DNA of 64,000 nt from Aequorivita sublithincola DSM 14238 (GTDB lineage: Bacteria; Bacteroidota; Bacteroidia; Flavobacteriales; Flavobacteriaceae): positions 124,001 through 188,000 of the forward strand of contig NC_018013.1 in the NCBI RefSeq assembly GCF_000265385.1. The letters run 5' to 3'. Below are positions 1 through 64,000 of this stretch, in pieces. Within the stretch, counting starts at the first letter, position 1, and the number at the start of each line of letters is the position of its first letter. Made by a program: the position numbers and the translations under genes. The notes under the pieces were generated by a model, which was given only the letters and a program-made list of their open reading frames with translations, had not been told where the DNA came from and ran no database searches.

Positions 1-455
1 CCTGAAGCGATTGCTCCAAAAATAGCCATATAAACTAAACCGCAAGGAAGAAAACCATTCAGAAAACCGATGGTTAAAAAGGTATCAGGAGTTTTCTTTT
101 TAAGTTCTTTCCCCAACGCCGATTTCACTTTTGAAATAATTTTATAAACTGGTTTTGAGAAGTTGTACTTATTAAAAGTTTTCTGCGGAAGAAAAATCAC
201 CAAAAGCATCAAAACACCAATAATAATAGAAAGCTGTTGCTGAAATCCGAAAAGGTTTAAACTTTTACCCACCAACCCGAAAACAAAGCCTAAAATGCTA
301 TAAGCCAAAACTCTTCCGAAGTGATACAGAAATATCTGTCCAAGTTTCTTTACTTGGTTATTTCTATCAACTGGTAATAAAAATGCAATAGGGCCGCACA
401 TTCCCACGCAGTGAAAACTACCTAATAAGCCAAATATAAGTGCGGTGTATAGCAT
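1..455 (-). CDS. TauE/SafE-type membrane protein, C-terminus outside window
   Basis: This gene starts at an ATG at 455 and runs off the left edge, so about 151 N-terminal residues are visible. The translation begins with a membrane segment carrying HCVGMCGP, followed by further hydrophobic helices and a second FLPCGLVY motif. This repeated Cys-Gly-Pro architecture is that of the sulfite exporter TauE/SafE / DsbD-like family that closes many Bacteroidetes cbb3 oxidase operons, where a role in metal or redox supply to oxidase assembly is suspected but not proven. It lies 110 bp after ccoH, and that gap is half filled by a heptamer tandem repeat that also covers the expected ribosome-binding region. 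Confidence 0.85.
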   Translation of the reverse strand, partial: MLYTALIFGLLGSFHCVGMCGPIAFLLPVDRNNQVKKLGQIFLYHFGRVLAYSILGFVFGLVGKSLNLFGFQQQLSIIIGVLMLLVIFLPQKTFNKYNFSKPVYKIISKVKSALGKELKKKTPDTFLTIGFLNGFLPCGLVYMAIFGAIAS

Positions 456-459
456 TCAG

Positions 460-522
460 TTATCTGTTATCTGTTATCTGTTATCTGTTATCTGTTATCT
501 GTTATCTGTTATCTGTTATCTG
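460..522. repeat. Nine perfect tandem copies of TTATCTG
   Basis: The 7-base unit TTATCTG is repeated nine times without a mismatch (63 bp). Read on the minus strand it is CAGATAA and ends 4 bases before the ATG of the TauE/SafE gene. It therefore sits where the translation initiation region of that gene must be. A perfect short tandem repeat of this size is prone to copy-number change by slippage. Confidence 0.97.
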
Positions 523-565
523 TAAAAACTAAACTTTTAAACCTTTAAACTCATAAACTTTCCTA

Positions 566-1012
566 TCAATAAACAATTTTGCTTTTATACAAATAATCCT
601 CTCCTTCGTAACTCCATTGTACGGTGGTGTTCCATCTTCCGGCTATCATTTTTTGGTCTTCAATAAGTAAGTTTGGGCTGGAAAGATTCAACGGAATTTG
701 AAAATCTAACTTCTTGTTTGACGGTCTGTAAAGAAAAACGGTGCCTTCTATTTTTGAATAATCAATATTCTTCGGAAAAGTGAGCATCCATCCTTCCGCT
801 ACCTTTTCACCGAAAATATTACCATCTAATGATTTTGAATTTTCCTCAGCATCAATCTCCTGTTGATAAACCATTTCCTTTTTGTAATATTCCTCGGTCA
901 CCAAATCATAATCGTATTGTTCATCAATACTAATTCTTATAACGAAATATAAAATAAAGGCTATAAAAAGCGCCATCCCAATCACCAATCCTGTTCCCCA
1001 ATTTATCTTCAT
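566..1012 (-). CDS. ccoH: Cytochrome oxidase assembly protein CcoH/FixH
   Basis: The 148-residue product has one N-terminal membrane helix (about residues 7-27) and a periplasmic domain that starts with YDLVTEEYYKKEMVYQQ, which is typical of Bacteroidetes FixH/CcoH. Proteins of this family help stabilise the assembling cbb3 oxidase in the inner membrane. The gene follows ccoG in the same direction, 135 bp apart. The length fits the family. The product assignment rests on the membrane anchor, the Tyr/Glu-rich segment and its place in the cco operon. Confidence 0.9.
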   Translation of the reverse strand: MKINWGTGLVIGMALFIAFILYFVIRISIDEQYDYDLVTEEYYKKEMVYQQEIDAEENSKSLDGNIFGEKVAEGWMLTFPKNIDYSKIEGTVFLYRPSNKKLDFQIPLNLSSPNLLIEDQKMIAGRWNTTVQWSYEGEDYLYKSKIVY

Positions 1013-1064
1013 CGCATTATTATTTATTGATTATTCATATTATTTATTTCTAATCTTCAATTTA

Positions 1065-1111
1065 AACCTACAAGGAGCCCCGCTAAAAAAGTGGGGAACA
1101 CCTTGCAGGTT
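1065..1111. repeat. Imperfect 47-bp hairpin between ccoG and ccoH
   Basis: AACCTACAAGG (1065-1075) pairs with CCTTGCAGGTT (1101-1111) with one mismatch, and an inner GC-rich stem (CCCC with GGGG) closes over an A-rich loop. It lies between ccoG and ccoH. A related hairpin with the shared core CCTTGCAG stands at 27678-27713. It may act as an intercistronic attenuator or mRNA stabiliser, or be a member of a dispersed palindromic repeat family. Confidence 0.6.
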
Positions 1112-1147
1112 GTTTCGGTCATCGGTCACCCGTCATCAAGCACCCAA

Positions 1148-2569
1148 CTATTTATAACTTCTAGGCCCTAAAAACGTGACACTTGTGGTTTCAATTAAAT
1201 CCTCGCCACTATAAACTTCTATGACGGCCCGATTTTTATCGCCGCTCAACGCTGCATTGTTTATTTCTATGAAGAGTGTCCCTTCGGCTAAATCCTGTGC
1301 GGGAACTGTTAGTTCACCTTGTTTTACGGTGTGAATTTTTCCTTTGGGAGATTTCAGTTTAAAGTGAATATCCTCAATATTTTTCGTGGTTTTATTCAGT
1401 AATTTATAGGTGAAAACATTGCTGATAATGTTACCATCCTTATGTTCATAAAGCTGTCCTGGAAGTCTCAAAATACTAGCTTCCACATCACTTCGCAAAA
1501 ACAATAATCCTGAAAGAACACCAATTAATATAACCAAAACTGCAGTATAACCTTTCAGTCGTGGCGTGAACTTAAAGGGTTCTTTCTTTTCTATATTTTC
1601 TTCACTTGCATAGCGAATTAATCCTTTTGGAAGATTTACGGCTTCCATAATAGTGTCACATTCGTCAATACAAGCGGTGCAGTTTACGCACTCCAACTGC
1701 GTTCCGTTACGAATATCTATTCCGGTTGGACAAACGTTTACGCATTGAAAACAATCAATACAATCTCCTTTTCCAGATGCTTCACGATCTTCGTTTTTCT
1801 TGAATTTTGCACGTCCCACTTCTTTTTCGCCACGCTTATGATCATAAGCCACAACGATGGATTTGTTATCGAGTAGCACACCTTGCAACCTTCCGTAAGG
1901 GCAAGCAATAATGCAAACCTGTTCGCGGAACCAAGCAAAAATAAAATAGAAAACTCCTGTGAAAATAAATAGTGAAATCAGCGTACTAACGTGGTCTAAA
2001 GGCCCTTCAAAAACATATTGAATCAATCTGTCACTGCCGATGAAATAAGCAAGAAAGATGTTTGCAATCAAAAACGAAATAACGAAAAAAATGATCCATT
2101 TTAAGACTCGTTTCCTAATCTTTTCAGCATCCCATTTTTGTTTCGCTAAACGAATCTGTGCACCTCGATCGCCATCTATCCAATATTCTATTCGTCGGAA
2201 AACCATTTCCATAAAAATGGTTTGTGGACAGATCCAGCCGCAAAAAATTCTACCAAAAGCCGCAGTAAAGAAAATTATGAATACAACGCCTATGAGCATC
2301 ATAATAACAAACAAGTAAAAATCCTGTGGCCAAAATGGAAACCCTAAGAGATTAAAACGACGCTCCAAAACATTGAAAAGCAAAAACTGGTTGCCGTTAA
2401 TCTTCACAAAAGGTGCCGCGAACAAAAATGCAAGCAGTATGTAGCTCACATATTTTCGGTATTGGTACAGTTTGCCCGAAGGTTTCTTAGGATAAACCCA
2501 AGCTCTTTTTCCTTCTTCGGTCATTGTTCCTAAAGTATCGCGGAAATGTTCGTTTTCTGGAGTATCCAA
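1148..2569 (-). CDS. ccoG: Cytochrome c oxidase accessory protein CcoG (polyferredoxin)
   Basis: The 473-residue protein has an N-terminal membrane region with the motif CGWICPQTIF, a ferredoxin-like stretch with two [4Fe-4S] Cys clusters (CIDCFQCVNVCP, then CVNCTACIDEC), a further membrane helix and a C-terminal immunoglobulin-like domain. CcoG is a membrane Cu(II) reductase-type accessory protein needed for copper delivery to cbb3 oxidase. The length is standard for the family. It follows ccoP with about 84 bp between them. All expected cysteines are present, so it should be functional. Confidence 0.95.
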   Translation of the reverse strand: MDTPENEHFRDTLGTMTEEGKRAWVYPKKPSGKLYQYRKYVSYILLAFLFAAPFVKINGNQFLLFNVLERRFNLLGFPFWPQDFYLFVIMMLIGVVFIIFFTAAFGRIFCGWICPQTIFMEMVFRRIEYWIDGDRGAQIRLAKQKWDAEKIRKRVLKWIIFFVISFLIANIFLAYFIGSDRLIQYVFEGPLDHVSTLISLFIFTGVFYFIFAWFREQVCIIACPYGRLQGVLLDNKSIVVAYDHKRGEKEVGRAKFKKNEDREASGKGDCIDCFQCVNVCPTGIDIRNGTQLECVNCTACIDECDTIMEAVNLPKGLIRYASEENIEKKEPFKFTPRLKGYTAVLVILIGVLSGLLFLRSDVEASILRLPGQLYEHKDGNIISNVFTYKLLNKTTKNIEDIHFKLKSPKGKIHTVKQGELTVPAQDLAEGTLFIEINNAALSGDKNRAVIEVYSGEDLIETTSVTFLGPRSYK

Positions 2570-2653
2570 ATTGTTAGTTGTTATTTGTTAATTGTTCGTA
2601 GTTAAAAGTATCTCGTCACTGAACATTGAATCTTGAATTTTGAACATTGAATT

Positions 2654-3547
2654 TTACTCTGCCGAAGCGGTTTCATCTTTCCAAACATCTCCTTCTGGCT
2701 CTTTTCCATCTGGTGGATTTGTTCCGTGAAGACTCAAAACATAACTGCCAACTTGTGCAATTTCACCTGGTTTTAGGTCAGATTTCCATGGAATCATCCC
2801 TTTTCCGGCGCGGCCTCCTTCGCTAATGGTGTGGAATACATTTTTAATTCCGCCACCCAAAATCCAACTATCATCGGTAAGGTTTGGACCAATTCCGCCA
2901 CCGCCATTATCTTTATGACAAGCTACACAGTTTTCGCCAAAAATTGTTTTTCCTGCTGCAAGATCGGCAGGCTCAGTTAATAGCTCAACGTTTTCTGCGT
3001 CTATTAAATCCTTATTGTTTTTCTTGTATTCGGCCATTTCTTCCTTTGCTATTGCTACTTCTGCTTCATATTCATCAATTTGGGTTGGACCATCAAAGAC
3101 TTCATAATACACAAAATAAACAACCGCAAAAACAATGGAAATATAAAAAAGATACGTCCACCAAGGCGGAAGGTTATTGTCTAACTCACGAATACCGTCA
3201 TAGTTGTGGTCTAACACAATTTCTCCTTCTTCTGAAACAGGTTTGGCTCCAAGCATTTCAACGTATTTTCTTTTAAACCATCCAAACTGGTTTTGTTCGC
3301 GCAAAGCTTCTTTAGCAATGTATCGCTCTTTTGCTTCTTCATTTAAACCCGCAAATAAAATGCGGTGTAATGCTGCTGCAACTATTTCTAAAGCAATAGC
3401 GAAGAAAAACACCATCCCCAAGACTGCCCAAATGATTGGATATTTTACTATTGCCAAACTATCTCCAGACTCAACAATGATTTCCAGTAGAAAAAAGGCG
3501 AGGATCATAAAGCCGATGACCCTTAAATATGATGCTGTGGTTTTCAT
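2654..3547 (-). CDS. ccoP: cbb3 oxidase subunit III CcoP, monoheme
   Basis: The 297-residue protein has two N-terminal membrane helices, then NLPPWW (about 125-130), a conserved CcoP signature preceding another membrane helix, and a C-terminal cytochrome c domain with one heme site CVACH (207-211) and a methionine in GMIPW as likely sixth ligand. CcoP passes electrons to the catalytic subunit. Proteobacterial CcoP carries two hemes; the single heme here is the usual Bacteroidetes form and not damage. The start overlaps the ccoQ stop by 4 bp, so translation is probably coupled. Confidence 0.95.
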   Translation of the reverse strand: MKTTASYLRVIGFMILAFFLLEIIVESGDSLAIVKYPIIWAVLGMVFFFAIALEIVAAALHRILFAGLNEEAKERYIAKEALREQNQFGWFKRKYVEMLGAKPVSEEGEIVLDHNYDGIRELDNNLPPWWTYLFYISIVFAVVYFVYYEVFDGPTQIDEYEAEVAIAKEEMAEYKKNNKDLIDAENVELLTEPADLAAGKTIFGENCVACHKDNGGGGIGPNLTDDSWILGGGIKNVFHTISEGGRAGKGMIPWKSDLKPGEIAQVGSYVLSLHGTNPPDGKEPEGDVWKDETASAE

Positions 3548-3741
3548 AGTATTTCGTCGTTTTGGTTGTTAGTATCGTTTTCCAATGGAATATTGCTCAC
3601 TTCAGTGATATGTTCCTTTTTCGCTGTGAATACCCAGTAAAAAAGCACAACAAAGAAGACGAAAAATATCAAAAGTGAAATCAATGGATATATTTGAACG
3701 TCGTCTATGTTTTCTAAATTTCCTTTTATAAATCTCAACAT
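3544..3741 (-). CDS. ccoQ: cbb3 oxidase small subunit CcoQ
   Basis: This 65-residue protein has a single central membrane helix followed by a charged tail. Its size, its place between ccoNO and ccoP and the overlap of 4 bp with ccoP identify it as CcoQ, the small membrane subunit that stabilises the oxidase. The sequence itself is little conserved, so the name depends largely on context. It starts 2 bp after the ccoNO stop. Confidence 0.85.
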   Translation of the reverse strand: MLRFIKGNLENIDDVQIYPLISLLIFFVFFVVLFYWVFTAKKEHITEVSNIPLENDTNNQNDEIL

Positions 3742-3743
3742 AA

Positions 3744-5945
3744 CTATTCGGTTTTGGCTGAAGTATCCTCAGCATTTTCTACTTTAATATCGGTTCCTAA
3801 ACGTTGCAAATATGCTATTACTGCGACTATTTCGCGGTTCTTCATTTCTATGAAATCTTCACCGTTATCCTTTGCATATTTTTTATCTGCTTCATAGGTT
3901 TTTTCAAAATCAGGATCACCATAAAGGTTCTTTTCAATCTTAGCTCCTTGCTCGTCCATCAACTTTTGGGCGTTTGTAATTTCTTCTTCGGAATAAGGAA
4001 CTCCAAGCATAACTAAGGCTCGCATTTTTGCTTCGGTGTCTGATTTGTCCAATTCTGAAGTTATCAACCAAGTATAGCGAGGCATAATGGAACCGGGTGA
4101 AGTACCCTGAGGTTCGTACATATGGTTTAAGTGCCAACTGTCTGAATATTTTCCACCAATTCGGTGTAAATCTGGGCCTGTCCGTTTACTTCCCCAAAGG
4201 AATGGGTGGTCATAAACAAATTCCCCCGATTTCGAATATTCGCCATAGCGTTCCACTTCACTTCTGAAAGGACGAATCATCTGTGTATGGCAGTTTACGC
4301 AGCCTTCACGAATGTAGATATCACGTCCTTCTAATTCCAAAGGTGTGTACGGTTTCACACTAGTAATTTTAGGTACATAATCATCAACCATCAACGAAGG
4401 AATAATCTGAACCATTCCCCCAATTAAAATTGCGATAGTTGCATAAATCGTCAATTTAACTGGACGTCGCTCTAACCAAGTGTGCCATCCTTCACCTGCA
4501 GTTTGTCTTTTGGTTACTGGTGTTAGCGGTGCTGCTTCGGCAAGTTCATCTGTAACTTTACTACCTCTTCTGGCAGTCATAATTACGTTGTAAAGCATTA
4601 TAAATGCTCCAATTATAAAGAGCGTTCCACCAATGGCGCGCATCCAATACATTGGCATAATCTGGGTTACCGTTTCTAGGAAGTTTGGATATTTAAGATT
4701 GCCATCTGGGTTAAATTGGTTCCACATAGAAGACTGCATAAACCCTGCAACGTACATTGGTAGTGCGTACATAATGATTCCTAAAGTACCTATCCAGAAA
4801 TGTGCGTTCGCCAATTTAATGGAATATAATTTTGTTTTGAAAAGTCGCGGAACCAACCAATAGATCATACCAAAAGTTAGGAATCCGTTCCAGGCCAAGG
4901 CGCCAACGTGAACGTGTGCAATAATCCAATCACTAAAGTGTGCAATGGCATTAACATTTTTAAGCGAAAGCATCGGGCCTTCAAAAGTTGCCATCCCGTA
5001 ACCTGTTATGGCTACTACGAAAAATTTTAAAACTGGATCTACACGAACTTTGTCCCAAGCGCCACGAAGCGTCAAAAGACCGTTAATCATACCTCCCCAA
5101 GACGGAGCCAAAAGCATTACCGAAAAGGCAACACCCAAGTTCTGCGCCCATTCTGGAAGTGCGGTGTATAACAAGTGGTGTGGTCCAGCCCAAATATATA
5201 TGAAGATCAAAGACCAAAAGTGAACAATGGAAAGTCTATAAGAATATACTGGTCTGTTGGCGGCTTTCGGTACAAAATAATACATCAAACCAAGGAATGG
5301 TGTAGTAAGGAAAAACGCAACCGCATTATGCCCATACCACCACTGAACAAGCGCATCTTGAACGCCTGCGTACATTGAGTAACTTTTTAAAGCGGTTACA
5401 GGAATTGCCATACTGTTCACAATATGCAAAACGGCAACGGTAACCCAAGTTCCTAAATAGAACCAAAGCGCAACGTATAAGTGACGTTGGCGTCTTTTAA
5501 CCATTGTCATAATTAAGTTTATTCCAAAAGCCACCCAAATTACTGCGATAGCAATATCAAAAGGCCACTCTAATTCGGCATATTCTTTTGAAGTTGTGTA
5601 ACCCAAAGGAAGCGTAATGGCAGCTCCAACAATAATAGCTTGCCATCCCCAAAAGTTTAGGTTGCTTAAAAAATTGCTCCACATACGTGCTTTTAGCAAG
5701 CGCTGGCTAGAATAATAAACCCCAGCAAAGATTGCATTCCCAACAAAGGCGAAGATAACTGCATTGGTGTGCAATGGTCTTAAACGCCCAAAACTGAGCC
5801 AAGAAATGCCTTCAGTCATATTCGGGAACAAAAACATATATGCCAGCAACAAGCCGACGCTCATACCAATGAGACCCCAAAAAATGGTCGCATTGATAAA
5901 TTTTTTGACAATCTGATTGTCGTAATAGAACTTTTCTGTTTGCAT
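3744..5945 (-). CDS. ccoN: cbb3 oxidase fused subunits I and II (CcoN-CcoO)
   Basis: The 733-residue protein joins the catalytic subunit CcoN (about 1-465) to the monoheme subunit CcoO (about 490-733). CcoN ligands are all present: His60 in RPLHTN, His344 and His346 in IIAHVHVG for the hemes, His206 (YGHNAV) and His256/His257 (GPHH) for CuB, and Tyr250 as active-site tyrosine. The CcoO part has a membrane anchor and heme site CVNCH (549-553) with a downstream MPRYTWL. The enzyme is a high-affinity proton-pumping oxygen reductase. The fusion is a known Bacteroidetes trait. The gene follows ccoS by 13 bp. Confidence 0.97.
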   Translation of the reverse strand: MQTEKFYYDNQIVKKFINATIFWGLIGMSVGLLLAYMFLFPNMTEGISWLSFGRLRPLHTNAVIFAFVGNAIFAGVYYSSQRLLKARMWSNFLSNLNFWGWQAIIVGAAITLPLGYTTSKEYAELEWPFDIAIAVIWVAFGINLIMTMVKRRQRHLYVALWFYLGTWVTVAVLHIVNSMAIPVTALKSYSMYAGVQDALVQWWYGHNAVAFFLTTPFLGLMYYFVPKAANRPVYSYRLSIVHFWSLIFIYIWAGPHHLLYTALPEWAQNLGVAFSVMLLAPSWGGMINGLLTLRGAWDKVRVDPVLKFFVVAITGYGMATFEGPMLSLKNVNAIAHFSDWIIAHVHVGALAWNGFLTFGMIYWLVPRLFKTKLYSIKLANAHFWIGTLGIIMYALPMYVAGFMQSSMWNQFNPDGNLKYPNFLETVTQIMPMYWMRAIGGTLFIIGAFIMLYNVIMTARRGSKVTDELAEAAPLTPVTKRQTAGEGWHTWLERRPVKLTIYATIAILIGGMVQIIPSLMVDDYVPKITSVKPYTPLELEGRDIYIREGCVNCHTQMIRPFRSEVERYGEYSKSGEFVYDHPFLWGSKRTGPDLHRIGGKYSDSWHLNHMYEPQGTSPGSIMPRYTWLITSELDKSDTEAKMRALVMLGVPYSEEEITNAQKLMDEQGAKIEKNLYGDPDFEKTYEADKKYAKDNGEDFIEMKNREIVAVIAYLQRLGTDIKVENAEDTSAKTE

Positions 5946-5958
5946 AGTGTTCGTTGGT

Positions 5959-6186
5959 TTATTCCTGCTCGTGTGCAGAGATGGTTTTGGGATTGGTTGA
6001 GTGTTTATCTGAAGTTTTACATTTTACTGAAGGACCTTCTTTTACCAATTCATCATCAAAAAGCATTCGTACAGAAGGGGTGTAGGTATCATCATATTGG
6101 CCTTTTTTCACCGAAATAATAAACAGTACAAAAAAGATGAGCGCCACAAAAACACTGATTGCTAATAGCATATAAATGATGTTCAT
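5959..6186 (-). CDS. ccoS: Oxidase maturation protein CcoS
   Basis: The 75-residue protein has one N-terminal membrane helix, then the sequence QYDDTYTPSVRMLFDD that marks CcoS in Bacteroidetes. CcoS is needed for heme and copper insertion into cbb3 oxidase. It is the first gene of the operon ccoS-ccoNO-ccoQ-ccoP-ccoG-ccoH and is preceded by a promoter with an FNR-like palindrome. Confidence 0.9.
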   Translation of the reverse strand: MNIIYMLLAISVFVALIFFVLFIISVKKGQYDDTYTPSVRMLFDDELVKEGPSVKCKTSDKHSTNPKTISAHEQE

Positions 6187-6203
6187 ACCTAAAATTTATG
6201 GTT

Positions 6204-6246
6204 CAAAAATATTGTTGAAAACGCCTTTAAAATATGACATTTGTCA
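6204..6246 (-). promoter_or_regulatory. cco operon promoter with FNR-like palindrome
   Basis: On the minus strand, TGAC-ATTT-GTCA (6235-6246) is followed by the -7 element TATTTTTG (6211 to 6204). The palindrome centre (6240.5) is 36.5 bp from the last base of the -7 element, so it should lie near -41.5, the class II activator position. The palindrome overlaps the stop codon of fixI. The spacing is identical at the other members of this set. Confidence 0.75.
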
Positions 6247-8655
6247 ACTTTGCTTATTTATATTCATTCTTAATCTCTTCCCAATATATTGAGTTGCTAG
6301 AGTCGTAAAAACCACAATACTTATTGAACTTAAAGGCATTAAAATAGCCGCAACTACTGGCCTTAAATGACCTGTAACTGCAAATGCTAATCCTATCAAA
6401 TTATAAAACAGAGAAAACAAAAACGCCCACTTTATAATGCTTACACCTCTTTTTGAAAAGTTTAAATAATCTCCAATCTTTTCAAAATGTGAAGCATCCA
6501 AAATACCATCGCAGGCTGGCGAAAAAACGTTAGTGTTTTCTGAAATTACAAAGCCAACATTACTTTGCCTTAAAGCTCCAGCATCATTTAGACCATCGCC
6601 TATCATCAAAACTTGTTTTCCGCTTTTTTGAAGCGATTTTATAAAATTGAGCTTATCGTCTGGTTTTTGGTTGAAGTAAAGTTTTGTTCCTTTAGGAAGT
6701 AGTTTTGCCAGGCGCTCCCGTTCGCCTTCGTTATCGCCAGAAAGAACGATTACATCTTTGTCAGTTCCTAATTGTTTAAAAATTTCAGCAACGCCTTCTC
6801 TGTATTCGCTGTTGAAAATATAGCAACCTTTGTAAACCTTGTTGGTACTGATGTGGACAGTAGTTCTATTTTTTACTTCGGAAGTATTCTCATCATAAAA
6901 CCCGACAAATTCATACGAACCTACTTTTATGGAATTATCATTGAAAGTTGCGGAAATCCCCTTCCCTATTTCTTCTTCAAAATTGTCTAAAGTTTGGATA
7001 TTGTTTTTATCCAAAATATTGTAAAGCGAACGACTAAGCGGATGACTAGAAGCGCGTAACGTACTAGTGAGTAATTGCTTTTCCTCCGAAGAAAGTGCTA
7101 TGCCTTCATACGTTATCAAGTTTTTTTGATTGGTTGTTAGTGTTCCTGTTTTGTCAAAAACTACGGTGTCTAACTTCGCCATTTGTTCGATTACGGAAGC
7201 TTCTTTTAAATATAGCTTCTCTCTTCCGAAGATTCGCAAAACGTTCCCTAAGGTAAAAGGTGCGGCCAACGCAATCGCGCACGGACAGGCAACAATTAAT
7301 ACAGAAGTAAATACATTGAATGCTTTTGACGGATCTACCATCAACCAAAAAATGGTGGAAATAAAGGCTATGGAAAGAAGAATTACTGTAAAACGTTTAC
7401 TAATACTGTCCGTAATATTTTCAAAAGCACCCGTTTTGTCTTTGCTGAAAACGTCATTGCTCCAAAGTTGCGTTAAGTAGCTTTGGGCGACAGGTTTCAA
7501 TACTTCAACTTCCAGAATTCCAGCTTGTTGTTTTCCGCCGGCGAAGAGTTTGTCGCCGCTTTGTTTGGTAATTGGCTCCGCTTCGCCAGTGACGAAACTG
7601 TAATCTATTAGTGCGTTTCCTTTGATTAAAATTGCATCAACCGGAATTATTTCGTTGTTACGAATAAGCAAACGGTCGCCTTTTTTTACTGTGTAAACTT
7701 CGGCTTGTTCTTCAACGGTTTTTCCCTCAGTATTTTTGAAAAGGCGTGTTACGGCAATTGGAAAGTATGATTTATAATCACGTTCAAACGAAAGATAACT
7801 GTAGGTTTTCTGCTGAAAAAACTTTCCCAGCAATAAAAAGAAAACGAGCCCAGCAAGGCTGTCGAAGTAGCCCGTGCCCCAATCCATCACAATATCTATC
7901 GTACTTCTTATAAAAAGAACGGCAATTCCGAGAGCAATAGGAACGTCAATATTCAAGATTTTGGAACGTAAACCTTTATAAGCAGAAGTGAAATAACCAC
8001 GTCCCGAATAAAAAACCACCGGAAGCGAAAACGCAAACATCAACCATCTAAAAAATGGTTTAAACTGATCTAACCAAAATTCAGAATGCTCAAAATATTC
8101 AGGAAACGAAAGGAACATAATGTTTCCAAAAGCAAAACCTGCGATGCCCAATTTATATATTAGACTTCGGTTTATGTGTTTTTCTTTTTTATCTGAATCA
8201 TCCAGCGAAATGTAGGGTTCGTAACCAATTCGACTTAAAAGAATGACTAGGTTTTTGAGTGAATTCTCTTCCGCAGTAAAAGTTATCCGAACGGTTTTCT
8301 CAGGAAAATTTACTTGTGAAGATTTTACCGCAGAATTTAGCTTATTGAGATTTTCAAGAATCCAAATACAACTGCTGCAATGGATGGAAGGAATTACGAA
8401 AGAGACAATCTGCGTTTTTCCATCATTAAATTCAAGCATTTTCTCAACGATAACTTCGTTGTCTAGAAAGTCATATTTCCCAGCGATTTCCTTTGGAGAA
8501 ATACCTGGGTTTTTTTCAAGATCATAATAATAACTTAAGTCGTTGTCGTGGAGAATATCATAAACCGTTTTGCAGCCATGGCAGCAGAAGGATTTTTCCT
8601 CGTGCTTTATTTCTACGTCCAAACACGCATCACCACAGTGAAAACAGTTTACCAT
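6244..8655 (-). CDS. ccoI: Copper-translocating P1B ATPase CcoI/FixI
   Basis: The 803-residue protein starts with a Cys-rich segment (CFHCGDAC, CCHGC), then a heavy-metal-associated domain with CSSCIW, eight or so membrane helices with the transport motif CPC (ACPCAIALA), the phosphorylation motif DKTGTLT and the hinge GDGLND. FixI/CcoI supplies copper for the CuB centre of cbb3 oxidase. An upstream TTG is in frame at 8658, but the ATG at 8655 is preferred. Its own promoter with an FNR-like site lies just upstream, so it can be expressed apart from ccoS. Confidence 0.95.
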   Translation of the reverse strand: MVNCFHCGDACLDVEIKHEEKSFCCHGCKTVYDILHDNDLSYYYDLEKNPGISPKEIAGKYDFLDNEVIVEKMLEFNDGKTQIVSFVIPSIHCSSCIWILENLNKLNSAVKSSQVNFPEKTVRITFTAEENSLKNLVILLSRIGYEPYISLDDSDKKEKHINRSLIYKLGIAGFAFGNIMFLSFPEYFEHSEFWLDQFKPFFRWLMFAFSLPVVFYSGRGYFTSAYKGLRSKILNIDVPIALGIAVLFIRSTIDIVMDWGTGYFDSLAGLVFFLLLGKFFQQKTYSYLSFERDYKSYFPIAVTRLFKNTEGKTVEEQAEVYTVKKGDRLLIRNNEIIPVDAILIKGNALIDYSFVTGEAEPITKQSGDKLFAGGKQQAGILEVEVLKPVAQSYLTQLWSNDVFSKDKTGAFENITDSISKRFTVILLSIAFISTIFWLMVDPSKAFNVFTSVLIVACPCAIALAAPFTLGNVLRIFGREKLYLKEASVIEQMAKLDTVVFDKTGTLTTNQKNLITYEGIALSSEEKQLLTSTLRASSHPLSRSLYNILDKNNIQTLDNFEEEIGKGISATFNDNSIKVGSYEFVGFYDENTSEVKNRTTVHISTNKVYKGCYIFNSEYREGVAEIFKQLGTDKDVIVLSGDNEGERERLAKLLPKGTKLYFNQKPDDKLNFIKSLQKSGKQVLMIGDGLNDAGALRQSNVGFVISENTNVFSPACDGILDASHFEKIGDYLNFSKRGVSIIKWAFLFSLFYNLIGLAFAVTGHLRPVVAAILMPLSSISIVVFTTLATQYIGKRLRMNINKQS

Positions 8656-8685
8656 CAATTAAAAATTTGCTTGTTATAACGGTTG

Positions 8686-8728
8686 CAAAGATTAAGAATG
8701 ATTGTGGTTTGAAAAATGACAATTGTCA
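8686..8728 (-). promoter_or_regulatory. fixI promoter with perfect FNR-like palindrome
   Basis: TGACAATTGTCA (8717-8728) is a perfect 12-bp palindrome. The -7-like element AATCTTTG occupies 8693 to 8686 on the minus strand, giving the same 36.5-bp spacing as at ccoS. The expected transcript would start near 8681, about 26 bases before the fixI ATG. Confidence 0.75.
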
Positions 8729-8736
8729 GTTATCAA

Positions 8737-9942
8737 TTATGAACTACGAGATTTCAAATTTTTGAAGAATAAAATTCCTACTGCCACGGGAAATAAACAG
8801 CTTAAAACAGCAAGACAGATATAATAATCCTGAAAAAATGGAAGCCCAAGCCACACAGCAAAAGCTTTGTAGAAAATTAGGAATTCCGTGGTAACGAAAG
8901 CCACGAGAAAGATAGAAATGAAACTCTTTGGAAGTAGAATCAACTTAAAATATTGAAGGAAGGCAAGCATTGTTGTGATTACAATTCCGAGGAAAACTAA
9001 GTGAAGATAGCCAATCACAAAATCTTTAAGCAGAAAAGCGAGATTGGCGATATACGGAAAAGCCGAAAACAATTGCATCAGTAATTTTACTAAAACCAAA
9101 CCTCCAGCAATTTTCAGAAGAAAAAAAGCGCGTGGCGTAAATACCTTTTTGAGGACAGGAAAATGGTCCTTAAGAAGCAAGAAAAGTTCAAAGAAAGCCA
9201 GACATTGTGCCACTGCTCCAATTAATCCCAACACATAAAAAACAGTAGGCGGAACAAACCAAAGTACGGAAAGGAAAACTGTAAACAGTACGCCAAAATT
9301 CAAAAGAAGAAAAAATGATTTCAGCTTTTGAGGGTTAAACTGGATTCCTTTTTCCTCAAAAACATAAAACACTACGCCCAAAAGCGCCAAGATAAACCAA
9401 CCGTTGTACTGAAAATGAAGATAGAAATAAATGGAGGTTTTGTACCAAATAGACTCAGGCCCCAAAGTAGCCATCACGCCACCGATTGTCCACGGACCAA
9501 TACTGGAAAGCACGAGATACCAGAGTGAAGCTTTTATAAGTTTCCACGAAAAGCGTGTTTTAAAATGCGCCGGAATGTGATTCATCGCAAACCACGAAAA
9601 CCAATAGGAAGCGAATAAAAACAAAGTTGAAAAAATGATGGAAAACAACGCATACCCTTGAAAAGGAAAGGTTATCATCATACCAACAATACAAACATTT
9701 GTAAATATGAAGATGCGTTTGTAAAGTTTAGGCTTTTGTGCTTCGGAAAGGAAAATTTTGTAAATCAGAGTAGTCAAGCCCAAGTAAATCCAGCCTAACA
9801 AGGCGGTGTGGGAATGTGCGTGGAGTAAAAATTTAAAGTTGAAAGGAAGCGAGACAACAAAATAAAACCTCAGCAAAATACCCATTAACGCTACTGCCAA
9901 AAAATAGGCCAAGGCAATACCTATATGTTTTTTTAAATCCAT
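8737..9942 (-). CDS. Multi-pass membrane protein related to heme-copper oxidase subunit I
   Basis: The 401-residue protein has about twelve hydrophobic segments. It carries HAHSHTALLGW near residue 37 and a second histidine-bearing helix (FYLHFQYNGW), a pattern seen in Bacteroidetes proteins annotated as cytochrome oxidase subunit I-like or NnrS-neighbour proteins; the complete set of CuB ligands is not evident. It lies between fixI and the scdA block, which suggests a role in heme-copper enzyme function or NO tolerance. The first ATG (MDLKKH) at 9942 is chosen over in-frame TTG codons upstream. A good -7 element (TAATTTTG, 9956 to 9949) is only 7 bp from this ATG, so the transcript may be almost leaderless. 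Confidence 0.7.
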   Translation of the reverse strand: MDLKKHIGIALAYFLAVALMGILLRFYFVVSLPFNFKFLLHAHSHTALLGWIYLGLTTLIYKIFLSEAQKPKLYKRIFIFTNVCIVGMMITFPFQGYALFSIIFSTLFLFASYWFSWFAMNHIPAHFKTRFSWKLIKASLWYLVLSSIGPWTIGGVMATLGPESIWYKTSIYFYLHFQYNGWFILALLGVVFYVFEEKGIQFNPQKLKSFFLLLNFGVLFTVFLSVLWFVPPTVFYVLGLIGAVAQCLAFFELFLLLKDHFPVLKKVFTPRAFFLLKIAGGLVLVKLLMQLFSAFPYIANLAFLLKDFVIGYLHLVFLGIVITTMLAFLQYFKLILLPKSFISIFLVAFVTTEFLIFYKAFAVWLGLPFFQDYYICLAVLSCLFPVAVGILFFKNLKSRSS

Positions 9943-9949
9943 CAAGCAC

Positions 9950-10013
9950 AAAATTAAAAAAACAGTTCAGAATTTGGCAGAAAACCTTCCTTATTGCCAT
10001 TCTTCTGAACTGT
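9950..10013 (-). terminator. Hairpin terminator after scdA
   Basis: ACAGTTCAGAA (9962-9972) pairs with TTCTGAACTGT (10003-10013), with an inner TGGCA/TGCCA stem. On the minus strand the stem is followed by a run of seven T residues, as expected for intrinsic termination of the scdA transcript, which ends at 10073. Confidence 0.75.
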
Positions 10014-10072
10014 CCTAAAAACCAATCAAATAAAAATCTAAAATTAGGGGATAGTTAAAGTTTACTAAAAGG

Positions 10073-10798
10073 TTAGTTGTTCTTTAGTTTCTTTTCCAAA
10101 CCTAAAGCTTTTGGGAAGAGAATATTATTTTCTAAGTGTATGTGTTGGTGCAAATCCTGCTCAAACTCATCTAGTTTAGCGTAGAAAGCGCGATACGTAT
10201 TACAAGCGCCTTCTGGTGGGGTAAAATTGCTGCTCAATTCCGAAATTCTACGCATAATCTGGCCAGCTTCTTCGTGCTCCTCCTCCATCATTTTTATAGG
10301 ATTTTCAACAGTACCAAAATGTACTGCAGGCACTTCTGTATTTTCTCTTTCTGCTTTTACCAATCTTTTAATGAAAGGAAAAAGAATCAGTTCTTCTTTC
10401 TTTTGATGGGCTGCCATTGCCTGAACAACTTGAGTTACCAAAGATTCTATTTCTGCAAGTTCGGTATAATGATGGCCGTGAACGTGATTTACACGTTTAG
10501 AATATTGCAAAAGCAATGGGCTACTTTCCTCAACATAATGATGATGCACGTTTACAATATGATCCGCAAGAAAATCTAGTTTCCAGCTATTATAATCGTG
10601 AGCACGATCTTGAACAGAGTCCAAATTTAACAATTCCGTTTCCAAAACGGAAGGATCTATTTTTGCCTTTTCGCAGGCTTTTTTAATGCTGATGCCGCCG
10701 CCACAGCAAAAGTCTATTCCGTGTTTTTTGAAAATATGAGCGGCTTTTATGTTTTCTGTAACCACATCGGCTACGGTACGTTCTTGAAGTGTTGTCAT
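10073..10798 (-). CDS. scdA: Iron-sulfur cluster repair di-iron protein (ScdA/YtfE/RIC)
   Basis: The 241-residue protein has an N-terminal ScdA domain with CCGGGISIKKACEKA and a C-terminal hemerythrin-like domain with repeated His and Glu ligands (HHHYVEE, HQKKEELILFPF, EEHEEAG, HLENNILFP). RIC proteins repair Fe-S clusters damaged by nitric oxide or oxygen stress. An upstream in-frame ATG at 10834 would precede the predicted transcript start (about 10827), so the ATG at 10798 (MTTLQERT) is chosen. The promoter carries an FNR-like site and an Rrf2-type half operator, consistent with control by both low oxygen and NO. Confidence 0.93.
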   Translation of the reverse strand: MTTLQERTVADVVTENIKAAHIFKKHGIDFCCGGGISIKKACEKAKIDPSVLETELLNLDSVQDRAHDYNSWKLDFLADHIVNVHHHYVEESSPLLLQYSKRVNHVHGHHYTELAEIESLVTQVVQAMAAHQKKEELILFPFIKRLVKAERENTEVPAVHFGTVENPIKMMEEEHEEAGQIMRRISELSSNFTPPEGACNTYRAFYAKLDEFEQDLHQHIHLENNILFPKALGLEKKLKNN

Positions 10799-10831
10799 GG
10801 TTCTAAAAGTTTTAATGAATAATTTATAAAG

Positions 10832-10876
10832 CAAATTTCATAATAAAAAGAGAAACAAAATATGACTTAAATCATA
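10832..10876 (-). promoter_or_regulatory. scdA promoter with FNR-like palindrome
   Basis: TATGAC-TTAA-ATCATA (10861-10876) has arms matching TGAY-N4-RTCA. A weak -7 element, GAAATTTG (10839 to 10832), stands 36.5 bp from its centre. The -7 element lacks the TA pair, which would make the promoter depend on an activator. Confidence 0.65.
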
Positions 10877-10886
10877 AAATGACATT

Positions 10887-10901
10887 TTTATCAGAAATTA
10901 A
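10887..10901 (-). promoter_or_regulatory. Half operator shared with the Rrf2 regulator promoter
   Basis: The 15-mer TTTATCAGAAATTAA here is identical to the right part of the palindrome in front of the Rrf2 gene (18141-18155). It lies directly upstream of the FNR-like site of scdA. A binding site for the Rrf2 (NsrR-like) regulator is the simplest reading. Confidence 0.5.
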
Positions 10902-10936
10902 ATTATGTCGAAATATTCAATATTAAAAAAAAATAA

Positions 10937-11401
10937 TTATTCCCAAAAAGGGTCTTGATAATCTGGATATTTTTTTAGTTCGCTATGAATCTCCGCTATC
11001 TTTTGTAGTTGAGCTTCTGTAGCGACTTCCTGGATTTCGTTAAAGAGAATACGTTCTTCAAAACGAATATGAGCATCTAATTCTTCTTCTAAACGATGCA
11101 GTGATTTTTCTGGATCTTTGGTATCGTTAAACAGACGTTTTATGCGACGGTGTTCTTTTAAGGCACGTTCAATTAGTTCATTGTCCGGTTCTAAAATTGG
11201 GAAAAGATATTTTTCTTCATCATTAAAATGTGGTTCAATTTCATTTTTAAAAAACCATTTTGCATACTTCTGCATACGCCCAATTTCAATATCTTTATTA
11301 AAGCCTTTCCGCAGTTTCCAACTGAACAGCAATCCAAAATGATGTTGCCGGCTTAACGGTTGTAAAGCCACATGACGTTTTATTGGTTTTTTCTTTTCCA
11401 T
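10937..11401 (-). CDS. Hemerythrin-domain protein
   Basis: The 154-residue protein is a four-helix hemerythrin-like domain. Likely di-iron ligands are in QHHFG, HFNDEEKYLFP, LKEHRRI and HIRFEER. Such proteins bind oxygen, NO or act as iron sensors. The ATG at 11401 (MEKKKP) is chosen because it follows the preceding gene's stop by 5 bp; an in-frame start at 11455 would overlap that gene. It sits in the NO-response block between an oxidoreductase group and scdA. Confidence 0.88.
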   Translation of the reverse strand: MEKKKPIKRHVALQPLSRQHHFGLLFSWKLRKGFNKDIEIGRMQKYAKWFFKNEIEPHFNDEEKYLFPILEPDNELIERALKEHRRIKRLFNDTKDPEKSLHRLEEELDAHIRFEERILFNEIQEVATEAQLQKIAEIHSELKKYPDYQDPFWE

Positions 11402-11406
11402 GAATT

Positions 11407-11700
11407 TTAGGGAGTTTCTATGTATTTTATATGTTTGCCACCACATTTGGAGCAACGTTCAACGATTCGTTTTTTGTTTTTGAAGCCATCTACGTGTTCC
11501 ACCATAAATTTGCCAACTTTCACATATTTGTCTTTATGGTTTTTTACATCAATCTGTTTGTCTTTTGTCAATAAACGGGTTTTATCATCATATTCTTGAT
11601 AGCCCCAACAAAAAGGACAGTTTTCATCACCGACTAGCTCTGGCTCTGGCGCTTCAGCTTTTTTCTTGAAAAATGTAAGAACACGATTAAAATAGCTCAT
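11407..11700 (-). CDS. Small zinc-ribbon-like protein of unknown function
   Basis: The 97-residue protein has two Cys pairs, CPFC (near residue 28) and CSKC (near residue 84), spaced like a zinc ribbon, and no membrane segment. I do not recognise a named family. It is 5 bp upstream of the hemerythrin gene and so probably co-transcribed. The ATG at 11700 (MSYFNR) is preferred over a GTG at 11730. Confidence 0.7.
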   Translation of the reverse strand: MSYFNRVLTFFKKKAEAPEPELVGDENCPFCWGYQEYDDKTRLLTKDKQIDVKNHKDKYVKVGKFMVEHVDGFKNKKRIVERCSKCGGKHIKYIETP

Positions 11701-11730
11701 TTCAGATGAATTAAAAAATTGATTTTTCAC

Positions 11731-11822
11731 TTATAAAGACTTAGGACTTCTCGACCTAAGACTTAAGACCAACTACTTTATACCATACATTAGTCCTACG
11801 GCTTATTTCTTTACGTCTTATG
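11731..11822. repeat. Dispersed AAGACTTAAGAC-type intergenic repeat, copy 1
   Basis: This gap carries the imperfectly mirrored words GACTTAGGAC, CCTAAGACTTAAGACC and GTCCTACG followed by CGTCTTATGTC. The same words occur at 24900-24990 and 46955-46990. It is an intergenic repeat family of unknown origin. Confidence 0.6.
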
Positions 11823-12542
11823 TCAATTTTTGTCTGGTGCTTTTGGATTTAATGGCCGAACCGTCATTTCGCTTATCAACATATTGTCTGGTGTTTTCAA
11901 AATGTGCAATAACGTTGAAGCAATATCTTCTGCTTGAAGCATATTTTCGTGCGACTTGATTCCCGAACTTTCAAAAAACGAAGTATCAATAGAACCTGGA
12001 TTTAAACAGCTTACCTTAATATTATATTCGCGTAATTCCTTAAAAAGGGCTTCACTAAACCCGCTGATACCATACTTTGTGGCAGAATAGGCAGCACCTT
12101 CCGAACGTGTTGTTATGCCTAGAATAGAGCCTACATTAATTATATGCGTACTTTCCTTTTTTGGTTTCATAAGTCTTACAACTTCAGAAGTAATGCAGTA
12201 CATTCCATTCAAATTGGTATTTATCATTTTATACCATTCTTCAGATGGCATTTCGTCTATCTTTCCAAAAGAACCTGTTCCAGCATTATTTATTAAAATA
12301 TCTGGTGATTTTTCCTTTGAAAATGTTTCTGCAACCCAATGTTTTACAGCTTTTTCTTCTGAAATATCTAGAATAACTGGAGTAAAATTATTTCCAAGGT
12401 TTTTTTGAATTTTTATAAGGGCGTCGCTATTTCTAGCAAGACCGTAAACGATTGCGTCCTCAGCAATCAACGCTTCAGAAATAGCCGCTCCCAGCCCACT
12501 ACTGGCCCCTGTAACTATTGCAATTTTATTCTGTATTTTCAT
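11823..12542 (-). CDS. Short-chain dehydrogenase/reductase
   Basis: The 239-residue protein has a Rossmann fold with the cofactor motif TGASSGLG near residue 10, NNAG near 86 and the catalytic pair in YSATKYG near 150. It is a classical SDR that most likely uses NADPH. The substrate cannot be read from the sequence. It starts 6 bp after the flavin reductase gene, so the two are in one operon. Confidence 0.9.
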   Translation of the reverse strand: MKIQNKIAIVTGASSGLGAAISEALIAEDAIVYGLARNSDALIKIQKNLGNNFTPVILDISEEKAVKHWVAETFSKEKSPDILINNAGTGSFGKIDEMPSEEWYKMINTNLNGMYCITSEVVRLMKPKKESTHIINVGSILGITTRSEGAAYSATKYGISGFSEALFKELREYNIKVSCLNPGSIDTSFFESSGIKSHENMLQAEDIASTLLHILKTPDNMLISEMTVRPLNPKAPDKN

Positions 12543-12548
12543 TATAAA

Positions 12549-13226
12549 TTAAAATGCTTCTTTCACTATTTTATCCGCTGGCACTTTTAGGTTTTGCAAT
12601 TGTTTTTCAACTGCATCCATCATTGGTGGTGGACCGCAGAGATAAAAATAGGAGCCTAATGGACCACTATTCTTCTCAATAAATTCCTCTGAAATTTGAC
12701 CGTAGGCATATTCTTCCGTTTTTTCTTTTGAAAGGATATTGATGAAATTTTCGCCTAACATTTGGCTAAATTCATCATTCATAATAATATCATCCTTCGT
12801 TTTATTTGCGAAGATCAGTTTATTAATTCCTAGTTTTTTCTTTTCATTTAAATCTCTGAAAATCGAAATAAATGGCGTTACTCCTGCCCCACCGGCAATA
12901 AAGGTTCCATCGCCTTTGTATTCTATAGCTCCAAAAATATCGTTTACAATTAAAGTGTCGCCGGCTTTTAAACTGAGCAATTCATTTGTAACTCCTTTAT
13001 GATCTGGGTAGGTTTTTATGGCAAATTCTAGATAGTCATCCTTCGGGAGACAGGTAAAAGTGAAAGGTCTGCCTTCATTTTGCCAGCCTTGTTTATCCAC
13101 AAAAATCTCGGTGGCTTGACCGGGTGTAAAATCGGCTCCAAATGGTTTTTCTGTTACAATCTGCAACACATCGTGCGTAAGGTGTTTGATTAATTTGATT
13201 TTAACGGGTTCATTTTTCATAATCAT
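12549..13226 (-). CDS. FAD-binding ferredoxin reductase-like protein
   Basis: The 225-residue protein has a flavin-binding barrel (RPFTFTCLP) and an NAD(P)-binding domain (GGAGVTPFISIFRDL, YLCGPPPMMDAVEK). It resembles the reductase part of flavohemoglobin and phenol hydroxylase-type reductases and could reduce a partner in this NO-associated block. There is no globin domain in it. Two ATG codons (13226 and 13220) are equally possible as starts. Confidence 0.88.
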   Translation of the reverse strand: MIMKNEPVKIKLIKHLTHDVLQIVTEKPFGADFTPGQATEIFVDKQGWQNEGRPFTFTCLPKDDYLEFAIKTYPDHKGVTNELLSLKAGDTLIVNDIFGAIEYKGDGTFIAGGAGVTPFISIFRDLNEKKKLGINKLIFANKTKDDIIMNDEFSQMLGENFINILSKEKTEEYAYGQISEEFIEKNSGPLGSYFYLCGPPPMMDAVEKQLQNLKVPADKIVKEAF

Positions 13227-13285
13227 ATAGTTTAATTGTTTTCAAACATATTGTTCACAGCCGTTAAAATTAGAATCTCAAATTA

Positions 13286-13621
13286 TTAGCTGTGTTTTTC
13301 CATTTCTTCCATGGCAAGAGTTGCGTGCGCGTAAGCGGCGCCGGCGCGCATTTCTGAGGCTACCCAAATGGCTTCCATAATTTCTTCTTTGCTGGCACCT
13401 TTGCGCATTGCTTGTGGAGTATGCGCGCGAATGCAGTATGGGCATTGTGTAACGTGAGCCACTGCAACTGCTATAAGCTGTTTCGTTTTTTCATCTAAAG
13501 CTCCCGCTTGAAAAACAGTTTTGCTAAAGTTGCGCCAAGCTTCAATATTTTGTGGTGCAAGTGCGGCTTTTTTCTCGGCTAATTCTCGTGTTGTATTCGG
13601 AAACATATCTGTATTATCCAT
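13286..13621 (-). CDS. AhpD-like carboxymuconolactone decarboxylase-family protein
   Basis: The 111-residue protein has the motif CPYCIRAH (CxxC plus His) at about residues 56-63, which is the peroxidase-type active site of AhpD-like members of the CMD family. A role in peroxide or redox stress defence is plausible. It stands in the same-direction block between the cupin and the flavin reductase. Confidence 0.88.
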   Translation of the reverse strand: MDNTDMFPNTTRELAEKKAALAPQNIEAWRNFSKTVFQAGALDEKTKQLIAVAVAHVTQCPYCIRAHTPQAMRKGASKEEIMEAIWVASEMRAGAAYAHATLAMEEMEKHS

Positions 13622-13675
13622 AATTCAGTTGTTTAAAATTATTACTATTTAATCGAAATCGCAGTTAAAGGTGTA

Positions 13676-13972
13676 TTAACTTTCAAATTGAATTTCTGAA
13701 TCATTTTCCATAATCGCAATGGCGTGAAAATCCTTGTTAATTTTTAAACTATGATCTACCATTGCTGGAATTATAAAGGTGGTATTTTGAGAAAGTACAT
13801 GCTCTTGCGTTGGCATTTTTAAGATTGCTTCTCCTTTTAAAACAACAATTACTGCTTCTTTGGTACTGTGATGAAGCGGCATTTGCATTCCTGCTTTAGC
13901 GGTTATATTCAGTGTTTTGAACTTCTCGCCATTATTAAGAGGCGTCATTTCGGGTTTATATGAATTTTCCAT
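13676..13972 (-). CDS. Small cupin-domain protein
   Basis: The 98-residue protein is a single cupin barrel with His-containing strands (MPLHHSTKEAV, VDHSLKI). The function is unknown; such stand-alone cupins often bind a metal or small effector. Gaps of about 55 bp to its neighbours suggest the same transcript. Confidence 0.8.
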   Translation of the reverse strand: MENSYKPEMTPLNNGEKFKTLNITAKAGMQMPLHHSTKEAVIVVLKGEAILKMPTQEHVLSQNTTFIIPAMVDHSLKINKDFHAIAIMENDSEIQFES

Positions 13973-14028
13973 AACAATTGAATTTTTAAAATTTCATTTC
14001 ATATTCATTTTTAACTTCCAAAAATTTC

Positions 14029-14451
14029 CTAAAAGAAAGATTTATATAATTCTGGACTCCAATACATAATTAGGTAGAACAATCCATAACCTATTACTCC
14101 AACTAACAAAGCCCAAACCCAAGCAGGAATTGCTTTTGGTGTTTCGGAACCTTTAATTACAAAGAAATCCTTTGTTTCACTTCCGTAGGCATTGATAATT
14201 AATGGAACTTGAGTATCTACGGTCTCGTTATCCTTCAATCCTACTATTGAAATCGCAGGACCATTTCGAACCACAAACGGAATTTCACGAACACCTTCTA
14301 TTCCATTTGAAGACTTTGCCACAATTTTTAAAGTGTGTTTGCCATCGGGGATTTTGGTAGTGTCCAAAACAATCTTAACTGGAGGAGCGAAAGACGCAAA
14401 TGGTTTTGGGTCTTCATCCAAAAAAACTTTTATGATTCTGTTATCTTCCAT
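14029..14451 (-). CDS. Tail-anchored protein with Ig-like domain, oxidase-associated
   Basis: The 140-residue protein has a beta-rich soluble N-terminal part (TTKIPDGKHTLKIVAKSSNG, resembling an Ig-like domain) and one C-terminal membrane helix (about 112-134). It has no signal peptide, so the soluble part may face the cytoplasm unless inserted by the tail. It is the last of four tightly spaced genes with the CcoN/NorB-like oxidase, and starts 3 bp after the preceding stop, so it is probably an accessory or structural subunit. Confidence 0.65.
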   Translation of the reverse strand: MEDNRIIKVFLDEDPKPFASFAPPVKIVLDTTKIPDGKHTLKIVAKSSNGIEGVREIPFVVRNGPAISIVGLKDNETVDTQVPLIINAYGSETKDFFVIKGSETPKAIPAWVWALLVGVIGYGLFYLIMYWSPELYKSFF

Positions 14452-14454
14452 AAT

Positions 14455-14724
14455 TTAAAATCCTTCATTTTTAACGATATTCTTTATGTGGTCAGGGTTA
14501 TTTTCCTTTGGTCTGATTAAGTATTTAAGACTTAAAAATAACGTGGCCGCCACAATTATAATTCCAACCCATATTATTATATAATCGAGTGTGCCAGAAG
14601 GTCCAGGGCCGTGGGTGATATTCTCAAAGCCGGCTGGTTGGTTTTTTTCGCAAACATCACAAGCCCAGCTTAGTTGATTTCCTAAAAAAATCAAGATTGT
14701 GAAAATTGATAGTATCTTTTTCAT
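14455..14724 (-). CDS. Small membrane protein with signal peptide and CxxC
   Basis: The 89-residue protein has a signal peptide ending before ACDVCEKNQPAGF and one membrane helix (about 48-68). The CDVC pair just after the signal cleavage region could bind metal or form a disulfide. It lies 3 bp after the diheme cytochrome gene and 3 bp before the Ig-like gene, which points to a subunit or assembly factor of the same complex. I do not recognise a named family. Confidence 0.65.
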   Translation of the reverse strand: MKKILSIFTILIFLGNQLSWACDVCEKNQPAGFENITHGPGPSGTLDYIIIWVGIIIVAATLFLSLKYLIRPKENNPDHIKNIVKNEGF

Positions 14725-14727
14725 CTT

Positions 14728-15741
14728 TTATTTGTTTAGTTCGTTCATAACCATTTCACGAATTTTCTTTACATCTTCTTCTTTTACAGGAGGAGCATCG
14801 TTACCCCAACTGCTACGCTCGTGGGTTGTGATAGCTGCGATTTCAGCATCAGTTAATAAATCGCCAAATGCTTGCATCACACCATAATCAGGGCGAGCAT
14901 CATAGCCTTGAAGGACTATTCTTAATAGCATTTCGGGGTTTTCATCATTGACAATCTTACTTCCTGCCAAAGGTGGGAACGCTCCAGCAATCCCTTTACC
15001 ATTGTCTTGATGGCAGGCGGCACAGGTTTGTTTAAATAGATTTTCTCCGTCTAAACCACCAGCTGTCTTGCCTTCGCTCATTCCTTCTTCTTGAATTTTT
15101 CGCAACGCAGGTATAAAATCATTCACGTTACCTCCTGGTAGCTCTGTTTGTTGAAGCGATTTTAAATAATCGACCAATAATAGCGCTTCTTTACTAGCAA
15201 CGATTTTTCTTCCCGGCTCATTGAAATACTCCTTCGGAACAGCGACAACTTTATCGTCTTTTGTAACTGAAACACTATCAATTTCTCTAAACATCCAAGG
15301 ATATGAAGGCATAACAGATGCTGAAACTACTGCTCTTGGATTGTATAAGTGCAACAAGTGCCAGTCTTCACTTGGTTGGCGTTTACCGATATTGGTAAGA
15401 TCTGGACCTGTTCTTTCACTTCCTAAAAGCGAAGGAGATTGCCTCCAAACATCCAATCGTTGTTTGCTGTAATAATAATCTGATGGAATGGAAGGACGAC
15501 CTCCCCAAACATTATCCATTTCTATATTCCGAACTTGCTGGGTATGGCAGGCCATACAGTTTTCGGAAACATAGATTCGTAAGCCTTCTTTTTCGTTGGC
15601 GGTTAATGGTTTTTGATCTGGAATGGGTTCCGTTTCCTGCATCTGAAATGCGGGAATTATCGCTATCATTATACTCAGTGCTACAAACACGACTCCTGCC
15701 GTGAGCACTAGATTTTTATGTTCTTTGTGAAAATTGAGCAT
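14728..15741 (-). CDS. Diheme CcoO-like cytochrome c subunit
   Basis: The 337-residue protein has one N-terminal membrane anchor (about 11-31), a CcoO-type domain with CMACH (62-66) and MPSYPWMF (144-151), and a second cytochrome c domain with CAACH (240-244). CcoO normally has one heme; here a CcoP-like heme domain is joined to it. It lies 11 bp after the subunit I gene, so it is the electron-entry subunit of that enzyme. Confidence 0.88.
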   Translation of the reverse strand: MLNFHKEHKNLVLTAGVVFVALSIMIAIIPAFQMQETEPIPDQKPLTANEKEGLRIYVSENCMACHTQQVRNIEMDNVWGGRPSIPSDYYYSKQRLDVWRQSPSLLGSERTGPDLTNIGKRQPSEDWHLLHLYNPRAVVSASVMPSYPWMFREIDSVSVTKDDKVVAVPKEYFNEPGRKIVASKEALLLVDYLKSLQQTELPGGNVNDFIPALRKIQEEGMSEGKTAGGLDGENLFKQTCAACHQDNGKGIAGAFPPLAGSKIVNDENPEMLLRIVLQGYDARPDYGVMQAFGDLLTDAEIAAITTHERSSWGNDAPPVKEEDVKKIREMVMNELNK

Positions 15742-15752
15742 TTTTAATCTTA

Positions 15753-17564
15753 TTAAACAGTTATTTCCTCTATTTCTTTTGACTTAACTTCGGTTTCCAC
15801 CTTTCTATAATTTTTCACCATATAATAAAAATTATAGACGAAAACCAAATGCGAAAGGAACATTAACGAACCGCCAATGGCACGCCATACCCAATAGGGT
15901 CTCATAAGAATAACCGATTCTATAAAAGCATTGCCTTCTATCCAGCTAAGTCCTTTGTAAGTTCCTCCAGCCATTAGGGAAACCATATAGGCGAAAAGCC
16001 CAAGAAAAGCCATCCAGAAATGCGCTCCAACCAAAACTTGTGGTGGTTCTTTTCCTGTTATTTTTGGTAGAATTGCATAAATACACGCCCATAAAAAGAA
16101 AGCGACAATTCCATACATCGTCATATGGCTATGCGCCACGTTAAAATCTGTAAAGTGCCAAACGAAGTTCGTAAATCGAAAGGCTTGAACCGTTCCCTGC
16201 ATAGAGCCTACGAAGTAAAAAATAGTTCCTACTAAGAAGAAAGGCAAGACATAACTTTTTGAAATATGGCTCCAACTGCCTCTCATAGTCATTAAGAAAT
16301 TTGTGGTTCCCGCAACCACTGGAATTATCATTCCTACACTGAAAACAATCGCTACAGTTTGTAACCACCAAGGTAACGGACTAAACACGAAGTGATGCGT
16401 TCCAATCATTGTGTAAAACAGCATTTGTGTCCAAAACGCCAGTACTCCTAAGGAATATGAATAGATTGGTTTGTTTAGAGAAGATGGTAAATAATAATAA
16501 ACCAAACCGAGTGTAAAGGTCATGAACCACATTCCTACTCCTTGGTGCATATAATATCCTTGGATTACGGTTTCGCCTAAACCGTCTTGATAAAACGGTA
16601 AATAACCAATAATAGACAAAACGATAGTCCAAATTAAGGAAGCAAGTATAAACCAGTTTGAGATATATATTTCTGAAATTTTACGTCTTGCAACCGTTTT
16701 ATAGAAATTGAAAAACGTAATTATCAAAGCAATAGCGAAGAGAAGCATAATGGGCCAAATATATTCGCGATACTCACCACCTCCATTATTAATACCCGAC
16801 ATAAGGCTTAAACTCCCCAATATTATGGTTGAATTTATAAGCCACCAGCCAGTCCAAGCAAGTTTATAACTGTGTATTACAGTATTAGATGTTCTTGCAA
16901 CAACGAAATAGCCCAAACCAATCATTGCCATAGATGACCATCCCCAAAAAACCATATTGGTATGAACAGGTCGCAACCTTCCGAAAGAAAGCCATGCTTG
17001 ATGATCCATTTCTGGCCATACAAATTTCATCCCTAGATATTGGCCAATAAAGGTTCCTACAATCAACCAACAAGCCGCAGCACCAATGTAATAGATTACA
17101 ATTTTCTTTAATGCTTCGGGAGTTTCGATGCTAAGTGTAGTCTTCTTTTTTTCATCAAAAAAAGCATTATTTGGCTTATTGTCTATATGATGAATCAATC
17201 CTTTTTCATCTACTGCTTCATTTTCTCCTCCTAACTCATCACCGGATAGTTTATAAGTGAGTGCTGCCTTCCTTTTTTCGAGGATGGAATCGATTTCTCC
17301 TCCATCCATGGCAATAATTTCATCATCAAAAGCCATTTTATTTTTATCGTGCTGCTTTCTTTTCAGCGTGTCTATGTAGGCATTTAATTTTACCAATAGA
17401 ATTATAACTGCAACTACCATAACAATGGCAATCAAAACGAAAGTGCCAATAATTCCCGGGCTCGACAACCAGTTTTCTGTTGAAATACTTCCCTTGTTTT
17501 GCGAAATTGCAAATTGTGGAATCAATCCTAGAATCAATAGTATTAACCAATTCATTTTTTTCAT
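15753..17564 (-). CDS. Divergent CcoN/NorB-like heme-copper oxidase subunit I
   Basis: The 603-residue protein has a signal-like helix, a second helix (36-60), a charged linker (65-150) and a twelve-helix core. Heme and copper ligands are present: His201 (RPVHTN), His340, His390/His391 (GTHH), His478/His480. Tyr384 stands where oxygen-reducing CcoN has its tyrosine, but AHSHMTMYG and the following segment resemble NorB, and a Glu conserved in CcoN (Glu322 of the other copy) is Gln456 by eye alignment. It could reduce oxygen or NO. It heads the block with scdA and hemerythrin and lies next to two NsrR-like genes. Confidence 0.85.
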   Translation of the reverse strand: MKKMNWLILLILGLIPQFAISQNKGSISTENWLSSPGIIGTFVLIAIVMVVAVIILLVKLNAYIDTLKRKQHDKNKMAFDDEIIAMDGGEIDSILEKRKAALTYKLSGDELGGENEAVDEKGLIHHIDNKPNNAFFDEKKKTTLSIETPEALKKIVIYYIGAAACWLIVGTFIGQYLGMKFVWPEMDHQAWLSFGRLRPVHTNMVFWGWSSMAMIGLGYFVVARTSNTVIHSYKLAWTGWWLINSTIILGSLSLMSGINNGGGEYREYIWPIMLLFAIALIITFFNFYKTVARRKISEIYISNWFILASLIWTIVLSIIGYLPFYQDGLGETVIQGYYMHQGVGMWFMTFTLGLVYYYLPSSLNKPIYSYSLGVLAFWTQMLFYTMIGTHHFVFSPLPWWLQTVAIVFSVGMIIPVVAGTTNFLMTMRGSWSHISKSYVLPFFLVGTIFYFVGSMQGTVQAFRFTNFVWHFTDFNVAHSHMTMYGIVAFFLWACIYAILPKITGKEPPQVLVGAHFWMAFLGLFAYMVSLMAGGTYKGLSWIEGNAFIESVILMRPYWVWRAIGGSLMFLSHLVFVYNFYYMVKNYRKVETEVKSKEIEEITV

Positions 17565-17654
17565 TTGTATCTAATATTTGCTTATTTAGTATAAGATAGA
17601 AGCTTTGTTAGTTAGTCTTCTTTTTCGTTTTCTACGATAAAAATACAATTTTAT

Positions 17655-18089
17655 TTAACGCTTCAAAAATGACATTCCAACGTCCAAACCATTTGCTAAT
17701 TCAAAGAGACTTGTGGTTTCCAACATTACTCTAAGATTATTTCTGATAGCAACAAATTTATTGTGCATTGGGCAAGGTTGAAGAGCATCACATCTGTCAA
17801 ATCCAAGTGCACAACCCACATAAATTGAATCACCATCAATGGCTGACACAATATTGCTAAGTTTAAGTATTTCTGCCCTACCTTCAGGAATTTCAAAGCC
17901 ACCTGTTGGTCCTTTTAAAGATGTTAAGATGTTTTGCTTTGCTAATTGATGAAGAATTTTTGCGGTAAATGCTTCAGGAGAATCAATGCTTGAAGCAATC
18001 TCTTTCAAACTAACGCGATTACCCAACGCAGACTGCGATGCTATAAACACCGAAGCTTTTATTCCATATTGGCAGGCTTTTGAAAACAT
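17655..18089 (-). CDS. Rrf2-family regulator with three cysteines (NsrR-like)
   Basis: The 144-residue protein has an N-terminal winged helix and a C-terminal loop with Cys93, Cys100 and Cys106 that should ligate an Fe-S cluster. Rrf2 proteins of this type include NsrR (NO) and IscR (cluster status). Its gene is oriented towards the oxidase block and preceded by a perfect palindrome across its own promoter, which indicates autorepression. It is a paralogue of the next gene. Confidence 0.88.
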   Translation of the reverse strand: MFSKACQYGIKASVFIASQSALGNRVSLKEIASSIDSPEAFTAKILHQLAKQNILTSLKGPTGGFEIPEGRAEILKLSNIVSAIDGDSIYVGCALGFDRCDALQPCPMHNKFVAIRNNLRVMLETTSLFELANGLDVGMSFLKR

Positions 18090-18108
18090 TTTATCGTTTT
18101 TGTTTCTG

Positions 18109-18151
18109 CAAATATATACAAAAATCCTATTTCTGATAAATTTATCAGAAA
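18109..18151 (-). promoter_or_regulatory. Rrf2 gene promoter with 22-bp perfect palindrome
   Basis: Positions 18130-18151 form a perfect 22-bp palindrome with the half TTTCTGATAAA. The -7 element TATATTTG (18116 to 18109) follows, so the palindrome covers the -33 region. That position fits a repressor operator, most simply the Rrf2 protein acting on its own gene. One half with flanking bases recurs upstream of scdA. Confidence 0.75.
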
Positions 18152-18190
18152 TTAATTATCAAGCTTAAATATTAGATTGGTTTAGGAAGA

Positions 18191-18619
18191 TTAAAGTTTC
18201 AAGAATGTTTCTCCTCTGCGAAGTCTTTCAGAAAGATCAAGTACCAAAGTGTTTTCACACATATTTTTTAAACCGTCTCTAACTGCTTTAAATTGGTCAT
18301 GAACTGGACAGGGATGGGCTGCAGAACATTCAGGCAGACCTAAACCACAGCCCGTAAAAATAGTATCACCATCAATAGAGGTAACGATATCAATTAGCTT
18401 AAGCTTTGAATCTTTTTCAAGATAGAAACCGCCATTGGGTCCTTTTTTGGAAAGAATAACGCCCGCACGTGCAAGTTGTTGACAAATTTTAGCAGTAAAC
18501 GGCTCTGGAGAATCAACAGCTTTGGCTATTTGCACAACATTTGGTCGCTTATCTAACTGGGATTGTTCTGCAATGAATAGAACTGATCGTATTCCGTATT
18601 CGCACGCTTTTGAGAACAT
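18191..18619 (-). CDS. Second Rrf2-family regulator with three cysteines
   Basis: The 142-residue protein shares MFSKAC.YGI and the GGF wing with its neighbour and has Cys91, Cys98 and Cys104 at equivalent positions. It should bind an Fe-S cluster and act as a transcription regulator. Tandem NsrR-like paralogues may split NO and cluster sensing. A -7 element TAAATTTG lies at 18643 to 18636, without a palindrome at the activator position. Confidence 0.88.
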   Translation of the reverse strand: MFSKACEYGIRSVLFIAEQSQLDKRPNVVQIAKAVDSPEPFTAKICQQLARAGVILSKKGPNGGFYLEKDSKLKLIDIVTSIDGDTIFTGCGLGLPECSAAHPCPVHDQFKAVRDGLKNMCENTLVLDLSERLRRGETFLKL

Positions 18620-18736
18620 AATATTTTGTTTTGCCCAAATTTAAAAAAAATCAGTTACTAAAAGTATAAAAACATCTTAAAGTCTGAGCGGACAAAATCT
18701 CAATTTGGTAAATACGACAACTCTCTTTAAAAAAAG

Positions 18737-20002
18737 TTAGTTAAAACGCTGTCTCGCTTCTCGTTCCAATGCTTCTCGATGATTTGGATGCGCTATTGAA
18801 ATTAAAGCTTTTGCTCGCTGTTCCAATCCTTTTCCAAAAAGATTTACAACGCCGTATTCTGTAACCACATAATGAACGTGCGCGCGTGTTGTTGTTACAC
18901 TTGCACCTTCTTTTAAAAAAGAAGTTATTTTTGAAATTCCTTTGTTGGTAATAGAAGGCATCGCAATAATTGGCTTCCCTCCTTCTGAAAGTGAAGCACC
19001 GCGAATAAAATCCATCTGTCCGCCAACGCCGGAATATTGGTATGTACCAATACTATCTGCACAAACTTGACCTGTTAAATCAATTTCAATGGCGCTATTT
19101 ATGGCTGTTACCTTCGGGTTTCGTCGAATAATTGCGGTATCATTTGTGTAAGCTGCTTCTTTAAAATGGACTAGTGGATTATCATCAATAAAATCATATA
19201 ACTTTTTTGTTCCCATTGCGAAACAAGTAACAATTTTACCTGTTTTCACTTGCTTATCTTCGCCTGTAATAATTCCTTTTTCAACTAGCGGAAGAATTCC
19301 GTCGCTAAACATTTCGGTGTGAATTCCCAATCTTTCATGGTTACCTAAATTGTGAAGCACGGCGTTAGGGATGTTGCCAATTCCCATTTGAAGAGTGGCG
19401 CCATCTTCTACCAATTCCGCTACATTTCTTCCTATTATAGCTTCAATTTCTGATGGTTCACCGATAGTTGCAGCATAAATTGGAGTACTAATTTCTACTC
19501 CAAAATCAATATTATTTATATGAATTATACCATCACCATGCGTTCTTGGAACATTTGGATTTATTAAAGCAACAACATGTTTTGCAGTTTGAATGGCTGG
19601 TAAAGTAACATCTACCGAAAGTCCCAACGAACAAAAACCATGTTTATCCGGTGGTGAAACTTGAATAAAAGCGACATCCAACGGCAGAATATTTCTTCTA
19701 AAAAGCCAATGTATTTCACTTAAAAAAACAGGAATATAATCTCCGTGAATAGTATCTACACCCTTCCGAACATTATCCCCAACAAAACAACTGTTTAGAC
19801 GAAATGCTTTAGTATAAGGAGCTACAGTGTATTTTGCTTCGCCGTGGGTGTGAATTTGAATTATTTCAACATTTCTAAGTTCGCGATATCGTTCACATAA
19901 TGTGTCTATCAACAAATTGGGCGTCATTGCTGCGCCCTGAAAATATATGCGATTATTAGATTTTACTATGGATACGGCTTCTTGTGCGGATACTATTAGC
20001 AT
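18737..20002 (-). CDS. Acetyl-CoA hydrolase/transferase family (4-hydroxybutyrate CoA-transferase type)
   Basis: The 421-residue protein has the two-domain CoA-transferase fold with GIGNIPNAVL near the middle, EMFSDG and the glycine-rich GVGGQMDFIRGA. Family members move CoA between acyl groups or hydrolyse acetyl-CoA. In anaerobic or microaerobic metabolism such an enzyme could conserve CoA bonds with acetate release. The promoter carries an FNR-like site, which supports expression at low oxygen. The exact substrate is not readable. Confidence 0.9.
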   Translation of the reverse strand: MLIVSAQEAVSIVKSNNRIYFQGAAMTPNLLIDTLCERYRELRNVEIIQIHTHGEAKYTVAPYTKAFRLNSCFVGDNVRKGVDTIHGDYIPVFLSEIHWLFRRNILPLDVAFIQVSPPDKHGFCSLGLSVDVTLPAIQTAKHVVALINPNVPRTHGDGIIHINNIDFGVEISTPIYAATIGEPSEIEAIIGRNVAELVEDGATLQMGIGNIPNAVLHNLGNHERLGIHTEMFSDGILPLVEKGIITGEDKQVKTGKIVTCFAMGTKKLYDFIDDNPLVHFKEAAYTNDTAIIRRNPKVTAINSAIEIDLTGQVCADSIGTYQYSGVGGQMDFIRGASLSEGGKPIIAMPSITNKGISKITSFLKEGASVTTTRAHVHYVVTEYGVVNLFGKGLEQRAKALISIAHPNHREALEREARQRFN

Positions 20003-20018
20003 AATTTATGTTTTTATG

Positions 20019-20061
20019 CAAAGATTGTAAAACTGTTAGGTTTTATAAATGATATTGGTCA
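20019..20061 (-). promoter_or_regulatory. CoA-transferase promoter with FNR-like site
   Basis: TGAT-ATTG-GTCA (20050-20061) is centred at 20055.5. The -7-like element AATCTTTG (20026 to 20019), identical to that of fixI, is 36.5 bp away. The two half-sites differ at one base. Confidence 0.6.
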
Positions 20062-20199
20062 GATCTTTGGAATATAAGAAAATGTACTTCTTTGTGTCCT
20101 TTGTGAAAACCTTGGTGTTCTTTGTGGTTAATATTACCCTTTTTAACCAGAAAGATCATAGAGTTAAGGCACAGAGTTCACAAAGTATCTTTATTCAGT

Positions 20200-20796
20200 T
20201 CAAGCTGAAAACTTCACACATTTCAAAAGATCATTTACAACAGAAACTCCTTTATCATTATTATACCAAACTTGTAGCAATTCTTTTAAAGTATCGTCAA
20301 CTTTTCCGTGTTGGGTTAGATAATCTGTTATCAGTTTTGTGGCCGTCTTGGAACGTGGACCAAATGTTTGAAGCAGATTATTTTCAGAATCTACCATAAT
20401 AACTATAGGAATAGACATCGAGCCATTGGTTAAAAACTCATTCATCAATGCTGGATTTTCGTCGCGAAGCACAATTTTTAATTCTATATTTTCTGAAAGT
20501 TGTGCTATTTTATTCAAATACGGAAGTGTTTGCGCTGCATCGCCACACCAAGGTTCGCTGATTACGAGCCAGGTTTGTTTTTGCGAAACATTTTTGAAAA
20601 TCTCCATAGCCTCATCCGAGATTTTGGCTGTTTTATCAAGTCTTTTCGTCCGACTGAAATTCAATTTTGTGTAATCGATTTTCTCTTGGGTTTGCTCGCC
20701 AGTTGTTCTGCCTTCTTCCACTAATTGTTTAAAAAGTAAATTGTACTGCGCGTAATCCATTGCTTTGGAAATGCAACTTTCAATCAAATTATTCAT
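20200..20796 (-). CDS. Thioredoxin-fold protein, single-Cys (Thioredoxin_9 type)
   Basis: The 198-residue protein has a thioredoxin-like fold with EPWCGDAAQ at about residue 100, that is, one active-site Cys where thioredoxin has CxxC, and a cis-proline segment SIPIVIM. This family is cytosolic and its function is not settled. A -7 element TATGTTTG (20823 to 20816) is correctly placed for the ATG at 20796, and a degraded FNR-like site (TGAT-ATGG-GTAA, 20847-20858) lies at the usual spacing. Confidence 0.8.
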   Translation of the reverse strand: MNNLIESCISKAMDYAQYNLLFKQLVEEGRTTGEQTQEKIDYTKLNFSRTKRLDKTAKISDEAMEIFKNVSQKQTWLVISEPWCGDAAQTLPYLNKIAQLSENIELKIVLRDENPALMNEFLTNGSMSIPIVIMVDSENNLLQTFGPRSKTATKLITDYLTQHGKVDDTLKELLQVWYNNDKGVSVVNDLLKCVKFSA

Positions 20797-20911
20797 CTTG
20801 TTGTTTTCTTTATTGCAAACATAAGTGCAAGATTGTTATAAGGAAATGATATGGGTAAAAATATTTTAGTGTATCTTCATTATCTCCAAAACACAACCAT
20901 TGTTATAAGAT

Positions 20912-21694
20912 TTAAAAATCCTTCCGCTTAGCTATTCTCCAAATAAAGAAAGTTGGAATTACTACCCAAAATACTAACATTACAAAAGATAAAATCAGTC
21001 CGAAACTAGTTCCAAAGAATTTCTGAAACACAGCGCCAGTATAACCCAATAAGGCTGAAATGTCAAGCTTTAAGAGTATTAAGACTCGTGATAAATCCAC
21101 TGGGTTTAGCATCGTGGCAACCAAAGAGAATTTATCTAATGGATAATCTTCAAAATAAAGAAGTGACATTAAAAAGAGTCCGTCGTAGATTACTGCCATA
21201 AAAAGCCAAAGCAAAATGGCATAGCCAAAACCTTTAATTCTATTTTCGTTGGAAAGGGCGATTACAAAGGCTAAAGCCGTAAAAATAAAGGTTAAAAAAG
21301 CACCTGTTATAAGCAAGAGCGTAAAATCCCAAATAGCGTTACTGTTGAAAATTCCGTAAAAAACAAAGGGCAATCCTAAACCTATTACTAAACTCATTGC
21401 CAATGAAGTGGCGACCCCGAAATATTGTCCTAAAAATATGGAGCTTCGTTTTACGGGTTGCGCTAAGAGCAGTTCGGTAAATTCGCGGGAGTTGTAATAA
21501 TACATCACTCCAAAAATAGTTCCGATTAAAGGAACGAGAATAATGATAACGTTCATCAGCGTGATTACCGCTTTTGAAAGATCGTTGTTTAAAAATAGAA
21601 GCACAACGCCAAGCAGTAAGTAGAACAAGAAATATACGTAGCTCCAACGGCTTCGCATTAAATCGTAAAAACTGTATTTTAATATCTTAAGCAT
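20912..21694 (-). CDS. nosY: ABC transporter permease NosY
   Basis: The 260-residue protein has six predicted membrane helices and the YYNSREFTELLLAQPVKR segment typical of NosY-type permeases. With NosF and NosD it forms the transporter/maturation complex for the Cu sites of N2O reductase. It overlaps nosF by 8 bp and is the last gene of the nos series. Confidence 0.9.
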   Translation of the reverse strand: MLKILKYSFYDLMRSRWSYVYFLFYLLLGVVLLFLNNDLSKAVITLMNVIIILVPLIGTIFGVMYYYNSREFTELLLAQPVKRSSIFLGQYFGVATSLAMSLVIGLGLPFVFYGIFNSNAIWDFTLLLITGAFLTFIFTALAFVIALSNENRIKGFGYAILLWLFMAVIYDGLFLMSLLYFEDYPLDKFSLVATMLNPVDLSRVLILLKLDISALLGYTGAVFQKFFGTSFGLILSFVMLVFWVVIPTFFIWRIAKRKDF

Positions 21695-22397
21695 AACTGG
21701 CGGATAAAATGGAGGCTATTGCGTGTTCAAAATCGGGTTGTTCAGTCTTAGATTTTAGCTCGGGTATGGTTCCTTTGAAGTAAATTTTTCCTTCCAAAAG
21801 GAAAACAATTTCATCGGCAATTTCTTCTACAAAACTTAAAATGTGAGACGTAACTAAAATTGTTTTTCCTTTTTCTTTTTCAGAAAAAATTAAATTTTTC
21901 AATCGTAAATGTGAAATTGGATCTAAGCCACTTGTAGGTTCATCAAGGATTATCAATGGGCTATCAAACATGAACGTAAGCACTAAGTTCACTTTCTGTT
22001 TTGTTCCTCCTGAAAGGTTTACCAATCTTTTATTCAAAAATGGTTGTAGTTTAAAAAGTTCGATTAGCTCTTCATCTTTTGTAGCTTCGGATGCTCTTAA
22101 ATCTTTAATCATATCTATAAGCTCGTTCACTTTCAGGTTTCCTGGAAAGTTGGCTATTTGCGGTAGGTAATCGATCTTTTCGCGATATTTAAAATTGTTC
22201 TTTAATGATTTGTCATTAATGAAAATTTCACCCGAATCTGGCAAAACCATCCCCAAAATAGCTTTTATAAGTGTGGTTTTCCCTGAACCGTTTGGCCCGA
22301 GAATAGAAAATATTCCACCTTCTTTTATAGAAAGATCAATGCCTTTTAGCACTTCGTTCTTTCCGAATTTTTTATATAAATCCTTAATTTCTATCAT
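21687..22397 (-). CDS. nosF: ABC transporter ATPase NosF
   Basis: The 236-residue protein has Walker A (GPNGSGKTT), the signature LSGGTKQK, Walker B (LIILDEPTSGLD) and the switch histidine in VTSHIL. It powers the NosDFY complex. It overlaps nosD by 14 bp and nosY by 8 bp, so translation is coupled. Confidence 0.93.
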   Translation of the reverse strand: MIEIKDLYKKFGKNEVLKGIDLSIKEGGIFSILGPNGSGKTTLIKAILGMVLPDSGEIFINDKSLKNNFKYREKIDYLPQIANFPGNLKVNELIDMIKDLRASEATKDEELIELFKLQPFLNKRLVNLSGGTKQKVNLVLTFMFDSPLIILDEPTSGLDPISHLRLKNLIFSEKEKGKTILVTSHILSFVEEIADEIVFLLEGKIYFKGTIPELKSKTEQPDFEHAIASILSASYA

Positions 22398-23637
22398 GTT
22401 GTAAGAGTTTCATTCTTGGATTTTCATCCGATAAATCGTCTGGTGTGAATACTGGGGAAACTTTTTCGGAAAAATCAATGATGTCTATAAATAGACTTCG
22501 CATTAAAATAATGGTTTCCGGAGTGCGGTTCACTATATATGAAAAGAGCTTTACAGGGCGAAATGGTATATCGCCAATTCCGTTTTTGTCGAGGTCGTAA
22601 CCTGTGTAATTACTCCAATAATTGTTATCAAATTTATTGTCGTTGATTCTTCCATTATAGGAAATATCGAACGAGTTATAAAGAAAGTTGTTATTGATTA
22701 TTTCATTAGCATAACAAGCGCCTTTTACCTTTATCGCATAACCATTACTTGTGAAATCGTTGTTGGAATACACGAGACGGTTACTTCCTTCAACGGTGAT
22801 GCCGACGGTGTTTTCACTAAATACGTTGTTTATAAGATTGGCGTCATTCACTTCCTTCAACAGTAAACCATAAGCTGCAGTACCCCAGTTTTTCTTAATA
22901 ACGTTATTTTCAACCTCCATAAATTTTGAAAACATCAATGCTATTCCCGCTCCGTTGGTTTCAAACACATTATTGATGACTTTGTTATTATTGCTAAACA
23001 TAAAATGAAGTCCATAGCGTACGTTGTTTTTGCTGAAATTATCAATAATAGAAATATTATCTGAAAACTCAAGATAAATCCCGTCGCGAACATTTTGAAC
23101 GTCGTTTCCGCGGACTTCTACATTTTTACAATACCATAAATGGACGGCATTACCGGAGTTAAATTCGGTTACGGCTTCTCCCCTAACCTTGTTGTTCAAC
23201 ACTTTTCCATCATTGGATTTCTGGAGATATATTCCGAAGAAAAGTTTTTCGAGTTCCAAATTCTGAATTAAATATCCACTACTATTTACAACGCGAACTG
23301 AAGCATAATCTGTGGTATAACTTACGCCAACATTAATAATTTTAAAGCCGTCAACCGTTACATTATCAGCGCCAATAGTAATAATTTCACCCTTTTTCTC
23401 TCCATCAATCACAGGCATATCTTCACCAATGAGTGTGATACTTTTATTGATTTTTAAATTGGCTTCCTTATAAACTCCCTTTTTCACCAAAACAATATCA
23501 CCATCTAAAGCTTGATTTAGAGCCTCTTGAATTGTTTTAACAGGACAGGTAGCGCAAACTGTAATTGTTTTTGCCCATACGTTTGTAAAGGCCAACAATA
23601 CAATTAAAAAGAATACTATGAAGTGTTTGTTTTTCAA
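22384..23637 (-). CDS. nosD: Copper-site maturation protein NosD
   Basis: The 417-residue protein has a signal peptide (about 1-22) and a right-handed beta-helix of parallel repeats rich in N-N-x-F/I turns. NosD is the periplasmic partner of NosF and NosY in assembling the copper centre CuZ of NosZ. The length fits the family. Confidence 0.93.
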   Translation of the reverse strand: MKNKHFIVFFLIVLLAFTNVWAKTITVCATCPVKTIQEALNQALDGDIVLVKKGVYKEANLKINKSITLIGEDMPVIDGEKKGEIITIGADNVTVDGFKIINVGVSYTTDYASVRVVNSSGYLIQNLELEKLFFGIYLQKSNDGKVLNNKVRGEAVTEFNSGNAVHLWYCKNVEVRGNDVQNVRDGIYLEFSDNISIIDNFSKNNVRYGLHFMFSNNNKVINNVFETNGAGIALMFSKFMEVENNVIKKNWGTAAYGLLLKEVNDANLINNVFSENTVGITVEGSNRLVYSNNDFTSNGYAIKVKGACYANEIINNNFLYNSFDISYNGRINDNKFDNNYWSNYTGYDLDKNGIGDIPFRPVKLFSYIVNRTPETIILMRSLFIDIIDFSEKVSPVFTPDDLSDENPRMKLLQHDRN

Positions 23638-23753
23638 AATTGAATTAAAATTAATCAGTATTGAACCTAATTATTTTGAAGTAGTAAAAAAGACTTCAGC
23701 AAATTTTAAAAGCTGGTTAGCTATTCAGAAATTGCTGAAGCCATACTTTATTC

Positions 23754-24188
23754 TTACAATTTTAGATGATCCTGAATTTCTTTCCAAGAAAATACATCGC
23801 CTGTAAATTTTTCTTGGGCTTTTTGTCCAGCTATGGTATTTACAAAAGCTGAAAGATTAGCTCCCATTGGGCTTTGTACTTGTTCGCTTACCAAATATGA
23901 AGCTTTTGTAGCATCAATTAATTCGCCTGGCTGAAGAAAATCTGCCACTAAATAATGTGCCATTTCAGTATCCTTAAATTCATCTTGTAAGGAATGAACC
24001 ATACATTCAATAGCATCATATTTATAAGCTTTGCCCTTTGCCGTAACTAGTTGAGAGGCATGTTGTCTATCTACAATTGTCATATTGCAAAAATGACATG
24101 CGTCTGAACCGTAATTTATAGACTCTGGAGTTATGTTGCAAGAAGCAAATAAAAGGGTGATTATGACCAGAAAACTAAACTGTTTCAT
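23754..24188 (-). CDS. nosL: Copper chaperone lipoprotein NosL
   Basis: The 144-residue protein has a lipoprotein signal with Cys17 (LLFASC) and the metal-binding motif CHFCNMTI soon after, typical of NosL. It delivers Cu(I) to the N2O reductase maturation system. It stands between nosD and the conserved membrane protein gene. Confidence 0.92.
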   Translation of the reverse strand: MKQFSFLVIITLLFASCNITPESINYGSDACHFCNMTIVDRQHASQLVTAKGKAYKYDAIECMVHSLQDEFKDTEMAHYLVADFLQPGELIDATKASYLVSEQVQSPMGANLSAFVNTIAGQKAQEKFTGDVFSWKEIQDHLKL

Positions 24189-24260
24189 CTGTATATTTTT
24201 AGTATTTAATATTCAAATTGTAATTTAATTAGGAAAATCAACATCATCATTTTCCAAACT

Positions 24261-24872
24261 TTAAGCTTTTTTATATTCCTTTTTTCCCACGAAGAAAGCT
24301 ACTACAGTCAGCATCATTCCAAAGAAGATCATATATGCGCCAACTCCTGGCCAAGAATCTACATCGAAATTCAACATTTTTTGATAGCCTAAAAGTGGTG
24401 GTTTATACGTCATTGGAGTTCCATCTAGATTGAGCAATTTCATAATAGCTTTTGGATCCAAATCAGTTCCGTACTCAATTAGCCATTGGTTAAAATCATA
24501 CATACCCATTATTCCAAGTATAGACATTACTATAAACCAGCCAAGAAACCATTTGTAACTCACTTTTCCGAAGAAACCAAGTAAACCAATGATTACTCCG
24601 AGTGCTACCATTATTCCAATGACAATGGGGAAAACTTCAAATTCCCACATATCTTCTACTTTAGGAATGGTTTTCATCCCAATATAGTGGTTAAGACCGT
24701 CAATATTCTGAATATCAAATTCCTGTACGCCTTGTATTCCTTCAATATAAATATTCATACCAAGTGGGTCTGGATATTGGGGTGCACCCAACATTATATT
24801 CCACAATGGAAATTTAAATAGACCCAATAATAGCAAGGAGCCAATTATCATTATTATTCCTGCTTTCTTCAT
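24261..24872 (-). CDS. Conserved nos-cluster membrane protein
   Basis: The 203-residue protein has four predicted membrane helices and a first periplasmic loop of about 60 residues with QYPDPLGMNIYIEGIQG and NIDGLNHYIGMK. Proteins of this type lie between nosZ and nosL in Bacteroidetes clade II nos clusters. No function is established; involvement in NosZ maturation or electron supply is inferred from position. Confidence 0.75.
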   Translation of the reverse strand: MKKAGIIMIIGSLLLLGLFKFPLWNIMLGAPQYPDPLGMNIYIEGIQGVQEFDIQNIDGLNHYIGMKTIPKVEDMWEFEVFPIVIGIMVALGVIIGLLGFFGKVSYKWFLGWFIVMSILGIMGMYDFNQWLIEYGTDLDPKAIMKLLNLDGTPMTYKPPLLGYQKMLNFDVDSWPGVGAYMIFFGMMLTVVAFFVGKKEYKKA

Positions 24873-24899
24873 CTCATTAAAATTATTAAAGTTTTATTA

Positions 24900-24990
24900 A
24901 GAAGACTTATGACTAAAGAACATAAGACGTAGGACAAAAAAGTAGCATCAAAATGTCTTATGTCCTAAGTCATTTAGTCCTATGTCTGTT
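24900..24990. repeat. Dispersed AAGACTTAAGAC-type intergenic repeat, copy 2
   Basis: This gap holds GACTTATGACTAAAG, CATAAGACGTAGGAC and, in inverted order, GTCTTATGTCCTAAGTC. It is clearly related to the 11731-11822 sequence (inverted) and lies just downstream of the nosZ terminator. Confidence 0.6.
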
Positions 24991-24994
24991 TAAA

Positions 24995-25026
24995 AAAGAC
25001 GGGGGAAATCAACAACCCCCGTCTTT
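24995..25026 (-). terminator. Strong hairpin terminator after nosZ
   Basis: AAAGACGGGGG (24995-25005) pairs perfectly with CCCCCGTCTTT (25016-25026), and the minus-strand transcript continues into a T run. It should end most transcripts after nosZ, so nosLDFY may be expressed from read-through or a separate promoter. Confidence 0.88.
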
Positions 25027-25081
25027 ACTGAAAATACCATCAATCACTAAGCTAGTATTTTCACAACTAAAAACATCTTTA

Positions 25082-27052
25082 TTAATCTTCGCCTAGACCC
25101 CAAGACAATTCTAAATTAGAATCTGCTGGGCTTACGCGAACATATCCTTGCATTTCTTGATGAAGTGCAGAACAGAAATCTGTACAATAAAATGGCCAAA
25201 CCCCTACTTGATTTGGGTACCAAACTAAAGTTTCTGTAGCTCCTGGCATAATAAGCAATTCAGCATTATTAGCACCAATTACTGCGAAACCGTGAGGTAC
25301 ATCAAAATCTTGTTCGTGGTTTGTAATGTGGAAGAATACTTTGTCTCCAACTTTTACACCTTCAATATTATCTGGGTTAAAGTGGCTACGGATCATATTC
25401 ATATAAATATGTACTTCTTTCCCTTCACGTTCTACTCTCACATCAGCGTCTTGAATAACTGCATATTTATGCGTGTTTTCTGCAAGTTTGAATATCTTTC
25501 TAGATTTTGGTGCGATCAAATTCGCTGGAATACCGGCTGCATAATGAGGTTCTCCAATGGTTGGGAAATCTAACAGTAGTTCCATTTTATCACCACTAAT
25601 ATCAAATAACTGGGCAGACTGTGTAAGTTCTGGACCTGTTGGCAAGTATCTGTCTTTTGTAATCTTGTTTAAGGCTACAAAGTATTTACCAAATGGCTTA
25701 CGAGAATTTCCTCCAGGAATCATACCGTGACCTACAGAGTAAAACACTGGCTGACGGTCCAAAACTTCCCAAGTGCCTATTTTCCATTTTACAACTTCTG
25801 AAGAGATAAAGAAGGTAGTATAAGCATTTCCTTTACCATCAAATTCTGTATGAAGTGGTCCTAATCCTGGTTGTTTAACAACACCAGCAAGAATATCTTC
25901 AAATTTCAAAATTGGAATTCCGTAAGCTTCTCCGTCAAATTTCTTGTTTTCAATAGCATCAAGCATCTTCGTAAAACTGTGAACAGTTAAATCTGCTGAA
26001 AGTTTTCCGTTTCCGATGATATATTCACCTGTTGGATCAACATCGCAACCGTGTGGAGATTTTGGAGTTGGTAAGAAATAAACAGCTCCAGGAACATCCA
26101 TTGGGTTTACTGTAAGTACTTCCTTCAACATTGTCGAAGTAGCCGTATGGCTATTTTCATCTAAAATGTTATGTGCGTAATTAGCAGGAACTTTTGTTCC
26201 ACCACCGTTATTTACATATTCTTCAATTACTTTCCAGTTTACGGCAGCAATAAAATCTTTATCGTTTTGTGAAGCGTTAACTTCCAATAATGAGTGAGCT
26301 TCTTCAGTATTATAAGTAGTAAAGAAGAACCAACCGTGACTCTTATCACGCCCTGGGTGAGAAAGATCGTAGTTAAAACCTGGCATCATTAATTGGAATT
26401 TAATTCCCATTCTACCTGTTTCTTGGTCAACGCTAATAAATGTAAGCGCTCCTTTAAAGTTACCTTTGTAATCTTTTATAGACATATCTTTCTGTGGCAC
26501 TGGTACAGAGAAACGAGTTCCCGCAACCACATACTCCGTGTTTTCAGTAATAAAAGATGAACTGTGGTTACCCGCACTGTTTGGTATTTCAATGATTTCT
26601 TCAGTTTTGAAGTTCTCCAGACCAATACGTGCAATTCTAGGTGTATTGTTACCATTGATAAATACCCAACGGCCATCTAATTCACCGTTTGTTTGTGAAA
26701 TATCTGGGTGGTGAGCGTCATCCCAAGGTACAAACCCGTAGGAAGTATTCAACATAGGTTTTGTTTCTTCAGAATATCCCCAGCCGTTTTCTGGGTTTTG
26801 TGAGAATACAGGAAGCACTTTAAGTAAACGACCTGAAGGCAAGCCGTAAACAGCAAGCTGTCCGCTGAATCCACCAGATATAAATGCGTACATTTCATCT
26901 AGTTCGCCTGGAGCAACATAAACTCGCTCGGCGGCATTGGTAGCCAAACCACCTTGGCCTCCTTTTTTGTTTTTTTGATTTCCGCCATCATTACAGCTTA
27001 CCATTCCGGCAACCATAACAAGAGCGATTAACATATTAATTGATTTTTTCAT
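25082..27052 (-). CDS. nosZ: Nitrous oxide reductase NosZ, clade II, lipoprotein-type signal
   Basis: The 656-residue enzyme reduces N2O to N2. The N-terminal beta-propeller carries the His-rich CuZ ligand motifs (DDAHHPD, SHGWFFFTT, SPHGCDVDPTGEY) and the C-terminal cupredoxin has the CuA motif CTDFCSALHQEM (Cys623, Cys627, His631, Met634). The signal peptide is Sec-type with no twin arginine, which is the clade II hallmark, and VSC near residue 20 suggests lipid anchoring. It follows fasciclin by 33 bp. Confidence 0.97.
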   Translation of the reverse strand: MKKSINMLIALVMVAGMVSCNDGGNQKNKKGGQGGLATNAAERVYVAPGELDEMYAFISGGFSGQLAVYGLPSGRLLKVLPVFSQNPENGWGYSEETKPMLNTSYGFVPWDDAHHPDISQTNGELDGRWVFINGNNTPRIARIGLENFKTEEIIEIPNSAGNHSSSFITENTEYVVAGTRFSVPVPQKDMSIKDYKGNFKGALTFISVDQETGRMGIKFQLMMPGFNYDLSHPGRDKSHGWFFFTTYNTEEAHSLLEVNASQNDKDFIAAVNWKVIEEYVNNGGGTKVPANYAHNILDENSHTATSTMLKEVLTVNPMDVPGAVYFLPTPKSPHGCDVDPTGEYIIGNGKLSADLTVHSFTKMLDAIENKKFDGEAYGIPILKFEDILAGVVKQPGLGPLHTEFDGKGNAYTTFFISSEVVKWKIGTWEVLDRQPVFYSVGHGMIPGGNSRKPFGKYFVALNKITKDRYLPTGPELTQSAQLFDISGDKMELLLDFPTIGEPHYAAGIPANLIAPKSRKIFKLAENTHKYAVIQDADVRVEREGKEVHIYMNMIRSHFNPDNIEGVKVGDKVFFHITNHEQDFDVPHGFAVIGANNAELLIMPGATETLVWYPNQVGVWPFYCTDFCSALHQEMQGYVRVSPADSNLELSWGLGED

Positions 27053-27085
27053 TATTCTATTGTTTAAGTTAAATTGTTTATGAAA

Positions 27086-27661
27086 TTAGTTTGCTGGTAA
27101 AATCACTTTATCCACTACGTGAACGATTCCGTTTCCTGCAGGAACACTTGCTATAATTTTAGCGCCGCCCACATATACATCATCACCTTTTACTTCTACA
27201 CTGGCATCATTACCATCGGCCTGTCCAAGTTTTTTGAATTTTTTAAGGAAATCTTTTGAATAGTTACCTGGCGTTACGTGATGCTTAAGTATGGAAGCTA
27301 ATTTGTCTTTGTTTTCAGGCTTCAATAGATCTTCTACTGTTCCTGCTGGTAAAGCATCGAAAGCTGCATTGGTAGGTGCGAAGACCATCAAAGGCCCAGC
27401 ATTTACCAATGAATTTTCCAATCCTGCTGCTTGCACAGCTGCTACCAACGTAGAGTGGTCTGGTGATCCGATTGCAATTTGAAGCACATTAGGTACTGAC
27501 TCATCATCTTGAATAAAAGCTTGTCCTTGGTTACTAGCAGGAGCTTCGTTTTGGGTGGAACTCTCTGCCGAAGTTCCAGTTTCGGTGTTTGTTTCGTTTT
27601 TACAGGCTGAAAACACAAGCAGTGCAGCCGCAACAAATAGAATTTTGAATGTTGTTTTCAT
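27086..27661 (-). CDS. Fasciclin-domain lipoprotein
   Basis: The 191-residue protein has a lipoprotein signal (VFSAC) and one fasciclin domain with the conserved H1 and H2 segments (LMVFAPTNAAFDALP, GIVHVVDKVILP). Fasciclin domains mediate adhesion or protein contacts. Its presence between cytochrome c and nosZ is found in some Bacteroidetes nos clusters, so it may support NosZ on the membrane surface; this is inference. Confidence 0.9.
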   Translation of the reverse strand: MKTTFKILFVAAALLVFSACKNETNTETGTSAESSTQNEAPASNQGQAFIQDDESVPNVLQIAIGSPDHSTLVAAVQAAGLENSLVNAGPLMVFAPTNAAFDALPAGTVEDLLKPENKDKLASILKHHVTPGNYSKDFLKKFKKLGQADGNDASVEVKGDDVYVGGAKIIASVPAGNGIVHVVDKVILPAN

Positions 27662-27677
27662 TTTGGTTTTGGTTTTT

Positions 27678-27713
27678 AAAACCTTGCAGGGCCTAAACTC
27701 TGCAAGGGGTTTT
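27678..27713. repeat. Hairpin with CCTTGCAG core between cytochrome c and fasciclin genes
   Basis: AAAACCTTGCAG (27678-27689) pairs with CTGCAAGG plus GTTTT (27700-27713). It lies in the 72-bp gap between two genes of the nos operon. The core matches the hairpin at 1065-1111. It may partly terminate or stabilise the mRNA, or be a dispersed repeat. Confidence 0.6.
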
Positions 27714-27732
27714 GGTTGTTTAAGTATATAGA

Positions 27733-28239
27733 TTAAAGTGTTCTAAAATATTCCAATACTTGTCTGGCTTCTTCCTCGGTAAGGTGTTGGTTTGCCATTG
27801 GCGAACCGTTAAATTCTGCCATTAATGCCATTGCAAGTGGATCTTTTTGAGTCATTTCCTCAGGGTTTAGGATCATATTCATAATCCACTCTGGAGTACG
27901 TCTTTCCATAATTCCCTTAGGCGCTGGTCCAACAAACTTTTTGTCTGGTTTGTGGCAAGCCATACATTTGTTTTTGTAAACCTCCATACCTTTGGCAGCC
28001 ATTGCATCATCTATTGTGGCTGGAATTTCTACGCTTTTTATTGGGCCAATTCCCTTATCAGTCAAATTAATAGTTTCGGAAGGCTTGATGGTGCTTTCTG
28101 TTGGAGTTTCCGCTGGAGTTTCAGTAGCCGCTGGTTTTTGACCTATTTGAATACCGTCGTTCTTTTTTTCTTCTTTTCCACCGCAGCTTATCAAGGTTAG
28201 GATTGTTAATGCGGTTATTGATTTCATTATGTTTTTCAT
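27733..28239 (-). CDS. Monoheme cytochrome c lipoprotein of the nos operon
   Basis: The 168-residue protein has a lipoprotein signal (LISC), a low-complexity linker rich in Thr, Glu and Pro, and one cytochrome c domain with CMACH and a downstream Met. It is the likely electron donor to NosZ. The ATG at 28239 is chosen because the predicted transcript start (about 28259) excludes the in-frame ATG at 28266. It is the first gene of the nos operon. Confidence 0.9.
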   Translation of the reverse strand: MKNIMKSITALTILTLISCGGKEEKKNDGIQIGQKPAATETPAETPTESTIKPSETINLTDKGIGPIKSVEIPATIDDAMAAKGMEVYKNKCMACHKPDKKFVGPAPKGIMERRTPEWIMNMILNPEEMTQKDPLAMALMAEFNGSPMANQHLTEEEARQVLEYFRTL

Positions 28240-28263
28240 AGTTGTTTGGATTAATTTATAGGA

Positions 28264-28307
28264 CAAAACTATCCTTATTGAATGATGTGTGAAATGATAT
28301 ATATCAT
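28264..28307 (-). promoter_or_regulatory. nos operon promoter with perfect FNR-like palindrome
   Basis: ATGATATATATCAT (28294-28307) is a perfect 14-bp palindrome. The -7 element TAGTTTTG (28271 to 28264) is 36.5 bp from its centre, and a TTTC 19 bp before it serves as a weak -33 element that abuts the palindrome. This is the clearest class II activator arrangement in the window. Confidence 0.8.
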
Positions 28308-28386
28308 AAAAAGTATTATTATATCTTTTAATCTTATTTAATAATAAAGAAAATATATGGTGTCAAAAATTTCAGCTAGAGGCAAC

Positions 28387-28435
28387 TTTTTATGATAAAA
28401 ATCATAAAAAGAAGAATACTGAAAAGTTACTTTTA
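28387..28435 (+). promoter_or_regulatory. FNR-like palindrome and promoter of the small lipoprotein gene
   Basis: TTTTTATGAT (28387-28396) and ATCATAAAAA (28401-28410) form 10-bp perfect arms around AAAA. On the plus strand the -7 element TACTTTTA ends at 28435, 36.5 bp from the centre. Together with the nos promoter this makes a divergent pair of FNR-like sites 98 bp apart. Confidence 0.78.
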
Positions 28436-28451
28436 CCAAAATTTATCAATT

Positions 28452-28949
28452 ATGAGAAAAGCAATTTTATACACAGCTCTTATTTCAGCAATTACAATAG
28501 GTTGTAACGATGCCAATAAGCAAGAACAATCTGAGACTGTTGAAGCAACAGAAGTGATTCAAGAAAATAATTCAGAAGAAATACATACCGAAGATCATTC
28601 TTTAAACAATGACTGGGTAAATGAAATAGCCCTAGATAACGGCGCCAAATGGGAAGCCAATCTGGAAACAAATGAAGGGGTACTAAAAATGCTTGAAGAT
28701 ATAAAGTCTAGCGAGCCACAATCTATTGAAGATTATCACGGCTTAGCTACTCAGTTAAATGAAGAAAAAAATACTGTAGTTAAACAATGTACGATGAAAG
28801 GACCTTCACACGATAACCTTCACGTTTTTTTACATCCATTAATTGAGAAAATTGGAGCTTTAGGAAAAGTTTCAACAACAACAGAAGGTGCCGAAATAAC
28901 AAAAAGCATCAAGGAAAACCTCGATGCTTATAGTAATTATTTTAAATAA
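28452..28949 (+). CDS. Lipoprotein of unknown function, divergent from the nos operon
   Basis: The 165-residue protein has a lipoprotein signal (ITIGC), an acidic linker and a helical C-terminal half with VKQCTMKGPSHDNLHVFLHP, where one Cys, three His and a Met could bind metal. I do not recognise a named family. The ATG at 28452 is supported by the predicted transcript start near 28440, which excludes the upstream in-frame ATG at 28392. Shared FNR-like control with the nos genes suggests a periplasmic role at low oxygen. Confidence 0.75.
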   Translation: MRKAILYTALISAITIGCNDANKQEQSETVEATEVIQENNSEEIHTEDHSLNNDWVNEIALDNGAKWEANLETNEGVLKMLEDIKSSEPQSIEDYHGLATQLNEEKNTVVKQCTMKGPSHDNLHVFLHPLIEKIGALGKVSTTTEGAEITKSIKENLDAYSNYFK

Positions 28950-28998
28950 TTGGCTACTCTATTTTTGAGAGTCTATATTTAAAATAGTTCGATCTGTT

Positions 28999-29850
28999 TT
29001 AATTTCTTAAATCGTGCATTGCCAAAAGAGGCACATTGGTATGCTTACCAAGTTCTTTCACCATTGGGTTTGAAAAAATACTGCTGAAAAAATTGTGTTT
29101 TTTGTTTACAATTGCAATCATTTCACTTTGGCGGCTTTGAACAAAACTGCGAACACCATCACGTAAATCTATATCAAATAGCGTGTGTTGTGTGAACGTT
29201 GCTGGGTCCAAAAGACGTTCCAGTAATGCTTTGTTATCCAATTGTGCTTTTGTCAACGTTTTACCTTTTTGAATGTGCAAAATGCGGATTGGAGCGTTTG
29301 TGCACCGTGAAATTTCAACCAAAGTTGCCAGTTCCTTTTCCTTATAATGCGTTCTAAAACTGGTCGGAAATACAATCTCGTTAGGATCCTTAAACATAAC
29401 AGTTGCTGGAATGGCGAGCACTGGACAATTCCTGATTTCCTCCATTGCATTTACGGCATTACTTCCAAGGATTATGGTTTTATTGTCCGTTTCGCCCTGA
29501 GTTCCCATTACAACCAATTCAATATCTTGCTTCTCAACTGTTTTTTTCAGAACATCGAAAAACGACCCAAATTCAGTAATATATTGAAATGTGTGTTTAT
29601 CATTTTCTTCAAATAAACCCATCTGCACTTTAAACTTTTCCATATTCCTTTCAGCATTTTCCTTTGCCGCAAGATGTGCTTTTTCAGTGGGTTCGGGAAT
29701 CAAAAGATTGTCTTTGGAATATCCTGAATGATAAAAGGTGTGCAATATAAAAAATTCGCAATCTTCCCTTTTGTATATTTCCATTGCATATTTAAGGGCG
29801 TTCCAAGAATTTTTTGAAAAATCTGTGGGAATTAATATTCGCTTTTTCAT
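28999..29850 (-). CDS. Universal stress protein with two Usp domains, copy 1
   Basis: The 283-residue protein has two Usp folds; the first begins with ILIPTDFSKNSWNALKYA and has VVMGTQGE...GSNA, the ATP-binding type motif. It is cytosolic and linked with survival in growth arrest. No FNR-like site lies before it; the 45-bp gap to the next usp gene suggests that both are read from the promoter at 30769-30811. Confidence 0.9.
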   Translation of the reverse strand: MKKRILIPTDFSKNSWNALKYAMEIYKREDCEFFILHTFYHSGYSKDNLLIPEPTEKAHLAAKENAERNMEKFKVQMGLFEENDKHTFQYITEFGSFFDVLKKTVEKQDIELVVMGTQGETDNKTIILGSNAVNAMEEIRNCPVLAIPATVMFKDPNEIVFPTSFRTHYKEKELATLVEISRCTNAPIRILHIQKGKTLTKAQLDNKALLERLLDPATFTQHTLFDIDLRDGVRSFVQSRQSEMIAIVNKKHNFFSSIFSNPMVKELGKHTNVPLLAMHDLRN

Positions 29851-29895
29851 AATTGATTTTTTTTAAATGAATTGATTTACTTTTCTGCTACTATT

Positions 29896-30744
29896 TTAAT
29901 ATTTCACTGGAATTACTAAAGTGGGAACATGTGCGTGTTTCCCTACTCTACTAACCACTGGTTCGCGGAAAAGTTGCTTAATAAAAGCATGTTTGTGATA
30001 AATTAATGTAAAAAGGTCTATTTCTCTTTCATCGATAAAAGCGTGAAGCGATTTTGAAATGTTTCCGTTTTTAGGGACGAAATGAAACGCTGTGTCATAT
30101 TCGGTAAGATCATTCTTAAACTTCTCAAAGTTCTGTTGTTGTTTTTCATCCAAATTTGCTTCTAAACCTACGTGAATTATATGAAGTTGAGAATTATACT
30201 GTCTTACCAAACGCGTTATAGGTTTCAATTTTGAGAGTTGATAAAACTCATTATAGTCTGTTGCGAAAGCCATTTTTAAAGGAATCACAAAGCCAACTTG
30301 GCTGGGAACAATCAGTAGCGGACAACCTTCCAAACTTTTAGTAATCGTAACGGTCGTGCTTCCCATCAGTACATCTTCGGCGCCTGTACGACCTTTGCTG
30401 CCCATTACAACAAGGTCTATATCTTCAGAAACAACCAAGCTGTTTATGGATTTTGACAATGAAGCTGGCGTTGAAATAATTTCGTATTTGTGGGATTGTT
30501 TTTTTGTATCGAGTTTAATTTTCTCCAACAATTTTTCCCCATCCTCGTCAGATTGTTTGTAAAGGGTTTCAATAATACTATCAGAACGACCAATATCTAC
30601 ACGACTTGTTAATTTGCCGATTTCATCAGAAAAAGAATGAAGAATGGTTATACTTAAAGCTTCATCGCTAAAAAGTCTTGAAACATAAACTAATGCAGCA
30701 TACGCATTATTTGAGAAATCTGTGGGAACTAATATTTTTCGCAT
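29896..30744 (-). CDS. Universal stress protein with two Usp domains, copy 2
   Basis: The 282-residue protein begins with ILVPTDFSNNAYAAL and carries VVMGSKGRTGAED...GSTT in its first Usp domain; the second is divergent, as in the other copies. Its promoter carries an FNR-like palindrome, so expression should rise when oxygen falls. It is followed by usp copy 1. Confidence 0.92.
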   Translation of the reverse strand: MRKILVPTDFSNNAYAALVYVSRLFSDEALSITILHSFSDEIGKLTSRVDIGRSDSIIETLYKQSDEDGEKLLEKIKLDTKKQSHKYEIISTPASLSKSINSLVVSEDIDLVVMGSKGRTGAEDVLMGSTTVTITKSLEGCPLLIVPSQVGFVIPLKMAFATDYNEFYQLSKLKPITRLVRQYNSQLHIIHVGLEANLDEKQQQNFEKFKNDLTEYDTAFHFVPKNGNISKSLHAFIDEREIDLFTLIYHKHAFIKQLFREPVVSRVGKHAHVPTLVIPVKY

Positions 30745-30768
30745 GATATTACTTTAAAAATTGAAAAG

Positions 30769-30812
30769 TAAAGGTAGCAAACGGAACACTAAAAAAGTAT
30801 GATTAATGTCAT
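30769..30812 (-). promoter_or_regulatory. usp copy 2 promoter with FNR-like site
   Basis: ATGAT-TAAT-GTCAT (30799-30812) is followed by the -7-like element TACCTTTA (30776 to 30769), again 36.5 bp from centre to last base. The arms differ at one base. Confidence 0.7.
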
Positions 30813-30932
30813 CTTAACTATTGATTATTAAGGATTTGTTAAGAAAAATACAACTGTAGATTTATGACTTGAAAATTTGAAATGTAGAAATATTTAATTA
30901 AATTTTTTTTACTGAAAACTGAATACTAAAAA

Positions 30933-31766
30933 CTATTCATGAATCACCAAAAACGGAACGTGGGTGTGATAACTCACAAATTTCACCGCCGGCCTTAGGA
31001 GCAATCGCTGGATGAAATTCAAATTTTTTGCTACAATTGAAACTAAGCTTATTTCCCAAGTTTCAACGAAGTTTTCAATACCAGTTTCAAGTTCCTTGTT
31101 TTCCACAAAGTGAAAACTGTGTTTCTTTTCCCTAAAAAAATAGTGCAGAAATCCCTTGTTGTCTGTTTGGGTTACGCTAAGATCTGAATTGTTGGATTTC
31201 ACATGAAGCACGCGAAGTGGCGCATTGTGAAGACTCAAAGTTTCAGAAAGTGTACTTATCACCTTGTTGCGATAAACACAGTTGTAGTCTGTAACAAAAG
31301 CAATGTTTTTTACGCCTACAAAGCGCGCATCTCCTGGGATTATCATTATTGGACATTTCACTTTTGTGATAACCTCTACAGTATTGCTTCCCATGTCACT
31401 AGAATTATTTTTTGATGCGCCTTTTGTACCCATCAAAATATAGTCTATTTCCTTTTCGGAAACTTGTTTGCGGATGGCTTCCACTAAATTTGAATCTTCT
31501 TCAAGAGCGAAAAAGTTGTGTTCGGAGTTTTTGGTTGAAATTCGACATGTAGTTATTTCCGCTTTTAAAAGTGAAGTCGTGTTTTGAACGGTTTGTATTT
31601 CGGAATCAAAAAAACCTTCAAACTCAGGATCTACTTGAAGTTTGCCTTTGGAGGACGAATGAAGTATGTAAAAATTCACAGGAATTTCGGCAAAATAATC
31701 CAGCGCATACCTAATGGCATTATGCGCATTCTCAGAAAAATCCGTAGGAATTAATATATTTTTCAT
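30933..31766 (-). CDS. Universal stress protein with two Usp domains, copy 3
   Basis: The 277-residue protein begins with ILIPTDFSENAHNAIRYALD and has YILMGTKGAS...MGSNT. The ATG at 31766 is chosen over an in-frame TTG at 31775, since the predicted transcript starts near 31781. It is monocistronic and has its own FNR-like promoter. Confidence 0.9.
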   Translation of the reverse strand: MKNILIPTDFSENAHNAIRYALDYFAEIPVNFYILHSSSKGKLQVDPEFEGFFDSEIQTVQNTTSLLKAEITTCRISTKNSEHNFFALEEDSNLVEAIRKQVSEKEIDYILMGTKGASKNNSSDMGSNTVEVITKVKCPIMIIPGDARFVGVKNIAFVTDYNCVYRNKVISTLSETLSLHNAPLRVLHVKSNNSDLSVTQTDNKGFLHYFFREKKHSFHFVENKELETGIENFVETWEISLVSIVAKNLNFIQRLLLRPAVKFVSYHTHVPFLVIHE

Positions 31767-31785
31767 TGCAAACAATTCACACTGA

Positions 31786-31828
31786 CAAATGTATCTGTAC
31801 TGTTTGTTACAATAAATGACAAAAATCA
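31786..31828 (-). promoter_or_regulatory. usp copy 3 promoter with FNR-like site
   Basis: TGAC-AAAA-ATCA (31817-31828) stands 36.5 bp (centre to last base) from a full consensus -7 element TACATTTG (31793 to 31786). Confidence 0.72.
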
Positions 31829-31934
31829 GTTTTTAGTAAATTGACTGATTTAATGTTGAAAACAGGAAAAAATAGTTTAGGAAAAAACTTCATAAACTAT
31901 ATGCAAAAGGAGTATTCGAAAGTTTAAAAGCGAT

Positions 31935-32975
31935 TTAATTAATATCTCTTAAACTCTCCAAATCTATAACTCGAATATCTCGTCCTTCAATTTCAATAAT
32001 ACCACTTTTTTTAAAATCTGAAAGTGTTCTTATTAAACTTTCCGTAGCAATTCCCGCGGTTGCGGCTAGATCATTTCTAGAAATTCGCAATGGAGCTTTT
32101 GGATTTTTATTCATTATTTCAACAAACTGAATAATGGTTGAGGCCGTTTTTTTCCTAACCGAGCTATACGCCATTTTCAGTAATTGTTGTTTTACATCAG
32201 CAAGATTATCGGAAAGAAGATTCATTAATTCTAAAGAAACATCTTGGCTTTTCTTCAAAATATCCTTGACGTAAGCTTTTGATAATCCAACAATTTCAAC
32301 ATCTTCCACAGCTGTTGCGGTTTCGTTGTACGGAAAATTATCATCAAAAGACGTAAAGCCTAAAAAGTCGTCTTCTTTGTGAAGACCAGTGATTAGTTCC
32401 TTTGCATTGTCATCCATAGTGTGGGTTTTCACAACGCCCTTAAGTATTAAAAAAAGACTGTTAGAATGATCGCCTCTACGATAAATATTTTCTCCCTTTT
32501 TATATTTTGAAACTTGGCCTTCATCACAAAAAAAATTCTTTAACTGATTTAGATTTTTTGGATTTTCTTCATCTATAGAAAGGTTTTGATTTCTCATTGC
32601 TAAAATGCTCGCCTTTGCCAAGCGACTTTCCACAGCACTTAACAGCTCTTCTTCATCAAAAGGTTTTGTGAGATAATCGTCCGCGCCCATATCCATTCCT
32701 TTTCTAATTTCTTTGTGTTCCGTTTTGGCCGAAAGAAAAATGAAAGGAATATGCTTGGTTTTTTCTTCAGAAGTTACTGCTTCCAATACACCATAACCAT
32801 CAATTTCGGGCATCATAATATCACAAATAATTATGTTTGGCGTTTCTTGAATTGCTTTTTCTATCCCTATTCTGCCGTTTGGGGCAGTAAAAACTTTGTA
32901 ATTGGAAAGCTCCAAAAGCTCGGCGGTGTTTTCGCGTAAGGCGGTGTCGTCTTCAATTAGGAGGATGGTTTTCAT
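31935..32975 (-). CDS. Response regulator with CRP/FNR-type output
   Basis: The 346-residue protein has a receiver domain with phospho-acceptor Asp52 (IIICDIMMP) and a Lys in YLTKPF, a cyclic-nucleotide-binding-like domain (about 150-265, with GENIYRRGDHSNSLFLILKG) and a CRP-type helix-turn-helix at the end (LAATAGIATESLIRTLSDF). There is no N-terminal Cys cluster as in FNR. It overlaps no gene but follows the kinase by 6 bp. It is the only CRP/FNR-family protein in the window and the prime candidate to bind the many FNR-like palindromes. Confidence 0.93.
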   Translation of the reverse strand: MKTILLIEDDTALRENTAELLELSNYKVFTAPNGRIGIEKAIQETPNIIICDIMMPEIDGYGVLEAVTSEEKTKHIPFIFLSAKTEHKEIRKGMDMGADDYLTKPFDEEELLSAVESRLAKASILAMRNQNLSIDEENPKNLNQLKNFFCDEGQVSKYKKGENIYRRGDHSNSLFLILKGVVKTHTMDDNAKELITGLHKEDDFLGFTSFDDNFPYNETATAVEDVEIVGLSKAYVKDILKKSQDVSLELMNLLSDNLADVKQQLLKMAYSSVRKKTASTIIQFVEIMNKNPKAPLRISRNDLAATAGIATESLIRTLSDFKKSGIIEIEGRDIRVIDLESLRDIN

Positions 32976-32981
32976 TTAATT

Positions 32982-34211
32982 TTATATATTTTGTATTGGA
33001 AAAGAAATAGTGAATTTACTGCCATTATTTTCTACACTTTCAAAACTAACACTTCCGCCAAGGCTTTCCAAATGGCTCTTTACAATGTTAAGACCAATAC
33101 CCGTGCCTTGATTCAACAAAGCGTTTTCTGCCCGGAAATATCGATTGAAAATGTACTTTTGCTCTTTCTGCGGAATCCCAATTCCTTCGTCAATAATTTC
33201 TATACTTAGTAAATCTTTTTCGTGAAGCACAACCACATCAATCGTGCTGTGTTCTGGCGAATATTTCACTGCGTTATTTATAAGGTTCGTTAAAGAAAGC
33301 TCTAGGATTTTTTCATCAAAATTTATTGTAATATCATCAATATCATTGGGATAGTTTATTTTCTGACCTTCCTTCAATAACATGTTTGCGTTATAAATTA
33401 CTTCATTCACAACTTTACTCAACGGAAATGTATCAAACTTATAATTAGCCTTTCCAGATTCCAAGCGCTCAATAGATAAAAAATCATTCAAAATATTATT
33501 TAAATATTTCACTTTACTTTGAATGGTTTTTAGGTGCTTTTCCCTTTTATCCTGTTGCTCGGTTTCAGTATATTTTCCAGCGAGTGTAGCTGAAGTGAGA
33601 ATCCCGCTCAAAGGAGTTTTAAATTCGTGTGAAACCAAGGACAAGAACTTTGTTTTCAAATCATTCAATTCGCGTTCCTTCCGTAGAGATTCCGTGATTT
33701 TATGCTCGGCTTCCTTGCGTTTTGCAACTTCTTCATTTAATTCATCAATGGTTTTCTTAAGTTCTTTGGTACGATCTTGAATTTTTTGTTCCAATGAGGA
33801 GTTAAGTTCTATAATTTCGTTTTCTTGATTTTTACGAACAGAAATATCGGTTACAAGCGCCATAACATATTTACTGCTGTAAATTTCAAAAGGATTTAAT
33901 CCAGCTTCCACAGGAAAAATGCTTCCATCCTTACGTTCTCCATAAAGATCGCGTCCGTGCCCCATTTGCCTTGGATCTCTTTTCCCTAAAAATTCATTAA
34001 CTTGTTTTGGGTGACTCTGACGGTATTCTCTGGGAATCAAAACGTTTAAGCTTTTTCCCAAAAGCTCGCCAGTTTTATACCCAAACATATTGTCTGCAGC
34101 TTCATTAGAAGTAACAATTTCCTGTTTCTCGTTAACGATAACAATGCCTTCTGAAATCGCTTCAGACAAAATCTTGAAAATGTTTCCTTTTTTTTCCTCA
34201 AAAACCTTCAT
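32982..34211 (-). CDS. PAS-domain sensor histidine kinase
   Basis: The 409-residue cytosolic protein has one PAS domain (about 10-125), a coiled coil (128-185), the H-box with His195 (LVSHEFKTPLSGI) and an ATPase domain (NLINNAVKYSPEH, DEGIGIP, GTGIGLNI). The PAS domain resembles FixL around DPRQMGHGR, but the position of the FixL heme-binding His appears to be Arg81, so heme binding is doubtful. It forms a two-gene unit with the CRP-type response regulator. Confidence 0.93.
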   Translation of the reverse strand: MKVFEEKKGNIFKILSEAISEGIVIVNEKQEIVTSNEAADNMFGYKTGELLGKSLNVLIPREYRQSHPKQVNEFLGKRDPRQMGHGRDLYGERKDGSIFPVEAGLNPFEIYSSKYVMALVTDISVRKNQENEIIELNSSLEQKIQDRTKELKKTIDELNEEVAKRKEAEHKITESLRKERELNDLKTKFLSLVSHEFKTPLSGILTSATLAGKYTETEQQDKREKHLKTIQSKVKYLNNILNDFLSIERLESGKANYKFDTFPLSKVVNEVIYNANMLLKEGQKINYPNDIDDITINFDEKILELSLTNLINNAVKYSPEHSTIDVVVLHEKDLLSIEIIDEGIGIPQKEQKYIFNRYFRAENALLNQGTGIGLNIVKSHLESLGGSVSFESVENNGSKFTISFPIQNI

Positions 34212-34248
34212 CCCCCAAAAGTAAGGATTTTAAACAGTTTTTGAGAAC

Positions 34249-34291
34249 TGATTTATGTCATAAAAATTCTTAAACAAACAAGTTAGTTTTA
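34249..34291 (+). promoter_or_regulatory. TerB-like gene promoter with FNR-like site
   Basis: TGAT-TTAT-GTCA (34249-34260) and the plus-strand -7 element TAGTTTTA (34284-34291) show the 36.5-bp spacing. The same site is also upstream of the divergent kinase gene, where a minus-strand TACTTTTG (34223 to 34216) is 38.5 bp away, so control of the kinase by it is possible but weaker. Confidence 0.65.
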
Positions 34292-34321
34292 CCTCATTAA
34301 AAATCATTAAACTATAGAATT

Positions 34322-34726
34322 ATGGGAACCTTAGAAAAACCGCAGCTGCTGTTTTATCAGAAAACTGGTGAGCTTTTTTACGCCATTGCAGCGGCAGACA
34401 AAGTAGTGCGAAAGGAAGAATATAACGCACTCAAAAAATTGGTTTTGGAAGAATGGAAAGACCTTGATGCTTATGAAGATCCGTTCCATACCGATGCTGC
34501 CCACCAAATAGAAGTGGTTTTTGAATGGTTTGATTATGAACAACTTGAAGCAAAGGAATGCTTTGATAGTTTCGCAGATTATAAAACAGAAAATGCTAAG
34601 CTTTTTACCAAAGAACGAAAAGAATTAATTTGGAAAACTGCAAATGCTATAGCCAATAGCTTCGCCGGAAAAAACAAAATCGAAGTGATTATGCTCGCTA
34701 AACTGAAAATTCTTTTGAAAGATTAA
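34322..34726 (+). CDS. TerB-like helical protein
   Basis: The 134-residue protein is all-helical with LFYAIAAADKVVRKEEYNALKKLV near the start, which resembles the N-terminal helices of TerB-like proteins. It has no signal or membrane segment. The function of this group is unsettled (stress and metal response have been proposed). It has an FNR-like promoter and is divergent from the sensor kinase. Confidence 0.65.
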   Translation: MGTLEKPQLLFYQKTGELFYAIAAADKVVRKEEYNALKKLVLEEWKDLDAYEDPFHTDAAHQIEVVFEWFDYEQLEAKECFDSFADYKTENAKLFTKERKELIWKTANAIANSFAGKNKIEVIMLAKLKILLKD

Positions 34727-34801
34727 AAGCCGTACATTGAAAAAATTCCTTTTCGGCAATAAAATTGTTTGCTTATTTTTATTAATTAAAAAATCCAAAA
34801 C

Positions 34802-35668
34802 ATGAGAGTTTTTCTGTCATTAGTATTTATTTTCACTTTAATTGCTTGTAAAAACGATCCAAAAAAGGAGGAAGTTGTAACGGATATGGAAATCAATTCC
34901 GAAATAATTTTAGATTCTTTGAAAGTTTCCAACGAAAACTTAGAATTTCAACAAAAAGCTCTCAATCTGAAAAGACGAGAACTTCTTGAGAAAAAAGATT
35001 CTAAAGCAGAATTAGAAGAGTTACTTATCTCTAAATCTTTTTTAAAGGTAGACGACTTGTACACTTTGAATTTTAAATATCCATACCTAAACGAAAAAAT
35101 AAAACCTCAATTTGAAAATTTCAACGAATATATCAACAAACACTTTGTAGCTATAAAAAGCATAGAAAAGCAAATTTTGGAAGAAAAGCGACTGTGTGAT
35201 TCATTAGGAATTCCTAAACAAAATGAATTGCGAACAGTAGATTACAAAATCTACAACCTCAACGACAGACTGATTAGCGTTCTTTTTTACAAAGAAAACC
35301 ACTACACTGGCGCTGCTCATGCTGCCTATACTTTTGAATGTTTAAATTTTGACTTGGAGCGTGCAGTTTTCATGAAATATGAAGATTTTTTCAATAATGG
35401 AACTGAAGAAGAGCTTCGCGAAATTTTGAATTCACTTTTAAAGGAAAAGATAAATTCTGGTGAAATTTATTACGATTGTTGGGCAATTTCTGCAGATGAT
35501 TTTTTCGGCGCAAAAAATAATTTTGTAATAAATGATGATGTGGTAGAATTTTACTTTGACGATTGTGTTATTTGTCCGTCCTACACAGGAACGTATTCTA
35601 TAAAAATTCCGTTGGAAATGTTGATGCCTGTTTTAAGGAAAAACAAAAGGAATCCTCTATTAGGCTAA
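34802..35668 (+). CDS. Lipoprotein with DUF3298-type domain
   Basis: The 288-residue protein has a lipoprotein signal (TLIAC), a charged coiled-coil segment (20-85) and a C-terminal domain with HYTGAAHAAY and the end motif typical of DUF3298/RsiV-like periplasmic proteins. Members of the family may bind cell wall or lysozyme; the role here is unknown. It starts the operon with trx, deoC and deoD, 11 bp before trx. Confidence 0.8.
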   Translation: MRVFLSLVFIFTLIACKNDPKKEEVVTDMEINSEIILDSLKVSNENLEFQQKALNLKRRELLEKKDSKAELEELLISKSFLKVDDLYTLNFKYPYLNEKIKPQFENFNEYINKHFVAIKSIEKQILEEKRLCDSLGIPKQNELRTVDYKIYNLNDRLISVLFYKENHYTGAAHAAYTFECLNFDLERAVFMKYEDFFNNGTEEELREILNSLLKEKINSGEIYYDCWAISADDFFGAKNNFVINDDVVEFYFDDCVICPSYTGTYSIKIPLEMLMPVLRKNKRNPLLG

Positions 35669-35679
35669 AAAAATAAACA

Positions 35680-35982
35680 ATGAAAAGCAACTTCCATAAA
35701 ATAATAAACTCAGAAATACCTGTATTAGTTGACTTTTATGCAGATTGGTGCGGACCTTGCAAAATGCTTGCACCAATACTAAAACAAGTAAAAGATGAAT
35801 TGGGAGATTATGTGAAAATTGTAAAAATAGACGTTGACAAAAACCAACCCTTAGCTTCACAATTTCAAGTGCGAGGTGTTCCAACAATGATTCTTTTTAA
35901 AAACGGAAAACAACTTTGGAGACAGAGCGGCGTTCTTCAAAAAAACGAACTTGTTACTATAATCAATCAACACAAAAATTGA
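35680..35982 (+). CDS. trxA: Thioredoxin
   Basis: The 100-residue protein is a complete thioredoxin with the active site WCGPCK (about residue 24) and the cis-proline segment GVPTMILF. It acts as a cytosolic disulfide reductase. Its stop codon shares one base with the deoC start (TGATG), so the two are translationally coupled. The genome may hold other thioredoxins; the symbol is given for the family. Confidence 0.93.
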   Translation: MKSNFHKIINSEIPVLVDFYADWCGPCKMLAPILKQVKDELGDYVKIVKIDVDKNQPLASQFQVRGVPTMILFKNGKQLWRQSGVLQKNELVTIINQHKN

Positions 35983-36653
35983 TGGAACTGAATAAGTATA
36001 TAGATCATACTGTGCTCAAGGCAACAACTTCTCCAAAAGATATTATAAAACTTTGTAACGAAGCTAAAGAATATAATTTTTATGCCGTTTGTGTTAACAG
36101 TTGTTATGTTCTTTTAGCTGCAAAGGAATTAAAAAATAGCCATGTAAAAGTCGCTGCGGTTGTTGGTTTTCCTTTAGGTGCAAACAGTTGCCACACCAAA
36201 GTATGCGAAGCAGCACAATGTATAAAAGATGGCGCAGATGAAATTGATATGGTACTGAACATTGGTCTACTGAAAGCAAAATTACACAAATCTGTTCGGG
36301 AAGAAATCTCAGCTGTTAAGGAAGCAATTGGCAGTAGAACTTTAAAAGTAATACTTGAAACCTGCTATTTAACCGATGATGAAGTACGAATAGCTTGCCA
36401 AATAGCTAAGCGTGCTGGTGCCGATTTTGTAAAAACCTCCACCGGTTTCGGAACAGACGGAGCAACAGAAAACGTCGTAAAAATAATGATTTACGAAGTT
36501 GGCGACACCTTAAAAATAAAAGCTTCCGGAGGAATTAAAGATACTGAAACTGCCAAAAAATATATTGAAATGGGTGTTAGTAGAATAGGAACTTCCTCGG
36601 GAATCGAGATTGTAACGTCCACAAAAAAAGACACAGATGAGCACACATATTGA
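35982..36653 (+). CDS. deoC: Deoxyribose-phosphate aldolase
   Basis: The 223-residue enzyme cleaves 2-deoxyribose 5-phosphate into acetaldehyde and glyceraldehyde 3-phosphate in deoxynucleoside breakdown. It has the barrel motifs DHTVLKA, GFPLG, DEIDMVLNIG and the Schiff-base lysine in FVKTSTGFG. The ATG at 35982 overlaps the trx stop; an in-frame start inside trx is rejected. It overlaps deoD by 17 bp. Confidence 0.96.
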   Translation: MELNKYIDHTVLKATTSPKDIIKLCNEAKEYNFYAVCVNSCYVLLAAKELKNSHVKVAAVVGFPLGANSCHTKVCEAAQCIKDGADEIDMVLNIGLLKAKLHKSVREEISAVKEAIGSRTLKVILETCYLTDDEVRIACQIAKRAGADFVKTSTGFGTDGATENVVKIMIYEVGDTLKIKASGGIKDTETAKKYIEMGVSRIGTSSGIEIVTSTKKDTDEHTY

Positions 36654-37338
36654 AGCCAAAGCTGGCGAAATTGCAGAATCGGTTTTACTTCCTGGCGACC
36701 CAATGCGCGCCAAATGGATTGCAGAAATTTTTCTTGAAAACGCAAAATGCTATAATGACGTTCGTGGAATGTTGGGCTATACAGGCACTTTTCAGGGGAA
36801 ACCGATTTCGGTTCAAGGAACTGGAATGGGTATTCCTTCGGCCTTAATTTATTGCCACGAACTTATTAATGATTACGGCGTGAAAAACCTAATTCGCGTT
36901 GGTTCGGCTGGCTCGTATCAAAAAGACATCAATCTACGCGATATAGTAATTGCAATGGCTGCATCCTCAAATTCTGGCATAAACAACACACGTTTTGTAA
37001 ACTGCGACTTCTCGCCTACTGCCAATTTCGAATTATTTATGAAAGCCGCACTTTACGCTAAGGAAAGAAACATTCCCATAAAAGCAGGAAACGTGCTTTC
37101 CAGCGATCAATTTTATGAAGACGACTTCAATAATTATAAAAAATGGGCAGAGTTTGGAGTGCTTTGCGTAGAAATGGAAGCTGCTGGACTCTACACAATC
37201 GCTGCCAAATTCAATGTGAAAGCTTTGGCTATTTTGACTATTTCCGATTCCTTGGTAACTGGTGAAAGTACCACTGCTGAAGAACGTGAAGGCAGTTTTT
37301 CAAAGATGATTGAGATTGCGCTTAACACTTTACTTTAG
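36637..37338 (+). CDS. deoD: Purine nucleoside phosphorylase, DeoD type
   Basis: The 233-residue protein has the DeoD motifs LLPGDPMRAKWIAE, GTGMGIPS, RVGSAGS and CVEMEAAGLY. It splits purine (deoxy)nucleosides with phosphate, feeding deoxyribose 1-phosphate towards DeoC. The start lies within the deoC end, so the two are coupled. Confidence 0.96.
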   Translation: MSTHIEAKAGEIAESVLLPGDPMRAKWIAEIFLENAKCYNDVRGMLGYTGTFQGKPISVQGTGMGIPSALIYCHELINDYGVKNLIRVGSAGSYQKDINLRDIVIAMAASSNSGINNTRFVNCDFSPTANFELFMKAALYAKERNIPIKAGNVLSSDQFYEDDFNNYKKWAEFGVLCVEMEAAGLYTIAAKFNVKALAILTISDSLVTGESTTAEEREGSFSKMIEIALNTLL

Positions 37339-37345
37339 AGATAAA

Positions 37346-37377
37346 AAAGCAGGAATTCAAAATGAAATTCCTGCTTT
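37346..37377 (+). terminator. Hairpin terminator after deoD
   Basis: AAAGCAGGAATT (37346-37357) pairs perfectly with AATTCCTGCTTT (37366-37377). The A and T flanks allow it to act on both strands, ending deoD and also the usp gene that converges from the right. Confidence 0.88.
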
Positions 37378-37403
37378 CTGTTGTTAATTGATGTCGATAG
37401 CAA

Positions 37404-38243
37404 TTAACTTATCTTAAAAGTCATTACTGGCAAATCTGAATGGTTTACCACGTCTTCGCCAATACTTCCAGAGAAAAAGTGTGCCAAACCTTGGCGACCT
37501 TGCGTTGGTAAAGCAATAATATCTGCGCCTGCAAGTTGGCTATAAGCAAAAATTCCAGCTTCCACAGAATAGTCGTTATATTGGACTACATTATTTAGAC
37601 TTTCAAAAGGATTTGGCTCTTTGGCTTCATTCATAAAAGTTAAAATACGTTTTTCAATTTCACGAGTATTTCTGAAATCTCCCGCAAGATTTATATATAT
37701 CGGCTGCATTTTAATTCCTAGTACGTCGAACATCCTTTTTGCTTTTAAATAAGGCGTTATTGAATTTGGCAAAAAGTCGCAAGCAAAAACGCCAAGTTGT
37801 GGATTAAAATCTGTTGTTTGGTGCTTAATGACCAATACAGGAATTTCAGAAGTGCGGACCACTTTTTCTGTGTTGCTTCCTACGAAAACTTCCTTTAAAC
37901 CTGAACTTCCGTGAGACCCCATTACAATTAAATCTGCTTCAAAATCGAGTGCTACATCGTTCAATTCACTAAAAACTTTATAATTGTGAACGGCGTCCGT
38001 CACCTTTATTCCTTTCAAATAATCTTTATCAAGAAATTCTGCGAAACGTTTTTCAGCTAATTTCATATAAAACATTGCTTCAAAAACTTCTTTACTTTCA
38101 TCACGCGTTACAACCGCTTCGCTAAGGCCCATCATATGTAGCGCAATAATTTCAGCGTTTTGTTTTTTGGCAATTCCTGCCGCAACTTCTAGGGCATAAT
38201 CAGAATGCTGTGAGAAATCTACGGGAACTAATATTTTTTTCAT
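37404..38243 (-). CDS. Universal stress protein with two Usp domains, copy 4
   Basis: The 279-residue protein begins with ILVPVDFSQHSDYALEVA and has VMGSHGSSGLKEVFVGSNTEKV, a full Usp nucleotide-binding motif. It lies 11 bp after hpf and is read from the hpf promoter, so it is linked to ribosome hibernation at low oxygen. Confidence 0.92.
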   Translation of the reverse strand: MKKILVPVDFSQHSDYALEVAAGIAKKQNAEIIALHMMGLSEAVVTRDESKEVFEAMFYMKLAEKRFAEFLDKDYLKGIKVTDAVHNYKVFSELNDVALDFEADLIVMGSHGSSGLKEVFVGSNTEKVVRTSEIPVLVIKHQTTDFNPQLGVFACDFLPNSITPYLKAKRMFDVLGIKMQPIYINLAGDFRNTREIEKRILTFMNEAKEPNPFESLNNVVQYNDYSVEAGIFAYSQLAGADIIALPTQGRQGLAHFFSGSIGEDVVNHSDLPVMTFKIS

Positions 38244-38254
38244 CTTAATAATTT

Positions 38255-38554
38255 TTAGTGTATTGTGAATTTAGCTTTGCGTTTTTTGAGCTGTTTTTCG
38301 ATATCCGAAATTGTTTCTTTTGCGGCGGCTTCAAAAGTTGCTTCTGTTGAAGTTGCAAATATTTTGGGTCCTGGAAGACTCAGTTCCATTTCACAAATGT
38401 TGCCTTTTCCATACACATTGTTTTCCAGTTTAAAACTAACATCAGCTCTAATAAGCCATTCATATTTTTCAGCGATTTTATTCAACCTCTTTTCTACATA
38501 CTTGTTCATGGCCTCACTGGTGGGCATTTTCACGTATTGGATGTTTATAGTCAT
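38255..38554 (-). CDS. hpf: Ribosome hibernation-promoting factor, short type
   Basis: The 99-residue protein has the HPF/RaiA fold (NIQYVKMPTSEAMNKYVEKRL, then a basic C-terminus with KQLKKRKAKF). It binds the 30S subunit in resting cells. It lacks the long C-terminal dimerisation domain. Its promoter has a perfect FNR-like palindrome and a consensus -7 element, and usp copy 4 follows. Confidence 0.92.
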   Translation of the reverse strand: MTINIQYVKMPTSEAMNKYVEKRLNKIAEKYEWLIRADVSFKLENNVYGKGNICEMELSLPGPKIFATSTEATFEAAAKETISDIEKQLKKRKAKFTIH

Positions 38555-38580
38555 AGCTAATCTGAATTGGTTTATATTTT

Positions 38581-38624
38581 CAAATATATTCTATATATAT
38601 CTGTTTTGAAATGACCAATGTCAT
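38581..38624 (-). promoter_or_regulatory. hpf-usp promoter with FNR-like palindrome
   Basis: ATGAC-CAAT-GTCAT (38611-38624) has perfect arms. The -7 element TATATTTG (38588 to 38581) lies at the shared 36.5-bp spacing; transcript start near 38576. Confidence 0.8.
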
Positions 38625-38671
38625 AATTGGAAAGTCTTTCGAGAATATATTGCAGACACTTTTAGTAAATA

Positions 38672-38707
38672 AAAAATCCCGCAACAATATTTTGTCGCGG
38701 GATTTTT
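38672..38707. terminator. Bidirectional-type hairpin terminator
   Basis: AAAAATCCCGC (38672-38682) pairs with GCGGGATTTTT (38697-38707). It lies downstream of the DUF2892 gene on the minus strand and separates it from the hpf promoter. Confidence 0.88.
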
Positions 38708-38734
38708 CGTGAGGTTTTAGTTGAAGAAAAACTG

Positions 38735-38941
38735 TTAGGAACTGCAACTTTCCTTTTTATCTTTTACTCCAATTCTTTTAAGAATTTTTTCCAACAAACA
38801 CCATTTTGTAATTGATGACTGAAGTAAATTGAAGCCAACAAAACCAGTTAGCCACAACCAACTAATATTTATATAAACAGCCAATAAAAGACTGATTAAT
38901 ATAATAGCTCCTGCAACTCCTCTAATATATCTACTAATCAT
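38735..38941 (-). CDS. DUF2892 (YgaP-like) inner membrane protein
   Basis: The 68-residue protein has two hydrophobic segments and the typical start RYIRGVAGAIILIS, with TKWCLLEKILKRIG after the second, as in the DUF2892 membrane domain found alone or fused to rhodanese (YgaP). The conserved Cys may bind or carry sulfane sulfur; no rhodanese is nearby. It lies 73 bp upstream of... the RND operon end, on the same strand. Confidence 0.82.
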   Translation of the reverse strand: MISRYIRGVAGAIILISLLLAVYINISWLWLTGFVGFNLLQSSITKWCLLEKILKRIGVKDKKESCSS

Positions 38942-39014
38942 AATATTGAAATTTACAAGTTAAATACTTCGTTCTATCGGAACCACTAAAGCAATTAATA
39001 TTTGCTTTTTTAAA

Positions 39015-42000
39015 TTACTCCTTAAAGTTTTTCCGTTCAATCATATAATAAACCAACGGCACCACAAGCAATGTAAGCACTGTAGAAACAATGGACCCAC
39101 CCATTAATGAAATTGCAAGTCCTTGAAAAATTGGGTCGAATAGAATTACAAATGCGCCAATCACAACGGTTCCGGCTGTTAATAAAATTGGAGTTGTTCG
39201 CACTGCTCCTGCTTCTATAACAGCTTGTTTTAGTGGAATTCCTTCCGCGGTTCGTAAATTTATAAAGTCTATTAATAATACTGAATTTCGCACCATAATT
39301 CCAGCGAGGGCAATCATTCCGATAAAGGAAGTAGCTGTAAAAAACGCGCCCATAATCCAGTGTCCGAGTACAATTCCTATTAAAGATAATGGTATTGCAA
39401 CCATCATTACTATTGGAGCCTTAAAGTTTTGAAACCAACCTACAATCAAAATGTAAATGATGATGATTACTCCTAAGAATGCAATTCCCAAATCGCGGAA
39501 TACTTCAAGCGTAATTTGCCATTCGCCATCCCATTTCACTGTATAATCGTCTTCATATTCTGGCTGTTGCAAATACAGTTCATTCATTTTATAACCAGCT
39601 GGTAATTTAATTTCGTTCAGCTTATCGGTCATTCCCAGAATAGCGTAAACAGGGCTTTCGAGCTCCCCTGCCATATCTGCCAATACATAAACCACTCGTT
39701 TTTGGTTTTTGCGGTAAATACTTTTTGCACGAATGGTTTCTTCAATCGTTACCAAATCGCCCACAGAAACCATATTGCCTTGTTTTGAAGCAATTTGCAA
39801 TTGCGAAATATCCTGAATTGTAGATTTTTCCTTTTCATCTAAAGCCAATAAAATTCCAACTTGTTCTACAACGTTTTCATCGTAAAGATTGGTTACTGAC
39901 TTGTTTGAAAGTGCCATATTCATTGTATAAACAATTTGTTGCGGCGCAATTCCGTAACGCATTGCTTTTTCTTTGTCTATTATAAATTCGTATTCCGTTT
40001 GATCGTCTTCAACCATCCAATCAACATCCACAACATCTTGAGTTTCGTTCAAAATGTTTTCAACTTGTTTTGCAACTGCAATTTGTTGGTCATAATCTGG
40101 CCCGTATATTTCAGCTACAATCGTTGAAAGTACTGGTGGTCCTGGCGGAGCTTCAACGATTTTTATATTCGCGCCAAACTTCTTTCCTATTTCTTGAATA
40201 CGTGGTCTAATTAGTTTTGCGATATCGTGACTTTGAAGTTTTCTATCGTCCTTATTAACCAAATTTACCTGAATATCAGCCATATTGCTGCCACCACGTA
40301 AATCGTAATGGCGTACCAAACCGTTAAAAGTTATCGGCGCAGAAGTACCCACATAATTTTGATAATTCACTACCAATGGCTGTGTTGACAGGTATTGTCC
40401 AATTTCTTTAGCAACTACAGCTGTTCGTTCTAAAGTTGTTCCTTCAGGCATATCGATCACAACTTGCATTTCGTTTTTATTGTCGAAAGGAAGCATTTTT
40501 ACAGCAACCGCATTTGTGAAAAACATCATTACAGAACCTAAAAGCATTATGACTGTGATTCCTAAAAATAGCCAGCGTGTTTTTATATTTTCAATTAAAG
40601 GAGTTTCTAATTTTGAATAAAGTCTATAGATGAAAGTGCTTTCTAAAGGTTTTTCTTCTTTCGGTGCTCTTCCTTTTTTGTCCTTTTCACGAAGGAAAAT
40701 GTAACCCAAATACGGCGTAATTGTTAATGCAACAAACAACGAAAGTATCATAGCGATAGAAGCTCCAATTGGCATTGGCGACATATAAGGCCCCATTAAT
40801 CCTGAAACAAACGCCATCGGCAATACCGAAGCAATTACCGTGAAAGTTGCTAAAATCGTTGGATTTCCTACTTCATTTATCGCGTAAATAGCTGCCTGCT
40901 TAAACGGTAAGCGTTTCATTTTGAAATGCCTATGCATATTTTCGGCAATAATAATGGAGTCATCAACGACGATTCCCGTAACGAAAACTAGTGCGAAAAG
41001 TGTAATTCTATTCAGTGTATAATCGAGTAGATAATAACTCAAAAGCGTTAATGCAAACGTAATTGGCACCGAAAGGAAAACTACCAAACCACCACGCCAG
41101 CCCATTGCCAGCATTACAATTAAAGTAACAGCAAAGATTGCTCCTAGAAGGTGCATCAATAATTCTGAAACTTTTTGTGAAGCGGTTTCGCCGTAATTTC
41201 TCGTGATTTCTACGTGAACATCATCTGGAATTAGGTTGCTTCGTAAATGATCTACTTTATCGATAATTACATTGGCAATTTTCATAGCATCCGCACCTTT
41301 TCTTTTTGCTACGGAAATGGTTACCGCAGGATATTCTGAAAGATAGTTTGAAGCATTTTCCGTAGCTCCGCCATAACCGAAGGAAACATAATTTCTCGGA
41401 ATTTCGGGCCCGTCAAAAATTGCTGCAATCTGTTTTAAATAAATAGGTTGATTTTGTTGAACACCAACAACCAAGTTTTCAACATCGGTTGCAGACTTTA
41501 AAAAATTGCCCGTTGTAACCAAAAACTCCGTATCGTTTTTATCAAAACTGCCCGAGCTCAATTGCTGGTTGTTTGCCTTTATCATTTCGGCAACGCCCAA
41601 GAAGTCTAGACCGCTAGCAGCCAATTTATCTTTGTCTAAAACTACTCGCAGCTGTCTATTACGGCCACCAACTTTTTTGGTGGTGGAAACTTCTTTTACT
41701 TTTTCAATTTCCTGAGTCAGCTCGTCGGCGATTTGCTTTATTTGAAAATCATCATAATTTTCGCTCCAAAGTGTAACGCCCAACATTGGCACATCATCGA
41801 TGGCACGAGGTTTTACAAGCGGCATGGTAACGCCCGGAGGCATTTTGTCCATATGCTTGTTCATTTCGTTGTAAAGTTTTACGAAGGAACGCTCAATATC
41901 TTCACCCACATAAAACTGAACAATTACCATTGCCCCTTCTTTCGAGGAGGTGGAATACACATATTCAACCCCAGGAATGTTGGAAACCAATTTTTCCAAA

Positions 42001-42212
42001 GGTTTCACAACCCTCGATTCTACTTCGGTTGGCGATGCACCTGGATAACCTACAAAGATATCGGCCATTGCAACATCAATTTGCGGTTCTTCCTCGCGCG
42101 GTATTAAAAACGAGGCCCACACACCAACGACCATAAACACGATCATCAAAAGCACTGTAAGCTTCGAGCCTATAAATAACTTGGCAATTTTGCCTGCTAA
42201 TCCGTCCTTCAT
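39015..42212 (-). CDS. RND efflux pump inner membrane transporter (AcrB type)
   Basis: The 1065-residue protein has the twelve-helix RND layout with two large periplasmic loops and the proton-relay helix 4 motif GIVVDDSIIIAENM with two Asp. It starts KLFIGSKLTVLLMIVFMVVG. Such pumps export drugs, detergents or metals with proton uptake; the substrate is not readable. It is the third gene of the tolC-like, membrane fusion protein, RND operon. Confidence 0.95.
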   Translation of the reverse strand: MKDGLAGKIAKLFIGSKLTVLLMIVFMVVGVWASFLIPREEEPQIDVAMADIFVGYPGASPTEVESRVVKPLEKLVSNIPGVEYVYSTSSKEGAMVIVQFYVGEDIERSFVKLYNEMNKHMDKMPPGVTMPLVKPRAIDDVPMLGVTLWSENYDDFQIKQIADELTQEIEKVKEVSTTKKVGGRNRQLRVVLDKDKLAASGLDFLGVAEMIKANNQQLSSGSFDKNDTEFLVTTGNFLKSATDVENLVVGVQQNQPIYLKQIAAIFDGPEIPRNYVSFGYGGATENASNYLSEYPAVTISVAKRKGADAMKIANVIIDKVDHLRSNLIPDDVHVEITRNYGETASQKVSELLMHLLGAIFAVTLIVMLAMGWRGGLVVFLSVPITFALTLLSYYLLDYTLNRITLFALVFVTGIVVDDSIIIAENMHRHFKMKRLPFKQAAIYAINEVGNPTILATFTVIASVLPMAFVSGLMGPYMSPMPIGASIAMILSLFVALTITPYLGYIFLREKDKKGRAPKEEKPLESTFIYRLYSKLETPLIENIKTRWLFLGITVIMLLGSVMMFFTNAVAVKMLPFDNKNEMQVVIDMPEGTTLERTAVVAKEIGQYLSTQPLVVNYQNYVGTSAPITFNGLVRHYDLRGGSNMADIQVNLVNKDDRKLQSHDIAKLIRPRIQEIGKKFGANIKIVEAPPGPPVLSTIVAEIYGPDYDQQIAVAKQVENILNETQDVVDVDWMVEDDQTEYEFIIDKEKAMRYGIAPQQIVYTMNMALSNKSVTNLYDENVVEQVGILLALDEKEKSTIQDISQLQIASKQGNMVSVGDLVTIEETIRAKSIYRKNQKRVVYVLADMAGELESPVYAILGMTDKLNEIKLPAGYKMNELYLQQPEYEDDYTVKWDGEWQITLEVFRDLGIAFLGVIIIIYILIVGWFQNFKAPIVMMVAIPLSLIGIVLGHWIMGAFFTATSFIGMIALAGIMVRNSVLLIDFINLRTAEGIPLKQAVIEAGAVRTTPILLTAGTVVIGAFVILFDPIFQGLAISLMGGSIVSTVLTLLVVPLVYYMIERKNFKE

Positions 42213-42214
42213 CG

Positions 42215-43294
42215 TTATTGCTTAATGGTTATTTTCGCCCCGTTGAAAAGTTTTCCTTCGGAAGAAATAATATAGTTTTCGTCTGCATTAAGTCCTGAAA
42301 GTATTTCCACATTGTCGCCGAAAGTTCGACCTATTCTTAACCAGCGAAGTATTGCAGTATTGCTTTCGCTCACTGTGTAAATTCCTGTTAATTGTCCGCG
42401 TTTTACCAAAGCTTCTTCTGGTACTAAAACTGATGTAACATCGGTTTTCTTTTCAATTGGAAACTGAACCGTCGCATACATTCCTGAAAGAATGCTGGCT
42501 TCAGTCTTATCTAAAACCACTTTTACCAAAAACTGTCCGCCCGTATTTCTAGCGGAAGTACTTACTTCGGTGACTGTTGCAGGAATTATTTTATCTGAAG
42601 ATTTTACAATTACTTTCACTTCACTTCCAGGTTTTATTTTTGAAATTTCGCTTTCGGGAACTGAAGCAGTAACTTCAAAATTCCCTGGGCCTTCAACCGA
42701 AATTAATGGCATTCCTGGATTTGCCATATCGCCAGCTTCAATAAATTTGTTGGTAACAACTCCGTTAAAAGGAGCGCGAAGACTTACATACGCAAATTGC
42801 GATTGTACTTCGTTTTTCATTTGTCTTGCACCTTCAAGTCTTGCTTTTGCCATTTCATATCTGGCGCGTTGATCATCAAGTTCCTTCTGGCTTGCACTTT
42901 TATCTGCAAACAGATTTTGGAAACGTTGGTAATCTTTTTCGGCATTGTTGAAAGCCGCCTTAGCTTCCGTAATCCCAGCGCTTGTCTGCGCGTTTTTTGC
43001 AGAAAGATCAGAATTATTGATGCTTACTAACAATTGTCCTTTTGAAACTTTATCACCCACATTTACGTGAACTTTATCCACAAAGCCCATCATTCTCGTA
43101 CTAAGAGTGGCGCTGTTGGCGGCTTCTATTTTTCCGCTGGCAGTTAAAAAAGGCGTGTTATTTTCAGCGGCAACCGAACTAACTGTTACTACAACTTCTG
43201 GGGAATTATCCACGATTTTTTCTTCGGAAGTATTATTACAGGCTGTAAAACTGATTACTGCTGAAAATAAGAGGAGCGTATATATATTTTTCAT
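42215..43294 (-). CDS. RND efflux membrane fusion protein
   Basis: The 359-residue lipoprotein (ISFTAC signal) has the biotinyl-lipoyl-like and coiled-coil hairpin domains (VNVGDKVSKGQLLVSIN, then a helical arm 95-150) followed by the beta-barrel. It links the RND pump to the outer membrane channel. It lies 2 bp from the pump gene. Confidence 0.94.
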   Translation of the reverse strand: MKNIYTLLLFSAVISFTACNNTSEEKIVDNSPEVVVTVSSVAAENNTPFLTASGKIEAANSATLSTRMMGFVDKVHVNVGDKVSKGQLLVSINNSDLSAKNAQTSAGITEAKAAFNNAEKDYQRFQNLFADKSASQKELDDQRARYEMAKARLEGARQMKNEVQSQFAYVSLRAPFNGVVTNKFIEAGDMANPGMPLISVEGPGNFEVTASVPESEISKIKPGSEVKVIVKSSDKIIPATVTEVSTSARNTGGQFLVKVVLDKTEASILSGMYATVQFPIEKKTDVTSVLVPEEALVKRGQLTGIYTVSESNTAILRWLRIGRTFGDNVEILSGLNADENYIISSEGKLFNGAKITIKQ

Positions 43295-43300
43295 TGGTGG

Positions 43301-44605
43301 TTAGTTTTTTGTTAAAAATTGAAGGTATGCTAAAGCGTAATTATGCTGAAAAACGGTGTTGAAAAATTCTAACTGTTTTTGCGAAAACTGGGTTTCGGCC
43401 ATTAACAAATCGGTTGTTCTTTCTAGACCTTCGGTAAATCTATTGGTGCGAATACGCAAGGCTTCTTTTGATTGTTCGAGTGCCAATTCGGTCAATTTTA
43501 AATTGTTTTTGGAGTCTTGAAACATACGTTTTGCTTTGTTAATTTCTAATTGGCTTTCGGCTTTGTATTGATCTAATTCAAGATTTGCTTGATTGAATTC
43601 AACTTTGCTTTTTTGTGTTTTTCCGAAACGCTTGGAGCCTTCAAAAAGATTCCAAGTTAGGGCTGCGCCATATAAATATCCGTTCGCATCTGCTTGAAAA
43701 ATCTGGTCGTCGTATAGTTCGTAGCTTCCGAAAGCGTTTAGTCTTGGGAGAAATGTCATTTTATCTGCTTTGTAATTTTGCTTGTAAGCTTCGGTAGCAA
43801 ACTCCATTGCTTGAATATCTGCTCTAGAATTTGAAAGTTTTTCAGCAAAACTTAATTCCGAAGCAACCATCAAAGAATCCGTTGGTTTTAAAACTCCCTC
43901 AACTTCTTCATTCATAAGCACGGCAAGATATTCCGAAGCATTTATCACATTACTTTTTGCGTATTGCAATTGGTTTTCTACTTCGGTAACACGCACTTGC
44001 ACAGCTAAAACATCGCTTTGCTGCAAATAACCTTGCTTAAAACTGTTGTTTGCCAAACGAAGGTTTTCATTGGCAGCTTTATGAGCAGTTTCCAAAACGG
44101 TCACACTTTTATAGGCTAATTGCAATTGCATATACGCCTTTTCGGTTTCCAAAGAAAGATAATCGCCAGTCCTAGCTAGTTGCATTTGAGTTGCGTTCCA
44201 CTTTGCTTTTGCTGCTTTTCTTTGATAAATACCGTCAACATTTATAAGAGGTTGTTGCACTTCAAATTTTGTGGCGAACATGTTAATCTGTGAAGGATTG
44301 TTTAAATTATTAGGATTAAAATCTGCTTGTGTAACTATTTCCTGATTCAGTTTAAAACCGAAAGCCATTAGCGGATTTGTAGTTGCCATTCCGCTATGCG
44401 AAGCACTTATGTTTGGCAAAAAAACTGCATTAGTCTGGTTGTAATCGCCTTTTGCCGCAAGTACTTGCTGCTCGCCTATCTTCAATTTATTATTTTGCTG
44501 AATCACCTTTTCCAGTACTGCTGCTTTGGAAATTGGGACTGTTTGCTGCGCAAATAGTATTGCTGGCAATAAACCAAATAGCGTAATTATAATTTTAATC
44601 TTCAT
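43301..44605 (-). CDS. TolC-family outer membrane efflux protein
   Basis: The 434-residue protein has a signal peptide and the long helical OEP repeats (LQLAYKSVTVLETAHKAANENLRLANNSF). It forms the outer membrane channel of the tripartite pump. The ATG at 44605 is chosen because the predicted transcript starts near 44620; an in-frame ATG at 44635 lies upstream of it. It heads the operon. Confidence 0.93.
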   Translation of the reverse strand: MKIKIIITLFGLLPAILFAQQTVPISKAAVLEKVIQQNNKLKIGEQQVLAAKGDYNQTNAVFLPNISASHSGMATTNPLMAFGFKLNQEIVTQADFNPNNLNNPSQINMFATKFEVQQPLINVDGIYQRKAAKAKWNATQMQLARTGDYLSLETEKAYMQLQLAYKSVTVLETAHKAANENLRLANNSFKQGYLQQSDVLAVQVRVTEVENQLQYAKSNVINASEYLAVLMNEEVEGVLKPTDSLMVASELSFAEKLSNSRADIQAMEFATEAYKQNYKADKMTFLPRLNAFGSYELYDDQIFQADANGYLYGAALTWNLFEGSKRFGKTQKSKVEFNQANLELDQYKAESQLEINKAKRMFQDSKNNLKLTELALEQSKEALRIRTNRFTEGLERTTDLLMAETQFSQKQLEFFNTVFQHNYALAYLQFLTKN

Positions 44606-44624
44606 TGCTACATTTAATTTGCGG

Positions 44625-44668
44625 CAAAAATACATTAGAAATTAGAGTGTGTAAGTAACTAATGTTAC
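44625..44668 (-). promoter_or_regulatory. RND operon promoter with GTAAC-N4-GTTAC palindrome
   Basis: GTAACTAATGTTAC (44655-44668) has perfect 5-bp arms. The -7 element TATTTTTG (44632 to 44625) lies 36.5 bp from its centre, the same geometry as the FNR-like set but with a different half-site. Confidence 0.72.
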
Positions 44669-44793
44669 CAAAGACAGTATTGAGAATGAATAATGTCTAA
44701 TGGCTAATGAATAATGCCTAATGAATAATTTCTGGTGAATGGTGAGTAGGAAAGAAATAATAAAGCTAATCGCCTATAAACTATATGCAAAAA

Positions 44794-44826
44794 AAGTCGG
44801 GAAACGCAAAATGCATAACCCGACTT
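44794..44826 (-). terminator. Hairpin terminator after the sorting-domain protein gene
   Basis: AAGTCGGG (44794-44801) pairs with CCCGACTT (44819-44826) and is followed on the minus strand by a T run of eight bases. Confidence 0.85.
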
Positions 44827-44904
44827 ATCTTCATTATTCTTAAATTGTAGCCAGACGTGCGCTTTAAACTTAAGGTGTCTAAATCTGACTAAATAAAAAC
44901 CAAA

Positions 44905-46056
44905 CTATTTTACTACTAACTTTTTGGTGTCAATACCATTTGAAGTTGAGAGTTTTACGTAATACACACCCGATTGAAGACCAGATACGTCCATACTCGT
45001 TTCACTCTTATTTAAGTTGGACTCTTTTAAAACCAATTTACCAGCAGTATCCAGAATATCAATATTTCTTAGCAGCGTGTTATTAGCGGTAATAGTTATA
45101 AAATCTGAAGTAGGATTAGGGTAAACAAGCATATTTACTGCATTAAGTCCGTGGTCTGGAATTCCTACAGTTCCAAGAAGATCATAGGTATATATATAGT
45201 CACAAACATAAACCAAATTACCTTGATCATCTTCAGTGTACCAATGTTTAAGAGTTACCTTATTCTTCATCTCTACAAGACTTTCCTTATCTGAGTCGGC
45301 CTCTGGTTTAATTGGTAAAACGAGCTGATCAATAGTATAATTTAGATCGTATTCATATTCGTTTCTGTTTGTAACCCTACTGCCACTTTTTTGTTCCCAG
45401 GTTATGCAATTTTTATTGGCATCATAATAGAACCATTCCGCACTAGGAGAATACCAAGAAGCGCCGTCCCAAAAGGATTGTGCTAAAGTTTTCAGCGTAC
45501 CATCTGTATTGTATTGGTAATCTATCTTCCATGAATCTTCCATTGTACCAGAATTCCAAATGTCTTGTGAGAATTCTTCAATAATTTTACCTTCAGCATT
45601 ATAGGTCAGTGTTCCAAGAGCAACTAAATCTGTACCATTCAAATACAGATTCCAGTTTGTGCGTACATTATTGTCATAAAAATAGTTATAAATTCCGCCT
45701 AAGGTAAAAGTGGTTCCACCAAAACTGTTGTAATTTGAGCGTGACAAACGATTGCCATTGCCATCATAAGTATATTCTATATACGAAACGTAAGTCCAAG
45801 TTCCGTTTATAAGCTGATAATTATCAAGTTTAATAATGTTATTAGACGCGTCATAAGTTAGCGCGTTTTTCAGTTCTGTACCATCTTCAAAAAGAATGTC
45901 AGTACCCTCCAATAAAAAATCTAAATTGTAAGTATAAATATCATATTCTAGTTCATCCGAAGATCTAATTTCTGCAAGGGAATATTCTTTGTTGGTTTGG
46001 GCATAGCCTACTGCCGAAAAGGCAATAGCAATGCATAGTAGTAAAAATCTTTTCAT
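44905..46056 (-). CDS. Secreted protein with type IX (Por) sorting domain
   Basis: The 383-residue protein has a signal peptide (1-19), a central part with repeated Tyr-Asp-rich units of the kind YTYDGNGNRLSRSNYN and YQYNTDGTLKT that resemble RHS/YD repeats, and a C-terminal domain of about 75 residues (VYPNPTSDFITI, GVYYVKLS, KKLVVK) that directs export through the type IX system. The function is unknown; it is probably a cell-surface or released protein. A -7 element TATGTTTG lies at 46107 to 46100. Confidence 0.9.
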   Translation of the reverse strand: MKRFLLLCIAIAFSAVGYAQTNKEYSLAEIRSSDELEYDIYTYNLDFLLEGTDILFEDGTELKNALTYDASNNIIKLDNYQLINGTWTYVSYIEYTYDGNGNRLSRSNYNSFGGTTFTLGGIYNYFYDNNVRTNWNLYLNGTDLVALGTLTYNAEGKIIEEFSQDIWNSGTMEDSWKIDYQYNTDGTLKTLAQSFWDGASWYSPSAEWFYYDANKNCITWEQKSGSRVTNRNEYEYDLNYTIDQLVLPIKPEADSDKESLVEMKNKVTLKHWYTEDDQGNLVYVCDYIYTYDLLGTVGIPDHGLNAVNMLVYPNPTSDFITITANNTLLRNIDILDTAGKLVLKESNLNKSETSMDVSGLQSGVYYVKLSTSNGIDTKKLVVK

Positions 46057-46338
46057 TATAATTTGTTTAAGAAATGGGGATTAAAAAAAATGTTAGCGGC
46101 AAACATATTCATATTATATTAATAATACCTCTAAATGAATGTAATTAAGTAAATTCAGAGAACAAACTCAACTTCTTCAAATGAATGCCTGCATCTTTAA
46201 GTTTTAAAGCTATTTTATTTTGATTACTAAGCGCATAAATGGTAGTATTAAGAAGAAATAGCGTTTAATGTCTAGTTTGTTTTAGAAAGCAGAAAATCCA
46301 AAAATTACCTTATATTGTTTCTTGAAATTTAAAAAGAA

Positions 46339-46932
46339 ATGAATCATAGTGAAACTTTCGATTTATTAGGGAATGTTGACATTTACGTTATCGACCAAAT
46401 TTTAAAAGGTCGCTATGAGCATGGTCAAAGTATATTAGATGCAGGATGCGGTACTGGGCGTAATTTAAAATGGTTTTATCAAAATGATTTTAATATATAC
46501 GGGATAGATGTAGATGCGCAAAGAATTGCCGTGGCAAAGGAGATTTATCCAAAAGCTTCAGAAAACTTTATAGTTGGTGAATTAGACAATCTGCCTTACG
46601 AAGATCATAGTTTTGACCATCTTTTATGTTGTGCGGTTTTACATTTTGCACAGAGTGAAACACATTTTAATAAGATGATTGCCGAACTGTTTCGAGTGCT
46701 AAAACCATCGGGAACCTTATTGATACGCGTAGCTTCAGATATTGGCTTAAACGATAAAAAACCCTTTGTACAGGATGGCTCTAGTAAAGAAATTGCAGGG
46801 TTTTATATAACTCGCAGTATCATTTCAAAAATTTCAGAAGAATATCCGTTAGCATTGATTGAACCGGTAAAAACTACAAACGTTCAAGATATAAGAGTAA
46901 TGACTACTTTAGTGTTTCAAAAGACGCTTTAA
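46339..46932 (+). CDS. Class I SAM-dependent methyltransferase
   Basis: The 197-residue protein has the SAM-binding motif ILDAGCGTGRNLKWF near residue 33, a motif II acidic residue in YGIDVDAQRI, and CCAVLHFA before the final strands. The substrate is unknown. It stands alone on the plus strand between minus-strand genes. Confidence 0.88.
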   Translation: MNHSETFDLLGNVDIYVIDQILKGRYEHGQSILDAGCGTGRNLKWFYQNDFNIYGIDVDAQRIAVAKEIYPKASENFIVGELDNLPYEDHSFDHLLCCAVLHFAQSETHFNKMIAELFRVLKPSGTLLIRVASDIGLNDKKPFVQDGSSKEIAGFYITRSIISKISEEYPLALIEPVKTTNVQDIRVMTTLVFQKTL

Positions 46933-46939
46933 GATGTAA

Positions 46940-46992
46940 GACCGCTGCGCTGAAAGACTTAAGACCGCTTCGCTGCAAGACATAAGACTACA
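46940..46992. repeat. Dispersed AAGACTTAAGAC-type intergenic repeat, copy 3
   Basis: Repeated words AAGACTTAAGACC and AAGACATAAGAC alternate here with CGCTGCGCTG and CGCTTCGCTG. The words match the copies at 11731 and 24900. Confidence 0.55.
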
Positions 46993-47017
46993 TTTGGAAT
47001 CTAGATTATTGATAATA

Positions 47018-47045
47018 GAAAAGCACCCTTTTCAGAATGCTTTTC
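47018..47045. terminator. Hairpin terminator between convergent genes
   Basis: GAAAAGCA (47018-47025) pairs with TGCTTTTC (47038-47045). It lies between the methyltransferase gene and the cytochrome b gene, which converge, and can serve both. Confidence 0.65.
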
Positions 47046-47110
47046 AACCAATTAAATCTGCACTTATTAGGAACGAACCAACCAAGAAACGTTCCTAAAT
47101 TCTTTTTATA

Positions 47111-47683
47111 TTAATCATTAGAACCGCGTACAATTCTTGAAATGATTCCTTTTTGATTTGTGAATTCTGCTATTAGTACGCCGCCCACATGAACTACAAT
47201 AAATGCAATGAGATAGTAAATACCCAGCACGTGAATTTCTTCCATTGATTCTTTCAAAGCCTTAGGACCCCAAACTATTAATAGCCCTGTAACTAATGAT
47301 ACCACTACGCAAACGTAAAAAATGATATACGTCCATTTTTGGATTTTCTGTTTTAGAGTTAGGTTTTTTACCAATGGGTTTTGAATTTTCATTGTTCCGA
47401 AAAACGGAAGTATAAAACGCAAACTGAATAAACCCGTTAAAACATAGCCCAAATAAATATGCCAGTCCCACATTGGTTTCCGGATCTGTTTTGCTAAAAC
47501 GATTAGCTGCTCTCGCGTTAAAGATTGGTCGGTGCCACTGAGGTATGCTTGTATAATATCTGCCATATTATTTTTATTCATCCAAGTCAATCTCAGAAAA
47601 ATAGTTATCAATAAAAGCAGAAAAGTAATGGCTACGGCCCAGTGGAGTATTCGGTAGATTTTAGAATATTTTACAGTTTCCAT
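47111..47683 (-). CDS. Cytochrome b561-type membrane protein
   Basis: The 190-residue protein has four membrane helices with heme-ligand type histidines in YRILHWAVA, MWDWHIYLG, EEIHVLGIYY and VVHVGG. This is the cytochrome b561/b6-like diheme fold that passes electrons across the membrane. It lies 32 bp after a DUF302 gene on the same strand. The palindrome TGAC-TTTA-GTCA (47730-47741) sits 47 bp upstream of its start, within the end of that gene, but no -7 element stands at the usual spacing. Confidence 0.85.
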   Translation of the reverse strand: METVKYSKIYRILHWAVAITFLLLLITIFLRLTWMNKNNMADIIQAYLSGTDQSLTREQLIVLAKQIRKPMWDWHIYLGYVLTGLFSLRFILPFFGTMKIQNPLVKNLTLKQKIQKWTYIIFYVCVVVSLVTGLLIVWGPKALKESMEEIHVLGIYYLIAFIVVHVGGVLIAEFTNQKGIISRIVRGSND

Positions 47684-47715
47684 AATATTCGCGTTAAAAT
47701 TAAACCCTTTGATTT

Positions 47716-48105
47716 TTAAATACTTTGAATGACTTTAGTCAATTTCTTTTGAACATCTTTCGCAATTTCTCCTAAGGAATCATTTTCTACAGCCATCATT
47801 GAAGCGGCTGGATTTACTGCTGAAACCTCAACAATTCCTGATTCGCGTTCCTGAACTATTACGTTACAGGGAAGCATCGTCCCTATTTTGTTTTCGGATT
47901 GTAATGCTTGATGTGCCATTTCTGGATTGCAGGCACCAAGAATGGTATAATTATAAAAATCTGCGTCTAGCTTATTTTTTAATGTAGCTTTAATATCTAT
48001 TTCGGTCAATACGCCGAAGCCTTCTTTTTTTAAAGCTGCCGTTGTTTTTTCAATAGCTTCTTTAAAACTTGTGTTTTTTAATGTGGTGCTGATATAGTAA
48101 TTCAT
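47716..48105 (-). CDS. DUF302-domain protein
   Basis: The 129-residue protein has the DUF302 fold (KKEGFGVLTEIDIKATLKNKL, then ILGACNPEMAHQAL and LPCNVIVQE). DUF302 proteins are small, often found with redox and cytochrome genes; the function is unknown. The ATG at 48105 is chosen because the predicted transcript starts near 48138; the longer frame to 48240 runs into the repeat field. It is co-oriented with the b561 gene. Confidence 0.85.
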   Translation of the reverse strand: MNYYISTTLKNTSFKEAIEKTTAALKKEGFGVLTEIDIKATLKNKLDADFYNYTILGACNPEMAHQALQSENKIGTMLPCNVIVQERESGIVEVSAVNPAASMMAVENDSLGEIAKDVQKKLTKVIQSI

Positions 48106-48142
48106 GATTTTTAATTTTTTGATTGACTTAAACAATATTGAA

Positions 48143-48186
48143 TAAAGGTAAGGCCACAAAACGGGAAGTTCTGTAACAAAGATTAC
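48143..48186 (-). promoter_or_regulatory. DUF302 promoter with GTAAC-type palindrome
   Basis: GTAAC-AAAG-ATTAC (48173-48186) is followed by TACCTTTA (48150 to 48143), 36.5 bp from its centre. The half-site matches the RND operon palindrome; the -7 element is identical to that of usp copy 2. Confidence 0.6.
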
Positions 48187-48213
48187 ACAAGGAGAAAAAC
48201 TTTTTGCTTTTGT

Positions 48214-48612
48214 CGGGTCGAGCCCTCCTACTGCGCTCACCCTGACATTCTGCTGTCACACTGATATTCTTTTGTCACACTGAGCGCAGTCGAAGTGCTT
48301 TATAGTTAGCTACATACTTCTTACTACTAAGAGGGTTCGACTTTAGTTTATCCTGAGCGCAGTCGAAGTGCTTTGCTATCCAAAACAACATCGTTCTAAC
48401 TAAGAGGGTTCGACTGCGCTCACCCTGACATTTGGATTTTTGATTAACATTCTGCTGTCACACTGAGCGCAGTCGAAGTGCTTTGTGGTTAGCAACATGT
48501 TTTTTACTACTAAGAAGTTTCGACTTTAGTTTATCCTGAGGCTGTCGAAGGGCTCACCCTGAGATCATACTATTACACTGATATCCTTTTGTCACACTGA
48601 GCGCAGTCGAAG
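48214..48612. repeat. Palindromic repeat field upstream half (GAGCGCAGTCGAA family)
   Basis: The 13-mer GAGCGCAGTCGAA occurs at 48282, 48355, 48465 and 48599, and its reverse TTCGACTGCGCTC at 48409, with decayed copies at 48212 and 48529. Pairs of inverted halves enclose about 30-40 bp of recurring spacer (GGTTAGCAACATGTTTTTTA and a second version with CCAAAACAACATCG). No gene lies in this stretch. The units can form cruciforms about 90 bp long. Confidence 0.95.
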
Positions 48613-48622
48613 TGCTTTAAAG

Positions 48623-48946
48623 TCACTCACTTTCTAACTTGTATTTATAGTGAGTTGCATTCCTACATTCCGATAAAATCTGTAACATATCATAATCTCC
48701 ATCAATCAATGCTTTTTTCTTTGCTCTTGTCCACCTTTTAATTTTTTTTTCAAAATAAATTGCTTGCAATACATCATTGAATTCTTGATGAAATTTTAAG
48801 GTTACCGGTCTCCTTTTATAAGTATAGGCATCTCTTTTAGTGCCGGCTTGATGTTGTTCCAATCTTTTTGATATATCATTGGTAATACCAGTGTAATATG
48901 ACTTGTCAGAACATTCTAATATGTAAACATAGTATTGGTAGTACAT
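48623..48946 (-). CDS. Single-domain GIY-YIG nuclease (YhbQ/UPF0213 type)
   Basis: The 107-residue protein is a whole GIY-YIG domain: YYVYILECSDKSYYTGITND, an Arg in SKRLEQHQ, HQEF and the Glu in IYFEKKIKRW. Stand-alone proteins of this kind cut or nick DNA; their cell role is mostly unknown. On both sides, within 12-25 bp of its ends, lie the palindromic GAGCGCAGTCGAA repeats, so the gene forms part of the repeat field. Confidence 0.9.
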   Translation of the reverse strand: MYYQYYVYILECSDKSYYTGITNDISKRLEQHQAGTKRDAYTYKRRPVTLKFHQEFNDVLQAIYFEKKIKRWTRAKKKALIDGDYDMLQILSECRNATHYKYKLESE

Positions 48947-48968
48947 TTTTGTTATGTTAGTTTGAAAA

Positions 48969-49324
48969 CCTTCGACTTTAGTTTATCATGAGCGCAGCCC
49001 AACCTTACAACGACACTCTACTGTCATACTGAGCGCAGTCGAAGTGCTTTGCTATCCAAAACAACATCGTTCTAACTAAGGGGTTCGACTGCGCTCTCCT
49101 TGACATTTGGATTTTTGATTAACATTCTGCTGTCACACTGAGCGTAGTCGAAGTGCTTTGTGGGTAGCAACATGTTTTTTACCACTAAGAGGGGTCGACT
49201 GCGCTCACCCTGACATTTGGATTTTTGATTAACATTCTGCTGTCACACTGAGCGCAGTCGAAGTGCTTTGTGGTTAGTAACATGTTTTTTACTACTAAGA
49301 GGGTTCGACTGCGCTCACCCTGAC
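48969..49324. repeat. Palindromic repeat field downstream half (GAGCGCAGTCGAA family)
   Basis: The repeats continue with GAGCGCAGTCGAA at 49031 and 49250, GAGCGTAGTCGAA at 49140 and inverted halves at 49084, 49194 and 49304. From 49106 on, a unit of about 110 bp is tandemly duplicated almost without change. The spacer with CCAAAACAACATCGTTCTAA is shared with 48381-48400, so the two sides arose from one ancestor. No gene is visible in this stretch. Confidence 0.95.
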
Positions 49325-49347
49325 AACCGAAAACAGACAACCGACGA

Positions 49348-49932
49348 CTAATTAGCCGGCGTAATCATAATATGCGATCTATGCGTACCCGCATCCATTA
49401 ACCAAGGCATACCGGGATCTTGTGGTTTTGTGGGCAGGCCTGTGCTTTCGCCAGTCATATAAGGTTTGTAAATTACGTAACGTATTTTACTGTTTTGAAG
49501 TTCGCCGGTTTCGGGATTATAATCTTTTTCCTCTCCAGCTACTATATACGTCATAGAGGGTTCAGTAGGCATTATTAGCGTTCCATTATCTATTTCATTC
49601 TTTCTTGCTTCCCGCTTTTCTTCATTGGTTTTACCTTCTGCGGCCAACTGTCTGCCTCGCGCCATAAAAGGTTCTAACTCGGCACCATAACAAGCTACAC
49701 TTATGCCTTCGTTATTGGGGTCGTCTGCCAAGCAGACCATGCGGTTTGTACCTTCTTTTAAGGTAACCAATTTTCCTTCGGGATTATAACCAAGAACTGT
49801 AACACCCACCTTATACATTTCTGGCGCAGCCAAAATTGCTGTTTTTATCTGAATGTCTTTAGGTAAGATTTTAGTTTGCGAAAATGCAGAAAATGTAAAT
49901 GCAAAAGCGAGGAGGAATAGTAGTTTTTTCAT
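49348..49932 (-). CDS. Secreted protein of unknown function
   Basis: The 194-residue protein has a signal peptide (MKKLLFLLAFAFTFSAFS) and a soluble domain with two Cys (RMVCLADD, SVACYGAE) that may form a disulfide, a charged helix, and a C-terminal half ending GMPWLMDAGTHRSHIMITP. I do not recognise a named family, though similar exported proteins exist in Flavobacteria. It ends 24 bp from the repeat field. Confidence 0.75.
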   Translation of the reverse strand: MKKLLFLLAFAFTFSAFSQTKILPKDIQIKTAILAAPEMYKVGVTVLGYNPEGKLVTLKEGTNRMVCLADDPNNEGISVACYGAELEPFMARGRQLAAEGKTNEEKREARKNEIDNGTLIMPTEPSMTYIVAGEEKDYNPETGELQNSKIRYVIYKPYMTGESTGLPTKPQDPGMPWLMDAGTHRSHIMITPAN

Positions 49933-50148
49933 AGTTGAGGTTTTTTTAAAGTGAAGGTTTAAGATACGGCTTTTTGGAGAAATATAGTACAGTTGAATAA
50001 GTTAGAGTTTTAGATGTTGGGGAAAAATGAGTTATTAATAGTAATGTTGAAGTGTTCACGGGCAAAAGACCAAAGCTATCGGGAGTCGCAGAAGCTGGGA
50101 AATTACTATTTTCATAGCCTACAAGTCAATTAATCGCCCTTAAAGAAA

Positions 50149-50183
50149 AAGGAGCCTTTGCTTTATGTAAGCAAAGACTCCTT
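50149..50183 (-). terminator. Hairpin terminator after the GreA/GreB-like gene
   Basis: Positions 50149-50163 (AAGGAG, CTTTGCTT) pair with 50169-50183 (AAGCAAAG, CTCCTT) with one mismatch, over a 5-base loop, and flanking A/T runs. Confidence 0.82.
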
Positions 50184-50200
50184 ATTTTGATTTTGAAAGG

Positions 50201-50575
50201 TTAAATATTTTCAACCTCTAAAATTTCCAGTTTTCTTTCTCCTTCCCTAAAAGGCCAATTTATAATATCGCCTACCTGTCTGCCCACTGTGGCAACGGCA
50301 ACATCGCATAAAATAGAATATTTCCTTTTTTTATTGTTTGTTTTAGTGGTTGACACAAATACATATTCATTTTCTTTGTTACCCGTATGATCTTTAATTT
50401 TTACGCGACGGTTTACCGTGACAATATTATCTGGTAAATCTCGCCTATATACTTGTTCGGCATTTTTTAATTCTAATAGTAATAATTCTTCTTCTTGTTT
50501 AGTTACCTTATTTCTTCGTATATGATCTTTAATCATATCATATATTCCGGTTGTTAAAATTACATTTTTTGACAT
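50201..50575 (-). CDS. GreA/GreB C-terminal domain protein (Rnk-like)
   Basis: The 124-residue protein has a short N-terminal helical part and a C-terminal FKBP-like domain of Gre factors (TVNRRVKIKD, VFVSTTKTN, VATVGRQVGDIINWP). It lacks the full coiled-coil with catalytic acidic tip, so it is likely an RNA polymerase secondary-channel modulator like Rnk rather than a cleavage factor. Confidence 0.8.
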   Translation of the reverse strand: MSKNVILTTGIYDMIKDHIRRNKVTKQEEELLLLELKNAEQVYRRDLPDNIVTVNRRVKIKDHTGNKENEYVFVSTTKTNNKKRKYSILCDVAVATVGRQVGDIINWPFREGERKLEILEVENI

Positions 50576-50752
50576 ACTATTATTTTTTTTAGAATTTCCT
50601 TCTTAATACTATTTAGTAGTGACTCAAACATTCAAAATAGTGCGCAATATATTGAGCTCCTGTTTTTGAGTGCTAACAGCAGTTAAGAAGAAAAATAGAT
50701 TAAATTTTGAGAATAATTTAAAGAGTAGCCCTGTTATGAGTCGTAACAGGGA

Positions 50753-50866
50753 TTAATGTATAAACTCTTTTGAATCTTTTAAAAAAATATCGTCCAGTAA
50801 GTAGGATAATGACAGCGCTACCCCTAAAGGAGTTTTTGTAGTATATAGAATGCGAGCTGCTACCAT
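50753..50866 (-). CDS. Possible 37-residue small protein
   Basis: An ATG at 50866 opens a 37-codon frame (start MVAARILYTTKTPLG, end KDSKEFIH). Upstream stands a full promoter, TTG (50919 to 50917), 20 bp, TATCTTTG (50896 to 50889), giving a leader of about 18 bases. There is no known family; chance occurrence of the frame cannot be excluded. Confidence 0.35.
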   Translation of the reverse strand: MVAARILYTTKTPLGVALSLSYLLDDIFLKDSKEFIH

Positions 50867-50888
50867 TTTATTAATAATTAACGAGTTA

Positions 50889-50919
50889 CAAAGATAATCA
50901 TTATAATCAATCTTTCCAA
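50889..50919 (-). promoter_or_regulatory. Consensus promoter in the 50.6-51.0 kb gap
   Basis: TTG at 50919-50917 and TATCTTTG at 50896-50889 are separated by 20 bp, which fits the Flavobacteriia sigma-A promoter. The first frame after it is the 37-codon one. Confidence 0.45.
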
Positions 50920-51012
50920 TGTTAGAGCTAAGTCTTGGGTTATTTCGTTATTTGTTTAATGCTAATGCTGGTATTCGACACGGTAGATAATGATACTTGC
51001 AGAGGTGGGGAT

Positions 51013-51028
51013 ACGAGCGGGACGCTCG
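51013..51028. repeat. Left direct repeat flanking the PLD gene
   Basis: ACGAGCGGGACGCTCG here and ACGTGCGGGACGCTCG at 51935-51950 agree at 15 of 16 positions in the same orientation. They stand 17 bp and 33 bp outside the ends of the PLD gene, in otherwise AT-rich DNA. Confidence 0.7.
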
Positions 51029-51044
51029 GGTTAGCCGAAAGTTA

Positions 51045-51902
51045 TTATAAATTAAATTTCTCTTTTGCTCCTTTCCAATTTTTATTTAATATAGGTTTAT
51101 TTACCGATGTTTCCCCGTTAGATAATTCACCGGAAAAGTGGCAATATTTTTCAGGGAAATCTGGGTTTTTATATTTGTTCCACAATTTAAAAGCTTCATA
51201 TTGCATTGGCTTTTTAATATCAAAAGCTATTTCTTTTCCTGTCCTAATGCACTAACCATTTTCGTTTTTAGAAATGTCAGTGTTTTTAGTTTCTGCTTTT
51301 TGAATATTTTTTTTGAATACTTTGCTATAGCTTTTATTATTAAAAAATTCAGAAAGCTTATCTATTTCAATTTCTGATTTTACATATTTATTTGAACTTA
51401 AAATATTCTTTTTTTCATAAACGGGTACTTTTTTATAAAGTAACTCAGCTTGATCGACAACGGTTGAAAAATACTGCCAAGCTTCTTCATCTAAATTATT
51501 TCCCCCAGTGAAAGAAGCTATTGATTTTTTCTCCATTAAAACACCAGCTTCTATATTATTATTTTGAGAAAAACCATACAAATTCATTGTAGTTAATATT
51601 GCTTTAGACTCATTTGCATAATATTTGGCATGAAGTCTTTTTTCATGTAATATTTCAATATTTGGAAATTGCTTAAAGAAATCGAAATCCTCTTGCTTCA
51701 TACTTTTTGACATATCCTCCTCATTCTTGCCGAACAAAACAGTGATTCTTATTCTATCATCGTGAACCTTTGTGAGCAATGAAGATTTGTATCTCTCATG
51801 TAGTTGGATGTATGGTGAAATTAATATAATATCACCATGAGCTGTTTCAAATATTTTCTCTAGCTCTGAGTTTAACTCATTTCCTTTTAAAAATTTCGCC
51901 AT
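51045..51902 (-). pseudogene. Phospholipase-D-like nuclease-family protein with in-frame stop
   Basis: The frame from 51902 gives 216 residues with one HKD-type motif (RLHAKYYANESKAILTTMN) and ends at TAG (51252-51254). The same frame stays open after the stop for 68 codons (CIRTGKEIAFDI, YEAFKLWNKYKNPDFPEKYCHFSGE) to TAA at 51045. That segment matches, from memory of the family, the usual C-terminal zinc-binding-like end beginning GYCIR, so the TAG replaces a Tyr codon. Single-HKD proteins of this type act on nucleic acids or lipids as dimers. The core domain is intact, so the short product may still be active. Confidence 0.8.
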
Positions 51903-51934
51903 AATTTTAATTTAATGTTTGCTTTTTTAGAGAC

Positions 51935-51950
51935 ACGTGCGGGACGCTCG
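51935..51950. repeat. Right direct repeat flanking the PLD gene
   Basis: This is the second copy of the 16-bp GC-rich repeat (15 of 16 matches). Its 12-bp core GCGGGACGCTCG is identical in both. Confidence 0.7.
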
Positions 51951-52077
51951 CGCCAGCAGGGAATTTAACTATCAATAATATAAAACATTACGGAATACAT
52001 TTATATTTCATAAATAAAAAATGGCTCTATGCTTCAAAGTAATTATTTGGATTCTGATTAATAGACCAGTGTAGAGA

Positions 52078-52941
52078 TTATTTTACTATATCAAGGAATT
52101 TAGTCGCCTTTTTTTCGATAATTAAATCTGCAACCTTATTTGATTCTTCTGGGTGAATAACAGAAATTAATGAATTATAACAAACAGATTCCCACAGCTT
52201 GTGTTCTTTACTACCTACTTTTTCTGGTTCTTCAGAAATGAGATAAAAATTATTATCCTTCAATGATTTATTATACTTGTTCGTTAAGGATGATAAAAGC
52301 GTAAAATAATGGCTAATATCTTTATCTAAAACTTGTAAAGATTTATTAAAAGAAAGGGATTTAGCACCAATAAGGGATCCGTTTAGCCCAATACAGTCCA
52401 TTTCAAAAGGGAAGTAAATTGATGGGAAGGTTTCTGGGTTAAATTTATAATAAGTGTGAACTTTATGGTCTACTTTATTTATTAATTTTCTTTTAATTAT
52501 ACTTCTTGAAACCGAAATATCATTATCTGCTATATCAAAATTTTTATGTACAGATTCCTTGAACAAAAAGTTAATTAACTGTTCAAAAGATGTTTCACTA
52601 ACCTCATCATAAAGTCCTTTTGGCTTAGAAAATTGTAGCAGACCATTAGCGTAATTGCTCAAATAATTAAAATATGATATATCAGATAATTTATCAAAAT
52701 TATAGAAGATTTTTAACTCCTCTTTATCTGCATTTATACTTTCGCACTTTTCAATAATTTGATTAATAATGAAATTTACATTTACATTTTTATTATCAAG
52801 CAATGTATTTGCCAATCTCTTTTTATTGTCTGAAAAATAATATCGAAACTTTTCACCATCAAACAAAAGCATACCTATTGCTACAGAATCTTCTGTTGCA
52901 ATGTTAGGTGACAGTTTAAGGATGGAGTAAAAACTTTTCAT
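52078..52941 (-). CDS. DUF3037-like protein paired with a HipA-like kinase
   Basis: The 287-residue protein starts with FYSILKLSPNIATEDSVAIGMLLFDGEKF, which resembles the beginning of DUF3037 proteins (YSIIR.VPN...FNIGVIL). No catalytic motif is evident. It overlaps the HipA-like gene by 4 bp. DUF3037 and HipA-like kinases are commonly encoded as a pair, and this supports the assignment. It may serve as partner or antitoxin; that is inference. Confidence 0.65.
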   Translation of the reverse strand: MKSFYSILKLSPNIATEDSVAIGMLLFDGEKFRYYFSDNKKRLANTLLDNKNVNVNFIINQIIEKCESINADKEELKIFYNFDKLSDISYFNYLSNYANGLLQFSKPKGLYDEVSETSFEQLINFLFKESVHKNFDIADNDISVSRSIIKRKLINKVDHKVHTYYKFNPETFPSIYFPFEMDCIGLNGSLIGAKSLSFNKSLQVLDKDISHYFTLLSSLTNKYNKSLKDNNFYLISEEPEKVGSKEHKLWESVCYNSLISVIHPEESNKVADLIIEKKATKFLDIVK

Positions 52942-53762
52942 TGGTGTAATCTATAAACGTACTCGTCAAAAACTTTATTGTTTCTTTCTTTATTGAACAA
53001 AAACTCTTTTAATGCGATAACAGAATCTAAATCAATGTTATAAAAACCAGCTATTTGACTCATAAATTTATCAAAATCTTTTTCGCAACGTCCTATGCAA
53101 AGATAAAAATATTCTCTTTCGTTGTTGATAAAACTGTTAGTAACTTGAATGTACTTTTTAATCAAATAGCCTAAATCTGAAACTAAAAGATGGTCATTAC
53201 CACTTGCGGCCACAAATTCAGGGTTTAAATCTTTATAGGACATTGTACTAAATATAAAAGCATTATCTATGGCTATTACATTAAATTTATTTTTGTGTGG
53301 CTCTAATATTAAATTGTAATTGGTTGGTTTTCTGTCATCATTTTCAACCCACGTATCAAATAATGTTATATGAAAAACGTCTAGCGGATTGTTTATTTTA
53401 TTAAATGCTTTCTTTTTTTCTGTAACTATTAAAGCATTTACATCAATTGCATTTTCTATATACTTTGAGCCAAAACAGGGCGTATTGTAGTAATGCGGCT
53501 TGTGGTTTATTGATAAATTATCTTTGGCTAAAATTAATGCGGGCGCAATGGTTATTAATTTAATTTCTGGTGTTGCAACTTCCCATTTATTTAAGAAATA
53601 AGAAGCCAAAAATTCATTTATTAGTGAATAGGGCGGCACTTTGCCTTTATCATTTTTTGCTACATACATTTGATAATCGCTCCCTAAAACTCTTAAAGGA
53701 CTGTGCCCTTCAGTGGGAATTTCTTTTAGTATTGCGTTTGTATGTATTGCTTTAATAATCAT
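52938..53762 (-). CDS. HipA-like kinase-domain protein
   Basis: The 274-residue protein has a HipA-like kinase core without the N-terminal couple domain: Lys in MYVAKND for nucleotide binding, FDTWVENDDRKPTNYNLIL as catalytic loop (Asp and Asn) and VIAIDNAFIF as the DFG-like metal-binding segment. HipA-type kinases phosphorylate proteins and can arrest growth. It overlaps hsdS by 4 bp and the DUF3037-like gene by 4 bp, so it is part of the type I restriction operon. Confidence 0.78.
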   Translation of the reverse strand: MIIKAIHTNAILKEIPTEGHSPLRVLGSDYQMYVAKNDKGKVPPYSLINEFLASYFLNKWEVATPEIKLITIAPALILAKDNLSINHKPHYYNTPCFGSKYIENAIDVNALIVTEKKKAFNKINNPLDVFHITLFDTWVENDDRKPTNYNLILEPHKNKFNVIAIDNAFIFSTMSYKDLNPEFVAASGNDHLLVSDLGYLIKKYIQVTNSFINNEREYFYLCIGRCEKDFDKFMSQIAGFYNIDLDSVIALKEFLFNKERNNKVFDEYVYRLHQ

Positions 53763-55064
53763 TTATGCTTTCCATATTCATTTTGGGGCTCCGCAACCAT
53801 CCCCAACTCCCCTACACGCTCACCATAACCATCCCAAACACGAACCTGCCCATTCATCAACATAGGCAATAACCAATCCCGAAGCTCTGTGAGCTTTTGG
53901 TTTTGTTTTGAATTAACTATTATTTTATGGTGTAAGGGATCAGCTATTTTTTTGAAAGATTCTAAAATGTTCTTTTCAGGAATACAAACTTTTAAACCAA
54001 AAAGGTCATCTTTTGTTATTGAACCGAATGTGGTTCCAGAAGCATTTCTACGATCAAAAATTTGTTTGAAATATTCCATTTGACTCCATAGAAAAGAAAC
54101 AGATCCTTCTTTTTCTCTCAATGCTGCCAATCCACGACCAATACAGCAATCTTCCATTGCTTGATTTAATGTTCCTACAGGCGCTCTTACCGATAATAGG
54201 ATATCATTCTCTTCAGCCATTCGGGATGGTTCGGTTGTATACTTTCTAACAGTGGGGAATCTTGAACCAAAATCTGTAGAACCTTGATAAAAAACCGTTC
54301 CAATTCCATCTTCATTATATGAACTTCCAGATGGTGATTGTCCCATTGTAATATCTGCTATATCTGATAAAACACCATCTTCCCACCCCTCAGGAATCTC
54401 CCGCTTCAACTCCGCATTAAAAACCATCTTCCCACCAGACGATTTATAAGGTTTCCCATTAGCATCAGGAAAATCAAACTGCACAAACGAATAATCATAA
54501 AGCGTTTTTGCCATCGCTTCTAACTCTTGGTTTATTTTGTTGTTTACTTCTATTTTGGCATCTAAATCGGAAAGGACTTTGGCTATTTGTTTTTGGGTTT
54601 CAAGATTTGGCAACTCTATTTCTAAAGTATTTAAAAAACTAATAGTTAAAGCTTTCTGAACGGCTCCAATATTATTATTATTGATTTGCCTAAAAAAGAA
54701 ACTTGATTTTAACCATTGAATTAAATAATCTTTGTTAATAATTGTCGGATCAATATTTTTGAGCCAAGTCAAATTTCCATCTTTAAAATAAAAATCATAG
54801 TCAAGATTGACTAAAAGAGTAATTCCTAAAGTACCAACAGATGTAATAAGTATGTCTCCATTTTTCGGAGCTCCAAACTTATCTTTTAAAAAGTCGAATC
54901 GCTTTTTTGAAATATAATGGTTCTCTTACATTTTCACCTTTAGAAATTTCAATAATTTCTTTACTTCTGTAAAAAGGTATGCCAATCTTGACATATTCAC
55001 TTTTCAAGATTCTTTTACTAGAGGAAACCTGACAAAATTCTGAAAATTTATATTTATTCTTCAA
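53759..55064 (-). pseudogene. hsdS: Type I restriction specificity subunit HsdS, frameshifted
   Basis: The first reading frame (55064 to 54879) gives 61 residues with KFSEFCQVSSSKRILKSEYV and YRSKEIIEISKGENVREPLY, the start of a target-recognition domain. The rest lies in another frame, open from about 54908 through KKRFDFLKDKFGAPKNGDIL to the normal end, with a second recognition domain and the helical spacer. The shift falls at an A6 tract (plus-strand T6, 54903-54908); losing one base would restore the frame. It overlaps hsdM by 11 bp. It may be a true mutation, a phase-variable switch or a sequencing error. Confidence 0.85.
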
Positions 55065-56682
55065 AATGAAAATGTTTCAAATTATCCTGAATCTCCTTTT
55101 CCAAACCTTTACTTTCAGCAAAAAGAATTTCTAAATTACTTTCAATACCTTTCATTTTAGCAGTAAATTCTTCCGCAGTAATGTCTACGTATTCTATTTT
55201 AACTTCAAAATATTGCCCTGCGCTTAGGCTATAATTTTTGGCTTTTATATCATCGTAACTAACAACAACAGAGAAATCTTCCTTTGCTTCTTTCGCATTA
55301 AAAACATCTATAATTTGTTGTTCCTCAGCTTCGCTTAAAACTGTTTTTTGGTTTTTTCCTTCTTTTACTTTGGTACCTAAATTAGAAGCATCTACCAAAA
55401 CCACATCTTTTGTATTCGTTTTATCTAAAAACAAAATGCTTACATTGGTTCCCGTAGTTGCAAAAATATTTGAGGGCATACTTACTACGCCTGCCAGCAT
55501 TTTGCTTGCTACCAGTTTTTGTCTAATTTTTTTATCTATACCAGATTGTGCGGTTATAAAACCTGTTGGCACCACAATGGCTGCTTTTCCTTTTGCAGTT
55601 AAGCTGTACATAATGTGTTGTATAAACAACAAGTAAATAGCCATAGATTCCTTTTTGCTTTTTGGAATATTTGGGATGCCTGCAAAAAAGCGTTCTTTAT
55701 TGGCTTTACTGTCTAAATCTGCACTATAATCACTAAAGTCTAGTTTAAACGGCGGATTGGAAACTATATAATCAAACTGTTCTAATTGTCCGTTTTCTTG
55801 TTTGTGATAGGGTTTCAAAATTGTATTGCCCTGTATAATATTGCGTATAGAATGTACTAGATTATTTAAAATAAGGTTTAAACGCAATAAGGCAGAAGAC
55901 TTTTGGGAAATATCCTGCGAGTAGATGGTACATTTATCTTCGCCAATGGCGTGTGCAATATTCATTAACAAAGTTCCGGAGCCCGCACTTGGGTCGTAGC
56001 AGGTTACATTGTTTACATTGGTATCTGTTACCAAACAGGCTGCCATAATTTTGGCTACGGCATGCGGTGTAAAATACTCTGCATATTTACCACCACTATT
56101 GGTGTTGTAATCTTTTATTAAATACTCAAAAATAGTTGCAAAGAAATCAAATTTCTGCGTAAAAATATGCTCAAAACTAAAGTCAACTAATTTGTTTACC
56201 AAGGCTTTGCAAAAAGCATCTCTATTGTCGGAAACATATTTGCTTATATTTTCAAACAACACAACTTTTTCGCCACCTTGTGTAAGTACCGAGAAAATAT
56301 CGCTATTTGTTTTGGCAACGTCTAATAGGGTTTGGTCAAAAATATCGGCAAATTGGTCTTCGTTTTGATGTACAAATAAACGCGATAATAGATTTTTAGG
56401 TGCTATGCGTGCTGTGTTTTCACTTATTTGCATGCTTAGCATTTCTAAATCATCGTCTGTATATTTTTCTAAGGCTTTATCAAAAGCAGCTGCTTCTGCT
56501 AATGCTGGTTCTAGTTGTTTTAATTCGTAAACGTATTTGTCGTTTAGGAATTTATATAAAAACACTTGGGTAATTATCTTAAATTCGTTTCCGTCATTTC
56601 CTAAACCATAATTGGCGCAGACGCTTTTAAGGTCGTCTATAAGTGCTTTGGTTTGGGTTTCAAATAGTGCAGTTTTTGACAT
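55054..56682 (-). CDS. hsdM: Type I restriction-modification methyltransferase HsdM
   Basis: The 542-residue protein has an N-terminal helical domain, the SAM motif DPSAGSGTLLMNIA and the catalytic motif SNPPF of N6-adenine methyltransferases. It methylates host DNA at the sites chosen by HsdS. It is complete and overlaps hsdS. Confidence 0.96.
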   Translation of the reverse strand: MSKTALFETQTKALIDDLKSVCANYGLGNDGNEFKIITQVFLYKFLNDKYVYELKQLEPALAEAAAFDKALEKYTDDDLEMLSMQISENTARIAPKNLLSRLFVHQNEDQFADIFDQTLLDVAKTNSDIFSVLTQGGEKVVLFENISKYVSDNRDAFCKALVNKLVDFSFEHIFTQKFDFFATIFEYLIKDYNTNSGGKYAEYFTPHAVAKIMAACLVTDTNVNNVTCYDPSAGSGTLLMNIAHAIGEDKCTIYSQDISQKSSALLRLNLILNNLVHSIRNIIQGNTILKPYHKQENGQLEQFDYIVSNPPFKLDFSDYSADLDSKANKERFFAGIPNIPKSKKESMAIYLLFIQHIMYSLTAKGKAAIVVPTGFITAQSGIDKKIRQKLVASKMLAGVVSMPSNIFATTGTNVSILFLDKTNTKDVVLVDASNLGTKVKEGKNQKTVLSEAEEQQIIDVFNAKEAKEDFSVVVSYDDIKAKNYSLSAGQYFEVKIEYVDITAEEFTAKMKGIESNLEILFAESKGLEKEIQDNLKHFHFEE

Positions 56683-56699
56683 TTATTATATTTTCAATT

Positions 56700-57668
56700 T
56701 TAAATTATTTTATTTCTATTTAGTACGCTAATTACTAATCGTTTTACGGTTTCCATTTCTTCTGGTTTGCTTGAAGCTATAAAAAGTGTTAAACTTGCTA
56801 AAGTATCGTTACTAATTATTGGCTGATTATTATTAGTAAAAAGAATTTTATTTTGGTGTAAAAACTTAAGAAAACAGGCTGCTGCAATTCGCTTATTCCC
56901 ATCTACAAATGAATGATTCTTTACTATGAGATATAAAAGCATAGCTGCTTTTTCTTCAATAGTAGGATAGAAATCACGGTTCCCAAATCCCTTTTCAATT
57001 TGAGCAATAGAGCTTTGGAAACTTTTATCTTTTTCTTTTCCAAAAATCCCTGAATTAAATTCAGTTTGCATCTGGTTGATTAGTTTTTGGTAATCTGCCA
57101 AACTTGGATAATCGGCTTGTTTTAAAGTTAAACCCTTTGTGTCTAATTGTTCGTGATCATAATCATCTAATAGGCTTAAACCACTCGTAAAAATTGTAAG
57201 CCACTTATCATCAGTTGTTTTTTCTTCAATAGCTCTACTTAAAATTTGAATACCATTTTTTAAGATGTGTAATTCTTGTTCCTTTTGGGCTAATCGTTTT
57301 TCGTTAATAGCGTACCCTTCAGTTAAATATTGTTTTAAAATACTATTTGCCCATATTCTAAACTGTGTACCTCTTTGTGATTTAACTCTATAACCTACAG
57401 ATATTATTACATCAAGATTGTAATGCTCAATTTTTCTTTTTACGTTCCTTTCCCCTTCTTTTCGAACTGTCAAGGATTCCTTGACAGTTGCATCTCTATT
57501 TAATTCACCTTCATTGAAACAATTATTAATATGAAGACTAATGTTTTGTTTTGTTTGTTCAAATAATTGACTTAATTGATTTTGAGTTAACCATACTGTT
57601 TCACCATCAAATTCAACATCAACTTGTATTTGATTCTTGTTTGTCTTATAAATTAGTACTTCATTCAT
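56700..57668 (-). CDS. RhuM-Fic fusion protein
   Basis: The 322-residue protein has an N-terminal RhuM (virulence-associated) domain (VWLTQNQLSQLFEQTKQNIS, HYNLDVIISVGYRVKSQRGTQFRIWA) and a C-terminal Fic domain with the active-site loop HSFVDGNKRIAA. Fic proteins usually transfer AMP or another nucleotide to proteins. The ATG at 57668 (MNEVL) is used; the longer frame to 57710 overlaps the preceding gene in a shadow frame. It lies 17 bp upstream of hsdM inside the restriction operon. Confidence 0.88.
   Translation of the reverse strand: MNEVLIYKTNKNQIQVDVEFDGETVWLTQNQLSQLFEQTKQNISLHINNCFNEGELNRDATVKESLTVRKEGERNVKRKIEHYNLDVIISVGYRVKSQRGTQFRIWANSILKQYLTEGYAINEKRLAQKEQELHILKNGIQILSRAIEEKTTDDKWLTIFTSGLSLLDDYDHEQLDTKGLTLKQADYPSLADYQKLINQMQTEFNSGIFGKEKDKSFQSSIAQIEKGFGNRDFYPTIEEKAAMLLYLIVKNHSFVDGNKRIAAACFLKFLHQNKILFTNNNQPIISNDTLASLTLFIASSKPEEMETVKRLVISVLNRNKII
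57465..57489. repeat. 25-bp palindrome inside the RhuM-Fic gene
   Basis: AACTGTCAAGGA (57465-57476) and TCCTTGACAGTT (57478-57489) are perfect inverted copies around one base. In protein terms it codes for the segment after GELNRDAT. The homologous position of the RhuM fragment also carries a hairpin (57682-57706) starting with the same AACTGTC. Confidence 0.85.
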
Positions 57669-57678
57669 ATGCTTTCTA

Positions 57679-57942
57679 TCAAACTGTCGCATATTTTGCG
57701 ACAGTTGCATCCTTACTCAATTCACCTTCTTTAAATACATTATTTACATGTTTAGCAATAGTCTTAATATCTCTATCAAAAAAAGTAGCAAGTTGATTAC
57801 GATTTAACCAAACTGATCTATTGTCAAGCTGAACATAAACTTCAACTTGATTATTTTCAAACTGAAAAATTTTTATTTGATTTTGTTCTTTCACTATTTC
57901 TTTTTGATTAAATATTTTAGGCAACTCTTCCGTTGTATTCAT
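57679..57942 (-). pseudogene. Truncated RhuM N-terminal domain
   Basis: The 87-residue product resembles the first part of the RhuM-Fic protein next to it (VWLNRNQLATFFDRDIKTIAKHVNNVFKEGEL.KDAT) but ends at AKYATV, exactly before the conserved second half (IEHYNLDVIISVGYR). It looks like the remnant of a duplicated gene. It overlaps the hsdR end by 26 bp, and the RhuM-Fic gene begins 10 bp after its stop. Confidence 0.75.
57682..57706. repeat. Hairpin at the end of the RhuM fragment
   Basis: AACTGTCGCA (57682-57691) pairs with TGCGACAGTT (57697-57706) over a 5-base loop. It covers the last codons of the fragment and lies 14 bp upstream of the RhuM-Fic start codon. Confidence 0.85.
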
Positions 57943-60900
57943 TCATATATTCTTTTACTATAATGCTGTTTATCCGTTTTACATCGGTTGTATTAACTGC
58001 TATATTTTGATCTGTTTTAAATTGGTTAATCACCAAACGCATTACCATCCTCTCTACATAACTCTCGTTTTCTAAAATCTTTGAGTTTTGTAGAATTTCT
58101 TTATCTACCGCTGTTTTTAATCCTTTTAAAGCATCAAATAATTTGCGTTCGCTATCTGTTAAAGGGTTCTTTTCCATTAAACGTTTATGGATTCGGGCGT
58201 ACTTGGCATCATAATCATACTTTGCTCTTAATAGTTGATTTTCGCGTTCTAATGTTTTGGCTTTATCGTAAATAGTGTTTAAGGCTTTAATATTGGCTTC
58301 CATTTCTTCTTTAGAAACTTCACTTAAATTTTTCTTTTTAAATAAACGCTCTAATTCTTCGCGCAAGGATACAAACACAGGGTCGCGAGGATCAAAATTT
58401 CCGCCAAGCATTTCGCGTGTTTTCTGTAAGATGTTTTTAAGCTCGTCTGCCAATACCATTTCTTCTTCTTTTATTTTGGTAAAAGCGAAGATTACGTCTT
58501 CTAAAGCGAGGTTTAAAATATTTGTAGTATCTACGTTATGTTCTAATGCGTCTCTTGTATTTATTAAACTTAATCTATCGTTTGCTAGACGTGCAAGAAC
58601 CGTTAGTTTTCTGAACTCCAGTTTTTCAAGTAATTCAAAATTACCAGACAAACGAATAAGATTGTAGAGTTCTTTGGCGTTATTTAATGCTTTTGCAATT
58701 TGGCGTATTTCTGTGCGGTCGTTTATGTCGCTTATTTGCTCGCCAAAAACAGTTGCATTCTCTGTATTGAATTTAAAAAGAACGTCTTTAATCTCTTCAA
58801 TTTCTTGTTCTATTTCTTCAGGCTTCTTAAATAGATTAGAGTAATGCTGCATTTCATCACCTAATTCAGATTGCAATTCATTAAAATAATCTTGGTTGGT
58901 TTTATCAAACTCCTTTTGAATATCGGCAAAGTCAACTACATACCCATATTTGTGCTTCTTGTAGGTTCTGTTTACGCGCGTAAGGGTTTGAAGTAAATTG
59001 TGCGATTTGATTTTACGACCGATATATAATTTCTTTAAACGCTTGGCATCAAAACCAGTTAGCAACATATTATATACGAACAGGAAATCTATGTTACCAG
59101 CTTTATAATCTGCGACCCAGTCGTTTCGGTCTTGCTTGGTGCCAATGTCATGTAAAATTACCTGTGCGGTGTTTACTTTGCTGTCGTCATTCTTTTTTCT
59201 TCCATAACTCGCAGGTTCTTCTGCTGCAAGATTTAAGATAGAAGTTGTAGTATCAGCATACTTTTCCTGAAAAACCTCGTGCATCATTTTAGCCTGATCG
59301 GAAGAATCACAGACTACCATTCCACCAATCGTATTATCGTCCATTGAGATTCGTGCTTGTTCCATATCTTTTACAATATAGTCCAGCATGGGTTCTACAA
59401 ATCTATGATGAGAGTAAATAACTTTCTTTTCTGAATTGCCTTGTAGCACTTTAAGTTCTTCAAGGGTTTTCTTTAATGCCAGTTTATAATTGGTTTCAAT
59501 TTCTTCACGAATCAATCGTAAAGTATATCCATCTTTAATAGATAAATTGTAATAGTATTTATGAATATAATCGCCAAATAAGGTTTTGGAATTATATTCT
59601 TTTCCTAATAATGGCGTGCCTGTTAAGCCTATTTTAATAGAATGTTTATCGGCTAATTCTAGATTGGCTAAAAAGCTTCCTTTGGGATTATAGCTTCTGT
59701 GTACCTCATCTAAGAAAAACACACGTTGTACCCCTAAATTATAGTCATTGTTTTTTATTACATCTGGATCATCTTTAAATTTCTGAATATTTACTACTGT
59801 AATTTCAGCTTTTCCAGAATCGTTGTGAATGACTTTTGTGGATTTTATATCTCTTGTAAACGCATCTCTACTATTTACTTTATGAACCACTAAGCCGCGA
59901 GCTGTAAATTCCTTGGCAGCTTGGGTTAATAAATCCAATCGATCTACAATAAAGTAGAATTTTGGAATAATGTTTTTCTTTTGATAATAATCTGTAAGAT
60001 GTTTTACATTAAAATACGCCAAGGCTGTTTTTCCAGAGCCTTGTGTATGCCAAATAATTCCTTTTTTTATCCCAGCTTCTAATTTGTTTTCTATCGCTTT
60101 TGTTGCAAATAACTGCGGATAACGCATTACATGTTTTTCTAATCCATTTTCTTCTTCTACGTAAGCGAGAGCATATTGTAATATGAATTTTAAACGATCT
60201 CTTTGAAATAAAGATGTGGAAATAGCATTCGTTGGAGTAGTTGGACTTTTATTGGATAGATACTCATTCGAGTTTTTAATACTAAGAAGGTTCGTATCTT
60301 TTAATATAAAGTTTTCGTCCTCTTCTGAAAGTGGCGCGAGCAACTCATTTAAATCAAAAGTTTCTTCTTCCCTGAAGTAATTGAAAATTGGTTTAAAATA
60401 ATTGGTGGTACTATAAAATGCACCTTCTAACATTTGAGTATCATCTTCTGAATACTTCATATTGTTAGAAAACACCATTAGCTGAGTGATGTTTATGAAC
60501 TTTCGGAATTTCTTATTCTGAAAACGGCGTTGCATCCGTCTGTGTTCATCTTGAACGCCATCTCTATTATTAGGTTTTTTCACCTCAATAAAAACCAAAG
60601 GCATTCCGTTTATTAAAAGTATGATGTCTGGCCTAAACGTTTCATCATCCTTTTGATACGGTAATTCAGTAACTACGTGAAAAGAGTTATTATCGAAGTT
60701 TTTAAAATCAATTAGTTTTATTCCAGATTGGTCTATTAATTTGTTATAAAACGCTCGCCCTAAATCTTCATTTTCCAAAGAAAGACTTACTTCTTGATAA
60801 AGACGATTTATATCCGCCTCAGAAATTCCTTGATTAATTTCTTTAATAGATTTTTTGAAAATATCAGAAAAAATATTGGTTTCAATATCCCACACCTGTT

Positions 60901-60985
60901 CTTTTAGAGATAGGTACTTATAGCCCAACTGTGTAAGATGGAGAATAGCCGGTATTTTTACTCGGGAGTCTTCGTTGAAAGCCAT
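57917..60985 (-). CDS. hsdR: Type I restriction enzyme HsdR
   Basis: The 1022-residue protein has an N-terminal nuclease domain (PDIILLINGMPLVFIEVKK), an SF2 helicase motor with Walker A (TQGSGKTALA), DEVH (FFLDEVHRSY), GLTGTPL and LTRVNRTY, and a helical C-terminus. It translocates and cuts unmodified DNA. It heads the operon hsdR, RhuM fragment, RhuM-Fic, hsdM, hsdS, HipA-like, DUF3037-like. It is complete. Confidence 0.96.
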   Translation of the reverse strand: MAFNEDSRVKIPAILHLTQLGYKYLSLKEQVWDIETNIFSDIFKKSIKEINQGISEADINRLYQEVSLSLENEDLGRAFYNKLIDQSGIKLIDFKNFDNNSFHVVTELPYQKDDETFRPDIILLINGMPLVFIEVKKPNNRDGVQDEHRRMQRRFQNKKFRKFINITQLMVFSNNMKYSEDDTQMLEGAFYSTTNYFKPIFNYFREEETFDLNELLAPLSEEDENFILKDTNLLSIKNSNEYLSNKSPTTPTNAISTSLFQRDRLKFILQYALAYVEEENGLEKHVMRYPQLFATKAIENKLEAGIKKGIIWHTQGSGKTALAYFNVKHLTDYYQKKNIIPKFYFIVDRLDLLTQAAKEFTARGLVVHKVNSRDAFTRDIKSTKVIHNDSGKAEITVVNIQKFKDDPDVIKNNDYNLGVQRVFFLDEVHRSYNPKGSFLANLELADKHSIKIGLTGTPLLGKEYNSKTLFGDYIHKYYYNLSIKDGYTLRLIREEIETNYKLALKKTLEELKVLQGNSEKKVIYSHHRFVEPMLDYIVKDMEQARISMDDNTIGGMVVCDSSDQAKMMHEVFQEKYADTTTSILNLAAEEPASYGRKKNDDSKVNTAQVILHDIGTKQDRNDWVADYKAGNIDFLFVYNMLLTGFDAKRLKKLYIGRKIKSHNLLQTLTRVNRTYKKHKYGYVVDFADIQKEFDKTNQDYFNELQSELGDEMQHYSNLFKKPEEIEQEIEEIKDVLFKFNTENATVFGEQISDINDRTEIRQIAKALNNAKELYNLIRLSGNFELLEKLEFRKLTVLARLANDRLSLINTRDALEHNVDTTNILNLALEDVIFAFTKIKEEEMVLADELKNILQKTREMLGGNFDPRDPVFVSLREELERLFKKKNLSEVSKEEMEANIKALNTIYDKAKTLERENQLLRAKYDYDAKYARIHKRLMEKNPLTDSERKLFDALKGLKTAVDKEILQNSKILENESYVERMVMRLVINQFKTDQNIAVNTTDVKRINSIIVKEYMNEYNGRVA

Positions 60986-61004
60986 AAATTGGTTAAAGGT
61001 TTTT

Positions 61005-61034
61005 CAAATATAAAACAATAAAAAAGCATCCCAA
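61005..61034 (-). promoter_or_regulatory. Promoter of the restriction operon
   Basis: TTG (61034 to 61032), 19 bp, TATATTTG (61012 to 61005) fits the Flavobacteriia promoter. The predicted transcript start is about 15 bases before the hsdR ATG. No FNR-like site is present. Confidence 0.6.
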
Positions 61035-61279
61035 CACAGAAATCCGTATTGGAACAAGTTAATCGGGGAGAATATCAAATATATCAAAACCCTAGAAAAC
61101 TTTACCTATAAAAGGAACTTTCTCGATAAAATAGCATAAAACTTACCCCGCAATCCTAACAGTTATCGGGACCAAAAAACAACGAACAATTCATTTTCAA
61201 GGCTTTCATATTTTGTAATTAAAAAAAATGTTTTATTTTAGTATTAAATCTCCCCGCTAACCTTTAAATATTTTTAATT

Positions 61280-61468
61280 ATGGATTCAAAACGAAAAAAA
61301 ATTAGAAGAGATTGGAAAAAGAAGATCGCTCTAAGGGAGGAAGAAGTTATGGAGATGCTTGGATTAAGCAAAAGTACTATGAGAAGGCTTCACAGCAATA
61401 GAGAGATCCCACATTCAAAATTGGGAATTACCAATTTATATATGCCAAAGGAACTCAAAAAGACATAG
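61280..61468 (+). CDS. Small helix-turn-helix protein (excisionase/AlpA-like)
   Basis: The 62-residue basic protein has a winged-helix-type HTH: EEEVMEMLGLSKSTMRRLHSN followed by REIPHSKLG. This is the HTH_17/AlpA type used by excisionases and small regulators. It is divergent from hsdR, with 294 bp between them, and might control the restriction operon or be a leftover of a mobile element. Confidence 0.75.
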   Translation: MDSKRKKIRRDWKKKIALREEEVMEMLGLSKSTMRRLHSNREIPHSKLGITNLYMPKELKKT

Positions 61469-61675
61469 TCTTAAAGTAATGATTTGTTTCATGGTTTTGT
61501 GTTTCTAAGTGTTGCGAAAACCAAAAGTATATTCAATCAATTTAAAAATATATTAAACCACCAAAGCATTAACAAATCATAGTCTTATTCACCCACTACA
61601 TTCAATAAAACACCCTTGCTCAAATCTGCATCCCCTTACCAAACAGAAAATATTTCTTAATGAATAGATGGGTAT

Positions 61676-62413
61676 TTAAGGGCAAATATGTTTGCCTATC
61701 ATATACTTTGTAATTGGTTTAAGAGTTTTTCCAGTCTCTGGATGTAAGCCATAACCCGTAAAGTATTGAAGCCTGCCTTCCTTGTTTTTTCCATACCACA
61801 CTTTAACACTGCCATCATCATTAAAAAATTGGGTTTCACAATTAGGCAGTATTTTTCTAAAGTCAGTTATCCGCTCCTCCTTATAAACTTTTAAATTTCC
61901 GTCCTTTAGTTTCTGCGAATCAAAGGACGTTTCTACATATTGTGTCCCCTCCCATTCCATCCAAGTTTGTTTGTTAAAATAATGATATCCAAAAAATCCA
62001 ATACATATTAAAAAACATACTGCTATAATTAATCCCAAAACATTTTTTATCCTTCTGGATTTATCAGCCTTATCCCCTTCCTTTGCTGTAAATGCCTCAG
62101 TCTCGCTCCCGCCATTCACTATATCCACCTCTTCCTTTAGATTGCTATTTTTATTTTCAAAATCCCGATAATCCGCATATCCCAAATATTTAGCCAAGGC
62201 CTGTACAACTCTTGGCTGCTTAATAATAATCTCATCCCCAATATTTGCTTCGTTATATAAATTCCGTAGACTTTTTTCACCATAGGGGAAACTATACGTC
62301 AATATTCGCGATAACTCTTCCCCACAAGCGGTTAATGAAGGCTCAATTCCATTTTCCTCTAGCAGGCTTTCCTTCACTTTTTCATAAGCCTTTAAAAGTA
62401 ATTCTCTATGCAT
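61676..62413 (-). CDS. Membrane protein with cytoplasmic helical regulatory domain
   Basis: The 245-residue protein has an N-terminal helical domain (LRNLYNEANIGDEIIIKQPRVVQALAKYLGYADYRDF) that resembles a domain recurring in Flavobacterial proteins, one membrane helix (about 124-145) and a C-terminal exported domain with WYGKNKEGRLQYFTGYGLHPETGKTLKP. It could sense outside and act inside, but this is inference. The ATG at 62413 is chosen; the frame is open to 62938 but that part would be encoded opposite a lipoprotein gene and is low in protein-like character. Confidence 0.7.
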   Translation of the reverse strand: MHRELLLKAYEKVKESLLEENGIEPSLTACGEELSRILTYSFPYGEKSLRNLYNEANIGDEIIIKQPRVVQALAKYLGYADYRDFENKNSNLKEEVDIVNGGSETEAFTAKEGDKADKSRRIKNVLGLIIAVCFLICIGFFGYHYFNKQTWMEWEGTQYVETSFDSQKLKDGNLKVYKEERITDFRKILPNCETQFFNDDGSVKVWYGKNKEGRLQYFTGYGLHPETGKTLKPITKYMIGKHICP

Positions 62414-62765
62414 ATCGACTGTTTTCAATGTTTTAAAGCTACAAAAATCAGATGGAAAATACTTGGAAATTCTTTTCCAAAACCTTTCCATTCCCTTTCC
62501 ACCCTTTCCAAGGCATTCTTCCTTCATTTGCCTCAGTATTGCAATGCCGCCCTGGGTGTAACAGGGTTTACAAAACATTTCAATACTACTATTGGAGCCG
62601 CAGCGTAAAATGATTGGCCATTTTGGGAAGTAACCTCTCGCCTTACTCCTGTGCTCCACACTTCTCAAATTGGAAGGATTCTCTTCCACCTTAACGTGTT
62701 GCTGTAAAATTCTCCAGATAAGTATCTGGACAGTTACACTAGTATCAACTATCAAATCAAACAAA
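62414..62765. other. 352-bp divergent intergenic region with phased TTTCC repeats
   Basis: No gene is seen. Positions 62474-62509 hold four TTTCC words starting at 62474, 62485, 62496 and 62505, that is 11, 11 and 9 bp apart, nearly one helical turn each. They stand 61-96 bp upstream of the membrane protein start and could be a cooperative binding site. Confidence 0.5.
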
Positions 62766-62927
62766 ATGAAGAAACTAATTTTAATATTACTTACGGTTTT
62801 CCTCAATATGGGTGTCTTTTCCTGTACCCCACAAGCAATTTCAGAGGATGTAAAGAGCACACTGGCTTGTTGTGGAGGTACTGGTAATTTTCCGCCCCCG
62901 CCACCACCCCCTGACGGAGGAGGATAA
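62766..62927 (+). CDS. Tiny lipoprotein with CCGG and polyproline tail
   Basis: The 53-residue protein has a lipoprotein signal (LNMGVFSC) and a mature part of about 34 residues: a helix-like stretch, ACCGGTGNF, seven prolines and DGGG. It is shorter than the usual gene-call limit in some pipelines but has a clear signal. Similar tiny lipoproteins may occur near TPR regulators in Flavobacteria, as I recall. It ends 31 bp before the TPR regulator. A secreted signal or ligand is possible; this is speculation. Confidence 0.6.
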   Translation: MKKLILILLTVFLNMGVFSCTPQAISEDVKSTLACCGGTGNFPPPPPPPDGGG

Positions 62928-62958
62928 AAATATCCCAAATTCTTAGTACTTTAGAGGA

Positions 62959-64000
62959 ATGAAAAACAAAACATTTTCATTCCTCTTTTTTTGTCTTATC
63001 TCTTTATGGGGAGGGCGGTTCACCCTTGAAGCACAAATACAGCGAGACACCATTAACAAATATTATAATTCAATAGTGAGCCCCAATGGAAAAATTGCCA
63101 TTTCTGAAGGTATTAAATTCTATACCAGTAAAAAAGAATATGACACCAACTTAAATGACACCTTAAAAATTATTCAGGATTTAAGATTGATTGCGATGGG
63201 ACAATTCGAAATTGGTAATATATATGATAGTGAAAGTGCAGTAGTAGAAGCCATTACATTAATTGATAATTATCAACAAAAAGATACTTTGATTGAGAGT
63301 AGAAAAGCACTTTATAATCAACTAGGCAACATATACGGTGAAACAAAAAATTATAATAAAGCTATCGAGTCCTACAATCTGTCACTAAATTTTTCTAAAA
63401 ATGCATCTCACAGTATTACACTAATCAACAACAAAGCCTATATTTATATAGATTGGCGCAAATATCAAAAAGCTGCAGAAGAACTTAATTTTGCCCATAA
63501 AAAATTTGGGGCTGATACAAATTCACTCCAGCTAGCATTTATTCTCGATAATTTGGGATTAGTACAATCCAAATTAGGAAATCCTGAAGCGCTGACAAAC
63601 TTGAAAAAATCACTAATGATTCGTGAATCAAAAAACAATCTATCTGGTATTTATTCCAGCAATAAGAATCTAAGCATTTTCTATTTTGACAGAAATAAAA
63701 AAGCAGATGCTTACGCTTACGCAGAAAAAGCATTTCAAATAGCCACCCAAATGAATAGCGTCTCCTATCTACAAGACGCCCTTTCCCTTTTTGCCATAAT
63801 GAACGACGATCCAAAAATTGTGCAGTTTAAAAAAATAACGGATAGCATTGCCAAAGAGAAACAACTTACCGAAAACAAAAATGCCTTTATAAAATACAAT
63901 GTGGCCAATGAAAAAAAGAAAACCTCGGAAGCCCTTTTGGAAAAAGAAAAAGAAAAAAATCAAAAACTTATATTCCTAATCCTTGGAATCATCATTGCAC
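62959..64000 (+). CDS. TPR-repeat regulator, probably LuxR-type, C-terminus outside window
   Basis: The visible 347 residues start with a signal-like segment (FSFLFFCLISLWGG), followed by several TPR units (ALYNQLGNIYGETKNYNKAIESYNLSL is recognisable within 100-135), a coiled coil (285-335, rich in Lys and Glu) and the start of a membrane helix (LIFLILGIIIA) at the edge. This order, signal, TPRs, helix, then a cytoplasmic coiled coil with a LuxR HTH, is common in Flavobacteria. The HTH itself lies beyond the window and cannot be seen. Confidence 0.78.
   Translation, partial: MKNKTFSFLFFCLISLWGGRFTLEAQIQRDTINKYYNSIVSPNGKIAISEGIKFYTSKKEYDTNLNDTLKIIQDLRLIAMGQFEIGNIYDSESAVVEAITLIDNYQQKDTLIESRKALYNQLGNIYGETKNYNKAIESYNLSLNFSKNASHSITLINNKAYIYIDWRKYQKAAEELNFAHKKFGADTNSLQLAFILDNLGLVQSKLGNPEALTNLKKSLMIRESKNNLSGIYSSNKNLSIFYFDRNKKADAYAYAEKAFQIATQMNSVSYLQDALSLFAIMNDDPKIVQFKKITDSIAKEKQLTENKNAFIKYNVANEKKKTSEALLEKEKEKNQKLIFLILGIIIA

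Follow-up and report, generated by a model that had tools for sequence, protein, structure and literature searches.

A shared class II-type promoter geometry in Aequorivita sublithincola and a receiver–Crp fusion protein as its likeliest reader

Ten promoters in a 64,000-nt stretch of the genome of Aequorivita sublithincola, a marine-type bacterium (the window; positions 124,001 to 188,000 of contig NC_018013.1) share one palindrome, one spacing and one type of −7 box. Judging from sequence, the likeliest reader of these sites is the receiver–Crp response regulator encoded in the same cluster. Our best explanation, to which we give a probability of roughly two in three, is that a FixL-like kinase drives this FixJ/FixK-like fusion, which would activate one class II regulon. 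The original prediction had attributed the sites to an FNR-like regulator and had joined cbb3 oxidase, NO repair, N2O reduction, universal stress proteins and a hibernation factor in one regulon. The grouping stands as one class II-type set; FNR as the reader is not supported, given that no match to FNR1 or FNR2 was found, the Crp-type proteins found lack an FNR-like cysteine pattern and the motif differs from the FNR box.

Ten promoters with one geometry

All ten predicted TGAY-N4-RTCA palindromes were found in place. Read in the orientation of the downstream gene, each is centred 36.5 bp from the last base of its box (10/10), with 23 bases between them. The boxes match TAnnTTTG at six of six positions in four cases and at five of six in the other six (AATCTTTG twice, GAAATTTG, TACTTTTA, TACCTTTA, TAGTTTTA). 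A scoring matrix built from 355 sites in other genomes picks exactly these ten promoters in the window, at 19.4–33.0 bits, the next best candidate reaching 10.6.

Three of them precede genes of microaerobic respiration and repair, all on the minus strand. The ccoS promoter (6204–6246; palindrome 6235–6246, box 6204–6211, TATTTTTG; 32.2 bits) is followed by ccoS (5959–6186), ccoNO, ccoP and ccoG, and 11/11 ccoNO orthologues in the fetched related loci have the site. A ccoI/fixI-type heavy-metal P-type ATPase (6244–8658) lies behind the second (8686–8728; palindrome 8717–8728, box 8686–8693, AATCTTTG; 27.1 bits; 6/8 orthologues). The third (10832–10874; palindrome 10863–10874, box 10832–10839, GAAATTTG; 20.9 bits) serves ytfE/scdA (RIC, Fe-S repair; TIGR03652). 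Its site is absent from the single orthologue fetched (0/1), too few to judge, and present in the congener G221. Farther along the same strand stand the promoters of a CoA-transferase gene (18737–20002; promoter 20019–20061, palindrome 20050–20061, box 20019–20026, AATCTTTG; 22.2 bits) and of the nos cytochrome c (28264–28306; palindrome 28295–28306, box 28264–28271, TAGTTTTG; 26.0 bits), the latter with fasciclin, Sec-dependent nosZ, NosL and NosD genes 3′ of it. Their sites recur in 1/3 and 2/4 orthologues, again too few to judge, and both are present in G221. Family searches gave no support to the name NorC for a small cytochrome c in G221.

The plus-strand promoter at 28393–28435 (palindrome 28393–28404, box 28428–28435, TACTTTTA; 19.4 bits) belongs to a putative lipoprotein with no Pfam match, which likely starts at 28452 rather than at the ATG within the palindrome; its site is in 0/4 orthologues, too few to judge. 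Two Usp genes by Pfam follow minus-strand promoters: usp copy 2 (29896–30744; promoter 30769–30811, palindrome 30800–30811, box 30769–30776, TACCTTTA; 26.5 bits) and usp copy 3 (promoter 31786–31828, palindrome 31817–31828, box 31786–31793, TACATTTG; 33.0 bits). On the plus strand, the promoter at 34249–34291 (palindrome 34249–34260, box 34284–34291, TAGTTTTA; 29.1 bits) precedes a 134-aa gene, which has the site in 40/51 orthologues; its earlier TerB-like name found no Pfam match to confirm it. Finally, hpf (Ribosomal_S30AE by Pfam), followed by a fourth usp (37404–38243), lies behind the minus-strand promoter at 38581–38623 (palindrome 38612–38623, box 38581–38588, TATATTTG; 25.1 bits), and 30/33 orthologues have the site. 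Sites recur between genera for ccoS–ccoNO, ccoI, hpf, the 134-aa gene and the Usp genes.

Class II promoters activated by Crp/Fnr proteins have their operator centred near −41.5. The −7 box of Flavobacterium lies at −12 to −5, according to the accessible part of a study of F. psychrophilum (PMC9723704), which would put the palindrome centre here at −41.5. The proposed class II position therefore agrees with both the constant 36.5 bp and this box placement, and all ten predicted promoters would carry their operator there. A T directly follows the downstream half-site in 97% of sites, and the outer upstream base is C or A, being T in only 10%; the motif thereby departs from the FNR box (TTGATnnnnATCAA), whose TTGAT half-site begins with T. 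The conserved promoter architecture would consist of the palindrome at −41.5, a T at −35 and TAnnTTTR.

The window holds 15 such palindromes, five more than had been claimed. Those at 26337, 45815, 47730 and 63264 lack a box at the 36.5-bp geometry. The palindrome at 57154 has a box at the right spacing (TAACTTTA, minus strand); we rejected it as a regulon site on its intragenic position in a coding frame, the C that follows its palindrome in place of T, and its 10.6 bits, and 20847–20858 was set aside at 8.1 bits. The geometry is thus present in 11/15 window palindromes, with a binomial chance of ~4e-15, or 2e-13 allowing for 46 spacings. The genome-wide scan for the pair that the original prediction had proposed returned 77 palindrome–box pairs over 31 spacings, 16 of them at the regulon spacing against a mean of 2.0 and a maximum of 5 at the others. 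Twelve of these 16 cluster in a 45-kb stretch (117.6–162.6 kb of the 3.52-Mb contig).

The palindrome by itself is not enriched genome-wide (162 versus 154 for the reversed control), and the pair with two mismatches shows no genome-wide excess (168 forward and 168 reverse versus 181 and 139). Thus, the signal is a small set of near-perfect sites, and we claim no further weak members. Across 80 related loci, 365 sites occur at the regulon spacing, whereas the 40 other spacings average 9.6 each; the geometry is family-wide. An origin in chance or base composition, for which the unenriched palindrome might speak, is contradicted by the spacing statistics and by conservation between genera. We regard it as negligible, in line with the original argument.

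The regulon is larger than these ten promoters, with further members outside the window. Genes for hemN (~6 kb) and an alginate-export-family porin (~5 kb) to the left of it carry the element, and a VIT-family gene elsewhere in the genome has it and probably belongs as well. In F. psychrophilum under O2 limitation, cbb3 genes are strongly induced and haem genes are also up, as far as the accessible text reports (PMC9723704).

A receiver–Crp fusion and its kinase

The proposed reader (31935–32975, minus strand; 346 aa) comprises receiver, cNMP and HTH_Crp domains by Pfam. Residues D9, D10, D52 and K104 of its receiver (PF00072) are invariant in 15/15 proteins, D52 being the phospho-acceptor, and a kinase gene is adjacent, so that it has the make-up of a two-component response regulator. 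Its recognition helix, GIATESLIRTLSDFKK, reads E-[ST]-[LF]-I-R in 15/15. FNR carries three cluster cysteines near the N-terminus and a central one, and its recognition helix reads E-x-x-S-R. The fusion has E-x-x-I-R instead, and C51 is its sole invariant cysteine. In the tree, the fusion clade groups with FNR1 and FNR2 (support 0.853), and the 80 loci have 0.24 sites per kb around the fusion gene.

The proposed sensor is a PAS-HisKA-HATPase histidine kinase (Pfam; 32982–34211, minus strand; 409 aa). In 78/80 loci, the regulator gene is directly preceded by an ORF that aligns with this kinase and is 200 aa or longer, and the phospho-acceptor histidine, H195, is 100% conserved in 79 aligned kinases. 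Among solved structures, the closest to its PAS domain are the haem oxygen sensors DosP (4e-20) and FixL (5e-20), with blue-light PAS at 4.5e-9. H67, kept in 73/79 kinases and in 20/20 of A4, aligns with a DosP histidine that we take to be the haem ligand, which suggests a FixL-type haem PAS; such a histidine is also found in PAS domains that do not bind haem.

We propose that the PAS domain of the kinase picks up a respiratory cue. This would most likely be low O2, detected by way of haem as FixL and DosP do, and the kinase would phosphorylate the receiver of the fusion. The fusion dimer would then bind TGAYWWWWRTCA at −41.5 and recruit RNA polymerase at TAnnTTTR boxes, its regulon being the ten promoters, hemN, the porin and probably the VIT-family gene. 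A different signal for the kinase, such as redox state, NO, quinone or another ligand, is less likely but quite possible. PAS domains are versatile in what they sense, R87 is present in 55/79 kinases, the position presumed to be the second axial one of DosP is not kept (H in 33/79), and NO-repair and N2O genes lie within the regulon; against this stand the best structural matches, both to haem O2 sensors, and the low-O2 induction of cbb3 genes in a relative (PMC9723704, in its accessible part).

The kinase–regulator operon has its own minus-strand promoter (34212–34223), with box TACTTTTG (34216–34223) separated by 4 nt from the ATG (34211–34209), and its transcript is predicted to be leaderless. 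The palindrome at 34249–34260 is upstream, but 25 nt rather than 23 separate it from this box. Among 69 orthologous operons, 38 have a palindrome within 150 bp, most often at 25 nt (15), with a G flank in most rows shown, and 0/69 have a site at the exact 23-nt spacing. We therefore rejected class II autoregulation through the shared palindrome and draw no support for our model from autoactivation; repression through this palindrome is possible.

Co-occurrence with regulators among relatives

The sample covered 199 genomes of 198 genera, with the fusion scored among at most ten best first-look candidates per genome. Genomes with the fusion and no FNR match (n=20; one match, in G379, partial at 1–243 of 349) have a median of 16 sites, 360 versus 30 in the control. 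Those with neither regulator (n=40) have a median of 1.5, 140 versus 50. Counted over nearly one genome per genus and without phylogenetic correction, the difference gives p=4e-9, and p=3.6e-5 among genomes at least 90% complete and of 2.5–4.5 Mb (19 versus 9). G241 (32 sites; 82% complete) and G336 (17 sites; 73%) have many sites and neither regulator, possibly because a regulator gene was missed. FNR1 together with the fusion goes with a median of 30 sites, against 14 for FNR1 alone (p=6e-12).

Because FNR1-only genomes also carry the motif at the same spacing (n=69; 1080 sites versus 153 in the control), the motif does not point to the fusion alone, and binding by a canonical [4Fe-4S] FNR that activates without O2 is a plausible account of many relatives. 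Their FNR1 aligns with solved FNR structures and has C4, C7, C53 and C106, with no counterpart of the third N-terminal cysteine, and a helix of E-[ST]-x-I-R in 12/12. For A. sublithincola, a canonical FNR is not a plausible reader. This genome, a single contig and 99.75% complete, has four Crp-type HTH matches in a genome-wide search, none with the FNR-like cysteine pattern. The FNR1 profile has no match at 1e-40 here or in G221, FNR2 is likewise unmatched in both, and an FNR-type iron–sulphur regulator was found neither in the genome nor in this one sampled congener. Inventory and profile together speak against a canonical FNR in the genome and, with the non-T outer base, make this reading very improbable for these sites.

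It is also unlikely, if less so, that the single-domain Crp protein (3238914–3239501 of G000, the genome itself; L003 type) reads them, alone or with the fusion. It is present, near a globin-like ORF, with a similar helix (VETVIR; E-x-x-I-R). Yet it has no match at 1e-15 in motif-carrying G079, G109, G133, G163, G167 and G102, the last of which also lacks an FNR match. It lies farther from FNR1 in the tree, and in fusion-only G383, G233 and G307 the Crp-type hits that pass the Pfam cut-off are limited to the fusion and one SRVVISRLL-type protein. The latter, L002 type (helix SRVVxSRLL), was rejected as reader on its presence in motif-poor G280 and G266.

The kinase-driven fusion has probably taken over from FNR at these low-oxygen promoters. 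In relatives, the element would be shared with, or left to, FNR1, which is FNR-like and conserves four cysteines; in the Aequorivita lineage, where FNR1 was not found, the fusion would stay. At somewhat under even odds, we further suggest that Flavobacteriaceae have one promoter architecture and two related activators, one four-cysteine and FNR-like, the other the haem-kinase-driven fusion, that FNR was lost in Aequorivita and other genera with promoters kept under the fusion, and, as part of the same tentative reading, that in A. sublithincola the promoters came to lie together in an island of 45 kb, with the regulator gene among them. If so, low-O2 control shifted from direct sensing to a phosphorelay with the DNA element unchanged.

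Relation to known systems

The family Flavobacteriaceae is large; its bacteria live in soil, the sea and fresh water, and some of them carry NosZ. Among the matches listed from the open literature (titles and abstract openings, subscription journals lying outside), none describes the motif, the fusion protein or any FNR regulon for this family, and no description of oxygen control of respiration genes through such a regulator was found. If our reading is true, a regulator, sensor, operator and promoter rule can be named for the cbb3, nos, NO-repair and hibernation genes of many genera, nature offers an example of a single regulon whose two readers are interchangeable, and a promoter network outliving the loss of its global regulator becomes directly testable.

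It is useful to contrast the proposed system with those already described. The FNR class II promoters of E. coli have in common with it the Crp-family palindrome with a 4-bp spacer at −41.5 and low-O2 respiration targets; here, the −7 box is flavobacterial and the proposed reader is without the FNR-like cysteine pattern. FNR/DNR boxes (TTGATnnnnATCAA) have TTGA in the accessible part of PMC1274295, in contrast to the outer base here, which is C/A on the upstream side and A (top-strand T) on the downstream side. That text also covers HcpR of Bacteroides and Porphyromonas, likewise a Bacteroidota Crp/Fnr regulator of nitrogen-oxide genes; it makes no mention of a receiver, which is fused here, and gives HcpR2 genomes the motif GTAACnnnnGTTAC and a regulon of mostly hcp alone, unlike here. 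NmpRSTU of Myxococcus likewise puts an oxygen-use regulon under two-component control, but its regulator is NtrC-like in the text available (PMC11841059). FixL–FixJ–FixK of rhizobia, in the accessible part of PMC4999443, offers a PAS kinase that ours resembles, a receiver, an FNR-lineage DNA-binding domain and cbb3 targets. Motif and phylum differ, and the separate FixJ and FixK have their counterparts here, receiver and FNR-type domain, in one 346-aa polypeptide, so that there would be no transcriptional step between the two.

Spacing of the palindromes and their promoter position

The original prediction had placed ten TGAY-N4-RTCA palindromes, before ccoS, ccoI (fixI), ytfE (scdA), CoA-transferase, the nos cytochrome c, a lipoprotein, two usp genes, a gene it called TerB-like (the 134-aa gene below) and hpf, at one identical distance from a −7 box. 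This geometry is borne out. At each site a box that departs from TAnnTTTG in at most one of its 6 fixed bases lies 23 bases downstream, in the orientation of the preceded gene, and the palindrome center is 36.5 bp from the last base of the box in 10/10 cases. The window holds 15 such palindromes against 3.8 expected; an eleventh, inside a gene at 57154, shows the spacing too, and the remaining 4 lack a box there. The chance that 11 of 15 palindromes would show this geometry is ∼4e-15.

The genome is a single 3.52-Mb contig, of which the window forms positions 124001–188000. In a scan of this full genome over 31 gap values, 16 of 77 pairs of palindrome and box occurred at the fixed spacing, and the other spacings had a mean of 2.0 and a maximum of 5. 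Neither the palindrome alone (162 versus 154 in the reversed control) nor the pair with two mismatches allowed was enriched in this genome, and the regulon thus consists of few, strong sites. Across 80 loci surrounding orthologs of the regulator discussed below (1.51 Mb), 365 pairs had this spacing, and each of 40 other spacings had 2 to 22 (mean 9.6); 79 of the 80 loci contained at least one pair with this spacing.

A profile of 364 family sites reads TGA[T/C], four mostly A/T bases, [A/G]TCA, T, and later TA-NN-TTT-[A/G]. The T directly after the palindrome, at −35, occurs in 97% of the sites (from L035–L114) and at 10/10 sites in the window. Its mirror position on the upstream side has C (53%) or A (32%), which makes the element asymmetric, and the palindrome leaves this promoter-proximal contact unexplained. 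Genomes having only FNR1, an FNR-like protein of related genomes, show the same preference (9/15 sites in G252 and 13/17 in G237, counted by eye), so RNA polymerase, and not one particular regulator, may underlie the T. A matrix built from 355 family sites having this T, none of them from the source genome, was run over the window and over four stretches elsewhere in that genome. It gave the ten sites 19.4–33.0 bits and the rest of the window at most 10.6, where random first-order sequence yields ∼0.05 matches per window at 16 bits. Left of the window, it found sites for hemN (genome position 117626, 33.7 bits) and an alginate-export-family porin (119079, 25.8 bits); a VIT-family gene site at 2890138 (22.1 bits) has C, not T, after the palindrome.

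In Flavobacterium psychrophilum, the TAnnTTTG box is placed at −12 to −5 by PMC9723704. By that register the palindrome center falls at −41.5, the class II activator position that had been predicted, and transcription would be predicted to start 5 bases beyond each box, at window positions 6199, 8681, 10827, 20014, 28259, 28440, 30764, 31781, 34296 and 38576. We put the probability that this class II regulon is real at about 0.97. The −7 box of the kinase–regulator operon (34209–34223, −) is near consensus and is followed, after 4 nt, by the start codon, which predicts a leaderless transcript for the regulator; the same layout, with ATG or GTG, recurs in 17 among 30 related rows listed (L037–L068).

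Genes that keep the site in relatives

Conservation was counted over orthologs with a visible upstream region, requiring exact spacing. Sites stand upstream of hpf in 30/33 orthologs, the 134-aa gene in 40/51, ccoNO in 11/11 (through ccoS) and ccoI in 6/8. Four Usp queries found sites at 131/256, 133/264, 129/249 and 37/89 places, where one place may score under several queries. Counts were 2/4 for the nos cytochrome, 1/3 for CoA-transferase, 0/4 for the lipoprotein and 0/1 for ytfE. Genes without their own site in the window gave 0/4 (nosZ), 1/3 (fasciclin), 0/9 each (ccoP and ccoG), 0/8 (acrB), 0/19 (deoC), 0/30 (deoD), 0/69 (the kinase gene), 3/41 (thioredoxin) and 5/29 (gene 34802–35668).

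The congener G221 has sites at hemN, the porin, CoA-transferase, ytfE, ccoI, ccoS/ccoNO, the nos cytochrome c, Usp genes, the 134-aa gene and hpf, and likewise at a small cytochrome c gene. In the source genome, 12 of the 16 exact pairs lie within 117.6–162.6 kb, forming an island around the regulator gene; the island of G221, at 308–375 kb, holds 14 of 20 among the matches listed.

Two other regions of the window deserve mention. At 14728–17564 (−), a 603-aa protein of the COX1 family, extended by 150 residues at its N terminus, accompanies a FixO/cytochrome c fusion; both score far under the CcoN/CcoO cut-offs, two Rrf2 regulators adjoin, and the pair might be a divergent oxidase or an NO reductase. 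At 53759–60985 (−), specificity-type and HsdR-type type I restriction genes flank a RhuM-Fic protein.

Candidate readers of the sites

The regulon had been called FNR-like. The set of class II-type promoters is supported, but FNR itself is not supported as the reader here: searching the source genome and G221 with the FNR1 profile, which also picks up weaker FNR-like proteins, gave nothing at 1e-40. Each of 12 further genomes selected within the order, 10 of which belong to the family, carries FNR1 (∼226 aa), with C4, C7, C53 and C106 invariant (12/12); two examples of a second type, FNR2, carry C8, C11, C16 and C110. FNR1 aligns with the solved FNR-type regulators 9qmc and 5cvr and has no counterpart of their third N-terminal cysteine, which raises the question of an altered iron-sulfur ligand set in the flavobacterial proteins (L131–L141, L145).

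One of the four Crp-type HTH matches in the source genome is a receiver-cNMP-HTH_Crp fusion (31935–32975, −), adjoined by a PAS-HisKA-HATPase kinase (32982–34211, −). The best relatives of the fusion are from Aequorivita, 86% identical at best, which marks the source as an Aequorivita-like member of Flavobacteriaceae. None of the best 25 NCBIfam models for either protein passed at its cut-off. In 78/80 loci the regulator is immediately preceded by a codirectional ORF of at least 200 aa that aligns with this kinase, most commonly with a 4-bp overlap (19 loci). The recognition helices of FNR1 (TESxIR) and the fusion (TESLIR) are nearly alike, and a tree of 48 Crp domains groups the fusion clade with FNR1 and FNR2 (support 0.853).

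Exact motif pairs, FNR1-profile matches and fusion matches were counted in 199 family genomes from 198 genera. Sites numbered 1080 versus 153 in the control for the 69 genomes having FNR1 (E below 1e-60) and no fusion, 1519 versus 117 for the 48 having both, and 360 versus 30 for the 20 having the fusion and no FNR match at 1e-40. Where the FNR match lay between 1e-40 and 1e-60, there were 406 versus 32 with the fusion (18 genomes) and 12 versus 2 without it (4 genomes). The 40 genomes with neither regulator had 140 versus 50, including the incomplete outliers G241 (32 sites) and G336 (17 sites); the 24 of at least 90% completeness had 66 versus 35. By these counts the motif accompanies either regulator, also the fusion alone. 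In three fusion-only genomes (G383, G233 and G307), the sole other Crp-type match above cut-off is a protein with an SRVVISRLL helix, a type also found in motif-poor G280 and G266. The fusion is probably the main reader in the source genome.

Possible oxygen sensing and relation to known systems

When 20 PAS domains of the kinases, combined into a profile, were searched against solved structures, the best matches were DosP (3.8e-20) and then FixL (5.1e-20). Among 17 distinct sequences listed, 13 were DosP or FixL entries (one as yddU, one as a haem PAS sensor); the other four comprised a multi-sensor kinase at 1.7e-15 and three blue-light PAS proteins, none better than 4.5e-9. H67 of the kinase, conserved in 73/79 sequences (R87 in 55/79), aligns with the haem-ligand histidine of DosP. 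These similarities support a possible haem-based O2 sensing by the PAS domain, which we rate at even odds. Under such a scheme, low O2 would activate the kinase, the phosphorylated receiver would license the FNR-type domain, and the fusion dimer would bind at −41.5 and recruit polymerase at TAnnTTTR.

In F. psychrophilum, oxygen limitation strongly induces the cbb3 oxidase and also raises haem-synthesis enzymes, according to PMC9723704, whose main text mentions neither FNR nor Crp. Among the papers listed by searches of the open PMC literature, we saw none describing the motif, the receiver-Crp fusion or, for Flavobacteriaceae, a regulon of FNR. The general kinds of system involved, namely class II Crp/Fnr promoters, FNR and FixLJ-K, were already known.
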